From assembly GCA_947561585.1 (NCBI GenBank), contig CANNZV010000503.1:372001-436000 (forward strand): a stretch of 64,000 bases of DNA, read 5' to 3'. How positions within the stretch are numbered: the stretch's first letter is position 1; every line of letters begins with the position of its first letter. The DNA is from Caprella mutica. Lineage: Eukaryota; Arthropoda; Malacostraca; Amphipoda; Caprellidae. The translations under genes were made by a program, and so were the position numbers. The notes beneath the pieces are model-generated. The model did no database searches and had not been told where the DNA came from. It saw only the letters and a list, made by a program, of their open reading frames with translations. This document shows positions 1 through 64,000 of the stretch, piece after piece.

Positions 1-11
1 TTCAAATGGCA
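1..11 (+). CDS. Gene A exon 1, last 11 nt
   Basis: The bases encode the Ser-Asn-Gly end of exon 1 and one extra nucleotide, followed directly by a GTGAGT donor at position 12. The same tail ends exon 1 of genes C and D. Confidence 0.75.
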
Positions 12-1903
12 GTGAGTATAATCTCCTATGATTCTGCAAATAAAATAATCTGTAACAGTTTAGTTGATGTAATTATCGAAAATTTTGAAAGTGATTATAT
101 GATCCGACTAATATTTCTTTATATTAAAGATCATCACTATTAATTAGTATTACGATAATTAATACATAATTATAAATCCTGGAAATAAACTATTTCCTAA
201 TATTAATTACATTTCTATTGAAATATGGAGAAGTTTTGAAAGAGAATTGATAAAAAAATATCTCAATCATATAAATTAGCGTTCCTTTCTTGATATCTTC
301 CATAACTAAAATATTTCATTGAAATACTTTATCTATTTTCAATGAAATAAACCTATCTTTGCAGATGAATGTGTGATATCAGGCTTGAACAAAGGACTCC
401 CTGCTTTTGAAGCAACTTTCTCCTTCCAACCAAGAAGCTATCCGATTGGCAACTTCAATGTGGCTCTCAATAAACCAGTAACCTGTTCGTCAGAAATGAC
501 CCCTGACCAAGATTACATATTGTGAGTTATATGTTAATTATTTAGTTATTATCACTCAAGAACACTAACTCTTATCACAGAAATCATATGAGTATTATAG
601 GTATGTAATATACACATATGAATAGAAAATGATTGATATCAATTTAAGATTGCATCAATATCAGAATTTCAACACACACATTCCTTCAGATTTAAAATAT
701 ACATATGATATACAAACTATTTTTCGAAATAAAAATGTATCAGAATTATAAAATATGCGTGTTATTAAACACAAAAAGCCTTTCCCGCTCCTATACCTCG
801 AACACTCGAATTTGAATGTTATTTACTCCTAATATTCCATTAACTTTTAATAAAACATAGAGCTTTTACTCTGTAATATTGCTATTGGGACATAATTTGT
901 GTTATGTCGTGAAATATCAATAAATGTGTGATATAATCATTTATATTTATAATCATATTCGACGTGATTGAATTCGATTTATTTCATGCACAGTCATACT
1001 TATTGGAAAGGGTTGAATAGTTGCATAGATATGAAAAGTTAAAACAAGATATTTGGAAGCCAAGGGATCCACATTGATCAACATAATCTCGGACATTCCA
1101 TTTTGGGATTTTTTCATATATTCAAAATGTACCATTAAATATAATCTATTACAGTACTTGCGACAGAGCTACCGATGGCGTGACAAATAACGCGAAACAT
1201 TTCTTCGAGTCCGGAAGCTTAGACGAGAACCCCTGGATGGTCATTGATTTGGGAAAGCACTACTCGATTGACAAAATTGAGTACCTACCAAGAATAAATC
1301 ATATAAGCGCTCATGTGCGGGCTGGTGGAGTTACAGTGAGTATATCTGTTTTCTTATACTTTTCAATTATTATTATTATTATTGTTATGATTATTTATCC
1401 CTAATGAATTTAAATAATCGATCTATATTGTGAAGAGTGATAAATTTATTATTATTATTTAGAAGGGTCATAGATTCATGATTAATATTGTGAAGGTTCA
1501 ATAATTTCATTTATTTCCAAGAAGACTCCATTCTTATATTTCATAATTAACAAAACACAAATTTTATTATAATTCCTATTAAAATTATGATTAATTAACT
1601 TATACCTACCCATCCAAATTTATATTCAAGTTAATATATTTTCTGATTTCTTTTCTATGATAGTTCTACATGGGATCTGTTGAAGTTTCGGATGGCAAAT
1701 TCAAAGAAAATGGTTACGAACAGATTCATTACTACGCAGGTCCATACGGAGATCCGCTCATTGGTTCAAACTACTTCATGGAGTTCAACCTACCTTCTCC
1801 CAAGTGCGGTAGATTCTTCGCCATGGCTAAGGAAGGAACCTACACTAGTGACACCAGGCTGCTGGAACTAACTGAAGTCAGAGTCTATTCAGTAATCCCC
1901 TGA
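1..1903 (+). CDS. Lectin-like gene A (5' partial): secreted PAN-like + F5/8C/F-type-lectin-like protein
   Basis: Exons at 1-11 (end of exon 1 only), 365-521, 1155-1335 and 1664-1903, joined by GT-AG introns with the same phases as the complete paralogues B, C and D. The visible part covers about residues 84-278 of a 278-aa family. Exon 2 holds the end of the Cys-rich N-terminal module and the NFNVALNK strand that opens the F5/8C-like fold. Exon 3 holds CDRATDG, NPW-(x)3-DLGKHYSI and the PRIN loop. Exon 4 holds the closing strands LPSPKCGRFF and LTEVRVYSVIP before a TGA. Family knowledge: such domains bind carbohydrate, often fucose, outside the cell. Inference: an extracellular lectin, possibly defensive. 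The gene converges on gene B. The start codon and signal peptide lie left of the window. No frameshift or stop is seen. Confidence 0.85.
365..521 (+). CDS. Gene A exon 2
   Basis: 157 nt between a GCAG acceptor and a GTGAGT donor, entering in phase 1 and leaving in phase 2. It encodes ECVISGLNKGLPAFEATF, then PRSYPIGNFNVALNKPVTC. The Cys in ECVIS probably closes the N-terminal module, and NVALNK starts the F5/8C-like domain. Confidence 0.88.
1155..1335 (+). CDS. Gene A exon 3 (core of the lectin-like domain)
   Basis: 181 nt between a TACAG acceptor and a GTGAGT donor, leaving in phase 0. It encodes CDRATDG, then NPWMVIDLGKHYSIDKIEYL and PRINHISAHVRAGGVT. The NPW and DLG residues are the classic core of F5/8C and F-type lectin folds. 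The loop after PRIN differs from that in B, C and D. Confidence 0.9.
1664..1903 (+). CDS. Gene A exon 4 (C-terminus)
   Basis: 240 nt from a TAG acceptor to TGA. It encodes FYMGSVEVSDGKFKENGYEQ, a variable loop with GPYGDPLIGSNYFM, then PKCGRFFAMAKEGTY and the final strand TEVRVYSVIP. Its length equals that of exon 4 in the other three copies. Confidence 0.9.
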   Translation, partial: FYMGSVEVSDGKFKENGYEQIHYYAGPYGDPLIGSNYFMEFNLPSPKCGRFFAMAKEGTYTSDTRLLELTEVRVYSVIP

Positions 1904-2280
1904 AGTGAAGGGAATATACCATGAGGATAATGATTAAATTGATTAACAAAAGAATCAGTCATCTATTCGTAACCAAAGCTGGAACGTATACATTGAAACA
2001 CATAATTGTTGAGCAAGAAATTTTCGTATGCTCATAAAAAAAATTATACCATAATGAATTTTATTATTCATATATCCTTCATTCTTCTCTTCTTCAAGTA
2101 AAATAATTAAATTAGAAGAATATAATCATATAAGCAGTATCTATTAGTGGTAAATATATTTACAAATTTTTCACTTTATGTTTCTAGATATGATCGTCAA
2201 GCAAAATGTAATTTATCGATTTTTAAATTTAGAAATTGAGATATACTATATCTGAAAAATATTTGAAGATGTTTGCACTC

Positions 2281-2470
2281 ACCGATATAAAAATAATATT
2301 ACCTTTTTGCACGTGTGAACTGGTTTATCGTCAATGAACAAAACTTATTGTAATTAGATATACAGAATAATTTAGGATGAGCTACAAAACTTCATTAGCA
2401 ATTTATCGCAAACTAATTATACGTAATTAGTAACGTAAATACGTTCTCAGAGTAAATTATTCTTCAACTC
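2281..2470 (+). promoter_or_regulatory. Conserved noncoding block 3' of gene A
   Basis: A segment with GCACGTGTGAACTGG, CGTCAATGAACAAAACTTA, GATGAGCTACAAAACTT and TACGTAATTAGTAACG recurs in nearly the same form downstream of B and C, with a short part downstream of D. It is better kept than its surroundings. An enhancer or other 3' control element is possible but not shown. Confidence 0.4.
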
Positions 2471-3039
2471 AAAACATCGAATACTTTTACTTTTTGAAAT
2501 ATAACTTAGTAATATCTTGATATGATATTATTATTGAAATAAATAAAAAAAATTTCAGGAAATACTATTTAATTATAGCTCAAACCTTATTATTGGCATA
2601 CATATCATTATACAGTAAATTCGAATGATTAAAAATCGTTTCATTTTCCTTCATAGTGTATAGATAAACTAAATTTAAAGCACAGCAAATATTTGGTTAT
2701 TGTTAGTCATCAAATATATGACATTAATTACTAATTATAAAAAGTAGTTACTACGTGTACATGGCATACAATTTAAAAAAAATTAAACACGCTTCAATGA
2801 TATTTCATGACAATCTGTAGTTATGTAACGGGATTCATTTTGTGAAACTCACAGTAAAACTACATAATAACCAATAATATATTCATATAATCGACAAAAT
2901 ATTTATTAATTTGATACAAGAGAGGTTTATAGTACTCCATTTAGATCGCAGAGATCATTTATTTGATAGTTATCATATTTAAGATTTCAATCGAAATGTA
3001 ACTTGGCACCACCAATTGAAAAGCTATAGTGGGGCGATA

Positions 3040-3486
3040 AGAAATTGTGAGGGGAGCTCTTCTTAATCCTCTTTGGCCGCACAATAACTTTCCCTTCTTA
3101 ATCTTGTATGTCCCCTCCATAACTTTTTTTAATCTTCTATGTCCCCTCCATAACTTTTTTTAATCTTCTATGCCCCCACCATAACTTCTCTCACTTTAAC
3201 TACTATTGCCCCACCATAACTTTCCATTCTTAATCTACTATAACCCCACCATAACTTCTCTTTCTTAATCTTCTATGGCCCCACTCTAACTTTCCCCTCT
3301 TAAATCTACAATGGCCCTACCATAACTTTTCATTGTTAATCTTCTATGGCACCAACATAACTTTCCCTTCTTAATCTTCTATGGTCCCACTATAACTTTC
3401 CTTTCTCAATTTTCTATGGCCCCACTATAACTTCCCCTCTTAATCTTCTATGGCCCCACCATAACTTTCCATTGTTAATCTTCCAT
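3040..3486 (+). repeat. 35-bp pyrimidine-rich minisatellite, unit A
   Basis: About 12 degenerate copies of a 35-bp unit built from CCATAACTTTCCCTTCTTAA and TCTTCTATGGCCCCA. The left end (about 3031-3090) is a degenerate copy in the inverted direction. The array lies 1.1 kb past the gene A stop, at the position where unit B has its array. Confidence 0.75.
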
Positions 3487-3599
3487 ACATAATTTCCAGT
3501 TTCCTAAAAGATAATAACTTTTATCCGATAATGGAGAACTGATTAGGGATTATCTAAAGTTACTGTTGATGTAAGATTAATCGATATTTAAATATATCG

Positions 3600-4380
3600 G
3601 CCATCTTGAATGAAACAAAATTTTACATAATTGCTAATAGTAACTTTTGTAATAATTTTTGTTAATTTTGAATGTGGTCATTTGAATTAATTGAGTAAAT
3701 AACGATATAATTACAACATATCTTATTCTATTTACCTATAATTCTTACGAATTTTCATATCAATAAACTACTTATTTCTATCCTACTTACTTAACACTAC
3801 TTCTTACTGTTTGATTTAATAATTGAAAGAAAAATAGTATGGTCAATCAATTGTCAAATAAACTAGCAGTAAAAATAAACCTTATCATATTTTCTTCTGA
3901 TGCAAACAGCTTTACAAAGTATACTCTCATGGTTTCCGCTTCCTTATTATTATATGATATAAATTAAATACTTTGTTCGAAACTCGGCATGTGTCTTCAT
4001 CAAATTTCTTCATTTTCCATTCTGTCGTTCAAAGGAAAAGTACGACACAGGAATTCATATGATAACTGGCTGAAATCCCATTATTTTAAAGTCACTGAAT
4101 TTATGTCAGTAAGCAACAATGATGAATTATGATTTTCACGTGATATTTAAATTCCCATAAGAGTATTTTTACTATATTAAAAAAACAATTGAAATTATTC
4201 ATGTTTATTGCACAATATTCTTTAATATAATCTTGTTAATACTTCATGTAATACTTTAATTTAAAAAAAAAACTTTTCAGGCGCGTTGACTAAAATTATA
4301 TTGTAGGTCAAAATTAATTTCGTTTATCCAGTCGTCTATTTAATATCATACGAATAGTGAACATTGCTTATTCAATTATA
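3600..4380. other. AT-rich stretch, no feature recognised
   Basis: Beyond the end of the duplicated flank of gene A. I see only poly-A/T runs and no coding pattern. Confidence 0.4.
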
Positions 4381-5130
4381 TCAAAAAAAAATAGTGAATG
4401 AATAAACGATAGAGCTGAATAAGAACATACCAACCTTTGATATTTTAGTTGAATAAATAGAACACTGTATCAATTAATATAATAGCTGCAATCATGATAA
4501 CAGAAAATAGAATATTCATTTTTAATGACAATGCTAGAATTGGAATGCAATAGCAAATACCAGTTTAAATTTTGAAAAGTATATAATGTAATAAAATGAT
4601 TAAATAATTTAATAGAGGGTTTAATGTCCAAAAGTCATACCACTGATGTCAAAACGAAATTAAATACAAGGGACTGGAAGAAGCAGTCAGAAAAGAAAGT
4701 GGTTCAGCGAAGACAGTCACCTACCACCATCGGTGAATGAATTGGTTTCTCCACTGGTTAGATATTGCACCAGTAACAATTATTGTGAGTGTCTACTCCA
4801 CCGTGGCTATGGAAATGCTCTCTTTCAGAAAAAGTTAGATTTCTGTAGGAAATCCTGTGAATGCAAAAACTAACATTTCTCCAGCAAAGGTCGTTCGTAC
4901 TTCATAGTCGTTTGCGTTAACCCTTAAAAGACTGACTGAGGTGTTTGAGCTCGACAAACCAAGTTCATTCAATATAATAACACTATTTCCATCAATATTG
5001 GGTAAATGAAATTTTGCCCAGTACAATAATATGATAAAAGCTATGAACTGACAAAAAATCGTATAATTCGAGCAGCCGGTTTCCTAAATATCATTGTGTA
5101 GAGAAACCTCTCAAATTTTGTAAGTCAAAT
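4381..5130 (-). pseudogene. Exon-like block 1, decayed, unknown membrane-type protein
   Basis: Two minus-strand segments recur with similar order and orientation at 9,216-10,420. The upstream one (about 5060-4835) is open and reads FIAFIILLYWAKF, then NSVIILNELGLSSSN and TTFAGEMLVFAFTGFP. The downstream one (about 4518-4381) encodes a hydrophobic stretch, MNILFSVIMIAAIILI, but a one-base shift breaks it relative to the second block. A dispersed repeat sits between them (4,612-4,740). I do not recognise the family. Confidence 0.3.
4612..4740 (+). repeat. Dispersed repeat, copy 1
   Basis: GGGTTTAATGTC followed by ACAAGGGACTGGAAGAAGCA and GTCAG recurs at 42,448-42,560 with a few differences. 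It is probably a transposon fragment of unknown class. Confidence 0.5.
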
Positions 5131-5159
5131 TAGGGTTGAGTTCATGGACAATTGACATA

Positions 5160-7080
5160 GATGCGTATATATTAAATAAAATTCTAGAGTTTTGAGATTA
5201 TTTTGAAACAAGTATTATTAATGAAGTTATTAAAGTTTTAAATATGGAAAAGTGCTATGATACATCCAGGCAATTAAATAATATAATAAGTATATATTAT
5301 GATTAGATAATAAATATATGTTATTATGAACATAGAATACAATGACTGAAATAATGAATATGTTACAATCTCAATTTCTGTTTTTTTTCCATTGTGTGCT
5401 CTTGCTCACCACACAAATCGTTGTTTGCTGTGAATAATTATATAATCCTCCTAATTCGTATAATAATATTGTTTTGCCCGAGAAGTTTTATGTGAAACTT
5501 AGTATGAGCTGGAGTATTCTGTACTACATTTAATGTTACTGCTGTGTCATATTTTTTTGTATTAAATAAATATTATCATTATTATAATGGGCATATAATG
5601 CAGAGACTGAAATAATGAATATGTTAGAATGAGTATATAGCAATTTGTTTATTCAAGCAAAAACCTAGTACAGTTCAATAATACAGTAACTAAGAAGATG
5701 AATATGATATAATATGCATATAGTACAGTGACTGAGCAAATGAATAGGTTAAGATAAACTTATCTTGAATCTTATTTGAGGGATTGAGATCTTTTTTTAA
5801 TAAGTATTCATTATCCAAAATAAATATGTAATAATGAGCATAAAGTACAGTGACTGAGTAAATGAATACAATACAGTGAATAAGGAATAATAAGACACTG
5901 AATTAGATCTGTTGTGCCGCTGCACAATGTGATATCTGCATGGATAAATAAGCTGTAGTTCATTTATTGCGAGAGTATGTCGCATCTGCTCAGAGACATT
6001 ATTCCAGCGGCAAAATTCATGCCTCATATAATGTCTCGCTGAGAATTACGCCTATAGAATTTCTCAAGATGTTTTCTACGAGATATTCTGCTTGCAGTTT
6101 TTATTATTTTCTATTGTTATGTGATATCCTCGTGACCGAATGGAATGTAATGCCATACTCTCTAGCTGACGATCTCTATATTTATGCAGTGCGTGAAATG
6201 ATTTAAGTATATGGTAATTAAAATAATCCCCACAGTTTATTTCTAGATGTCCAGGCAATAAAAACAAATGATGCTTGTCAGCCAACTTGTTACTTTTAAT
6301 GACAAATGTTAATGCGCTTCATTATAATCATTCTTTTCACTAATGTGTTTAACATAGTGATAATAATGGTAGATATATTTAGCTCTGTGTTAGTCATTAC
6401 ATTATTTCAAATTCTACTCTTTATTTTGTCCTTTTATTGTTTTATCATTCTATTTAGTTCTTTTTAGTACATTATTATTGTGAACTTACAATGAGAAATT
6501 TAATTTATTAAATGAATGTTTTTTACTTGACTTTAAGTATATTTTTAATTGATTTTTGAATTGATTTTTGTTTCATATTAAGAAATATTGAATTATTCAT
6601 TAACAAATAAGTTAATGGATATTGAAGGGAAGTGTAGAAAATGTTCCATATCTAATCTATTCTGAAATAATAAGAAGGTATTTTTTTTTGGATCTACATG
6701 ATATATATTTGCAAAAGTGTTGAGTTCACATAGAATGACTTAAAATTAACGATATGTCAAATATATTGATTACATTGTTATATAAATCAAACATAAATCA
6801 TAAGACTCAATTTCCATTTATGTATCTTTTGTAGTTTCACCTTCTGAATTGTGATAAATTGTGGCAGTACCTAGAGTCACCATTTGCCAGTCCTGTCACA
6901 AACACACCATTTGTCATCAACAAAATTTAACAGCTGAGTCCGTCACAATTCACCGTCACGTGCATCTGTTGACCAAACTAGTGTGTTTTTGGTACAGAAT
7001 AACACAAATATTTCACACAAACTTGACTAGTATAATAATTATTTACGTTTATTAATATGAACAGTGATATAAGGATGAAA
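5160..7080. other. AT-rich stretch, no feature recognised
   Basis: About 5,900-6,290 is less AT-rich and has a 79-codon open frame, but it begins with TTG rather than ATG and resembles nothing I know. Confidence 0.35.
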
Positions 7081-7794
7081 AATGAATAAAAAGGTGAATT
7101 AAATTTTGTGTCACTCAATGTAAACAAAAATGAATAACTAACAATACAATAAAAAATTAAACATAAACATAAATTAGATAACTAACAATAGAATAAGAAT
7201 TTCAATATAAATAAAAATTAAATAACTAACAATACAATAAAAATTTTATTATAAATAAATATTAAATAACTAACAATACAATAAAAATTTCTTTATAAAT
7301 ACAAATTAAATAACTGACAATACAATAAAAAATTTAACATAAATAAATTGTATATTTTTTAGTTTTACTGTTTATGTATTTTGTGGGCTTAAATAAATAA
7401 ATAAATAAAATAACTAACAAAACAATACAAATTTTAATATAAATAAAAATTAAATAACTAACAATACAATAAAAAATTGAATATAAATATACATTAAATA
7501 ACTAACAATACAATAAAAAATTGAATATAAATATACATTAAATAACTAACAATACAATAAAAAATTGAATATAAATAAACATTAAATAACTAACAATACA
7601 ATAAAAAATTGAATATAGATAAACATTAAATAACTAACAATACAATACAAATTTTAATATAAATAAAAATTAAATAACTAACAATACAATAAAAATTTTA
7701 ATATAAATAAAAATTAAATAACTTACAAAACAATAAAAATTTCAATATACTGTATATAAAAATTAAATAACTAAACAATACAATAAAAATTTCA

Positions 7795-8372
7795 GAGCAA
7801 GTAAATATAACGGACCAAGTAAAGATAACGGACCAGAAAACTTTATTCTAACTTTAGTAATTTTTTTTTATTATTTGAAAGAATTGATAAAAAAACGTAA
7901 TACATTTTGAAGTTGTTAAGCAAGAGTATTAAAAAATGGAAAAAAAAACTTCTGCTTAAATCCTTTACTGTGGTATCTATGATTCCAAAATTTATATTCT
8001 TATTCCAATTATTAGTCAAATATTTAATAATTTAACCTAGTAAAAATAACGGACCAGAATTTAACCTAGTAAAGATAACGGACCAGAATTTAACCTAGTA
8101 AAGATAACGGACCAGAATTTAACCTAGTATAGATAACGGACCAGAATTTAACCTAGTAAAGATAACGGACCAGAATTTAACCTAGTAAAGATAACGGACC
8201 AGAATTGAAGCTAGTAAAGATAACGGACCAGAATTTAACCTAGTAAAGATAACGGACCAGAATTTAACCTAGTATAGATAACAGACCAGAATTTAACCTA
8301 GTAAAGATAACGGACCAGAATTTAACCAAGTAAAGATAACGGACTGTGGTCCGTTATAATCTTTACTTGCTC
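7795..8372. mobile_element. TIR element with internal 29-bp tandem repeats and a 9-bp target duplication
   Basis: Starts GAGCAAGTAAATATAACGG and ends with the inverted CCGTTATAATCTTTACTTGC. About 11 copies of a 29-bp unit (AACCTAGTAAAGATAACGG + ACCAGAATTT) fill 8,030-8,345, and each unit repeats the terminal motif AAGTAAAGATAACGGACCA. AAAATTTCA stands directly before the left end and again after the right end, once one extra C is counted in the element. It interrupts the 44-bp satellite and has no coding capacity. Confidence 0.75.
8030..8345 (+). repeat. 29-bp tandem array inside the TIR element
   Basis: About 11 near-identical units with GATAACGGACCAGAATTTAA. They differ at few bases, so the array looks young. 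Confidence 0.85.
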
Positions 8373-8545
8373 CAAAATTTCATTATAATTAAAAATTAAA
8401 TAACTAACAATACAATAAAAATTTCATTATAATTAGAAATTAAATAACTAACAATACAATAAAAATTTCATTATAATTAGAAATTAAATAACTAACAATA
8501 CAATAAAGATTTCGATATAAATAAAAATTAAATAACTAACAATAC

Positions 8546-9215
8546 GATAAAAAAAATTTCCAATTAGTTTTTCAGAGCTATATGTTTTTTTTTCAACTTG
8601 CATTTTCGTTCATTTTTATGCTTCTAATTTGTGCCAGTGAACAATTGAAACAAGCTAAAAATGTTCCATTTAAAACACATCATAATATATGCGTCCTTTA
8701 TTAATTCTGTTTATTAGTAATGACGCAATGTCTGTTATGATGTCATATCTCATTTATATTATTCATAACTGTTGCCAGGAACGGAAATGTAATATTTTTC
8801 TGTGATTTAAATAGAGAATATATTCCAATAAAATTGACTTAAAATATCACTTGAAATAGTTTGTTGTGAAAGTTTGGATATACTTTTTGTCAATAACAAT
8901 TTGTTTTGTAATGTAACTTCTCCATTTATTAAATTAATACGAATGAATATTTCATTTTCTATTCAAATAGAAGATTTGCACTCCTTATTCATTGAATAAT
9001 AAATAATCCTAATGATGATGTATGGGCTTTATTCAATTCATTAACCATAGCGCAATATTAGGCAGGTGGCAAGTCTAATTATATTCGTAAAATTCTCTGA
9101 TTTATTCACTAATTTTCTATATATATATTTGGCATAGTTGAATAACAAATTATTAAGTGATAATTAGAATCTCTTTACTTAATTATTTGTTAATCAATTA
9201 TGCCACAATTTTATA
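8546..9215. other. AT-rich stretch, no feature recognised
   Basis: No open frame, tandem repeat or inverted repeat that I can support. Confidence 0.35.
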
Positions 9216-10425
9216 TTAAAATTTAATTAATAAATAAATGATAGAGCTTAATAAAAATACCAACCTTTGACATTTTACGTAAACAAAATGATTATAATAC
9301 ATCTCAGTAATTATTATACCAGCTGCAATTATTGTAATAGAAAACGATAAAACCATATTGAAAATAAATATTTTCCTGAAACAAAAATACTTTGCAATAA
9401 ATGTTGAAAAATAAGCCATATTCTCACTAAAAATATCGAATGATATTTTCTTTACACTAGGGAATCAAATTTAACTATTCCAGATTCTATTCATTTTTAT
9501 GGACATTTTTTACTTAAATGTGAAATGTGGCAAATAGATAAATATTTTGTGTAAGGTAGAAAAAAAAGAGACTATTATGTTTCAATTAAAAAACTGCAAG
9601 AATAATTTTCGTATTATAATCATACAATACTATTTTTTTCCATTCATAGTACAATTTCAGTAATTTATTTTCTTATTAACATAACATCGTTAGGATACAA
9701 CTACTGTGGCATTTCTTTTTTTACTGTCTATAATAATTATTAGCTTCTTTCATATATCTGTGCAATGAATCATATTACCTAGCAATTCTAGACTACATAA
9801 TGTATGAAATCAATCAGTCGAATTCGAATTATGTATCTGTAAATTGGACACTTAATAGCATGTCTCGTCGCAAAATGAATAATCCATATATGACAAAATG
9901 TAAAAGCAGTCGCTGTGTATGGAATTAAGAGCGTGGACACAATTAGATTGAGGTGATTAGTCACTGTCGAGCATTACCATAATTAACACCAGATCTATCA
10001 GCTTCACCATTACTAATCAGTTGGCTCACTTTTCCAGCAGACCTTTTTATTTGGTAATCTCGTATTATCAGATTTACAATAAATGATTCAACTATAGGAT
10101 CCATACTTCTTTCCATATTTCACTTGCACATTAATCTCAATTTAGAAAAAAATTCAAATTGACTATTGAACTAACATTGAGAACTCAAGCAATTTTAACC
10201 CTTATAAAAGACTGACTGTGAAGTTTGAGCTCGACAAAACGAATTCATTCAATATATTAACACTATTTCTATCAATCATGGGTTAATAAAATTTTGCACA
10301 GTGCATTTATATGATAAAAGCTCTGAATTGACAAAAACTCATATAATTCGAGCAGCGGGTTTCCTAAATATCAACGTTTAAAGAATCCTCTAAAATTTTG
10401 TCAGTCCAATTAGGGTAAATATATT
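9216..10425 (-). pseudogene. Exon-like block 2, decayed copy of block 1
   Basis: The downstream segment (9,419-9,216) stays open: two hydrophobic stretches (MVLSFSITIIAAGIIIT and LVFLLSSIIYLLIKF) before a stop. The upstream segment (10,310-10,190), matching 5,030-4,910, has in-frame stops after AKFY and VSLL. So each block has one open and one broken part. Both segments resemble membrane-protein exons of unknown family. Confidence 0.3.
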
Positions 10426-10429
10426 TTTT

Positions 10430-12098
10430 TTTCAAGTAAACTGTAGTTATAATGTGAGTATGTCAGGTTTATGATTTCAAGAATAGTGAGTCAATGTAGT
10501 CCATCCTCTTCTTTTGAATGACAATTCCCATTTAATATTCTGACTAAGTAGATCTCTTTTAAAAGATTCTACAGCGCGTAGTAACTGATTTTCTACTCAC
10601 CTGAAGGCTCTAACTAACGTAGTTTCTACACACTCCTTTCTCTGAAATATTGGAGGAGAACTCACCTCATCAGTTATTCTCGTTAGTTTCTACGGGCTTA
10701 ACGTATTCGAAGAAGTTTAATCACTGTAATTTCTTGACATGAGGAGTTTCTGGTAGCCATCAGACTCAGATTGAGAAGGTGAAGTTGCAGACGATGATAG
10801 AGAAACTTTCTAATGTAGTCGACGTTCATCATCCAATCGGTGATAGAGCTTATAGGTGTAGGAAAAGTTCACAGTCACTTTAGTCAATTAATGATAATGA
10901 AGAAAAGGACAACTTTATAGCATTTGTGACTCTAATAGTTATTTTTTCTAATAGTCTACTTAAAAAAATATAAACAGGTAGATGAAGATCATAAACATCG
11001 ATGAATTGCCTGAATAATGAAAATATTTTATATGAAAAATGATAAGAAAAAAGGTGTATAATCGCATATATGTACATGTATAATAAGACAATACACATAT
11101 ATCCAAATCACAACATTTAAGAGCCAATTGACGCTATATCTTCACCACAGATAGCTTAATGGGAGAGCTTTTGCGATGTTCTTATTACCAATCAAGGGTC
11201 ACAAAAAATATTATTGCTCTAAAAGTGACTTCATTCTTCAGAATCAGTATAAATCACAACTACGAATCAACGCACTACAGTAGAGGAATGTTTGAAATTT
11301 TATTTCAACGCATAATTGCACTCTCCATAATTTATGGGATGGTATGCCTCATGTATCTTATCAAAATATAATGAACAAGCACAATGTTGTCAACTTAAGA
11401 CGTAAATATGGATCCCATTGATAAACTCGTGAATAATAAATAGAAATTGCTTTAAACCAGTTACAGGTATGTATTTACAAATACAGTTACAAAGTAATCT
11501 ATAAATAAAAAATAAAAATAAATTCCTTTGGTTTTTCCTTTGGTATGGTTTGGAATAATATGAAGTCAGATTTGATGTGTATTATTTAGTATTCATCTTC
11601 AAATTAGTTTGATTGATTGAAATGAACAATAAGTTTTATATGAAAGAGACTGATTGGTTGCTATCTGGCCCCCAAAGACCAGATGTCACCTAAGAAGGGA
11701 AAAAACTAGATATCGATTTAAAACTGTTAACTGAAATCAATTAACATTTTGCAAATAAATCAACTATTTAAATATCATGTTCTCTTTTAATTACCATCAA
11801 ACATACAGTTATCGAATCTTTCTTTTTACCTAAATTCAAATGAGTTATCAACACACATTTCAGAAAATGAAATTTTGCAATGCTGTGAATTTACCGTGCG
11901 GTGAATTTACCGCATGATGAATAATTGAGGAGCTGTGAGCTAACCATGTGCTGAAGTGAGTGCGAGAACTTTCGGGCGATAAATTGATTCGTGGTGAACT
12001 TACTTAGCTGTAATCATGGCAAATGTCAAGGCAAAATGGTTATTATTTTAAATAATAAGGGTTATTTAGCTCTATAGAATTAATATATGTTATTTGTT
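10430..12098. other. Gene-poor stretch
   Basis: About 10,490-10,870 is less AT-rich, and a GTGAGT donor-like site follows TTCAG on the minus strand near 10,610, but stops break every frame. GTGAATTTACCG-type motifs repeat at 11,890-11,925. Nothing else is seen. Confidence 0.3.
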
Positions 12099-12100
12099 TA

Positions 12101-12372
12101 TTAAAATAGTAATGGTTATTTAATTATATAAGAAGAGTAATGGTTATTTAATTATATAAAAATAGTAATTGTTATTTAATTATATAAAAATAGTAATTGT
12201 TATTTAATTATATAAAAATAGTAATTGTTATTTAATTATATAAAAATAGTAATTGTTATTTAATTATATAAAAATAGTAATTGTTATTTAATTATATAAA
12301 AATAGTAATGGTTATTTAATTATATAGAAATAGTTAATTGTTATTCAATTATATACAAATAGTATAATGATT
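12101..12372 (+). repeat. 28-bp minisatellite
   Basis: About nine copies of TAGTAATTGTTATTTAATTA + TATAAAAA. The central units are almost identical; the edges are degenerate. Confidence 0.88.
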
Positions 12373-15300
12373 ATTTGGTTATACATTATTTAGAGGTAGT
12401 TATTTAGATATAATAATTCGGAAATAATAATTTTGAAGTAGAAGTTTTGGCAATTTAGGAATTTTCAATTAGTATTTAAGCTGAATTAATTATTTAGTTA
12501 AGGGATAGTTCTGTTCATTTCGATTTACAATCAAAAGTTAGACTGGCTAAATACAAATCAATAAAGGTTAGCACCTACATTTCTATTGACATTAACGCCT
12601 TTGAAATTACCTGCTGTTACCTCTGAATGAAACTCGTCAGGTTATGTCGTCAACCTGCAGCATCAGTCACATCTTTGGTAGGGACGTATTATCCGGTTAT
12701 CATATGAAAATCGAAATGACAACTGTATTGAGATCAAGAAAGAAGATTACACTATATAATTATAATGCATGGTAAAATTTACAAATATTTTTCTAAAATA
12801 AAATCAAGGTAATCATAGACCAATATTAGTTTTTATTATCACAAGCCGTCAATTCACTTCCATTCGTGATGGTTTACAATGAATGACTCTGATGAATTAA
12901 TTTTTAATTGCCTTAAAAATGGCTCAGGTGATTATGATACGTTTAGCATATGTTGATATGTAAATAGCTCCCCTTTTCACACACAATACGTTTACTATTG
13001 TCCTGTGCTCTGAACTCACCAAAACATTCCCTGGTGCCAGATGTGTCAGTGGAAGATGCGGAGGAGGAAATGAAATACCTCTATCACCTGTTAAAGGCAT
13101 AGGTATGGAAAGCTAGACAGAGAATTACTTGACGAGAAAGGAGGATATTTTCAGTGTCTAACCTTATTGGTCTTAGCTTCACAATTTGTTATTAAATATA
13201 ATCACTGCCAGAGAATTCATATAAATAATCATATAATTATGCAACAAAATATGAATATTAGATAATCTATTATTACAGGTATCATATGAACATTTTATAT
13301 ATTTACATACGTAGGTAGCTGTACTTGTGGTGCATTTAAAGTCATCAATAATTCTCTAATAGAATTATGCATTGGATTCAACATGTTTTGCGACGTAAGA
13401 TTTTTGTGTTGATTTTGATTCAATGAATGCAGAAAATTCTTACAGGTATGGTCCAATATTCCTCTCATTTCGGAGATAATGAACTACTAATTCAAAAGTA
13501 AAAATCTTTTCATCTGACCAAACAATCTCACTATCTATGCCACCCTTCAATTCGTTCAGCATAACTTTTATGTTCTCCAGCCGCTGACAGTTTTATATGG
13601 ACGGTGATAGAGGACATGAATACATCGAAAATTGGATGTAGGCCTCGTGTTAGTGGTCTTTGTCGTCTAGTTTTTCCTAATCCTCTCTCGAATTCATGTA
13701 CAGTTGTTATCTCCCAAAACATTGTCTATCAGATAAGTCTCCTCCTTCCCTTCAGTCTATCATGAAATTGATGCATCTTTGCAATAACCAAATGTGACTT
13801 TCCTGCACAGCGCAGAGAAAGTATTGGTTAACTTTCATCTTACAGATAGAAGTGTTGCCTAATTTACTGGAACAAAATATGCAGTATAGTACCCTATTTG
13901 ACGCGATTTGTAAAAAGGCATACATTATATGTATATTTATGTATAAATTAAAAATTAATAGAATATAACTCTTTCGTACAAACAAATAAATAAGCTTAGA
14001 AACCAGATTCATTTTCATTTTTTTTAAGTTCAAACACATAATGTACGAAAATATTTATACGAATCGAGCTTTATATTCTATCTTCAAAAATAGAATAGTT
14101 TTCCATTAAAATAGAGAAAAGAATTAAGTAAAGAATTAAATATAATTCCATTGAAATATATATATTTAGAGAAAAATACATATTAGGTTACACCGAGTTA
14201 CAATATGTAGAATACATTGCAATATATAGAAATTCGATGAACCTATAATAATTCACATTTACCTTGAAAAACTGGCAGCAAGATTTGAGCATCACTAAAA
14301 CTAAAAAGAATAAAGCTTACAAAAATACACCTGGCAAGTCGATTAGAGAAACAAAGTAGATGTGCATCTTTGTGTCACTTCCTAAGCACAAACTTAGGGC
14401 TACTTTATAATTCAGGACAACAAATGGTACCAATGTTTACCACCTTCTTATAATTTATCATTTCCCAATATTCTTGTCAATGATACAATTGGCAAAGTCT
14501 GTGCTGGTAAAATATGTACGATAGTTTGCCACTCACCTCATCAGTTTAAACTGATCAATTTATATAATTTATAGATAAAAAGGATGATTATATGTACCGT
14601 GTATCTAAATATTATAATACAATATACTGTCAAAGATAAAGTTCTGTACTTTTACAGTTTAAAATTTATCAATTATTATGTAATTGAAGACTACTGATTA
14701 GCTCTCACATATTGACAATCATTCTGAAAGTTGATTTCGGTTCATCCTTATGTAGGCATAACTTTAGATTTTCACTTTCCATTCATATTCTTTGGTGAAT
14801 CCTGAGAATTTCTATATAGATATCGTTATTGAAATTAGTAATAAATCGCTGGTGAACAAGCAATGTATGTTAACTACTTTAGTCCAGGGAAAACCTCATT
14901 TCCTCGACTATCTCTCTACGCCATACGAATGCTTATCTACTTTAGTCGATTAAACGACGGCGCGGATGTCGGTTCCAGAATTAAACATATGGCTGATACC
15001 AATCTTATCTCAATGAAATAGTACAGAGGATGAAATTCTAAATTATAGATTGGAATTAAATTATATATGCAACTGACTGGAAATTGATTTTATCTTTCAT
15101 AGCTTCACCCTCGAGTACACTGCCTGCAAAAGAGAGTACTGAAAATAAGATTTTTTTTATATTCTATACTGTAGGTGGAATTCTTTGATCACTATAACCA
15201 ACAATTCGAACTTTCATACAATATACACCCACCTACTCAAACCAAAATAATTCAGAACTTATGATAAGGTTATATCAAACAAAAGAAACTTATAAAGTAT

Positions 15301-15787
15301 GGTCATTTGCTGGATCGGTAAATTGGCAATATCGCGATAATGTGTACCAATATATTCTGATACAACGATCCCAATTAGGATAGAAACACTGTTGACGTGG
15401 GTAATATGCGGTTATGGTAGGGAGTAAATTAGAAATAAAATATATTATAATTAAATTCCTGTTGAAATCCAATCAATTTTCCGTCAAAGTTTACATACAT
15501 TTTTTGATGAATGTTTAAACTAAAAAAAACTGAGCTATCTTCATTTAAAATAATTCCACTTCAATTCTCGCTCTGAGCATCAATTAAATAATGATTATTT
15601 AATTTATTATTCATTTTTAAATAAAGTTCGAAACATTGAAAACTTACACAAATTTGAAAAAAAATATATTCTAAGTAATCAAATTCAATGAAAAACTACA
15701 AATGAGTGACAATTTCTACGAAATAATTTTCGTACACCGTAAATCTTGGTAGGTACTTTATACGATAAAATGAAAATATCATAAAGA
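12373..15787. other. Gene-poor AT-rich stretch
   Basis: I see no reliable gene. A minus-strand frame at 15,472-15,290 encodes a Cys/Tyr/Trp-rich peptide (QQCFYPNWDRCIRIYWYT), but it begins with TTG; it could be an exon fragment. Confidence 0.3.
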
Positions 15788-15919
15788 TTATAAAAAGACG
15801 AGAAATATATTGGAATGGTATCGTAATAAATGAGAGTCACATTCATTGCAAGGGGAGGAAACATTGCCATCGCTAGAAACTTTCGCACTGTCGATATTTG
15901 AAGCTCTGACCTTTGCCAT
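15788..15919 (-). CDS. Candidate first exon or short ORF, unknown
   Basis: ATG-initiated 43-aa frame beginning MAKVRASNIDSAKVSSDGN and continuing VSSPCNECDSHLLRYHSN. Composition is unlike the surrounding AT-rich noise (Ser, Asp, Cys, few Lys/Ile runs), but it is short and ends at a stop without a clear donor. It could be an exon remnant or chance. No family recognised. Confidence 0.2.
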   Translation of the reverse strand: MAKVRASNIDSAKVSSDGNVSSPCNECDSHLLRYHSNIFLVFL

Positions 15920-17700
15920 TTTCTTATTTGATTTTTTACTCACATAGTAAGATATTACATGCTATTTTGAAATTATATTTTTAATATGAAAGTGGTCCAG
16001 GAGAATTAAGGATATGTTTTTGACATCATTTTCTTTCAAAATTTAGATATTTTCATAACAATTTTTTATACTATTATAATAATTTTGAATGAAAAAAATT
16101 ACCATCTGAATAAAAAATTCTTTACATACAATTTTTTTTCAATAACTTCCAAATAGTACTTCACTCATTTAAATTCTGCATTTTAATAACTGTACAAAAT
16201 ATACACGTGGTGTGAAATATCTCAAACTATCAATACATGGGAATAATACCCCTGTGGATACCATTTTCCTTATAGAAATATATATAATGTTATTCATATA
16301 CCCGGCTACAAATTCCAGCTAATCCCGGATTATATCGGGCGAGATTCGCAGTATTCCTAGAGTGAGAAACTTGATCATACATGAATAAATCGATATTTTG
16401 TTACTCGGCTCCTTTATATATTGTAAAGACTCTTGTATGTGTATTATATCTATTGAACTGTCACCAAGTAATACTTATTAATACTTTTTAGAATAGTTCG
16501 CTCTTAAAGTATTGGAGCATGGAACTTTTATTGAGTAAATAAGTCTTAGATTCATCAATTTCATAATCAATAACTTGTTCTTTATATACGCTATTATAAT
16601 TTATATATTTATTTCACTCAGTATTTATACGTATATATTTTTTTCTTAATTCCACCCAACATATAAATGTGAATTAAATGATCGCTAAATGAAAATATAC
16701 AAACTAATTCGTATAATTATCTGAATCAGAGACGGGCACAAATTAAAACAAAATACAATCATGCAATAATTAAAAGTGATTCACAACTTTATGAAAATTT
16801 GACTCCAGACTGAAATTATTGCGATACCAATTAACTTTCTAATTCAGGTTTCAATATTTTCATTTATAAAAGTTGAGCTTCTGATAAGAGAACTGGTAAT
16901 TTGTTTGATATTAATAACAGAGGCGGAAGTTATTGAATCGAAATGATGGATTTATTTTGCTCGCATTCTTCAGTTAGAGTAAAACAACAAAGTGAAATTT
17001 CCATTTAAACTACAGAAATATTTTTTATTCATGTGGAAATTAATCTGTGAATGGTTTGCATATTTTTGTTTGAAAAAAAATACCCTTTGAAACCATTTAT
17101 TGAATTTTATTTTATACCCTTTTTATATTGAGAAATATTGAAAAAAGTTAAAATTAGTCTGAAGTAAAATTGCATCGAACATACAAATTGTCTATCGCTT
17201 TGTCTTGTAATTATCAAATAATCTTTTAAAATGCATACTGTTTCATTTAGGCAATTTAACCTAGTTCCAACTACATTTTAGGACTATTTCATTAATTTCA
17301 AAATCTTTGCTCTCTATCTTGTAACTTCAAAACTCTATCTTGTAACTTGATTTCATATCCAATACCCACATCAGCTTATCTTTACTTCAGTTACCTAAGC
17401 TCTTAGAATAAGGTATTAATTTCACGCAAAAAAAGTTGAAAGTAAAAGTTTTTCCTAGAAGTTTTTTTTAATTACTACAGCTACCAATTTAAGCCTATCT
17501 TAACTCAAAGTGAGATTAATATTTTTATACTATTTATGCGGATATATTAACCATCAAAATGAATAATAAACGTAATCCACTTTCCTCAAATAATAATAAA
17601 TTCGATTAGTTTTACGTCCAATCAGTCATATAATTTCTCGAAACGGATGAATAAAATAATTAATGTTATATCTTTTGTAAATAGATGCAATTTATTATAT
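15920..17700. other. AT-rich stretch, no feature recognised
   Basis: No repeat array, inverted repeat or coding pattern found. Confidence 0.35.
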
Positions 17701-17752
17701 AAGAGGCTTCTCCTCTTAATCTTCTAAAGCCCCACAAAAACTTTCTTCCTGG
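17701..17752 (+). repeat. Solitary copy of the 35-bp repeat unit
   Basis: CTTCTCCTCTTAATCTTCTA, then AAGCCCCAC and AACTTTC, resemble one unit of the array at 3,040. No gene copy lies nearby. Confidence 0.4.
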
Positions 17753-18024
17753 TTAAGAAAAATGGGAAGGATGGTTTTATCAAAATATTGTATTATTCAT
17801 GATTATCGATGATTATATCCACGAAATTACCTCAATCATATTCCAATTAATTTACATTTATTACAAATATAATATCCAAGTTATGATAAGCAATCAGGAA
17901 GTATGATAATCAACCAGTTATATAAATACCATTCTTGATTAGATTTCCATGTTTCTTGTAAACAACATCATTAATGTAATGTCTTAATCTCACAGCTGAT
18001 GACTCAATGAAGTAACTCCGGGGA

Positions 18025-18141
18025 ATGACCGCAAACTCGACAGATTTAGAAGATTCTCCAGATGTAATTACTGAGTCACTTTTAGATGACTCAGCTGAGA
18101 ATGAAAACTTCTACAGCCTCCAGAGAATTGGATATATCTGA
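18025..18141 (+). CDS. Candidate short acidic ORF or exon, unknown
   Basis: ATG-initiated 38-aa frame beginning MTANSTDLEDSPDVITESLL and continuing DDSAENENFYSLQRIGYI before TGA. It is acidic with a protein-like composition and sits in a less AT-rich patch. No promoter, splice site or relative is visible. Confidence 0.18.
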   Translation: MTANSTDLEDSPDVITESLLDDSAENENFYSLQRIGYI

Positions 18142-19240
18142 TAAAAAAACTAAGGGCGTTATTATTTCAAAACGTGGCCTAGATTGTTTCTTAATAGTTC
18201 ATCCAATAGATTAATTTCCCGTATTTGTAAAATATTTAGCCCATTTATTCATTTCTGTGACAAATATCCTTGTTAGTCAGAATGAACTTTATTATTATGA
18301 AAATACTGAAATATTAGGAATTAAATATTATTAATTATCGATATCTCTATTAGAGAATTATAGACGTATAGTAGGAGACGTATTATATTAATGTAATGAA
18401 GCACATAATTAAGAGACAGTGATTAAGTCATACTTTAACATATTTTAAATATATATCTCATTTAATAATTTATGTGATTAAGTTGTAGCTATCATATTTT
18501 TTCCGCGTAATTATGCACTCTGTTAATTAGAAAATAATATATACTAAAGCTTTCAAAGCAACCATAATATTTTTCTGCATTTCTATATTTTCAAATGGCT
18601 AAATATTCTTTAATAATTCCTCGTTGTGTTCTGCATATGCTTTTAAATTATATACATTAGCATACATCCAATAACACACAATTACACATGAATGAAATCT
18701 GTACAAAATTATTCTAGAATTTAAATTATTTGTCACTTTGCGTAATTACTTTCGTTGTTCTGAAGCCCGAATAATTAACTGGAGCTTTTGATGTTTACAT
18801 TCATATTTCTTCTCTTCAGAGAGAGCATTTGCACAAATGATAATTCACTAAGTCTCTCAACTTCCACCTCAACAATTCCTATGAATTGCTAATTTATTAA
18901 AAGTTTAGATTAGGTAGCGCAATGACCTGATGGGTATGCACTAACGCCTCCACTGTGCTCTTCATTAGCGATTGTTTACTTTTCTAAAGCTGTACAACGA
19001 GCAAGAGTTTTTACATGGAGGTGTCTTTTGAAATTATTTATGTTGTATTGGAGAGAAGTATATTGGAACTTAACAGTACTCGGAAAGTGGATGTTAAGGT
19101 AGTATTTCATATATAGAAGTATTTAAAAAAAAATTCAGATTGTTACTTGATCAATGTTAACACCAAGTTACCGAGTACTGTGCGTGTTCGAGTAGTACAT
19201 GATGTTATCCCTCTAATTTGATTTGGATTTTATTTAGAGT
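18142..19240. other. AT-rich stretch, no feature recognised
   Basis: Only AT-rich sequence without arrays or open frames. Confidence 0.35.
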
Positions 19241-19241
19241 A

Positions 19242-19398
19242 AGTTATGAATTATCGGTCAGTACTACATCTTCGGTCATATAAGAAAAAACGATTTAAAA
19301 ATTATTATTAGATAGGACTGTGTAATGATAATAATAATTTTTATATCGTTTTTTTACTATATGACCAAAGATTAAGCACTGACCAATAATTCATAACT
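19242..19398. mobile_element. Short snapback MITE
   Basis: Arms of about 70 bp (from GTTATGAATTATCGGTCAGT) are inverted at the right (ACTGACCAATAATTCATAAC) with a loop of about 20 nt. The transcript or DNA would form a near-perfect hairpin. No coding capacity. Confidence 0.7.
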
Positions 19399-20439
19399 AA
19401 CCCAAAAGTTGAGTAATAATTTTAATGTTTATTGACGTATTAATATGCATCGTAAATTATATAAACATTTCTAATAGACACTCTGGATATAATGAACATT
19501 GATTTATATGTACACCTGAGAATAGTAACGTTGAAAATAACCTAATTATCATTTCATATTATAGTCCACTGAGCTGAAATACTCTAGTTGAATTTTTCGT
19601 ATTTGAAATAAGTTATTTCTTGATTGCCAATCATTTTTTATTTGAATTTCCAGAGAATATGTTTTCCAAAGTATACACTCATAGTGAATGATAACATTGC
19701 ATGTCTGGAACTATCATTTATCCAAATATACATCAACCCAATCCGAGTAATTATTATTAATGCTTCGTATTGTTAATTAAGGCAAAAGATAACCCACTCA
19801 TAACCCTTAAAGTGTATTACGTGCTCTAATTTATAAATAGGTTATGCAAGTATATTAAAGATGATCCCTCTTATTTTGATTAAATACATTCAAATACATT
19901 TTATTGATCTATATCCACTTTATCATTTGATCAAATATAAGAGACATAAAATGATTTATCTTTATCTAAAAGTCGATAATAATTATTCGGTTTTGGAGGC
20001 CAGTAATTCAGCCAAAGGTGCGACTCTATCATTAGGTCAATTGCAGTTTTGCCTCAAGCAGTAATTACTAGTAGACCGATGATGAGAAATGGAATACTAT
20101 AAGACCAAACACGCAGGCTTGCTCATTACATTATAACATTATTAAAATAAGGAATAATTAATTCGTAAATTCCATGCTAATTATAAAATGGTTATCATAA
20201 CCAATAAGGTTTATAATAAATTAGTGGCAATTTTCATCGTGTAAATGATATAATAATATACATTTGTTAGGAATCAGAACATATTTTATTGATACGAATT
20301 ATTTCAGTATATGTATATAAACGTATATTCTATAAATACTTTATTTTAAAAAAAATATTAGGAGCATTATTATTGACATATCCTATTCAAGAACAGCTGT
20401 GGATAGTACATCAGTTCACCTTTTTTGCTAAGTAATATC
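19399..20439. other. AT-rich stretch, no feature recognised
   Basis: The sequence is AT-rich up to the edge of the 17-bp satellite, with no supported gene. Confidence 0.3.
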
Positions 20440-21765
20440 TGATTTTTGTCTCATCTGTTTTTACTGCACATATTTTGCTGTTTCACATCTGTGGCTGCCT
20501 CACATCTGTTTTGGTCTCACATATGTTATTGCTTCACATCTGTTGCTGCTTCACATCTGTTGCTACTTCACATCTTCTGCTGCTTCACATCTGTCGCTGC
20601 TTCACATCTGTTGCTGCCTCACTTCTGTTATTGCTTCACATCTGTTATTTCTTCACATCTGTTGCTGCTTCACATTTATTAGGGCTTCACATCTGTCATT
20701 GCCTCACATATGTTATTGTTTAACATCTGTTGCTGTTTCACATCTGTCACTGCTCCACATCTGTTGTGCTTCACATCTGTTATTGCTTCGCATCTGTTTT
20801 TCCTTCACATATGTTATTGCTTCACATCTGCTATTGCTTCACATCTAATATTGCCTCACATCTGTTATTGCTTCACATCTATTATTGTTTCACATCTGTT
20901 ATTTTTTCACATCTGTTATTGCTTCACATTTGTTATTGCTTCACATCTGTTATTGATTTACGTATGTTGCTGCTTCACATCTGCGGCTGCCTCACATCTG
21001 TTTCTGTCTCACATATGTAATTGCTTCACATCTGTTGTTGCTTCACATCTGTTGCTGCTTTACATCTGCTGCTGCTTCACATCTGTCGCTACTTCACATC
21101 TGTTGCTGACTCACATCTGTTATTGCTTCACATCTGTTGCTGCTTCACATTTGTTAGGGCTTCAAAACTGCCATTGCCTCACATATGTTATTGTTTAACA
21201 TTTGTTGCTGTTTCATATTTGTTGCTGCTTCACATCTGTTGCGCTTCACGTATCTGTTATTGCTTCACATCAATTATTGCCTCACATCTGTTATTGCTTC
21301 GCATCTATTTTTTTTCACATCTGCTATTGCTTCACATCTGTTATTGCTTCACATCTATTATTGTTTCATATCTATTATTGCTTCACATCTATTATTGTTT
21401 CACATTTATTATTGTTTTACATCTGTTATTGCTTCACATCTATTATTGTTTCACATCTGTTATTGCTTCACATCTGTTATTGCTTCACATTTATTATTGT
21501 TTCACATCTATTATTGCTTCACATCTATTATTGTTTCACATATATTATTGTTTCACATCTGTTATTGCTTCACATCTATTATTGTTTCACATCTGTTATT
21601 GCTACACATCTGTTAGGCTTCACATCTATTATTGCTTCACATCTGTTATTGCTTCACATCTGTTATTGCTTCACATCTATTATTGTTTCACATCTATTAT
21701 TGTTTCACATCTGTTATTGCTTCACATCTGTTATGCTTCACATCTATTATTGCTTCTTATCTGCT
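20440..21765 (+). repeat. 17-bp minisatellite with higher-order structure
   Basis: About 78 copies of TTCACATCTGTTATTGC and variants. Since the unit lacks stop codons in all three plus-strand frames and 17 is not a multiple of 3, long open frames appear in every frame; these are artefacts. Rare variants recur together (GTGGCTGCCT at 20,491 and GCGGCTGCCT at 20,983; TTAGGGC at 20,679 and 21,154), showing duplication of a block of about 28-29 units. The right half is dominated by CTATTATTG variants. Confidence 0.93.
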
Positions 21766-21769
21766 TTCT

Positions 21770-22620
21770 CATGAGTGTTATTTGCTCTACTATTCTATAT
21801 AAATAGGTACAGACTAGTCTACCTGTTCTTTGCTATTTAAATGGTATTTTTACTCAGGATAATAATCATAATGAGAAAAATCCTAATGTATGGACTAAAA
21901 AAATGTATGGACTAATTTAGAAAACTTATCTGGAGCATTTTCACAGTGTAACCTACTACGTTTTGTATGACTTAATTACATCGTTAGCTATTATGAAATA
22001 TATACAAAACATAATATTCACGGATGGCGATTCGAGATACTAATGTTCAATTATACACTCTACATATCATTTCTTTCAGTATAGTAAAATATTAAACGAA
22101 ATTAGGATTGAACTCAAAATGAATCATGGATGAAATCTTCATTCAAAATCTATATGGAAACAATGCAAAAATGCATTCTTTGAAATCTCCTTCATCAAAC
22201 GGACAAAAATGGAATTTGTTCGCGGTAGTGCAATGTTTAGATTATTTATGGAGGTCTAAAACACACTGTTGCATCGTCCATCATACTCCATCATGAATCG
22301 GTGGCACATCTTTGACATACACATAAAGGATGAGTGCAAAGTTTTCACAACATTTTACTTTTAAAATGAATATTGTGCACATTGATTCAGCTCACAACAT
22401 GCGCACAATCTATTAAGATGTGTAGAACATTTGTATCTCATAATAGTTTTCTAACTAACCGCAGAACCTACCTTTTCTGCATAAATATCATTTCAAATAA
22501 TATAATTATAAACTTTACTCGTGCCGGTAACTTTTATTTAGTGAATTATATGTTAACGCCTAGGAAAATAGATGTATTCAGATTCAAGATGGATGAATAG
22601 ATGATAGATATATAACATGA
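21770..22620. other. Gene-poor stretch before unit B
   Basis: No supported gene. A 75-codon plus-strand frame at 22,373 has no recognisable domain and is probably chance. Confidence 0.3.
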
Positions 22621-23136
22621 CATCATTACAGCAATATTATCAATTATACAGTTCTATAATTATTAGTAAATTATTTCATACTAAATATCTTATTCAAATA
22701 AAAGTAATATTGTATTGAAAAGAAATGAATTGTTTTTCTGAATAAACAATATTGCTCTATAATTTTAAAAATATATAATATTTACAGTCTCGTATCTGAA
22801 ATCTATTGCAACATTAATTTATATTATTATTAGTGATGGCTAATGTATTTTCAATGCTGTAAATGTAATTCAGAAGATTGTAGAATATAGTGATTATAAT
22901 ATCATATTTTTTTCCAAATACAGAAAATTAATTTTTTTTTAGTAATTATTGAACTAAATGCAGCTATTCTCAAATAATGTGTAATTTATTTTCCTATAGG
23001 AGGACCAATTTATTTGAATATCGATTAATTATACATCAACTGTAACCTTAGATAATCTCTAATCAGTTCTCCATTATTGGATTATAGTTATTATCTTTTA
23101 GGAAAATGAAAATTACGGAAAGAGAATGTTGTAGTG

Positions 23137-23372
23137 ATTGGTGGGGCCATAGAAGACTATGAAGGGAAAGTTATGTTGGGCCATGGAAGATTGACAAGGG
23201 GAGGTTATATTGGGGCTATAAAAGATTAAGAAGGGAAAGTTATGGTGGGGCCATTAAAGATTAAGGGGGGAAAGTTATGGTGGGGCCATAGAATATTAAG
23301 GAGGGAAAGTAATGGTGGGCCATAGAAGATTAGGAGGAGCCCCTTATAATCTTCTATGACCCCACTATTGCT
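23137..23372 (-). repeat. 35-bp minisatellite, unit B
   Basis: About six copies of the same 35-bp unit on the opposite strand (GGGGCCATAGAAGATTAAG and GGGAAAGTTATGGTG). It ends in an inverted copy at 23,340-23,370 (TAATCTTCTATGACCCCAC). Confidence 0.75.
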
Positions 23373-24257
23373 TTTAATTCGTAGTGCTAGGATTTTAATA
23401 GATTAATTTATAATTAGTTTATTATATAATTAATTAATTGGAAATTATGTAGTGTTCCTGTCAGTTACACCATTAACGTAATAAAAAATGCTATAATTAT
23501 AATGTAATAATACCATAAAATTCCATTAAAATTTAATTAGTTTTCTTAGTAAAGTGGTCGATTTATACAAGCGTTATTAATGATTTTGTCACAGACGAAT
23601 ATTTTGATTTTTATCGTTATCTAGCTTCTAATTTTTTTTGTGATTGGTTATCTTAATCATCACAATAGAAATTGAAACATAACCATAGTTGCCCACATAT
23701 AGTGTTTATTAACACATAAAGTATGATGAATGATAACAAAAAAAATTCTGCCACTATTAATATTTTGTGATAATTTGCTTTCGAAATCTGGGAAGAATGT
23801 AAATGTATATAGTAAGTGACATATAATTTCATTTAAAAAATCAACGGAATAATGGAAATATCTGTTTTTGCCAACTCCTTGCCCTCACGCACTTGTACAA
23901 GAAAGGTCCACTTATTCGCATCAAAATCTTATAATTAATAATACATATTATATCTTTGATCAATGCAACAACCGAATTTTGTTTCACATTAAATTTAATT
24001 TACCTATTAACTATGAAGAAAAATGAAACTATTCTTGGTTATTAGAATTAACTAGTTTTCTAGAATGATTTATACAGTATAATGAAATATATGATATATA
24101 CTATATAATAAAACATGTATAAATGTGTAATAAGGTATTATGTATAATTATTAATGTTTTGCATATTACAACTTTTTCATTTCTTTCAACAATAATGTAA
24201 TATTCAATATATTACAAAGTTCTATTTCAAATAGTAAAAGTATATACGATTTTTTAA

Positions 24258-24452
24258 GTTGAAGAATAATTTACTCTGAGAACGTATTTACGTTACTAAT
24301 TACGTATAATTAGTTTGGGATAAATTACTAATAAAGTTTTGTAGCTCATCCTAAATTAGTCTGTGTATCCAATTGCAATAAGTTTTGATCATTGACGGTA
24401 AACCAGTTCACACGTGCAAAAAGGTAATATTGTTTTTATAGCGATGAGTGCA
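24258..24452 (-). promoter_or_regulatory. Conserved noncoding block 3' of gene B
   Basis: Counterpart of 2281-2470 in the same orientation relative to the gene. It includes CCAGTTCACACGTGCAAAAA and ACGTATTTACGTTACTAATT. Confidence 0.4.
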
Positions 24453-24812
24453 AACATCTACAAATATTTTTCAGATATAGTATATCTCAATTGTCAATTT
24501 TTAGAATCTATAAATTACATTTAGCTTGACAATTATATCTAGAAACGAGAAGTGAAAAAGTTGTAAATATATTTACCACTAATAAATGCTTTATATATGA
24601 TTTAATTCTTCCTAATTAATTTTTTTGATAGAGAAAAGAGAAGAATGAAGGATATATGAATATTCAAATTTCCAATGGTATAATTCATTTTAGACGGTCA
24701 TAGAGCAACATCATCTTGCTCAATGGATAAGTTCCTGCTTTGGCTACGAATACATGACTGCTTATTTTGTTTATCAATTCTATTTTTATCCTCATGATAT
24801 ATTCCCTTCACT

Positions 24813-25052
24813 TCAGGGGATTACTGAAAAGACTCTGACTTCAGTTACTTCCAGAAACTTGGTTTCATCAGTGTAGGTTCCTTCCTTAGCAATGGCGAAG
24901 AATCTACCGCACTTGGGTGAAGGTAGGTTGAACTCCAGAAAGTGGTTTCCACCGTTGTTGGGGTCTCCGTACGGGCCTGCGTAGTACTGGATTTGTTCGT
25001 AACCATTTTCTTGGAATTTGCCATTCGAAACTCCAACTGATCCCAGGTAGAA
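24813..25052 (-). CDS. Gene B exon 4
   Basis: 240 nt from a TGTAG acceptor to TGA. Its variable loop reads GPYGDPNNGGNHFLEF, followed by PKCGRFFAIAKEGTY and TEVRVFSVIP. Confidence 0.9.
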   Translation of the reverse strand, partial: FYLGSVGVSNGKFQENGYEQIQYYAGPYGDPNNGGNHFLEFNLPSPKCGRFFAIAKEGTYTDETKFLEVTEVRVFSVIP

Positions 25053-28000
25053 CTACAAGTAGAAAAATCATATAAAATACCATCTTGAACATAAATGTGT
25101 GAAAAGTAATAGTTAGTTAATCATAATTTTAATGGAAAATTATTATTCAATTTGTGCTTTATGATAAAAAAATGAAAATTATAAAATTAAGAATAAAGTT
25201 TCTTTGAAAATCTATGATATATTTGACTCTTCACAATATTAATATAATTATTAAATTAATGACACTTGACATTATTAATCAATGATAATCGCTACAATTG
25301 AAATGAAAGTGAATGAAAACAAATATACTCACTGTAACACCAACAGCTCGAGCATGACCGTCTCTATGATTTATTCTTGGTAGGTACTCAATTTTGTCAA
25401 TCGAGTAGTGCTTTCCCAAATCAATGTCAAGCCAGGGGTTGAAATCAGAGCTTTCCGATTCGAAGAAATGTTTCATGTTACTTTTCACACCATCGGTAGC
25501 TCTGTCGCAAGATCTGTAAGTATAGAAATTAATTAATATATTAATTCCAAAATTGGAAAGATAATATTTTGACTATCCATATCAATGCAAATATCCAACT
25601 TTATCTAATAGTATATATGTATTTGTAAAATAAATCGATTTCAATCAGCTCGAATATCAATATGAAATCATTACAATACAAAAACATCTGATTTATAAAA
25701 AATATTATGTTTAATTATTGTGATATTTCATTTACAATACCAATTATTTACCAATAACAATATTATTGAATAAATATTGTATACTTTATTATATTTAATG
25801 AAAATAAATAAATAGCAGTCAAATTACAGTGTTCGATGTAAAATGTGATATAGGCTTCGTGTATCAAAAACCTGACATATACCATAATTCGAACATAGCC
25901 TATTTGTATTAAAAATATAGTTTGTATATCACATACGACTCATATCAATATTTTACATTCGAAAGAATTTGTGTGCCGAAATTCTGATATTGATGTCAAC
26001 TGAAATCAATATTTATAATTCCTGTGACTATAAGGTGACTGACAATACCCTGCAAACATTTCCACATGTTTACCATGTGGTTAGTCCACATTATAACAAT
26101 GTGGTTACAATGTAAAGATTTTGGAACCTTGGACGATATGTTATACACATGTGGTTTTGTCAAATGTATAATATATATGGAATACTGTGTACGGACAACT
26201 GCCATGCGGACAACTGCCATGCGGATAACTGCCATGCGGACAACTGCCATGCGACAAACTGCCATGCGACAAACTGCCATGCGGACAACTGCCATACAAT
26301 ATGTCATAATTTTGTATTGGGTGAATTGTAATGCACTTTTAAACTTAACCTTGATGTGAAGTATATTATTATCTTAACCTAAAAATTAAGTATAATATTT
26401 ATCGTATAGTCTGAAATTGTGCACAAAGAAGTATAAAAATTAATATTGACAGTAGATTCAGAGATTAAAGTTGAAATATACTAAATTCTTTTTTTTTATC
26501 ATATCTAACCTATTTTGTTCCTTAAACAATCAAATGGTTGACAAGAATTGGACAATCTATAGATGCAAAACTTTCTTTTCAAACATTTCAAAATACAAAG
26601 AATAGTACAAACACAAGCTTTACAGGTTAAAATAATCCAGTAGGTGTGATTTTGCATTTTACTATTTAAGAATTTTCATTGGGTCAATTAATACTTTTTA
26701 TTTCTAAAAACAAACTTTTCTGCTAGATTTAGGATTAGAAACTGAAGTAGTATTTATTTTATTTCTATGTTAAAAAAAAATCTTACCAAGAACATGTCTT
26801 ATAAATATTTGAAAAGTGTAAAAAATGAGAATAATCATAACTGAAATATGTTTTATTAAATACATTATCATACTAATAACAAATCAACATTTTAGTTAAC
26901 TCATATATGTCCAGTGTTGTGTGAAAGCATGCAAAACCACACTCACTGAAAATTTTAACCTGTAAAGCTTATGTTTGTTTTATTCTTTGTATTCTGAAAT
27001 GTTTGTAAAGAAAGAAAGAAAATGGTCATTGACACGTGGTTGTAATATGGTAAATTACACATGGTTAACATCTTTTATTGAAATGGTAATTGACATGTGG
27101 TTGTAATGTGGTAAATTACACATGGTTAACATATGTTATTTAAATCGTAATTGACATGTGGTTTCAATGTGGTAAATTACACATGGTTAATATATTATAT
27201 TTTAGTGTTTAGGTTGTATCAATATGGATGATGCATCCTAAAATTTTTTGTCATATTATAACCTCCCAACCACATGGCATCCATGTGTATGCCATGTGGA
27301 AATGTTTGCAGGGTAGTGGCAATAACTACATTGATATCAATTTACTCACAATATATACTGGGGTAAATTGGGTTGTTCTGACGAGCAAGTTGCTAGTTTG
27401 TTGAGAGCCACATTGAAGTTGCCAATCGGATAGCTTCTTGGTTGCAGGGAGAAAGTTGCTTCTAATGCAGGGAGTCCTCTGTTCAAGCCTGATATCACAC
27501 ATTCATCTGCAAAGATAGATTTATTCCATTGGTAATTGACGAAATATTTCAAAATTTTATTGAAGATTTAAAAATGGGAGCCCAACAATATTTTAAACTT
27601 CACACTAAAATTTGAATGATTATTTTATGTTTATAAAATCAATGCTCTTCCAAAACTTCGCTCTATTTCATTAATAATATAAAAATCTATTCGTTAATTA
27701 TTGGCAAATAGTTTATTCCTCCAATTTATGATTACAGTAAAACTCCTGAGTTATGAAGTTCTTCGTTAGGAAGCACTCGAGTAATGAAATGCACCTCAGT
27801 TATGAAGTGTTTTCTATGTTTGAACTATAGAAAACGATATATCATTTTGTCATAATTATTTTGTCATAAATATTCCTCAAAACCACAGTTTTCTCGGAGA
27901 TTTTAATCATAGAAAACTATCGGTGTCCCTGAGTTATGAAGTGGATCTGAGTTATGAAATAACCAATATTTCATAACTCAGGAGTTTCACTGTGCAATTA

Positions 28001-28397
28001 TCACAATACTAATTTGAATGAAAGATGATATATTAACACAATAAAACATTAGTTTAGCTATCAAATCACCGTAAAATTAGAATATTACAATAGTCGAACT
28101 CCTACAGCATTTTCTTTATCATAGGAGATTATACTCACTGCCATTAGCAGCCATGAAAGCGCATTGCTTTCTCAAGCAAATCGAAGCGCATCTGATGTAT
28201 CTTGTATTTGCTGCCATAGGTTCAAAATCGGCAAAACAGTTTCCTTCCGAGTTATCCAACATTTCACTACGATAAATTTCTGCACCAATCGGACAATCGA
28301 TAACGGAACACATCCAGTGCTCCGCAAAACCACTTTGAATTGCTGTCAGTGCTAAAATAAACAAGATACACCATTTTGGGAGTTTGAGGTTTGCCAT
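24813..28397 (-). CDS. Lectin-like gene B: 278-aa secreted PAN-like + F5/8C/F-type-lectin-like protein
   Basis: Exons (transcript order) 28397-28139, 27506-27350, 25513-25333 and 25052-24813; 837 nt including TGA. Residues 1-25 form a signal peptide (basic start, hydrophobic LFILALTAI, small residues before EHW). Residues 26-90 carry seven Cys (30, 35, 54, 70, 74, 79, 89) in a PAN/apple-like spacing. Residues 116-278 form an F5/8C / F-type-lectin-like domain: NFNVALNK (116-123), CDRATDG (141-147), NPW (164-166), DLGKHYSI (170-177), PRIN (184-187), KCGRFF (246-251), TEVRVFSVIP (269-278). Family knowledge suggests extracellular glycan binding; the ligand and the defence role are inference. N187 stands where the fucose motif RxD has Asp. 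Introns 1 and 2 carry a pogo-like MITE and a foldback element, both absent from gene C. The start is the first ATG before the signal peptide. Confidence 0.9.
25333..25513 (-). CDS. Gene B exon 3
   Basis: 181 nt from a TACAG acceptor to a GTGAGT donor. It encodes CDRATDGVKSNMKHFFESE, NPWLDIDLGKHYSI and the loop PRINHRDGHARAVGVT. Confidence 0.9.
26190..26298 (+). repeat. 15-bp array GACAACTGCCATGCG
   Basis: About seven copies, preceded by GTGTACG. The unit resembles the ACTGCCAGGCGGAAA repeats at 54-56.5 kb, so the elements are related. Confidence 0.85.
27018..27200 (+). repeat. Three tandem units of about 61 bp
   Basis: Each unit has GTAATTGACATGTGGTT, then ATGTGGTAAATTACACATGG. They lie within the foldback element of gene B intron 2. 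Confidence 0.8.
27350..27506 (-). CDS. Gene B exon 2
   Basis: 157 nt from a GCAG acceptor to a GTGAGT donor. It encodes ECVISGLNRGLPALEATF and PRSYPIGNFNVALNKLATC. Confidence 0.9.
27735..27992. mobile_element. Pogo-like MITE in gene B intron 1
   Basis: Ends CAGTAAAACTCCTGAGTTAT and its inverted partner ATAACTCAGGAGTTTCACTG. It is inserted after TTA. Gene C reads straight through the matching site (ATTATATTAAATATCACA), which confirms the insertion. Its CAGTRAAACTCC ends are typical of pogo/Tigger-type elements. 258 bp, no ORF. Confidence 0.75.
28139..28397 (-). CDS. Gene B exon 1 (signal peptide and Cys-rich module)
   Basis: ATG to a GTGAGT donor, 259 nt. It encodes MANLKLPKW, a hydrophobic core, then EHWMCSVIDCPIGAEIYRSE and CLRKQCAF, which are nearly invariant in B, C and D. 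Confidence 0.9.
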
Positions 28398-28670
28398 AGT
28401 TAAATATACGAGAATCTTTAATTGAAATAAAGCTTTTCAAGAATATTTAAATTTGAGAAGTATTGATTAATGTTTCATTTGATTATTGTTTTGTAAATCT
28501 AATCCGCTGATGTTCTTATCCTGTATCTATGTATCGTTCTTCCATGTATCCTTGGTCAAAAACAGAATCTTTTGTAACTTTACTTCAAGTGAGATTTTTC
28601 CATGTTATTCCTATACCATAAACTCCATTGGAACTGTGGACACATCTCTATTCTGCAAGTAAATTATTTG

Positions 28671-28692
28671 AACTGATCAATGATATATAAAC
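28671..28692 (-). promoter_or_regulatory. Putative core promoter of gene B
   Basis: On the minus strand a TATATA stretch is followed by TGATCAGTTCAAATA, which contains the arthropod-type initiator TCAGTT. The block is conserved at the same place in C and D and lies about 275 nt before the ATG. TATA-to-initiator spacing is short, so the exact start is uncertain. Confidence 0.35.
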
Positions 28693-29295
28693 ATGGTAAA
28701 TAATTCAACAAAGAACAATTTTTCGTCAGTTATAGAACTAGTAATTGTAAGTTAGCATTAATAAATATAGCTGAATAGAAGTCTTTGTTATTTTACGCTG
28801 TGTTGTTATTAGACTTAATCAAATATAATACCATTTCACTGTTTACAAAACTAATGACTAAGCTAAATTAAATTCTGTACAGATAACTTATATTTATGTA
28901 TAAAATATAGAGAGTAGTATCAATATCAGACTAAATATTAATTTGAAAAGATTATTTATGACTTTTGATTGTTCAATAATTATTGTTTATATTACAATTT
29001 TCTAAAGAGTGAAAATTGTTGAAATTATATCAAAGGTCGTGACTCAATATTTATTGTAGAATAAATACTGAATATTCTTTTAAAGATAAAATCCTCTTCA
29101 AAAATGTATTCACCGTGATGCTATTTTATTAGTCCTCAGCTCGCTTTTATATTCGAGAAACTATTTATGTGGTTTATTTACTTTTTATTGAATGTGCATA
29201 TATACTTCATATCATTTTCTATAGAATATTTAGTCAAGAAATATAGCTAATTTAACTTAAAAATTATGTAAAATTACAAAAAAATTGTTAATATA

Positions 29296-30570
29296 CACTG
29301 GGGCTCGAGCTATTAGTCCGAACTGATATCTAATGATAACATTTCCATTTTTTCACATAAATCAATTTTCGTTGTTTGAACTATTATCAGTTGTTGTAAT
29401 ATTGCTTATCTAAAAGATATACCAAAATATTAAGGAATAGTTTAGTAAATTTAAGAGTTTATTATAAAATAGAGTGACTCTAGCTATAAGTCATTAATAT
29501 TTTTTAACCAGTATGGGATGTAAAACAGATTTATCTGATGAACAGAAGTCTGGTATCATCAATGATACAGCTAAAGCTATCCCTGTTGAAGCAATGGCCA
29601 AAAAATTGGGTCGCAGAATCCGTCGCGCTCTTAGTGCCAACTCAATAAAAACTAGCGGAGAGATATTTGCAACTGCAGGGTTGAAAGATGGGCCAAAATT
29701 CACCCAAAACAAGGTTCTTCGTGAGATGGGGAAGAACGTTTCACCAGTATAAATGCCTCCAATGAATGCCAAACACCGTGAAAAGAGAATACAGTGGGCC
29801 CAAAAGTATATGAAGTTACCAACGAAGTACATTCTTTTCACTGATGAATCCAAAACAGCAATGGATGGACCGGACAATGGTTCTTTCTGGACACAAGCGT
29901 CATACTTGTATTCGTCGCCAACAGGGAAGTGGAGGCATAATGATATGGGTAGAATCATCAACAATGAAGTTATCGGTCCAGTACGTGTACCCAAAGGTGT
30001 TAGTGTTCAGTGGCCTATTGCAAACTCCTAGAGTCTGTGCTGATGATAGAGTAACTAGATGATGTCCCATAGTATCTCCGAAAGAAGATCATATTCATGC
30101 ATGATAACGCTCCTTTACATTCTTCTAAAGCTACCACTGAGTTTCTGGCCTTAATTGGGTTAAAAGATGATACTTTGATATAATGGCCTGCCTGTTCTCC
30201 CGACTTGAACCCAATTGAAAATATTTGGACAATAATCAAGCGCAAGGTTTATGCGAATTTGCGGCAGTTTTCACCCAAAGATGATTTGTAGAGGGCAATA
30301 ATGGATGCACTGGCCTCTGTAGAACCAGCTACCATAAGAAAATTAACCGAATCTGCTGCTGAGAGGCGATATCAGATCATTCAAAACAAAGGAGGTTATG
30401 TGAACAAATAAGGCATTAATTTAAGTAAAACTTTGATTATTTTTTGTTAAATTGGTAATAATCTATCATATTATTTTGATTGTCATTATCATAATTCATA
30501 AAAATGATGTAAATAATGATGAAAGAATGTTTTTGTGATAATGGACTAATATCACGAGCCACCTGAAGAG
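29296..30570 (+). mobile_element. Tc1-like (DD37E) transposon, decayed
   Basis: Flanked by TA on both sides. Ends begin CACTGGGGCTCGAGCTATTA and, inverted at the right, TGGCTCGTGATATTAGTCC. It is 1,275 bp, a normal size for Tc1/mariner, with a broken transposase inside, and lies upstream of gene B. Confidence 0.85.
29513..30411 (+). pseudogene. Tc1-type transposase pseudogene
   Basis: Reads MGCKTDLSDEQKSGIINDTA, then KKLGRRIRRALS (DNA-binding part), an in-frame stop at 29,750, FTDES (first catalytic Asp), a frame change with GSGGIMIW, then HDNAPLHSS (second Asp) and ACSPDLNPIENIW (Glu). The second Asp and the Glu have 37 residues between them, hence DD37E. There are at least three stops or frameshifts, so it is inactive. 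Confidence 0.85.
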
Positions 30571-30638
30571 TACTAAATATTCTAAAAAAATAAATAGTTT
30601 GAAATGAAACAACTATTTTATACTGGCATATCACTTAA

Positions 30639-31219
30639 AGGTCCTCTCCAAGCAAAATTTTTTATTGCTTAAATCAACGAGGCTAATGTTTCTTATCATT
30701 TTACTGCAAACCCCATAAAATTTGAGAGCAGATTTTTAATTCTATATGCTTTTAAAGTTTTTTAAAATCCAAACTCTACAAAACCTACTTTACTTCCGAC
30801 TTTCTAATTTTCAGTCTGAAGAAGAAGAATGTACACCATTTGTTTTGATTGTCAACTGGGTAGTTGGTTTAATAAATCTATTTATTATTCGTTTAAAGGT
30901 TTAAATTTGGATAAACTTATTATAGAAACGTTTATATACTTTTAGAAACAATTATTATCTTAAAAGAAGGCCAAAAAGGTATGGTCTGTTTAAAAATCTA
31001 AATTTGAAATCAAAACAAAGGGTGTACAATCTTCTTTCTCGGCATCAGGTTAGTGATTCGCTCAATTGTTGCTCACAGAGTATTAAAAAACTTTAAAAGC
31101 AAATAATAAAATATATACTGAACCGAATATTATGCGGTTTGCGGAATAATGATCGTAAACCTTAGTTCTATAATATTATGTAATAAACTCATTTTTTTCC
31201 CGGAGCCTGGAGAGGACCT
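30639..31219. mobile_element. Foldback MITE with TTAA flanks
   Basis: TTAA on both sides. Ends AGGTCCTCTCCAAGC and, inverted, GCCTGGAGAGGACCT. The inner halves are also inverted copies (GAATGTACACCATTTGTTTT near 30,826 against CAAAACAAAGGGTGTACAAT near 31,012). TTAA suggests piggyBac-type mobilisation, though the ends do not start with CCC. Confidence 0.65.
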
Positions 31220-31410
31220 TTAAGACCACGTAAAGAATAAATGTATGAAATATCAACAGAATCTGACTATTTATTTGTATTTAATCGTAAAAAATAATTT
31301 GGGACTAATTACTCGAGTCTCACTGTATAATGAGAGTATATGATAATATATATTAATATATAATGTGCGCGAAAGAATCAGCCCCCATATATAGTTTACT
31401 TATATTTATT

Positions 31411-31450
31411 TGTCAGTCTGTCTGTCAGTCTGTCTGTCTGTGGTCTGTCA
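31411..31450 (+). repeat. TCTG/TCAG microsatellite
   Basis: About nine tetranucleotide repeats (TCTG with TCAG variants). Confidence 0.8.
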
Positions 31451-32685
31451 CACTTTGAGTAATATTCAGAAATTAGGCTAAATATGTTAACAAGTGGTAG
31501 CATGAATACTAATTCTTTTATGAGTGGAATAAATGACTGAATTAGAAATTGTTTAAAATCCACAGTTAAAGTTTAAAAAGAACTATTTGCAACATTTATC
31601 ATAAAATTTATATACTCTATCACTTATCTATCTCAGTCATGTCTATGAAATAATTATAATATAATTGTACTTTTTCAATTTATAATCAATTAATCAAATC
31701 TGAGGGCACGGATCAAAGTGTGGATAGTTAAATTACACAGATATTGATACAATTGAGAACACGTTATTCTTAACGGGAAAGTACACTAGTATATGTATAA
31801 ATGACAATGCATTGTCCGCAATAGTCAGTACGATTGTACAATGTCAGTAATAGTCAGCAAAATGATAATAAAATTGAAATATTACTCAGTATATTACAAC
31901 ACAATTAAAAAAGCTAGTTCTAACACAGTTAAAAATGTGAAGATTTTGTGATGTTCTTATTTGTTAATAACACAAGGGAGCATTTCTGGAAAATAAATTC
32001 TAAAAATAATAGCATCTTGACGATACTTATTTAATGATGGTATCCAATATACATTCATTGATTACGACTTATTTTAACTAATTTAATAGTTTTTTTTACA
32101 TAATATTACATATTAATGATGATATTGTAATACAAATTATGTGGAATGAGTAATTGTTAATGGAGACATTGTACTATCAATGATATGGAATGTATAATAT
32201 TAATTATGTAAATAATTAATATCAAATTCAATATAATGCAAATATAATATCAATTACTGTTCAAAAATCTTATTATTTCTAATATAATAATTCAGTATAA
32301 TATTCCAATATTTTCAGAGTAGCAATGTTATACAAATATAATACATCGTTAAGTTCTTAGCATTTTTTAGTTTTTACTAGTACCTATATTGCCATAATTG
32401 GGATTTGATAATCACCCTAATAAAGCACGTCGTTTAGAGAGTAGCATTTGTATTATCAAGTCTTTAGAGTTTTAACATTTTAGATTTACATTTTTTACTG
32501 AGCATAATTGAAATCAAGATTCCAGTAAAACGATTTGATATTTATTAATAATAGAAAATTAGAGCGTAAATTTCACTTATTGCCAATTAATAGCATGGTA
32601 AATAGATTTAGGATAATAAGAACTAATTCTTTATTGAGTATATGCCTCAAGCCTAGTAACCTGTAGCCCATCAAAGTTTGCTAAA
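31451..32685. other. AT-rich stretch, no feature recognised
   Basis: No gene supported. Some sequence near 32,120-32,240 repeats at 35,580-35,690 (TGTGGAATGAGTAAT). Confidence 0.3.
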
Positions 32686-32688
32686 TTA

Positions 32689-33267
32689 CCTAGGGACTGG
32701 TCCAGGTGGACCAGTCCTCGCTACAACTTTTATAAGATCTCAACAAATTGACTTCTAATATATTTTTTCTTTATAAAAACCTTCAATAAATGTGTACACA
32801 TCCATTGGTAAACGCCAGAGAATAATTATTCATTCAAAATAAAATTAACAAGTAAAGATAAGAAACAAATATTTCTTCTGTTTTCTAACTATTTATGCAA
32901 AAAGCCATTTTCACCACCCATCAATAAAATCCTTATAACCTTCACTAAATGAATAAAGCTAATGAAAATTTAACTGTGGATGAAGAATGGTTCAACAATA
33001 AAAAAGATACCAGAAAGAAACATGTACCTTTAATAGCTTTTGAAATATACTAACTTAAAGTTGTGTTCCTGTTTGTTTGAGACATTCTTTATATTTGAAT
33101 AAATGCTAATAATATGAGTAGCTTGCCATTTATCGCCTTCTTTTTTGTATAATCGTATGTATTTATTCTGAAAAGTAAAAATCATGAAAGACAGCTTACT
33201 AATCGGATTAAAAATAAAATTATTAATATTTTACATGAGGACTGGTCCACCTGGAGCAGTCCCTAGG
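32689..33267. mobile_element. PIF/Harbinger-like MITE
   Basis: TTA duplicated directly on both sides. Ends CCTAGGGACTGGTCCAGGTG and the inverted CACCTGGAGCAGTCCCTAGG. Each end is itself palindromic (GGACTGGTCC with GGACCAGTCC). A 3-bp TTA duplication is typical of the PIF/Harbinger superfamily. 579 bp, non-coding. Confidence 0.75.
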
Positions 33268-33916
33268 TTACTAGGGTTAAAAAAAACATGCATAGATAAT
33301 TAGATATCTTTGTAAGAAGCTTTTACAGTTTTTTTTTCCGAGCGTACGTGATTTGACCACAACCTAGTAAACTCTGATTCTATATTCTTTAAAATTAATA
33401 TATAATACCTGTGCATAATAACAATGATGTTCACTCTTTGCTTGTAGACTTAGGATAAGATCATAAGGATCACTCATGGATTTACTCTTGTGGATAAAGT
33501 GCCGCCTTGCGGTGTTGCAATATTGCACTGTGCCTATACTTGTACTTTAACTCATTCATTCATTGTACATTGTCGGACAAATTTTGATATGCACTTAGTG
33601 TGGTTTTATTTCCCTCTTCCCGCATAACCTAAAAATCTATAGAACTATAAGACCTAGAACCTCGAATTACTTTAAATTCAAATAAAAACACCCCCTAAAA
33701 AGAATATTATCCTTTTTAACAATTGGCATCTTCGACGGGCTTCGACCACTTTCTAACGGGATATTTAAGATGTAATTTACTATCTTTGGCGTAATTTCAA
33801 GAAAAAAGAAATAGTTGTACCCAAAGAAACAGGAAATAGTTATACCATTTCTTTTTGATATTTAGCTATTCAACATAAGTCAATTACACAGTGATTGCTC
33901 TTGAGCTATCTATATT

Positions 33917-34867
33917 GGTAGCCGGTAAATTGCTTGAAAACAATTGCTCGAAAGACAATTGCTCGAAAACAATTGCTCGAAAAACAATTGCTCGAATGAA
34001 CAATTGCTTGAATGAACAATTGCTCGAATTATCAAATTGCTCGAATGAACAAAATTGCTCGAATTATAAAATTGCACAGTTTTCGATTTTATAAAAGTCA
34101 GTTATTAATGAAGTGGAGCTGCACCTAACAATCCTTGTTTCTTTCTAGTAATTGATCATTAATCATTCTATAAATGATTTTAATTATTACTCATTCTGCA
34201 TAATCTTTTTTTAGACCATTTGTGTCATCTCGTATGTAACATGTGAATTGGAATCATGTGTTGTGAATCACTACTATTCATGTTTTTTTTTTATCAAAAA
34301 ACCCGTAAATATATTTATTATTAGCCTATCTGTATGAGGTACCTCAATAGGTAAAATAACTCAAAGTTAAGGCAGAGTTTCAATAAATCTACCAAAAAAT
34401 TCGGGTTTTATGATAAAAAAACATGAATAGTAGTGATTCACAACATGATTCCAATTCACATGGTACATACGAGATGACACAAATGGTCTAAAAAAAAGAT
34501 TATACAGAATGAGTAATAATTGAAATCATTTATAGAATGATTAATGATCAATTACTAGAAAGAAACAAGGATTGTTAGGTGCAGCTCCACTTCATGAATA
34601 ACTGACTTTTATTAAATCGAAAACTGTGCAATTTTTTAATTCGAGCAATTTTGTTCATTCGAGCAATTTGATAATTCGAGCAATTGTTCATTCGAGCAAT
34701 TGTTCGTTCGAGCAATTGTTCGTTCGAGCAATTGTTTTTCGAGTAATTGTCTTTCGAGCAATAATTGTTCTTTCGAGCAATTGTTCATTCGAGCAATTGT
34801 TTTTCGATCAATTGTTTTCGAGCAATTGTCTTTCGAGCAATTGTTTTCGAGCAATTTACCTAGAACC
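33917..34867. mobile_element. Foldback element with 14-15-bp terminal repeats and a perfect 9-bp target duplication
   Basis: ATCTATATT lies immediately on both sides. Ends GGTAGCCGGTAAATTGCT and, inverted, AGCAATTTACCTAGAACC. Each end holds about nine or ten copies of a 14-15-bp repeat (AACAATTGCTCGAAA), followed by arms of more than 200 bp that are near-perfect inverted copies (from GTTATTAATGAAGTGGAGCT), with a centre of about 110 bp. No ORF of its own; the open frames over the repeats are artefacts. Confidence 0.85.
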
Positions 34868-34876
34868 ATCTATATT

Positions 34877-35540
34877 ATGTTGGAGAAAATGTCAAAATGT
34901 TCAATCATTATAATTATGCTAAAATTTCAAATACGATAAATTTTTGTTACTGTGAATACCTAGTCGTGGCTTATTTCAATTAAATTTCTAGATCCAAAAT
35001 CCATCCTATCGTATAATTACCTGAATTTCCAATGTTTTAACTAGTTTTATGGTGTCCGAATTATCCTCACAGCTGGTTCGATGTCTCCTTACAGGAAGGA
35101 GCATTCGGACACTTAAATACCTCTTCCATTTTGTCTTATAACTTTCGAATGAAGGTTTATACTGTAAAACAGTCTAAAGACAAATTGAAGTAAGATGATT
35201 AATCTACATACAGAAATCTTTCTAATGTTTTATTTTATGTTTCATGAGATGTACTATTATATACAAAATTTTGAAAATGTATTTTGTTATATATATAACC
35301 ATTTTGTCTTAAAGGGAAATGGTTGGTATAATCTAGAGGATAATAATATATCAAACTTAGTTATACTTATATATTTTGAAATAAACATTTTAAAATTTAT
35401 TTGAAATGTTTTCAATGTTTTTTGATGCAGAGTGTCAGTGCAACAATCGATTTTTTCTTAAATTTACTGATGGTACAAGTATGATTTTTAATCAGCTTAT
35501 TGATAAGAGAACTTCAATACTAAGTCCCTAAGTTACACAC
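34877..35540. other. AT-rich stretch, no feature recognised
   Basis: Only short chance frames. Confidence 0.3.
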
Positions 35541-37104
35541 AGGGGTAACTAACACAATTACAAATGTGAAATACTTAATGGTGAAATTGTAATATAAATC
35601 ATGTGGAATGAGTAATAATTAATGAAGACATTGTGCTATTAATAATATGAAATGTGTGATATTAATTATGTGAATAATCAATATCAAATTCCATTAACTG
35701 TTAATAAAATATTAAATACTTTTTCAAAAAATTCTACAAATAGGATACTGACTTTCTTAATAACAATATTTGTATATAATAGTCAGTACAATTCTTTACC
35801 AGTCGGTAAAGAATTAACCAATGTTCAGTTATCTAAATGTAATTAACGCTGAGTATATCAGATGGGGGTAGTAGATAATTATTGCCACTTCCTTTTAAAA
35901 ATATAATTGTATATCTAAATGAAAAGCTGTTATAATGTTAAATTTTATCTTTATACTCATTTATTTATAAATCTGTAATATAGTTCATTCGATATTGTTC
36001 AAAATTGGTGATTTCAATGCATAATCAGTTCTGTTAATTAAAATATTTTAATTTGATGTCATCAATTACTTTTTTCTGTTAATTTAGTTATATTCATCCT
36101 ATGAATATATTATATAACAATAAATATGACAAATAAATCAATTGAAGGAAGGACTTATAAAAATGAGGGGAATAGGCAACAAAATTTAGGAAATTTTAAA
36201 ATACTTTTAGTGTAATAAATCAATGAGGCTTATGTTATCACACCCTTCGTCGGACAGTTCCAACAATAGTATCTCGAATTATTAAATTTATGAATATTTA
36301 TTGTAATCGGTTATAGTAGATTTAAATTTTTCAATTTATTTACAAGTTCCTTTGTCATTACATAGTGACAAATATTTTATCATACCGTTCCATTGTTATT
36401 ATACCGTTTCCATCGAGACGACCATAACAGAAGAGAATGCCTGACATTCCACCATTTAGTTAAAATAGAAGCAATCACATGAATTACTATGTAAATACCA
36501 AACGCGACTAACTGCTATGTCAGTTATTCCAAGAAACTTCACAGACTGGTGCATATTATGGGCCAATTTTGAGTAAATAAAATAGCTCAAATAATTAAAG
36601 TAAATGGACCATCTAAGATTGTATTTGCTCACTTTTTACAACTATAAATTATAATTAAGAACATGACGGCTATAGCCGTCTTCGAGCGCGAAAATATTAT
36701 AAATAATAATTGCAATAATCTTATCAATTAGTGATTCATTAATACATTAAATTGTATATACTGAGTATCATATTCAAATAAAAGTAATATTGGATTGAAG
36801 GAAATGAGTGATCGATCCTTGGGAAAATAAAATATTGTTTTTCAATTATATAAGTATAAAATATTGAAAGCCAATATAATTTGAAAAGCGCTAAATGTAT
36901 TTCAGAAGATCGGAGAGTATATTATTATAGTGATTGTGATATGATACAATAGTATGAATATGATTATCAATATAATAGCTTAAAAAATGAATCTAATTAT
37001 TTTATCAGATAAAAAAAATATTTTTTCGAATGAGCACATCGAAAAATTTCTACTCAGTTCTTCATTAATGGATTATAGTTGTTATCTTTCAAAAAACTGG
37101 AGAT

Positions 37105-37172
37105 TACGTAGAGATAATTTTATAGTGGGGTTATAGAAGATTAAGATGGGAAAATTATGATGGGGCCATAGA
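37105..37172 (-). repeat. 35-bp minisatellite remnant, unit C
   Basis: About two decayed units (TATAGTGGGGTTATAGAAGA and GATGGGGCCATAGAAA) at the corresponding place downstream of gene C. Confidence 0.55.
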
Positions 37173-37236
37173 AATTTAAATATTAAAAAAATGTTCTCTA
37201 CAATATAAATAGAATTCATATTAACATATCTTGTAA

Positions 37237-37243
37237 TAAATAA

Positions 37244-37288
<45 letters not shown>
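37237..37288. repeat. TA microsatellite, left
   Basis: An uninterrupted run of TA of about 50 bp. A second run at 37,438-37,463 lies on the other side of a tRNA-like sequence. Confidence 0.9.
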
Positions 37289-37291
<3 letters not shown>

Positions 37292-37348
37292 AGTTGTTGG
37301 TCCTGCGACCCCCAGATACATATAAATGCATCTAGATGGAAGGGCTGA

Positions 37349-37432
37349 CTCTATCGACTACACCACCAGGTGTAGTCGATAGAGCTCTGGCACAGTACTC
37401 TAAAGGTCCAGGGTTCGAATCCCGCGAACTCC

Positions 37433-37436
<4 letters not shown>
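37349..37436 (+). repeat. tRNA-like/SINE-like sequence with a hairpin of two A-box halves
   Basis: GGTGTAGTCGATAGAGCTC is A-box-like and GGGTTCGAATCCC is a perfect B-box, about 30 nt apart, as in a tRNA. The T-arm and acceptor pairing are poor, so it is not a working tRNA gene. The A-box half is preceded by its exact inverted copy (CTCTATCGACTACACC at 37,349-37,364) with a 4-nt loop. The TA runs on both sides suggest a SINE or insertion site. Confidence 0.55.
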
Positions 37437-37463
<27 letters not shown>

Positions 37464-37639
37464 GAGGTAAAGTTACATATCAGTTCATTATAGAATTAAT
37501 TAAAAATGAGTTATAATTACTTAGCAATATTTTTCAACTTTTTTACTTATTTCAATAATGACATCATAATGTTGATATTACAAAGTTTCATTTCAAATAA
37601 TAGATGTTCATACGGTGTCTCAAGCTGATGATTAAATTA

Positions 37640-37830
37640 CTAGGAGAACGTATTTAGTTAACAGATTACATATAATCAGTTAGGGATAAATTTCGAATGA
37701 AGTTTTGTAGCTCATCCTAAATTAGTCTGTAAATCTAATTACAATAAGTTTTGTTCATTGACGATAAACCAATTCACACGTGCATAAAAGTAATATTGTT
37801 TTTATATCAGTGAGTGTATACATTCACAAA
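37640..37830 (-). promoter_or_regulatory. Conserved noncoding block 3' of gene C
   Basis: Counterpart of the blocks at 2281 and 24258. It includes TTTTGTAGCTCATCCTAAAT and AATTCACACGTGCATAAAAG, about 360-550 bp beyond the stop codon. Confidence 0.4.
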
Positions 37831-38186
37831 TATTTTTCAGATATAGTATCTCAATTGGTAACTATTAAAATAAAAAAAATTCAATTAGCTTGACGATTAT
37901 ATATAGAAACAGAAATGAGAAATTGTTATATATTGAAAACCCTATATATTGAACATGAATAGATTCTGAATATATAATTTAATTCTTCCCAATTTAATTG
38001 TTTGATTGAGAAAGGAATAAAGAATATATGAAAATTAAAATTTATTATTTTATTTTATTTATTTTTTTATATATAGGCATAAAACCAAATCATCTTGTTT
38101 TAGTTTTGGTTACGAATGTATGACTGTTTCTTCTGTCTATCAATTCGATTATTATGCATATTCATGGAATGTTCCTTACTTACACT

Positions 38187-38426
38187 TCATGGGATTACTG
38201 AAAAGACTCTGACTTCAGTTACTTCCAGAAACTTGGTTTCATCGGTGTAGGTTTCTTCCTTAGCGATGGCGAAGAATCTACCGCACTTGGGAGAAGGTAG
38301 GTTGAACTCCAGAAAGTGGTTTCCGCCAATGTTGGGGTCTCCGTACGGGCCTTGGTAGTAATGAATCTGTTCGTAACCATTTTCTTGGAATTTGCCATCC
38401 GAAACTTCAACAGATCCCAGGTAGAA
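38187..38426 (-). CDS. Gene C exon 4
   Basis: 240 nt from a TGTAG acceptor to TGA. Its variable loop reads IHYYQGPYGDPNIGGNHFL; the rest matches B except for EETY in place of EGTY. Confidence 0.9.
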   Translation of the reverse strand, partial: FYLGSVEVSDGKFQENGYEQIHYYQGPYGDPNIGGNHFLEFNLPSPKCGRFFAIAKEETYTDETKFLEVTEVRVFSVIP

Positions 38427-41303
38427 CTACAATGGTAAAAACATCATAAGATATACCAGCTTGAACATAAAATTGGGAAGAGTTAATCATAATTTCAATG
38501 GAAATTATAATTCAAATTGTATTTTTTATTAACAAATGTAAACTATGAAATTAAGAGAGACGTCTATTTGAAAATCTATGATTTTTTTGACCCTTTACAA
38601 TATTAATAATATATCTATTTCCCTTCAACATATTAATAATAAATCTATTTCCTTTCAAAATATTAATAATAAATCTATTTCCCTTCAACATATTAATAAT
38701 AAATCTATTTCTCTTCAGAATATTAATAATAAATCTATTTCCCTTCAAAATATTAATAATAAATATATTTCCCTTCAAAATATTAATAATAAATCTATTT
38801 TCATTCACGTTATCAATAATAAATCTATTTCCCTTCACAATATTAATAATAAATCTTTTTCCCTTCAAAATATTAATAATAAATCTATTTCCATTCACGT
38901 TATCAATAATAAATCTATTTCCCTTCACAATATTAATAATAAATCTATTTCCCTTCACAATATTAATAATAAATCTTTTTCCCTTCAAAATATTAATAAT
39001 AAATCTATTTCCATTCACGTTATCAATAATAAATCTATTTCCCTTCACAATATTAATAATAAATCTATTTCCCTTCACAATATTAATAATAAATCTATTT
39101 TAATTCACGTTATCAATAATATATATTTTTCCCTTCACAATATTAATAATAAATCTTCGTCCCTTCACAACATTAATAATAAATCTATGCCCCTTCACAA
39201 TATTAATAATAAATCTATGCCCCTTCGCAATATTAATCAGTGATAATCACCACAATCAAAATATAAATGAAAATAAACATACTCACTGTAATACCAACAG
39301 CACGAACATGACCATCTCCGTTATCTATTCTTGGTAGGTACCCAATTTTGTCAATCGAGTAGTGCTTTTCCAAATCAATGACCATCCATGGGTTGGCATC
39401 AGACGCTTCCGAATGGTAGAAGTTGTTCAAGTTGGTTGTCTCACCGTCGGTAGCTCTGTCGCAATATCTGTAATTATGATAATTAATTTAATGGTACATT
39501 TTGAATACATTGAAAATTCCCCGATGGAATCTCCAAGGTTATTCTAATCAATGTGGACACTTTACTTGGAGAGATAATATTCTGACGTAACTAATTACCT
39601 TATCTATGCAAATATCCATCCAACCTTATAGATTGTAAAACTGTATTTGTAAAAAAATCGAATTCAATCAGCTCTATGATATCAATATGAAATCATTACA
39701 ATAAAAAAATAACTGACTTTAAAAAATATAATATATCCCTCCCTATAACAAAGGGCCTTGTATCTATATATACAGGGTGACCCACAAAAATTTAACCGTA
39801 CTTTGAATTGATATTACTCGAATGTTACTACACACAATTCAGTTTTGTAAAGTACATTTTATGAAACAACTATTTATCTGCCGATCCTTATAAAAATAAG
39901 TTAAATCTATTTTACGGTATGGATACAGCAACTTTTTTTAGTGTAAGGTACCTGAACAGGCTTAAAAAATAAAGAATCCTAAAATTTTAAAAATCCTGAA
40001 ATTCGAAAATCTCTTAAAAATTATTTAAAAATTTGTTATAGTATAATAGAAACTCTTGATAAACTAAAACCCCAAAAAAATAAAAAAATAAAAACTATAT
40101 AGAAAATGAAAATCATAGTTACTTACTTCTGAAGAAATTCAATTATTCATAAAATTTGCATTCAATCAAAATTCAATTTCCAATTATTTCCCAATAACAA
40201 AATTTTGGAATAAATATTTTAAACTGCATTATATTCAATCGAATATTGAGTAAATAGCATTAAAATTCAGGGTTTTAGGTAAAAAGGTATGAAGGCTTTG
40301 TGTGTCAAGTAATTGACATATTCCTCAATTCTGACATAGCCTATTTGTATTGAAAGAATAGTTTATATATCAAGTACGAATCATATCGGTATTTTACATC
40401 TGAAATAATCTGTGTACTGTCAACTGAAATCAATATTTATCATTAAGAGTTATTGTTCTTTAAAAAAATTGGTAATAAACACAACCCAATTAATATCAAT
40501 TCACTCACAATTTAAAACCGCTGGCACTGGGTTGTTCTGACGAGCAAGTTGCTAGTTTATTTAGAGCCACATTGAAGTTGCCAATCGGATAGCTTCTTGG
40601 TTGCAGGGAGAAAGTTGCTTCTAATGCAGGGAGTCCTTTGTTCAAGCCTGATATCACACAATCATCTGCAAAGATAGTTTTATCATATTAGAAATAGATA
40701 AATATTTCAAATTTCCTATATTTTCCCTTTCAATATAAGAAAGCCCAACAATATTTTAAATTTCACACTAATATTTGATTCAGTTTTTTTTAAAGTCAAT
40801 GCTCTTTCAACACTTCACCTTATTTCATTAATTAATAAAAAAATACTTGTTAAATATTGGCAAATAGTCTATTCCTCCAATTTATGATTATATTAAATAT
40901 CACAATACTAATTTTATAAAAGACGATATATTAACATTATGAAATATTATATAAATTATCAAATCAACGGAAACTTTCAAAAATTACAACAGTTTTATTA
41001 ATACAGAATTCCTTATATGCAGAGTAATAAGATATTGTACTCACTTCCATTTGAAGCCGTGAAAGCGCATTGCTTTCTCAAGCAAATCGAAGCGCATCCA
41101 CTGAATCCTGTATTTGCTGCCATAATTTCAAAATCAGCAAAACAGTTTCCTTTCGAGTTATCCAACATTTCACTACGATAAATTTCTGCACCAATCGGAC
41201 AATCGATCACGGAACACATCCAGTGCTCTGTAAAACCACTTTGAATTGCTGCCAGTGCTAAAATAATCAAGACGTACCATCTTGGGAGTTTGAGGTTTAC
41301 CAT
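38187..41303 (-). CDS. Lectin-like gene C: 278-aa secreted PAN-like + F5/8C/F-type-lectin-like protein
   Basis: Exons 41303-41045, 40665-40509, 39467-39287 and 38426-38187, with sizes and phases identical to gene B, so 278 aa. Signal peptide (MVNLKLPRW, hydrophobic LIILALAAI), a seven-Cys N-terminal module with the same Cys positions as B, then the F5/8C-like domain. Gene C comes closest to the F-type-lectin fucose motif (H-x26-RxD-x4-R/K): a His at 157, then R185-I-D187 and R194, that is H-x27-RxD-x6-R. A, B and D have Asn at the Asp position. Glycan binding is inferred from the fold. The exons are all open. Intron 3 (38427-39286) holds a 30-bp minisatellite; introns 1 and 2 lack the elements found in gene B and show the older empty state. 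Confidence 0.9.
38590..39240 (+). repeat. 30-bp minisatellite in gene C intron 3
   Basis: About 21 units of AATATTAATAATAAATCTAT + TTCCCTTCAC. A variant with CGTTATCAATAAT recurs at 38,808, 38,898, 39,018 and 39,108, giving blocks of 90-120 bp. The period is a multiple of three without stops, so long frames on both strands are artefacts. Single related units stand in the same intron of A, B and D. Confidence 0.92.
39287..39467 (-). CDS. Gene C exon 3
   Basis: 181 nt from a TACAG acceptor to a GTGAGT donor. It encodes CDRATDGETTNLNNFYHSE, NPWMVIDLEKHYSI and the loop PRIDNGDGHVRAVGIT, the only copy with RxD. Confidence 0.9.
39772..39835 (+). repeat. Possible transposon end, TACAGGGTGACCCAC
   Basis: Begins TACAGGGTGACCCACAAAAA in intron 2 of gene C. 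A related sequence begins at 51,911 (TACAGGATTTCCCCCAAAAA). I cannot find the other end in either case. Confidence 0.3.
40509..40665 (-). CDS. Gene C exon 2
   Basis: 157 nt from a GCAG acceptor to a GTGAGT donor. It encodes DCVISGLNKGLPALEATF, NVALNKLATC and the variable tail EQPSASGFK. Confidence 0.9.
41045..41303 (-). CDS. Gene C exon 1 (signal peptide and Cys-rich module)
   Basis: 259 nt from ATG to a GTGAGT donor. It differs from B mainly in the signal peptide and in the IMAANTGFSGC segment. The block EHWMCSVIDCPIGAEIYRSE is unchanged. Confidence 0.9.
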
Positions 41304-41560
41304 TGTTAAATATACGAGAATATTTAATTGATGTAAAGCTTCGCAAAAACCAATAAATATTTAAATTTGAGAAGTATTAATGTATCATTCGATTATTCTG
41401 TAAATCTAATCCGTTGATGTTAATATCCTGCATCCATGCATCCTTGGTCAAAACAGAATCTTTATCAACTTTACACAAGTGAGTTCTTGCCATGTTATAC
41501 CTATACCATAAACTCCATTGGAACTGTGGACACATCTCTATTCAGTCAATCCATTATTTG

Positions 41561-41584
41561 AACTGATCAATGATATTATATACA
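41561..41584 (-). promoter_or_regulatory. Putative core promoter of gene C
   Basis: Minus-strand TATATAAT followed by TGATCAGTTCAAATA, about 260 nt upstream of the ATG, in the same relative place as in B and D. Confidence 0.35.
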
Positions 41585-42447
41585 CATGGTAAATAGTCTA
41601 GCAAAGAACAGTTTTTCGTCAGTGATAGTCTGATAGAAATGGTTATTGTAAGAACACATTAATAGATATAACTGAATAACTGAATAGAGATCTTTTTCAT
41701 TTGACGGTATTATACCCAATCAAATATAATACCGTTCCACTGTTTACAAAACTAATGACTAAGCTAAATTAAAATTGATTCAGGTTACTAATAATTACGT
41801 ATAAAATATAGAGAGTATCAATATAAGACTAAATACCAATAATGAGATGATGATACATATATGACAATTGAGAGTTAATTAGTTATTGTGTATATTACAA
41901 TTTTCTTTAAAAGTACAGATTTCTGAAATTATTAAAGGTCGTGATTCATTATTAATTGTAGAATAAATACTGAATATTCTCTAAAAGATAAAATCCTCTT
42001 CGAAAATGTATTCACCGTGATGCTATTATATTAGTCCTCAGCAGCTCGCATTTATATTCGAGAAACTATTTATGTGGTTTATTTACATTTTACTGAACAT
42101 GCACGTATATTTTATGTCACTCTCTATAACTAAATTTAATTATAACAGAAACTTAAAATTTCTGAAAAATTGTTAATATAGGTATAATCTATCTATTGTT
42201 TTTTTCAAATTGAACTCCCCTTACAATTAGAGCAAATATTCGAGAGATAATTACTCTTCACAACATTTATTTGAGAAATACAATGGGAACTTTAGGCTCA
42301 GTAAGCTTTCGCTTCTAGGGTTTCCAAATCTAAATCTAATTTAAATTTACTAAGCACAGCTTAATTTAATAGACAGATAGACACTAAAAAGGAAACTTGT
42401 GACTCTGATTAACAAATCTAGTTGCATGTATATAATTTGATTTATTT

Positions 42448-42560
42448 GGGGTTTAACGTCAGCTTCTACCAATTTGCTTATCATATCACCGACTTTAATA
42501 AGAAATCAAATACAAGGGACTGGAAGAAGCAGTCAGAGAAAAAAGTGGCTCCATGAACAA
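42448..42560 (+). repeat. Dispersed repeat, copy 2
   Basis: GGGTTTAACGTC followed by ACAAGGGACTGGAAGAAGCA and GTCAG, matching 4,612-4,740. It lies upstream of gene C. Confidence 0.5.
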
Positions 42561-42879
42561 AGGTCACCTATCATGCAGAAAAGCATGTGACGAAAAAAAA
42601 ATGATGTAAAGAAATAGGACACAAGCACCGGTGACTGCACTCACGAATGGTAGAGGAAAATGAAGAGGTGATAGAAAAAAAAAGCATACGAGCCTACCTA
42701 ACACAGAACCTAATAACTTTTAGTTGACGAGCATAAACTTAACGCTAACCTCTAAAACTGCAAGTAACTTTAAGAAATTATAAGCGTGCTAGAAATGAAA
42801 AATAATAATAAATAACACAATATTATATACTACAACTAGATTAAGATCACTCAGTATAGAGCGCATACCTTAACCGCCA

Positions 42880-43200
42880 CTTTGGCCCGTTCTCTCCCAA
42901 AATTTAATTTAACTGGATATTGTCGAAAAGTACTTCTGAGTTATTGAATTATAAATTACATTGACGTTGACTTTTGACCCGATCACTCCCAAAATTCTAC
43001 CAGATAGTTCCTGGACATTGACCAATCTTCCCATCAAATTTCAGACAATTATTTGGTTGAATATTTTTTGAGTTATTGAGTTATAAATGGCTTTGACCTT
43101 GATCTTTGACCTTTAACCCGATCGCTCCCAAAATCTAACAAAATGGTTCCTGTATATTGACCAATTGTCCAACCATGTTTCATGCAATATGGTCAATACA
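42880..43200 (+). repeat. Tandem repeat of about 140 bp
   Basis: Two to three diverged copies with CTCCCAAAATT, GAGTTATTGAATTATAAAT, TTTGACCCGATCACTCCCAA and TTCCTGGACATTGACCAAT. It lies upstream of gene C; the function is unknown. Confidence 0.5.
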
Positions 43201-43705
43201 TTTTAACCATATTTGACCATATACAAAACAACCCCCTAAAAAGGATACAGACCTTTTTAACAAAAAAATTCGTATATAATTTATAATACAATATCTGTTA
43301 TATGTTGCTTTTAATGACAGTTGGTAAATTAACATTTACCAACTTATATTTTTATACAATAAAAATGTTCAGTTAATTAAATGTAATTAACGCTGAAAAT
43401 ATTAGAGGGGAGAAGTAGCTAATTATTCACCCTTCCTTTTCAAATAAAATTGTATAATGTATATCTCAATAAGTTATTGCTATAATGTTTATTTTTATTT
43501 TTATACACAAATATTTATAGATCAGTAATGTAATAAATTTGATATCATTTTAAATCAATGATTTCAATGCATGATCAGTTCTGTAAAAATATTTTATTTT
43601 TATGTCATCAATTATATCACTGCGACTTCTTTCAAATAAATATGAAAGTTCTACTAACTGTGAACATTGAATTATTCAACTGATTTTTGTAATTCAAGTT
43701 ATATA

Positions 43706-44239
43706 TGTTCCGCGCCATTTGCCAATTTACATAATCTCTAGAATGCGCTGCGCATTCATAAGATCATGGAAAATGTGCGACAATCTCGAAATTGTGTAAG
43801 GCACGTAAACGGAAATGAAGCAGGGCCAACAGTAATGGAGTAGATAATCAATTATTTATTCATTTGATTGGAACATTTAATCAAAATATGATAATTAAAG
43901 CTATAATTATAATATTTTCGAAATATATTGATAGTCAGGCTTGAGTTAGATAATAAAGAAGACTTGAACAAAACTTGTATTTTAAATTATTTAATTTAGA
44001 TTTCAAACATTCTACCAAAAATTTGAAATTAACCTCATTGTAAAATGTAAACATATAGTCTTTGAAATTAAATAAAAAATTAAGAAAAGTTTACAAAAAA
44101 ATTATATGCGAGAAAGTGCTGCGCATTTTCAGGATCTTGTAAATTGCACGACAATATCGAGACTATCGCACATTTCAAAGATCTAAAAAATGCGCAACGC
44201 ATTCCTCAGATTTTGCATAATCGGCAAATTGTGCGGAAC
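43706..44239. mobile_element. MITE with long inverted ends in unit C
   Basis: Ends TGTTCCGCGCCATTTGCC and, inverted, GGCAAATTGTGCGGAACA. Inverted similarity runs about 100 bp in, including the GCGCTGCGCATT / AATGCGCAACGCATT motifs. The flanks are TATA-rich, and units B and D lack it. Confidence 0.65.
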
Positions 44240-44659
44240 ATATATACATATATACTTGAAAAGAATGAGGGAAGAGGCATCCTAACCTAAATTAAAAAAA
44301 TTATATGATAACGCTTGTAGTGTAATTAACTAATAACGCTTATGGTGTCACGTCCTTCGTCGGACATTTCCGACAAATATCTCACAAATAAGAATATTTA
44401 TAAATATTAATTGTAATTGTTTATAGTAGAGTTATTCTTTTCATTTACCTTGTCATCGTGAACGTATTTATATGTTACCGTTTCATAGATATTAAACCGT
44501 TTTATTTCTATTGTATCGTTTTCATCGAGACGACATTATTTGTATTAATTTTACTTGGAAAATGCATGTCACTTGACCATTTAGTTGATATAGAAGCAAG
44601 TCCACGAATTACAAAGTCAATGCCAAACTAGACTAACTGCTATGTCATTTAGTCAGAGA

Positions 44660-45830
44660 AAGGCAATATAATAAAATATTTCATCAATACTCAATTATTT
44701 AATATTCAAGAAAAATGTCTTATATAAACAGGATGAGAATTGAAAACAAATACATACAGCATTGAAAAGAATAATCCATTATGACAACTGACGGGTTCAG
44801 CTGGTTAATTTATATAAAATAGAGTACTTGTGTTTCAACAAAATATATTTGTTTTTGAATGTCAGATTCAAATTGCATATGTATTAAATTTTATTCTGCA
44901 GCGAAAAGTTGATTATAAATTCTTTAATCAATTATTGTGAATAATTTTCAAGTCCAAAACTTTCAAAAATTAGGATTATTATTATATTTTACCTATATTA
45001 CTTGAAGTTACACCTACACCATTAATCAATCGGGTAAATCACAATTTTGTAAAGTTGTTACCGTAGTGGCGAATAAACATGAAGGTCCCGGGATCAAAAC
45101 CCATGAACCCATTGATATTATTATACTCTCATTCTTCTATCTGCATGATAAAATGAAGTAATCATAAATCTATTATCATTATGGAAAGTTAAATATTCTT
45201 GTATCTGTTGAAACACACAAAAAAGCTATCTACTGTAAAATGATGAACATTGCGTGAGCTTCAATATTTTATTTCGAGTAAAACCCAAATGTGATACGAC
45301 AAGGAAAAATAACCGAAAAGTAGAGATGGGTTATGACACTTGGCAGTGCGAGGAAATAATGAATATTTATTTCTATTTTCTTAATAATTCTTTTTGAAAT
45401 GATGTGATTATGTTTTAGTCATTGTCTTTGACATTATTAAATTATAACTACAAATGTATAACAAGAAATCAATTTTCGTACAACTAAATTTATTTCTTAA
45501 TATAGTCCCAATTTCTTGTTTTTATTATAATTGGTATCATTACATTATAATTGGTATGTTAATCAATAATTATTACGGAATTAATTAATTTTTGAATGAA
45601 ATAACTATTTGTAGAATAGAAAACAAATACCCGTGGCAGTTTTCCACGCACGAATGGAAAAACACTATTAGGTATTAAGACCCGAAGAAAATAATTAAAC
45701 TACAGCTATTGAAAATATAGCAAAAACTAACCACTAGGCAATGAAAAGAATTTTTTGAGAGCAATATTTTTATTAATATTGTTTTTACCTGTAATTGAGC
45801 TGACCATATTACAGTAGAACTCTTCTACAA
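44660..45830. other. Right flank of unit C and junction to unit D
   Basis: 44,510-45,140 corresponds to 63,360-64,000. From about 45,145 to 45,830 I see only AT-rich sequence. Confidence 0.35.
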
Positions 45831-45905
45831 TAAGTATCGTTCATTGACGATAAACCAGTTCACACGTGCAAAAAGGTAATACAATTTTTATAGCGGTTAG
45901 TGCAT
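45830..45905 (-). promoter_or_regulatory. Conserved noncoding block 3' of gene D (shortened)
   Basis: Only the CACACGTG part of the block is kept: TTCATTGACGATAAACCAG, then TTCACACGTGCAAAAAGG. Further left the resemblance to the other units stops, so this marks the left edge of unit D. Confidence 0.4.
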
Positions 45906-46220
45906 ACAAACATAGTATACATATTTCAAATATATTATCTTAATTGGTAAATTATGAAATCAATAAATTACACTTAGCTTGATGATTATATATAGAAACA
46001 AGAAGTGAAAGAGTTGCAAATATTTTAACACAAATAGAAACTGTTTATATGATTTAATTCTTATTAATTTAATTATTTGATTGAGACAAGAGAGCAACAT
46101 CTTGCTCAATGTTCTTGTGTTTCAATTGATACGTTTCACTTCTGGCTACGAATAGAATTAGATATTTGTTCCTTTTGTCTATCAATTCAATCATTACACT
46201 CATGGTGTATTCCTTACACT

Positions 46221-46460
46221 TCAGGGGATTACTGAATAGACTCTGACTTCAGTTACTTCCAGAGTTTGGTTTCCTGCAATGTAGGTTCCTTCCTTAGCGA
46301 TGGCGAAGAATCTACCGCACTTGGGTGAAGTTAGGTTGAACTCCAAAAAGTGGTTTCCACCGATGTTGGGGTCTCCGTACGGTCCTTCGTAGAACCCAAT
46401 TTGTTCGTAACCATTTTCTTTGAATTTGCCATCCGAAACTTCAACAGATCCCAGGTAGAA
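46221..46460 (-). CDS. Gene D exon 4
   Basis: 240 nt from a TGTAG acceptor to TGA with no internal stop. Variable parts are IGFYEGPYGDPNIGGNHFL and GTYIAGNQTLEVTEVR. On its own it could be a solitary duplicated exon, but its phase and its place 3' of exon 3 fit gene D. Confidence 0.87.
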   Translation of the reverse strand, partial: FYLGSVEVSDGKFKENGYEQIGFYEGPYGDPNIGGNHFLEFNLTSPKCGRFFAIAKEGTYIAGNQTLEVTEVRVYSVIP

Positions 46461-49400
46461 CTACAATGGTAAAAAAATCATGAGATATATCTGCTTGAAC
46501 ATAAATTTTGAAAGGGTGTAAGTTAGTCAATCAAAATCAAAACAACCCTTAATATTTTTTTAACTGGTTAGTATTTATGCGCTAGTGCACCAATCAGTAC
46601 GAAATTTACTTACTTATCATGAATACTGGAGGTCGATAAAAATTTGAAAAAAAAAATCCAAAATTATTTTGATATTCACCTTGAAATCCCAGCGGCTTAT
46701 TTTAACCCGCTCTTGTAAAATTTAATGTAACGTAAATTTGTAGCTCCCAGATTTAGATCATGAGTTTACAAGTCTAAACAGGAAAGCACAATACTAGTGT
46801 GATAATAGTTGAGCTCTTGCAGACTAATTTCAGTACTGCCTTAACAACAAAACCAGTAAACAAGTTACTAAGAACGCTCATAAATGAAAAAAATAATATA
46901 TTTATTATTATGACGCATTTAGGGTATGGTTACTATGGATGCGTATTCAACCGATTTTTCACACTGACGACTATTGATGAAATCGAATAAATATCAAACT
47001 CATACTCTCCAATAGGAGTGGTTACAATGGCAGCGATTTTATCGTCAGAATACGTACGAAGTCATCAGAACAACTTCAGCTTTCAAATGAGTTTGATTTT
47101 TTCATGCGACTAGCGACAGATTTGGTAATTTTTGTGTTTTAGGGTACGGTTACTAAGGACGCGTATTCTAGCGATTTTTCGCACAGACGATATCGCAAGA
47201 ACTGATCGTCAGTGCGAGGTGGTTACACTGTACGCGATTTCTTATCGTCAGTATGTTTTTGCCCAATTGATATTGGGATCTAAACTATGTTCATTTGAGG
47301 TAATGTTCGGGAGGAATTAAACACCTACCTGTGTGCCTCTGAAATAATGGACGCGAGGCTAATTTGATTATCATTTTCACTACACACAAACTTTTGAAAT
47401 ACCTAAATCAAAAATAAGGAGAATATTTTTTTTATATGTATAACTATTCAAAGATATTCAATTTCATTGAAAAAAAAATTGTACACAGTAACAATCAATT
47501 CAAGCCTTTATATAAACAAATATATATTATAAATAATTAAATAATATCTTTATTATTCATGTTATATATATATATTTTTAAATGCCCCCTGCCAGAAGAA
47601 GCAATGTATGTCCTGATATGTATCTAATAATATATTTCCAAAACGCAAGGGTAAACAGTAATAGCAATCGAAAGTAAGAGAATTAAACACAAAAAATACA
47701 GTCGCATGAAAAAATCAAACTCATTTGTACGCTGAGCTGCTGTAACCACTGTCATTGGAAAGCATGAATTTGATTTTCATCCGATTTCATCAGAAGTCGT
47801 CAGTGCGAAAAATCGCTTGAATACGCATCCATAGTAACCGTACCCTTGAGGTTACTATGGATGCGTATTCAAGCGATTTTTTGCACTGACGATATCGTCA
47901 GAACTTATCGTCAGTGTGAGGTGGTTACACTGTACGTGATTTCTGATCGTCAGTATGTTTCTGCTCAATTACAATTTGGGTCTAAACTATGTTTATTTGA
48001 TATAATGTTTGGAAAGAATTAAAAACCTACCTGTGTGCCTCTGAAATAATAGACGCGACGGTAATATGATTATTGTCTTCACTGCACAAAGTTTTTGATA
48101 TACCTAAATAGGAAAATAATGAGAATATTTTTTAAAAAACTATTCATGAATATTCAATTTTATTGAAAAAAATGTACAAAGTAACAACCAATCCAAGCCT
48201 TTATATAAACAAATATATATTATAAATAAATAAATAATATCTCCTTTATTTTTCTAGAGCTTTCGAGTTATAAAATATTCATTTTCAATAACCTAATTCA
48301 GATTAATTTTAACGAAATATATAGAAATAAGAAGTATTTTGTATACCAAAAATGATAAATTCACCTAATTAGTTAATAAAAATTAAAATAAGGAAATGAA
48401 TAAAAGTAAAAATAATAAGTTATTAATCGAAAATAGTTAAATTCAAAGAACTCGCTTGTTCATTAGGCGTAGGAGACTGTTTATGAAAGTATATAGTGAC
48501 TATATACTATATAGAATCTAATGTACGAATATCACACTGGTTAGTAGTTTGCAAAATTTTAAAATTTTCTTCCTTATTTAATTGGGTGATTAAAATCAAA
48601 AGAATGGTTACGAATTGAACAGAAGGGTGGGGAGCTATAGGGGTTATTAGTTCTAAAAGATATTCCCTTATGCTGAGAAATTTTCACCTTTTGCATCATA
48701 GACTGGCACTGTCCACACGAGTATTTATAAATGAGACCAGATGACAGTAAAGGTGGGATTTTATCTTTAAAAGGAAAAAATGAACCAATAGTGGTTGGTA
48801 ATGAATTAAGGTATGTTTTACATTTAATGCTTGAATCACCCAAATAAAGAAGGGATACGAAAATTTCAAATTTAGGAACTGTTAATTTACGTTCAAGTGG
48901 AGTATTAACAAACTTTAAATATTTAGAGACAAATTTGTCAAATAAGTTACGCAACCAGAGAAAAAGTTACGCAAGTGTGATAATTCGGCATCAAAATCTA
49001 CATAATTCGAGCAAATCTCATATACGCTCTATGAACAAGACAAGTAATCAAATTAACTTTGTAAGATGTCGGTATGAAAGAATCAAATGTTAACCCCAAT
49101 CGTCTGAATATCTTTTTACGATAAACTCTAGTAGAGAATTTATTATTAATACGATTAATGGCAACATCTAAAAATTTAGGGAGTTATTTTTCTCAATTTC
49201 CTAAGTGAATTTAATATTAGAATGTTTAGAGTTTAAATAATTAAGTAAAAGATTAATATGAGATTGGTCAGAAAATAGTAGGAAAATATCATCTACATAT
49301 ATATAATAACATTTATGTTTAAATTCAATTGGGCAATCATCTAACCATCGTTGTTCATGAAAACATAAAAATACATTCGCAAGAGTGGGACTAAGAGGAT

Positions 49401-52400
49401 TTCCCATACCTACACCATCAAATTGGGAAAATAACTTACCATTGAAAAGGAAGAGGACATTCTTAACAGCGAGCTCAAGCAACTGCTTGAAGAAACAGGA
49501 AGACAAGTCGTAAGACAAAAAAGGAAACAGGACGACAAAACAGGAAGTCGTTTCCCTTGTGCTGCACTTCATACATTTAGTAAGATTTCCCAGAAGGAGA
49601 CCAATTAGTCAAATTATAAATAATATCTGTATTATTCCTGATAATACCTAATAATATATTTCCAAAACGCAACGCATGGGGGTATTGGCTATATAGTAAA
49701 AGCAATCGAAAGTAAGAGAATCAAATACAAAAATGACTGAATCTGTCGCTATAGTATAGTCGCATGAAAAAATTAAACAGTTTGAACGCTAAAGTTGTTC
49801 AGACGACTTCGTACGTATTCTTACGATCAAATCGCTGCCACTGTAAACACTCCTATTGGAAAGTATGAATTTGATTTTCATCAGAAGTCGTTAGCACAAA
49901 AAATCGCTTGAATACGCATCCATAGCAACCATACCCTAATTCTCTTACTTTCGATTGCTATTACTGTTTAGCCATGCGTTTTGGAAATATATTATTTGAC
50001 ACTATCAGGAATAATACAGATCCTTTTAAATAATACATAATATATATAGTTGTTGTTAATTGGCTGTTAATGTGTACAATTATTTTCCAATTGAATTTAA
50101 TATCCCTATAGTTATATATAAAGTATTCTCCTATTTTTCTATTTAGATTATTCAAAAATTTTGTGCAGTGAAAATAATAATTAAATTAGCGTCGCGTCTA
50201 TTTTATCAGAGGCACATAGGTAGGTGTTTAATTCCACCCGAAACAAATATTCTAGCAATGGTTCCATATATCACTCTAAACAGTAAATTTAGCTCTGGTC
50301 AAAAGTTAAGGGTAGCCATCATAAACTTTGAAATATTCCTGGACATTGGCGATTTAACTTAATACTTTGTGAATAATTCATAATAATAATTCTAAATGAA
50401 ACTGAAGAATGGTAGACTTCCCTAAGCAACGCTGAGAGAAGATCATGAAAGTCTTCAAAGAAGCTTGCACGATAGTTTCAACACTTCTGGTCAAATTTCT
50501 CATGAAATAGTGTCATGTCTGGTGGTACTGTGTCCTGGTCTACTTTTCGCTTCTACTTCAGCAAGTTGGAGTGCGATCATTCGTTCCTGCATCGAAGCTT
50601 TCAATCTCTTAAAAGAACCGAAAAGTGCTACTTGTGTTTTGTTAAGGGAATTTCGTTTGGTCGATTAATCAGTGGTCGAAAGTACATTCTAGTGATGAAT
50701 GAAAGAAAACTAAATATCTTAAGTTCTAATGGGAAAGTACCAATGAAACTTAGAATAGGGGAAAGCTTAACTCTGAACTGCGTCAAGAAGACAGATAAGT
50801 TTTGAGGTGGTATAGTGTGATGGTTTGGGGATCATTTTTTCTCCTGTACCTGGTCTTCTTTTTCTCCTGCACGGAGGAGTTATTGCAAAAGTATAAAATA
50901 GCTCCTTTGGAAACATACTCACCCCTATCCACATTCAACAGCTGACCTTCAACCACCGAATTTCATGCAGGACAACGTACTCTGCTACTCAGATAAAAAA
51001 TTAGGACCCTATTTGAAAGTGAAGAAATTGCTCAAATGAACTGGCCTTCACAGAGCCCTGACCTCAATCAAATTTAGATTACTTGGATAATAATGAAGAC
51101 TGTACTCAAAAAAGAAACACAACAAATGTGGCAGAATTATGGGCATATCTGGAAGATGAATAGAAGATGAATAACTCCTTCATATTGTGCAAAATTAGTA
51201 TAATTTTTTGGTAGAAGATGTATTAAAGTGATATAGGAAAGATCTATTCACAAAATATTAAGTTATTTGCCAATATCCGGGAATATTTCAAAGTTTATGA
51301 TGTCTACCCTTATCTTTTGACCAGAGCAGAATTTATTGTTTGAGAAGAAATATTGAACTATTGATAGAATATTTGTCCAAACACTTTGAAATTTCATAGG
51401 AACAAATATGAGCTTTATATGGCAATCCATGCAAAATTTCAATAAATAGTGTTCTGTACTTTGTATGAAATTATAGATTTAAATAACTCAATCTTGCCTA
51501 CCCTTTTATCTTGGTCACTATTGTAGTTTAAACCCAGATTTTTTTTTCATTCACTTTTTTTGACTCAAATGACATATATTTTTTACATTCTTTTTTTTTT
51601 AGATTTACTTACTTATTTTTGTCTACATACATTCTTTTAACAAATTTTTTCAACATAATTTTTTCCACATCATTTTTCAATTTAATTTTAAATATATTTA
51701 TTCTTATTTCATATTAATTTTTTCTTTTGACCCAATAATTTTAATGGGAAATACACTAGTTTGGAATATATTGTAGTCAGTATGGTTATATGAGGTTGTT
51801 TTTACATCGTTATATACTACAAGTAATAACGATGATATTCGGATGATATTTGGCTTTAATATTCAGGTTTGGTTAAGTAGTTGCATTTTAAAATTTGATG
51901 TACTTACAATACAGGATTTCCCCCAAAAAACTTAACCCAACTTTAAATTTGTATATTTCAACAACTACTTAAGATAAAATTTTCTTTCAAGTATTATTAT
52001 CCATTTTAATTTTTCTATAGAAATTTATTCAATGTTGTGAATGCTATACTGATTTTATTAATTGGTGGTGAGAATGGCTTCGCGCAAATGGTTAGAAAAC
52101 AATGAATTAAGTTCAAACATAAACTATATCTTCATTAGACAACTATTATCCCCCTTATTAAAATAGATATATTTTCAGGTTTTAAATTTTCAGGTTCCTT
52201 TTACAGATTATTTACAATATGAAGTATAATTAAGGCATACAAAACATTTTTTAAATAACATACGCGGTCCACAGAGGAAGTACGATTTTGCGGTCCACCT
52301 AGTGTTAATGGATCTTATAATTTAATTCGTGTTTTCTGATTTAAAAAATGTGAATTATGAAAATAGGATTAAAGTCAACTAGACACTCAATGATATTTTT

Positions 52401-55400
52401 CACCCTTCACAATATTAATTGATTATTAAAATTAATGGATTATTTGGAAATAATATTATATATAAAAATGATAATAATTGGAAAGCTAAGAATGAAGTCA
52501 ATTTGAAAATCTATAATTTTCTATAATAATATATCTAGGTCCCTTCACCATAATAATAATAAATATATGTCCCTCCGCAATATTAATCAATGATAATCAC
52601 CAAAATCAAAATATAAATGAAAACAAACATACTCACAGTAATACCAACAGCTCGAAAATGACCGACTTTATTATTTATTCTTGGTAGGTGTTCAAATTTG
52701 TGAACCGAGTAGTGCTTTTCCAAATCAATGACCAACCAGGGGTTGCCATCAGACCAATGCGAATGGGTGAAGTGTTTCGAGTTGGTTGTCTCACCGTCGG
52801 TAGCTACGTCGCAAGAACTGTAATTAAGGTAATTTAATGGTGCATTTTGAATATATTGAAAAATCCTCAGAATTTTCACTTTTCATATCTATGCAACTAT
52901 CCATCTCTTTCAATAGTATGACTGCATTTGTAAAAAAAATCGGATTCTATCAAGTCGGATATGATTATAAAATCATTATAATACAAAAAGGGACCAATTT
53001 TTTAAACATAACATATTCTTTGATATTTCACGTAACACTAAATGTATCCCAATAACAATAATATTGATTGGAACTTTACTATTTTATTATAATTAATGGT
53101 ATTTTTAAAGTAAATAGTATCCAAATTCTGGTGTTCGGTGTAAAAGAAAAAAGTTTTTGCGTGTGGGACATATTTGATCATTCTGGTAATTTTTTTAAAT
53201 AGTTTGTGTATCAAATCTATATTTTATATCCAAAAGAATTAGAGTGTTGAAATTCTGATATTGTTGCAAGCTGAAATCAATTATTATCCTTTTACATTCA
53301 CTTGTATTAGGCTCATGCCTTTATTTCTCATATTATTTATATGACTATAATAAGAGTAAGTGTTTTAAAAAAGAGGTGCTAACTACGTTGATAATTTACT
53401 CACAATATTAAACCTAGAACAGGGGTCATTTCTGACGAACAGGTTGCTGGTTTCTTGAGAGCCACATTGAAGTTGCCAATCGGATAGCTTCTTGGTTGCA
53501 TGGTGAAGATTTCTACCGGTGCAGTGAGTCCTTTGTTCAAGCCTGATATCACACATCCATCTGCAAAGATAGTTTATAATAATAATAATAATTTCATTCA
53601 GAAACAGTTGTACAAAATTTTATTTCGGTTACAAAATAATTTGTTGAATTAATTTCTTTTTTATTACATTGGGAATAGATATAATCACCCTTCACCTTAC
53701 GTACAAATACACAGTGTGTCTTTGTCTGTTGGTTGATTGCAGCAAAAATATCACGCTTTAACATTTTATATGTATAAAAAAAATTGACATAATATTCTGA
53801 CACATATTTTTCGGACTCAAATTATCATTGACACCATTTTTTTACATAATTTTTGTACATATTTTTTTAGATAATTTTTACTTATATTTTTTTTAATTTT
53901 TTAGATAATTTTTCGTCTAACATAATTTTCTTTCTTAATATTAATTTTTTTTAATAATGAGTTTGGCAAATGTTTTTTAAGAATATCTTTTATTAAATTT
54001 ACCGGCCTTTTTTGACTTTGTTCATACATAAATACCAAATATATTTTAGTATTTAAAAGTTTAAAAATGGTACACGGAAAACTGCCAGGCGGAAGACTGC
54101 CAGGCGGAAAACTGCCGAAGCAGAAAACTGCCAGGTGGAAAACTGCCAGGCGGAAAGCTGCCAGTCATTTACTGGCAATATAAAGACTTGAGTCAATAAT
54201 AACATTTTAATTTATGAAAATGTTGTTCGCCCAACGTTAAGGAGTTAAGGAACATTAATTTTTACTTAGTATACAAAACAAAAATAATAGTTAAATGTAG
54301 ACAATTTATTTGAAAAATATTTAAATATATAAATATTAAAGATATAAATGAAATATTATGTAGAAATTAAAAACTAAAGTCTTTCTTAGAAAAGGTTTAA
54401 AATACTAATAGAAGAAACAAAGAAATTTTAGTATTAGGGACAGAGTACAATTTCTTTGTTTACACAACGCATCTTTAAATTATCAGTTCATAACGCGCTA
54501 ACTGTCTAATTTTTTTGCTTATAATTTGAGAATTGAACAAGCCTTCAAGCTTAATATTCGCTTGTACTCATTATAAAACAACTTCGATATATGTTTGTGA
54601 AATATTTAGAATTTGCAACACAACATCTATGATTATTAAACTGCTATTACCTACCAATAGTACCTAAATCTCTGACAATTTCACTCGATCGAATTAGATT
54701 GTTCATTAATTAATAATACTTGTTACATATACATAAAGGAATATTGTAAAAATGAAGGAGTTGTGCTATTGACATGAAGGATAAAAATGTAAATATAATA
54801 AATATTGAACATACATATAATGTTGATTTAACATACATTTAATTTATTGTATAATTTAAGATTAATTAATTATGAGAAAAAATTCCCATTAAGTGACTGG
54901 CAGTTTTCCGCCTGGCAGTTTTCCGCCTGGCAGTTTTCCGCCTGGCAGTTTTCCACTTCGGCAGATTTCCGCCTGGCAGTTTTAAGCCTGGCAGTTTTCC
55001 GGACACCCTAAAAATATTTACGTATTGGCGTAAAACAGCGTAAATCACGTAAAATAGGAAACTAATTGTACTGTTGTGAAGTGTAGCAACGTAGAAATAC
55101 AATTTGGTTACCATATAAGCCAAATCTGTTCGTTTTCATGGAGTACAGACACATGCGCGAGCTGTGATTGGGTCAAACTCTACCCAATCACAGATCTGTT
55201 CTCTCAGTTGCCAATGTTTTATATGATGTCTGGAAAACTTCCAGGCGGAAAACTGCCGAAGCAGAAAACTGCCATGCAGAAAACTGTCAGTCACTTAATG
55301 GGAATTTATGTATTTTTTACTTTCATTATTTATTTATAAACAACATTCAAAGAACATTTTAATTAAAAAAATGGCGTCAGCCCTTCGTTAAGGGGTTAAG

Positions 55401-58400
55401 GGGATATTCATTTTTACAGTAATAACAATATAGATATTGGATTACTTAATATCCAAATGAAAACTATATTTCAACAAAGCTATCTCATTAAACACACAGT
55501 AAACAAAACTTCAGTACACATAAGGAAGTAACAATTACCATTTTATACTTATTTGCTATGTCACGTACATTTTAAAAAACATGTTTTAAGTTACGTATAT
55601 AGTCCCTTGTTTATAGTTCCTATATTAATGTCAGCAATATAACCTTTGGTTCAAAAGCAAACGTTAAACCCTGCGTACTGATTTGTTATTAATAACTAAT
55701 CAGATATTCTCATAATTAATTAATCTTAAATTATACAACAATTTGAGTGTATGTATGTTAAATCAACATATGTATATGTATGTTCAATATTTATTATATT
55801 TACATTTTTATTCTACATGTCAATAGCACAATTCCTTCATTTTTAAAATATTCATTTATATGTAACAAGTATTATTAATTAATGTACAATCCAATTCGAT
55901 CGAGCGAAATTGTCAGAGATTTAGGTACTATTGGTAGGTAATAGAAGTTTAATAATCATAGATGTTGTGTTGCAAATTCTAAATACTTCACAAACATAGA
56001 TCGAAGTTGTTTTATTATGAGTACAACCGAATATTAAGCTTGAAGGCTTGTTCAATTCTCAAATTATAGAAAAATAATAATTAGACATTTAGCGCGTTAT
56101 GAACTGATAATTTAAAGATGCGTTGTGTAAACAAAGAAATTGTACTCTGTCCTAAATACTAATATTTCTTTGTTTCTTTTCTTAGTATTTTAAACCTTTT
56201 CTAAGAAAGATTTTAGTTTTTAATTTCTATATAATATTTCATTTATATCTTTAATATTTATATATTTACATATTTTTCTAATAAATTGTCTACATTTAAC
56301 TATTATTTTTGTTTTGTATACTAAGTAAAAATGTATGTTCTTTAACTGTTTAACGTTGGGTTAACTCCTTAACAAGATTTTATTAATTAAAATGTACGTT
56401 ATTATTGACTAAAGTCTTTAAATTGCCAGTAATTGACTGGCAGCTTTCCGCCTGGCAGTTTTCCGCTTCGGCAGTTTTCCACCTGGCAGTCCTCCGACTG
56501 GCAGTTTTCCGTGTACCGTTTTATATACCTATGTATTTATTTCTCGTTATATGTTCAATATTTTTACTTGAAAATTAGTAGCTACACATTAGTTTACATA
56601 GTATGCATACTAACAACTTGTGATTTATAAATAAGACATGTCTTATTTAACACATATCCAAAAAAGTCCCCTTCATTCTGATAGTCAAACTCACTAGGGT
56701 TAAAACAAGTTCAGCTTAGATTCTCTACGAAGGGTTGCTGTGGCATTCTGTTAGACGGTATTTGAGTAATTGGAACTATGGGCAAGTGTTTTTCAAGGTG
56801 GATATGAAAAACCCTTTCATCTGTCTGTGGAGAGACTCCTTCTTAACTGTTATTCGTAACCGTGTGTGTGTCGGAGCTACATAGACTCCTATGACAAGCT
56901 TATCCATTGCATTCAGCTTTGTTTTTTTTTTGGTGGAGACTATAATGCTACAAATAAAATTATCACTACAAAAAAACTTCAATGCTATACTACCAAACTT
57001 ACAATCACCAAAATGAAAACAAATTGTACATGAAAATGTGATAAACAAATATATAATTACAATTAAAAGGACAAATGATCGTTAGAAGTATCTACCTCTA
57101 ATCTAACCTCTCCGAATCTAAATTCTACATAATATAATCTACACTTCAGAGTTAATCCATTTTCTGATTTCACGCTTAAACTTCCCACTATTATGCACAG
57201 TTTTAATATAGTTAGGTAAAGCATTCCAGATCTTTACTGAATTGTAAAAAAATTGATTTTGTGACACAGTTTAAGGAATTTGTTGCAAATTCAAATTATC
57301 GTTGATTCTAGATCTTGTCCGGTAACAATATGTGTTGGAGCCAAATTTGATATTTTGTGATGAAAATGAACAGAAAATAGAGATGAAACGGAGTATTTGT
57401 GAAAATGGTGAAGGATATTATATCTATAATGGTTAAGTAGTAATAGAGGTGTTTTTTATCTGTAGGCAAATTATTCAAAATGGATTGGGCTCTGATTAAA
57501 ATTCTTTTTAACTTATTTATGTTAATTACCCGGCATCCTCCCGATACAATAATACCATACATTAAAACTGATTGGAAAAGAGAAAAATACATTATTTTTA
57601 ATACTGCTGGTGGTACAATAGTTTTCATTTTCTTTAAAAGTCCTACTACATAAGAAAGTTTTCTACATAAAATATTGATATGTTCATCAAAATTGAGCCT
57701 ATTATCTATTTGCAGTCCCAAAATTTTTATATTTGTTAGCTGATTAACTAAATCATTCCCTATAGAAACACTAATTAAATTTCATTGAACACGAGCATGT
57801 GTGAATAAAATGAAAGAGGTTTTTTCAACGTTCAACGACAGCCTATTAGCTTTCATCCACTAATCTACCTTAGATAGCTCCAAAATAATATCCCTACAGA
57901 GATCATCCAAGTAGTTACCTGACATAAATACAGTAGTATCATCAGCAAAATGAATAAAGGAAAGCCTATCAGAACAATTATGCATATCGTTTACATACAA
58001 GGAGAATAAATACGGAGAGCTAACTGATCCCTGAGGCAGTCCTATGTTCATATTCTTAATAGAAGAAGTATTACCCAATTTATATCAACATAATTTCACG
58101 GTCAGTCAGGTAATCTTAAAACTAGCTCAAAATACTACCACGGAATCCCAACCACTCTAACTTTCTAACCATTATCTGCTTGTTCACAATGTCAACTGTC
58201 AATGCCTTGAATAAGTCCAAAAACACTGCGATAGTATGAGCCTTTTTATCAAGATTATCTGAGCACCTATCTGTGAACTCTAATATCGCATCTAATGTAC
58301 TAAAGCCCGTTCTAAATCCATAATGTTTATCGTAAATTATTTTTTTACAATCTAGATATTCAGTAACTCTACATTTCATAATTTTTTCAATTATCTTGGA

Positions 58401-59634
58401 CACGGTAGACAAATTAAAGATTGGGCGATAATTATTTACTATCTTAGAATTTTTGCTCTTATGAATAGGTATAATGCAATATTTCTTAAGTACATCATGG
58501 AAACTACCTTCAATAACAGCCGAGTCAAATATATCTACAACAATATCAGCTATATAATGGATTAAATTTTTTATATAAAAATCGGAATACAATTTACATT
58601 GCTTCCCCTACCAAACATACCCATCACAATTTTAATCACCTCCTGCTCGGAAGTAGGTTTTACACAGAAATAGCTACTGGAAGGAGTAGACATAATTTAT
58701 GGGTCAAGATTAGATATTGGAATACCACTGTCTAAATCATGTGCTAAAGAAGAAAAATATTTTACGAATAATTTTGATATGGCAGCTGGGTCTGTGATGT
58801 CTACACCGTCATCATCTAAGATTGTATCAGAGTGCTTCTTTTCTCTATTTAACAATTTATTTATGGTTTGCCAGTTTTTCTTGCAACCATTTTGAATTGT
58901 ATTAAACTTATGGCCATAGAAGTTTATTTTCTCCTTACTTATTTTTTTGGTTAATGCATTTTTATAATTGTTATATATGTCAAAAGGTACGGTTCCCTGT
59001 TTGTATCTCTAAATTGCTAAAAATTAATTTCGTTAGGAAGCACCTCGCTAATCCAAGGCTTAGAAAGTTTCTTATGAGAGATAGTTTATGTGTTTAGGGA
59101 AACACCTATCATAGTTACACCACAGATTATCCAGCAGCCATTCAGTTTTCAATTCCAGATTTCACTTCCAGTTTTCTTTCCAATATTTTTTACAAATTCA
59201 AACATGAAATATCAGAAATGCCCACCACAAATGAACCCGAATGTGACACATTGAATCCGTTGTACCATATGTGATCTAAACATTTGGCTGTACTTTCAGT
59301 TATACGAGTAGGCACGCTAATTAAAGGAAACATATCATTAGACATACATGCAGAATCTTAAGAGATTGTACTCACTTCCATTTGAAGCCATGAAAGCACA
59401 CTGCTTCCTCAAGCAGATCTCAGCGCATCGATAGTATCCTATATTCGCTGCCACGGTTTCGAAATCAGCAAAACAGTTTCCTTCCGAGTTTTCCAACATT
59501 TCACGACGATAAATTTCTGCACCAATCGGACAATCGATAACGGAACACATCCAGTGCTCCGTTGAACCACTTTGAATTGCTGTCATTGCTAAAATAAGCA
59601 AGACGTTGAAAATTGAGAGTTTTAGTTTTGCCAT
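46221..59634 (-). CDS. Lectin-like gene D: 278-aa secreted PAN-like + F5/8C/F-type-lectin-like protein with giant element-filled introns
   Basis: Exons 59634-59376, 53560-53404, 52817-52637 and 46460-46221. Sizes and phases equal those of B and C, so a 278-aa product is predicted despite a 13.4-kb span. The first in-frame ATG lies further upstream, but MAKLKL at 59634 aligns with the signal-peptide starts of B and C and gives the same exon length. The protein has the signal peptide, the same seven Cys, and the F5/8C-like domain with CDVATDG, NPWLVIDLEKHYSV and PRINNKVGHFRAVGIT. Intron 1 (5.8 kb) holds a LINE and two repeat-ended elements. Intron 3 (6.2 kb) holds nested MITEs, a Penelope-like element and a Tc1-like element. 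All visible splice sites are canonical. Joining exons over such distances is inference from phase, order and homology; it could instead be a gene split by a rearrangement. Confidence 0.78.
46922..47140. mobile_element. Outer TA-flanked MITE, left part
   Basis: Starts GGGTATGGTTACTATGGATG after TA. The sequence corresponds to the inverted last part of the copies at 47,142 and 47,848. It stops at GTGTTTTA, where a related copy is inserted, and continues at 49,939. Confidence 0.6.
47142..47845. mobile_element. TA-flanked MITE, complete copy
   Basis: About 704 bp, from GGGTACGGTTACTAAGGACG to the inverted CGCATCCATAGTAACCGTAC. Inner inverted pairs (GATATCGCAAGAACTG) fold back near the left end. 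No coding capacity. Confidence 0.7.
48243..49615 (-). mobile_element. Penelope-like element fragment with a 13-bp target duplication
   Basis: ATAAATAATATCT stands before (48,230-48,242) and after (49,616-49,628) the insertion. The uninterrupted MITE copy at 47.5 kb shows the site undivided. The insert carries Penelope-type reverse transcriptase and endonuclease-linker remnants on the minus strand and is 5' truncated. Confidence 0.8.
48574..49572 (-). pseudogene. Penelope-like reverse transcriptase / GIY-YIG linker pseudogene
   Basis: 49,572-49,201 reads FSQFDGVGMGNPLSPTLANV and YYIYVDDIFLLF, the palm motifs of Penelope RTs (catalytic YVDD kept). Then, with frame changes, FLDVAI-like and SFIPTSYKVNLI. 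48,954-48,574 reads FFPFKDKIPPLLSSGLIYKY, SCGQCQ and HKGISFRTN, the linker around the GIY-YIG nuclease, but the GIY-YIG core between Cys-Gln and HKG is missing. Several stops: not functional. Confidence 0.85.
49939..50243. mobile_element. Outer TA-flanked MITE, right part
   Basis: Continues the sequence that stopped at 47,140: AATTCTCTTACTTTCGATTG through GGTAGGTGTTTAATTCC, all inverted relative to 47,142-47,845. It is cut at about 50,243 by a Tc1-like element. Confidence 0.6.
50244..51523 (+). mobile_element. Tc1-like (DD34E-type) transposon with long inverted ends, decayed
   Basis: Inverted arms: AAATATTCTAGCAATGG, GCTCTGGTCAAAAGTTAAGG and CATCATAAACTTTGAAATAT at the left pair with 51,225-51,400 at the right. 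A second, similar end (CCTACCCTTTTATCTTGGTC) at 51,497 suggests an IR/DR layout like that of Sleeping Beauty-type elements. The left outer part seems lost. Confidence 0.7.
50460..51180 (+). pseudogene. Tc1-type transposase pseudogene, second family
   Basis: Pieces in changing frames: FVKGISFGRLISGRKYILVM, SVMVWGSF, then (after shifts) QDN and MNWPSQSPDLN with the catalytic region decayed and a stop where the Glu should be. The spacing fits DD34E. Clearly non-functional and unlike the element at 29.3 kb. Confidence 0.7.
51524..52500. other. AT-rich part of gene D intron 3
   Basis: 51,540-51,720 is rich in TTTTTTACAT-type stretches that resemble the repeats at 53,810 and 63,070. TACAGGATTTCCCCC at 51,911 may be a transposon end. 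No gene. Confidence 0.35.
52637..52817 (-). CDS. Gene D exon 3
   Basis: 181 nt from an AACTG-proximal ACAG acceptor to a GTGAGT donor. It encodes CDVATDGETTNSKHFTHSH, NPWLVIDLEKHYSV and PRINNKVGHFRAVGIT. Confidence 0.88.
53404..53560 (-). CDS. Gene D exon 2
   Basis: 157 nt from a GCAG acceptor to a GTGAGT donor. It encodes GCVISGLNKGLTAPVEIF, PRSYPIGNFNVALKKPATC and the tail EMTPVLGLI. It is the most diverged exon 2 of the four. Confidence 0.87.
53690..53965 (-). repeat. Dispersed repeat with a 15-bp array, copy 1
   Basis: Contains CACAGTGTGTCTTTGTCTGT + TGGTTG followed by poly-T-rich units with TTTTTGACACA-like motifs. The inverted counterpart is at 63,065-63,350. It lies in intron 1 of gene D. 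Confidence 0.6.
54057..54876. repeat. Left arm of a large inverted repeat
   Basis: Partner of 55,709-56,531; the shared inner end reads TAAGATTAATTAATTATGAG. Confidence 0.8.
54069..55006. mobile_element. Repeat-ended element I in gene D intron 1
   Basis: Ends GGTACACGGAAAACTGCC and, inverted, GGCAGTTTTCCGGACAC. Both ends consist of 15-bp repeats (ACTGCCAGGCGGAAA at 54,071-54,165; inverted at 54,896-55,000). Flanks TTTAAAAAT and CCTAAAAAT agree at 7 of 9 bases. The first 808 bp are an inverted copy of the right part of element II. Confidence 0.7.
55225..56517. mobile_element. Repeat-ended element II in gene D intron 1, perfect 9-bp target duplication
   Basis: GTTTTATAT occurs directly on both sides (55,216-55,224 and 56,518-56,526). 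Ends GATGTCTGGAAAACTTCC and, inverted, GGCAGTTTTCCGTGTACC, with 15-bp repeats at both ends (55,229-55,294; 56,437-56,511). The part from 55,709 onward mirrors element I. No transposase recognised. Confidence 0.8.
55709..56531. repeat. Right arm of a large inverted repeat
   Basis: Inverted copy of 54,057-54,876. The two arms of about 820 bp, separated by 832 bp, can form a very large hairpin. They differ at scattered bases, so they are not recent. Confidence 0.8.
56690..57138 (-). other. Probable LINE 3' region or flank
   Basis: Follows the LINE stop codon. I see no second end or poly-A tail I can fix, so how much belongs to the LINE is unclear. Confidence 0.3.
57139..59335 (-). pseudogene. 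Non-LTR retrotransposon (Jockey/CR1-type LINE), 5'-truncated and decayed
   Basis: In minus-strand order: endonuclease tail with SVPTRITESTAKCLDHIW and SDI (59,335-59,200); RT fragments with NYRPIFNLSTVSKIIEK, HYGFRTGFSTLDAILEF and AVFLDLFKA (58,592-58,122); GLPQGSVSSPYLFSLYVND and FIHFADDTTVF (58,078-57,860), where ADD is the catalytic motif; GLQIDNRLNFDEHI (57,721 on); and a C-terminal part SVKIWNALPNYIKT ending at a TAG at 57,139. Several frameshifts and stops. Its 5' end lies about 40 bp from the exon 1 donor of gene D. Confidence 0.85.
59376..59634 (-). CDS. Gene D exon 1 (signal peptide and Cys-rich module)
   Basis: 259 nt from ATG to a GTGAGT donor. It encodes MAKLKLSIFN, a hydrophobic core, EHWMCSVIDCPIGAEIYRRE and CLRKQCAFMASNG. 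A LINE copy begins about 40 bp downstream of the donor. Confidence 0.88.
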
Positions 59635-59925
59635 TTTACAACATATGAGAATCTGTAAATTGAGGTAAAGATTTAAAAATTTATTAGAATTCGACACAGA
59701 TATTAAAAGCAATCAATAATCATTAAATAAATCCAAGCTGTTTAGGTTTTTAGAAGTTATTCATGTCATATCCTGCATTCTTCGATCGTGCTTCCATGCC
59801 TCCTTCGATCCAAACAAAATTTTTATTTCGAAAAAGTTAAAGTTAACATAACTGTAATACAAGTGAGATCTTAGCCATTCTATTCATATACTATAATTCT
59901 ATTGAACCAGTGAACAGCCACTATT

Positions 59926-59956
59926 TGAACTGATCAATAAATATTTAATATATAAA
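59926..59956 (-). promoter_or_regulatory. Putative core promoter of gene D
   Basis: Minus-strand TATATATTAAAT followed by TGATCAGTTCAAATA, with about 24 nt from the TATA start to the A of TCAGTT, close to the usual spacing. It lies about 295 nt before the ATG. Confidence 0.4.
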
Positions 59957-60107
59957 GTGGTAAATATTTTAAAAACACAGATCTCTTCTTCGTCATTTAC
60001 AGAACTGTAAATTGTAAGTAATTCACTTATAGTTAGCTTGAATGAATAACTAAATAGAAATGGTTTCCATTTTACGGTGTGTTGATATTATGGTCTAATC
60101 GAATATA

Positions 60108-60517
60108 CCCAATTGAAAATATGAGCAGGGTCGAGGCAGCGGTTAAGCCGATCGGAGCAGTCACCACGGCAGTCAAGGAGCAGCGAGAGTGCAGCGTGGT
60201 AGACAAAGTGACTAGTTTGGGGGCTAATTCTACTCCGGCATAACTCCGCTGAACTACTCTGGGCACCTGCTCCTATTTGCCAAGCGTGCTGCCTAACTGC
60301 GGATGTGCGGCCTTTAGCCACGACTGCAATAGTATATTACTATTATAGCAGTTTTGGCTAAGTGCTGCGTATCCGCAGTTAGGCAGCGCGCTAGGCAAAT
60401 AGGAGCACGTGCCCAGAGTAGTTCTAAGCAGTTACGCTGGAGTAGAATTAACCCCTGAAGCTGTCAGTTTGGCTCACACGCCCTGACTGCCATAGTGACT
60501 AGTTATTTTTCAATTGG
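60108..60517. mobile_element. GC-rich snapback MITE upstream of gene D
   Basis: Ends CCCAATTGAAAA and, inverted, TTTTTCAATTGG, with ATA on both sides. The two halves pair over much of their length (CTAATTCTACTCCGG with CTGGAGTAGAATTA; GGCACCTGCTCCTATTTGCC with GGCAAATAGGAGCACGTGCC). Units B and C read through the site. Much more GC-rich than its surroundings. Open frames here are chance. Confidence 0.75.
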
Positions 60518-60658
60518 ATAATGCCGTTCCACTGTTTACCAATCTATTGACTAAGCCAAACTAGATTCTAACCAGGTTAACAAGTATTCATTCTATAATA
60601 TATAGAAGAGTATCAATATCAGTCTCATACTAATAACGTGGATAATGTATGATTTTTG

Positions 60659-61055
60659 TGTAAATTCGTAGTTCACGTCCCTATTTCATTTTGGATGTGA
60701 ACTGGGGAACCGATCCAAATACCCCTTTCCAAGTTCACGTCCCCTATGAAGGTGTAAACATACTATTTTATTAGTATTTTCTTTATTTGATTAACTGTAT
60801 ATATTGACAAATAATAAAATATCTAGCATTTTTCTGAGTCTGTCGTAATTTTAATTATTTAAAGAAGGTTTACTTTTTCTAGCAAGGGGCCAAAGTTTTT
60901 TTTATTGAATTTCAATATCAGATATTCCTTTTTGGTATTACGTTTGTATATGTAGTCAAAATAATAATTAGGGCCGTGAGCTAGGAACGGGGTATTTGGA
61001 TCGGTTCCTAGTTCCCGTCCTTAAATGAAATACGGACGTGAACTAGGAATTTACC
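60659..61055. mobile_element. hAT-like MITE with an 8-bp target duplication
   Basis: GATTTTTG on both sides (60,651-60,658 and 61,056-61,063). Ends TGTAAATTCGTAGTTCACG and, inverted, CGTGAACTAGGAATTTACC; the arms pair over about 65 bp (GGAACCGATCCAAATACCCC with GGGGTATTTGGATCGGTTCC). Eight-base duplications are typical of hAT elements. Confidence 0.72.
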
Positions 61056-61063
61056 GATTTTTG

Positions 61064-62040
61064 ATTGTATGATGATTTTTCATTTAACAATTTTCTAAAA
61101 TTGGAAATTTCAATAATTAAAACAGGACGAAATTCATCAATTGTAGAATTTACCTTATAAGATATAATCCTTCTCAAATATGTATTCACTTTGATACTAT
61201 ACAATACTTTGTACTCTCCAGCTCGTGTTTATATTTGAGAAACCATAAAATTCAAAATATAATCTCTTATTATCATTTTCTTTCCATTTCACTCTCGATT
61301 GCATATCTTTATGACAGTATAATGATAATACAATGTTCATTATTTGTTGTTTTCAATGCCAGTTGGTAGAGTATTAACCAATAAAATGTTCACTTTACTA
61401 AAGATTCGATAGGGGAAGTATCTAATTATTGCTCCTTCCTTTCATTAGAATTGGATATCTCAATAAATTACTGCTATGATGTTGAACAATATCTTTATTC
61501 GCATTTATTTATAAATCAGTAATATATTTCATTCGACATTATTATAATACTCATTTTATAATTTATTTTAATGCATGATCAGCTCTAAAAATAGTTTATT
61601 CGATGTCAACAATTATATCACTGTGAGTTTTTAGATATAAATATGAACGTTCTACTAACTGTAAACAATATATTAATGAACTGATTTTTGTGAATGAAGT
61701 TATAATCATCATATGTAATATTATACAACAATGAATAGGACCAATTTATTATTCAATGACATATATTTGAAAAAAAGGGGTTGAAAGGCAACAAAAAATT
61801 TGGGAAGTAATAATATCGCCAATCGTTCGAATTACTTCAACGATTATAGTAGACGATAAAAAGATCAACTATATTAACTACTCTTATTTATCATAAATTA
61901 GTATCGCTTATAGTGTCACACCTTTTGTTGGGCATTTCCGACAATAGTGTCTAAAATTGTGTTATTTACTTCATTTGACGTCACATAGTGACAAATATTA
62001 AATTTCGAGTGTACTTTCCTATTAAAATTAATGAGTTATC
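61064..62040. other. 5' flank of gene D shared with units B and C
   Basis: 61,100-61,260 and 61,320-62,010 match the 5' flanks of B and C (for example TGATCAGCTCT near 61,575). No gene. Confidence 0.4.
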
Positions 62041-63064
62041 AATAGTAAAAGAAATATATATAAAAATATATAAATATACATCATAAAAATTTTAAGAATT
62101 ATTTAGTTAGATCAGAAATGTTTAGAACAATTAAAGGATAATTATATATTAGAAGAAGTTGCCCGATGTTTTTTTTTGTTATCTGGAATATATAATTTCA
62201 ATATTAGAAAAAGAAGCTTACATAAATATATACCACCACAAATTCACACAAGTAATGTTCGGAATATACCTTCGAAAAGATATGCCAACAAGGATTATCT
62301 AAATTGTTGAAAACAGCGATGTAACTAGTTAGTTCATCAAGAGGTAACTCCGGCAGGTTTAAACAGTCACTAAATGTTATTCTACAGAAATTAGAATAAA
62401 TTGTTTAAATTATTTATCACCACAACTAGAGGCAAAATATAGAGCACTAATTCAATTGTTTCAATTACAAACCTAGAAATTTAATACTTATTAAAAGTAA
62501 AGTACTTTCAAGAATCTACCAAATTAAACGGTTAGACGCTAAGATAGTTAACAGTGGAGTACGTTTAGGATAACTCTTACAGCAAGATTTTTAATGGAGC
62601 TAAAAGGCTCACGAAAATAATGTCGTACTATTGTACTTCAAGAAAATGTTCGAACATAGAAAGGATAGGGTTTTAAGAGCTTTCTATATTCATTGAGAGT
62701 AGCAGCTTTATAACTTGACTACTATAATAATAATAGAATTTAAATCTATTAGCTTAATCACACTACTCAAACGTTGTCATTGTTGATTGAGTGTTGGTTA
62801 GTAACTGACTTTATTCGAACAGAGTTCACTTATATAAATAAATTAAAGTGCTATACAGAGCTATCTGGTAGTGGTGATTTTGAATACATCCTACATAAGT
62901 TTATAGAATATAATATATTAAATATATGAGAAATATTTTATACTATAAATAAATGAAAAAATGCACACTATATAATAAAATACATGGGCTAGGATACTTA
63001 ATAAAATGTGTTATAACTTAAAAAATTATATAGAAAAATTGTGTAAGAAAATATGTAAAATTAA
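62041..63064. other. Insertion-like sequence specific to unit D
   Basis: Units B and C lack this part; the shared flank resumes at about 63,355 (ACCGTTTCCATCGAGACGAC). It is probably an old transposable element, but I find no end sequences or coding motifs. Confidence 0.35.
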
Positions 63065-63350
63065 TTTAAAATTAATTATGTAAAAAAATTATGTCAAAAA
63101 ATTGTATCACAAAATTTTGTGTCAAAAAAAATGTGTCAAAAAACTTTGCCTCAAAAAATTTGTTTAAAAATGTGTGTCATAAAAATTTATTTCAAAAAAT
63201 TTGTGTCAAACAATTTGTGTCAAAAAATGTATGTCAAAAATATTTGTGCCAAAAAAAAATCATGTCCATTTTTTTATATATATTAAATGTTAAGGAGTGG
63301 CATTTTTCTCGTAACCAACCAACCAACAGACAAAGACACACTGTGTGTTA
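63065..63350 (+). repeat. Dispersed repeat with a 15-bp array, copy 2
   Basis: About 13 degenerate units of AAAAAATTTGTGTCA, then AACCAACAGACAAAGACACA + CTGTGTG, the reverse complement of 53,700-53,735. Open frames over the array are artefacts. Confidence 0.65.
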
Positions 63351-64000
63351 GTTTTATACCGTTTCCATCGAGACGACCATTATTTGTAACAATAGAAAAT
63401 GCATGACATTTGACCTTTTCGTTGAAATATAAGCAATTTCATGAATTACAAAGTCAATACCAAACTAGACTGACTGCCATATCAATTAGCCCAAGAGAGG
63501 CAATATAATATAATATTCCATCAATGTTCAATTATTAAATATTCAAAAGTTATTTCTTATAGGTAGACACAGGAGCAGAATAGCATTGAAAACAATTACA
63601 TATCAAGAAACAGCTTTAAAACACTAGTGACAATAGTCTATTTTGACAGCAAACGGGTTCAGGGTTTATTAAAAAAAATAGTATTTGGGTTTTAACAAAA
63701 GAAATTTGTTTGAATGTCAGATTCAAATGGAATTTTTTTTCTTTTTTCTGAAGCTTATATATGATAATTGAAGCAATCGAGAATAATTTTTAGATACAAA
63801 TTTTCATCACTGTTCCAATTTATTACATATTCCTTTAACAATCATACTATTAATCAATCTATAAAATTGTAATTTTGAAAAATCGATGCTGCAGAGGTGG
63901 ATTAACCCTACGAAAAGCTTGGCTTCTAATCTTTGATATTACAACATACTCATTCCTCTATTTGCATTTGAAAATATTATAGTCATGAATTTATCATCAT

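What the first reader, a model, noticed from the sequence alone, without database searches (positions are those of the whole stretch)
7795..56517. A class of elements with tandem-repeat ends and 9-bp target duplications
At least four elements (7,795-8,372; 26,047-27,314; 33,917-34,867; 55,225-56,517) and probably a fifth (54,069-55,006) share: no coding, inverted ends or caps, short tandem repeats within or at the ends, and 9-bp flank duplications (AAAATTTCA, ACTGACAAT-like, ATCTATATT, GTTTTATAT). Drosophila foldback elements and Mutator-like elements both make 9-bp duplications, and foldback ends carry short tandem repeats. The sequences differ completely among subfamilies, so one transposase system may mobilise several repeat types.
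Basis: partly seen in the sequence, partly recalled or inferred. Interest (0 to 1): 0.8.

Follow-up and report, generated by a model that had tools for sequence, protein, structure and literature searches.

The report
Foldback transposons with tandem-repeat ends
Three of the five DNA pieces are allied mobile elements that carry no genes and consist largely of repeat-packed ends, a fourth is probably a separate element of similar design, and the fifth is of another type; they look like new members of a transposon kind already described from nematodes and mosquitoes.

Summary
Partly right. E3 (33917-34867) and E4 (55225-56517) have perfect 9-bp flank duplications at boundaries set by their inverted ends. 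E1 (7795-8373) has 9 of 9, or 8 of 8 if its ends are lined up exactly. E5 (54069-55007) is a shorter copy of E4 in the opposite orientation, with 7 of 8. E2 (26047-27314) does not belong: its flanks match only 7 of 9, and empty paralogous sites in the window favour a short, TA-type boundary. I add E6 (60659-61055): 8-bp duplication, two empty paralogous sites, no tandem units.

The subfamilies are not all unrelated. E3 and E4/E5 share a terminal design: a 7-bp cap that differs between the two ends, GG, then arrays of about 15-bp units with a conserved core and looser spacers. This is the order published for Tm1 of root-knot nematodes and, more loosely, Muta1/Muta5 of Aedes, Phantom-type Mutator elements. 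Best reading: non-autonomous Phantom-like foldback Mutator elements whose arrays are transposase-binding sites. No transposase was found in the window, and the host genome could not be searched (16 of 16 requests unanswered). E1 has other ends and is placed only tentatively. New member of a known kind; modest interest.

The parts
7795..8373 (.). E1: element with 22-26-bp inverted ends and a one-sided 29-bp array (8029-8344), inserted in a 44-bp minisatellite; tentatively MULE-like
7786..7794 (.). E1 left duplication AAAATTTCA
8374..8382 (.). E1 right duplication AAAATTTCA
26048..27313 (.). E2: element with CCCTGCAAACATTTCC ends, better read as TA-flanked; not of the 9-bp class
26186..26300 (+). 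Orphan array in E2: seven 15-bp units like those of E4/E5, cap-like start
33917..34867 (.). E3: foldback element, caps GGTAGCC / GGTTCTA, then GGT, arrays 33928-34075 and 34639-34856
33908..33916 (.). E3 left duplication ATCTATATT
34868..34876 (.). E3 right duplication ATCTATATT
54069..55007 (+). E5: shorter copy of the E4 family, caps GGTACAC / GGTGTCC, then GGA; flanks TTAAAAAT (54061-54068) and CTAAAAAT (55008-55015)
55225..56517 (-). E4: caps GATGTCT / GGTACAC, then GGA; opposite orientation to E5
55216..55224 (.). E4 left duplication GTTTTATAT
56518..56526 (.). E4 right duplication GTTTTATAT
60659..61055 (.). E6 (not in the finding): ends TGTAAATTCG.../GGTAAATTCC..., 8-bp duplication GATTTTTG (60651-60658, 61056-61063), no tandem units

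Best explanation
E3, E4 and E5 are non-autonomous foldback elements of the Mutator superfamily, Phantom-like and built like Tm1. Each end has three modules: a 7-bp cap that differs between the two ends of one element, a GG(A/T) box, and a head-to-tail array of units with a conserved core and looser spacers. Shown here: the duplications, the caps, the arrays, the likeness of E3 ends to E4/E5 ends, and that E4 and E5 are two copies of one family. Inferred: a MULE transposase encoded elsewhere binds the repeated cores, brings the two ends together, cuts at the caps and makes a 9-bp staggered target cut; array length can change without loss of function because each unit is a spare binding site. 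E1 is probably a second MULE-like (or Rehavkus-like) family on the same principle, with the array on one side only.
For: Perfect 9-bp duplications at E3 and E4 against a chance rate of 8e-5 to 1.4e-3. Of 21 inverted-repeat structures scanned by one rule, 4 have an exact duplication of 8 or more: E1, E3, E4 and E6; E5 and three AT-rich structures off the list have one-mismatch matches. E3 ends agree with E4 right, E5 left and E5 right at 12-14 of the first 20 nt without gaps (with E4 left: 10-11); GGT....GG[AT]AAA.T occurs at 5 places on both strands and all 5 are ends of E3, E4 or E5. The cap at E4's right end equals that at E5's left end (GGTACAC), as their opposite orientation requires; the other two caps agree at 5 of 7. 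Core spacing starts 14,15,14,15,16 at both ends of E3, and is 15,15,16,15,15(15) in E5, 15,15,16,15 and 15,16,15 in E4. In E3 the core AATTGCTCGAA is 91-100% conserved over 23 units, all other positions 48-83%. Tm1: asymmetric 7-bp motifs, then GGA, then 13-15-bp repeats; 8-10-bp duplications, most often 9, in 45 of 53 elements; FLYWCH-MULE transposase (PMC3169594, passages and section 5). Muta1/Muta5: 10- and 8-bp terminal motifs, 9 copies of 12- or 15-bp repeats, 8-9-bp duplications; Muta1 transposes in yeast (PMC5225508, passages).
Against: No MULE transposase found in the window and no genome-wide search possible, so the superfamily rests on anatomy and duplication length. Merlin also makes 8-9-bp duplications (recalled), and foldback form arose in the P superfamily too (Galileo). 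Three copies from two families only. The cap pattern was written after seeing the ends; in 40 simulated windows it occurred 0.45 times on average but 5 times in one. Units were picked by a core with at most one mismatch, which favours a conserved core, although no unit seems lost (23 against 22.6 copies by TRF). E5's duplication is imperfect.
Confidence: 0.77

Rival explanations
1. The elements belong to another superfamily with 8-9-bp duplications (Merlin, hAT or P) and reached the foldback form independently, as Galileo did in the P superfamily.
For: E6 has an exact 8-bp duplication, so at least one 8-bp system was active here; foldback form is known outside Mutator (PMC3688188 passages; PMC4079207 passages). 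E1 and E5 also allow 8 bp.
Against: Two perfect 9-bp duplications outside any repeat array, and the order cap-GGA-array as in Tm1. E6 lacks cap and array.
Confidence: 0.13
2. One transposase mobilises all five elements.
For: E3 and E4/E5 share terminal design; arrays repeat the terminal motif in E1, E3, E4 and E5.
Against: E2 has unlike ends and a TA-type boundary. E1 ends match E3/E4/E5 ends at only 5-10 of 20 nt and have no asymmetric cap.
Confidence: 0.08
3. The arrays are ordinary minisatellites and the flank matches are chance.
For: The window is AT-rich and full of tandem arrays (72 TRF rows).
Against: Exact 9-mers at fixed boundaries have a chance rate of 8e-5; arrays form inverted pairs bounded by caps, in matching register at both ends; E4 and E5 are two copies of one family at two sites.
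Confidence: 0.02

Closest known systems
Tm1 (Mutator/foldback, Phantom type) of Meloidogyne, PMC3169594
   Same: Asymmetric 7-bp terminal motifs, then GGA, then 13-15-bp tandem units; mostly 9-bp duplications; many MITE-like copies
   Different: Cap and unit sequences differ; no unit follows a purine-rich motif D here; no transposase copy seen
Muta1 and Muta5 (Phantom group) of Aedes aegypti, PMC5225508
   Same: 8-10-bp terminal motif, then 12-15-bp subterminal units (9 copies), 8-9-bp duplications, many non-autonomous derivatives
   Different: Muta1's terminal motif is called an imperfect palindrome; the passages read do not mention different caps at the two ends; sequences not compared
Tetris foldback element of Drosophila virilis, PMC4079207
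   Same: Foldback form, tandem repeats in the inverted ends, 8-10-bp duplications
   Different: Units of about 220 bp, inside a long flanking domain
Galileo (P-superfamily foldback), PMC3688188
   Same: Long repetitive ends whose tandem repeats carry further transposase binding sites, the mechanism proposed here
   Different: P-type transposase; 7-bp duplications (recalled)
Rehavkus MULEs, PMC6446971
   Same: 9-bp duplications, ends of 26-400 bp, a minisatellite in the element: possible relatives of E1
   Different: E1 has no coding part, so not testable here

Membership tests
Mutator superfamily (MULE) | 8-11-bp target duplication (9 typical) | tested here: met
   E3, E4 9/9; E1 8/8 or 9/9; E5 7/8
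Mutator superfamily (MULE) | MULE DDE transposase in autonomous copies | tested here: inconclusive
   None among 124 ORFs of the window; genome search unanswered (16 of 16 requests)
Tm1-like foldback MULE | Asymmetric 7-bp terminal motifs outside the inverted repeat | tested here: met
   E3 GGTAGCC/GGTTCTA, E4 GATGTCT/GGTACAC, E5 GGTACAC/GGTGTCC; not in E1
Tm1-like foldback MULE | 3-bp GGA box inside the caps | tested here: met
   GGA in E4 and E5; GGT in E3
Tm1-like foldback MULE | Arrays of units of about 14 bp in both ends | tested here: met
   Spacing 14-19 (E3), 15-16 (E4/E5)
Tm1-like foldback MULE | Purine-rich motif D (GGGAAAAGGGGA), then one more unit | tested here: inconclusive
   Best match 10 of 12 in E4, inward of the array (3 places in the window reach 10), 7 of 12 in E3 and E5. 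So: works like Tm1, not filed as Tm1 itself
Phantom MULE group | FLYWCH zinc finger plus MULE transposase | not testable with these tools
   No coding copy held; the genome search did not complete
9-bp class, for E2 | 9-bp target duplication | tested here: not met
   7 of 9 matches; empty-site curve falls from about 2 bases on
9-bp class, for E6 | Cap and tandem array | tested here: not met
   8-bp duplication present, but no cap and no array

The most novel reading that the evidence does not exclude
One transposase lineage in this host serves several families that keep a common outer signature (GGTnnnnGG[A/T]AAAnTGC) while the tandem binding units diverge family by family, so that the arrays are co-evolving, replaceable address tags; the orphan E4/E5-type end inside E2 would be such a tag picked up by an unrelated element.
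Probability: 0.2. Interest if true: 0.55.

Novelty: new member of a known kind. Interest (0 to 1): 0.32.

Why it matters
It adds an unnamed, animal-like genome to those with the composite-end design of Tm1 and Muta elements, and offers two families with like outer ends but different units in one 64-kb stretch: a natural test of whether array units are transposase-binding sites under selection and how they change. It also undoes a lumping: E2 and E6 belong to other systems.

Tried and rejected
Rejected: E2 as a 9-bp element. Rejected: E4 plus E5 as one composite insertion; E4 has its own perfect duplication and the outer flanks (TTTAAAAAT, GTTTTATAT) do not match. Rejected: 'unrelated subfamilies' for E3 and E4/E5. 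No usable empty site for E3, E4 or E5 in the window. The E6 duplication length by total score alone was undecided (k=1 391.2, k=8 388.6); the step after 8 bases on both sides and the exact 8-bp match favour 8. Led nowhere: exact patterns from three arrays in viral contigs, 0 of 3 scans with a hit; a literature search asking for all of five terms, 0 papers. Not run: protein homologue search, structure prediction, identification of the host. The host reads as an animal from F5/8-type C exons and low GC; that was not tested.

Full report
WHAT IS THERE. The window is AT-rich (29% GC) and holds 72 tandem-repeat rows, paralogous segments, F5/8-type C exons and reverse-transcriptase pieces. It reads as an animal gene cluster with many old transposons; the host was not identified.

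BOUNDARIES AND DUPLICATIONS. Reading the five candidates and scanning boundaries within 15 bases gave 9 of 9 for E1 (AAAATTTCA), E3 (ATCTATATT) and E4 (GTTTTATAT). E5 gives TTAAAAAT/CTAAAAAT, 7 of 8. E2 gives 7 of 9 at its inverted ends. Random pairs in this window share an exact 9-mer at fixed boundaries in 8e-5 of 200,000 draws, and in 1.4e-3 if both ends may slide by 2. E1 sits in a 44-bp minisatellite, so it needs another test: removing the element plus 9 flank bases restores the register (32 of 44), 10 bases give 29, the other 14 lengths from 0 to 15 give 16-26. That fixes element plus duplication at 588 bp. If the two ends must line up with each other, the duplication is 8 of 8, or 9 of 10, rather than 9. 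Both suit a MULE.

CONTROL. The same rule (boundaries within 25 bases, at least 9 of 15 terminal matches) was applied to 21 inverted-repeat structures of the window, the five candidates included. One-mismatch matches appeared in E5 and in three AT-rich structures off the list (32102-32304, 37854-38117, 62920-63215), and for E1 as the 9-of-10 alternative. E2 had none.

EMPTY SITES. E2 and E6 lie in paralogous segments whose other copies lack the element: three copies for E2, two for E6. For E6 the fit of the joined flanks stays level when up to 8 bases are trimmed from either side and drops at 9, which supports the 8-bp duplication GATTTTTG; by total score alone k=1 is slightly better. For E2 the fit falls from about 2 bases on, on both sides, with a small plateau at 8-11 on the left. 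In the alignments two paralogues carry AGTG-like sequence upstream of the insertion point, which may be why the E2 flanks look alike. TA|CCCTGCAAACATTTCC...GGAAATGTTTGCAGGG|TA is the better boundary. The paralogues are diverged and, by eye, have no TA at that point, so this is favoured, not proved.

ANATOMY OF E3, E4, E5. E4 and E5 are one family: 821 of 905 aligned positions identical (91%), E5 lacking an internal stretch, in opposite orientation with 217 bp between them. Each end runs cap (7 bp), GGA or GGT, then units. Caps differ between the two ends of one element: GGTAGCC/GGTTCTA (E3), GATGTCT/GGTACAC (E4), GGTACAC/GGTGTCC (E5). Corrected for orientation, E4 and E5 carry the same cap at one end (7 of 7) and like caps at the other (5 of 7). 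The first core starts at nt 14 in both E3 ends and, for the shorter core used there, at nt 12 in all four E4/E5 ends. Spacing starts 14,15,14,15,16 at both E3 ends; it is 15,15,16,15,15 and 15,15,16,15,15,15 in E5, 15,16,15 and 15,15,16,15 in E4. In E3 the core AATTGCTCGAA is 91-100% conserved over 23 units and every other position 48-83%; in E4/E5 GGAAAACTGCC is 82-100% over 22 units and the rest 55-91%. Units were picked by a short core with at most one mismatch, which favours this contrast, but their number matches the TRF copy count (22.6 and 21.2).

KINSHIP. E3 ends agree with E4 right, E5 left and E5 right at 12-14 of 20 terminal nt without gaps, and with E4 left at 10-11. Of 127,960 20-mers on both strands, 8 reach 14 identities with E3 left, the element ends included. 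The pattern GGT....GG[AT]AAA.T has five places, all element ends; it was chosen after seeing them, and in 40 simulated windows its mean was 0.45 but its largest count 5. E1, E2 and E6 ends match those of E3/E4/E5 at only 3-10 of 20. E6 right (GGTAAATTCC...) resembles E3 just inside its cap, 11 of 16, which I leave as a curiosity.

E1. Its 29-bp array repeats its own terminal motif (AGTAAAGATAACGGACC) in one orientation, with an inverted copy at the right end. The principle, many copies of the end motif, is the same, but the ends are unlike and the array is one-sided.

MECHANISM. Shown: insertion (E2, E6 by empty sites; E1, E3, E4 by duplications), modular ends, conserved core with looser spacer. 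Inferred: the cores are transposase-binding sites. By analogy: in Galileo the tandem repeats carry further binding sites, while for Foldback and Phantom that was called untested (PMC3688188, passages). Muta1 with such ends moves in yeast and leaves 8-9-bp duplications (PMC5225508, passages).

COMPARISON. Tm1 has asymmetric 7-bp motifs, GGA, 13-15-bp units, and 8-10-bp duplications in 45 of 53 elements with both motifs, and a FLYWCH-MULE transposase (PMC3169594, passages and section 5). Its motif D is not clearly present here: best 10 of 12 in E4, 7 of 12 in E3 and E5. Tetris has 8-10-bp duplications and 220-bp units (PMC4079207, passages). A survey lists Phantom with 8-10-bp duplications and ends of 18-613 bp or none, and Rehavkus with 9 bp and a minisatellite (PMC6446971, passages). 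Ten of twelve long-ended Aedes MULE families have 9-15-bp subterminal repeats. So the kind is known and these are new members. The literature searches were made; none was aimed at this host, which is unknown, so I make no claim that these families are unpublished.

LIMITS. 124 of 140 ORFs of 60 aa or more were scanned against Pfam; 16 in or near four tandem-repeat stretches, E1's among them, were dropped. The genome search did not answer in 16 of 16 requests, so copy number, duplication statistics and the autonomous partner stay open.

Noticed in passing
window 26186-26300: Inside E2 lies one orphan array of seven 15-bp units (CGGACAACTGCCATG) like the E4/E5 unit (CGGAAAACTGCCAGG, 13 of 15), with a cap-like start; its inverted form GGCAGTTGTCCG is absent from the window.
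   Followed up: partly
window about 24100-28450, 37500-41400, 46100-46500, 52500-53600, 59300-59700 and, inverted, 300-3640: Paralogous copies of a gene cluster with F5/8-type C exons and a short secreted cysteine-rich exon; they act as built-in empty sites for insertions.
   Followed up: partly
window 30639-31219: Foldback with ends AGGTCCTCTCC and TTAA on both sides: probably a TTAA-type element.
   Followed up: no
window 29497-30248: ORFs that look to me like a Tc1/mariner-type transposase remnant (label from memory); the Pfam scan of ORFs listed no transposase family at 0.01.
   Followed up: no
window 20452-21756: 17-bp array, about 77 copies, CATCTGTTATTGCTTCA, with several long open frames made by the repeat.
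   Followed up: no
window 48577-49608 and 57311-58607: Broken ORFs of at least two retroelements; two of the four pieces match Pfam RVT_1.
   Followed up: no
window 45645, minus strand: A lone GGAAAACTGCC site like the E4/E5 core, outside the elements described.
   Followed up: no
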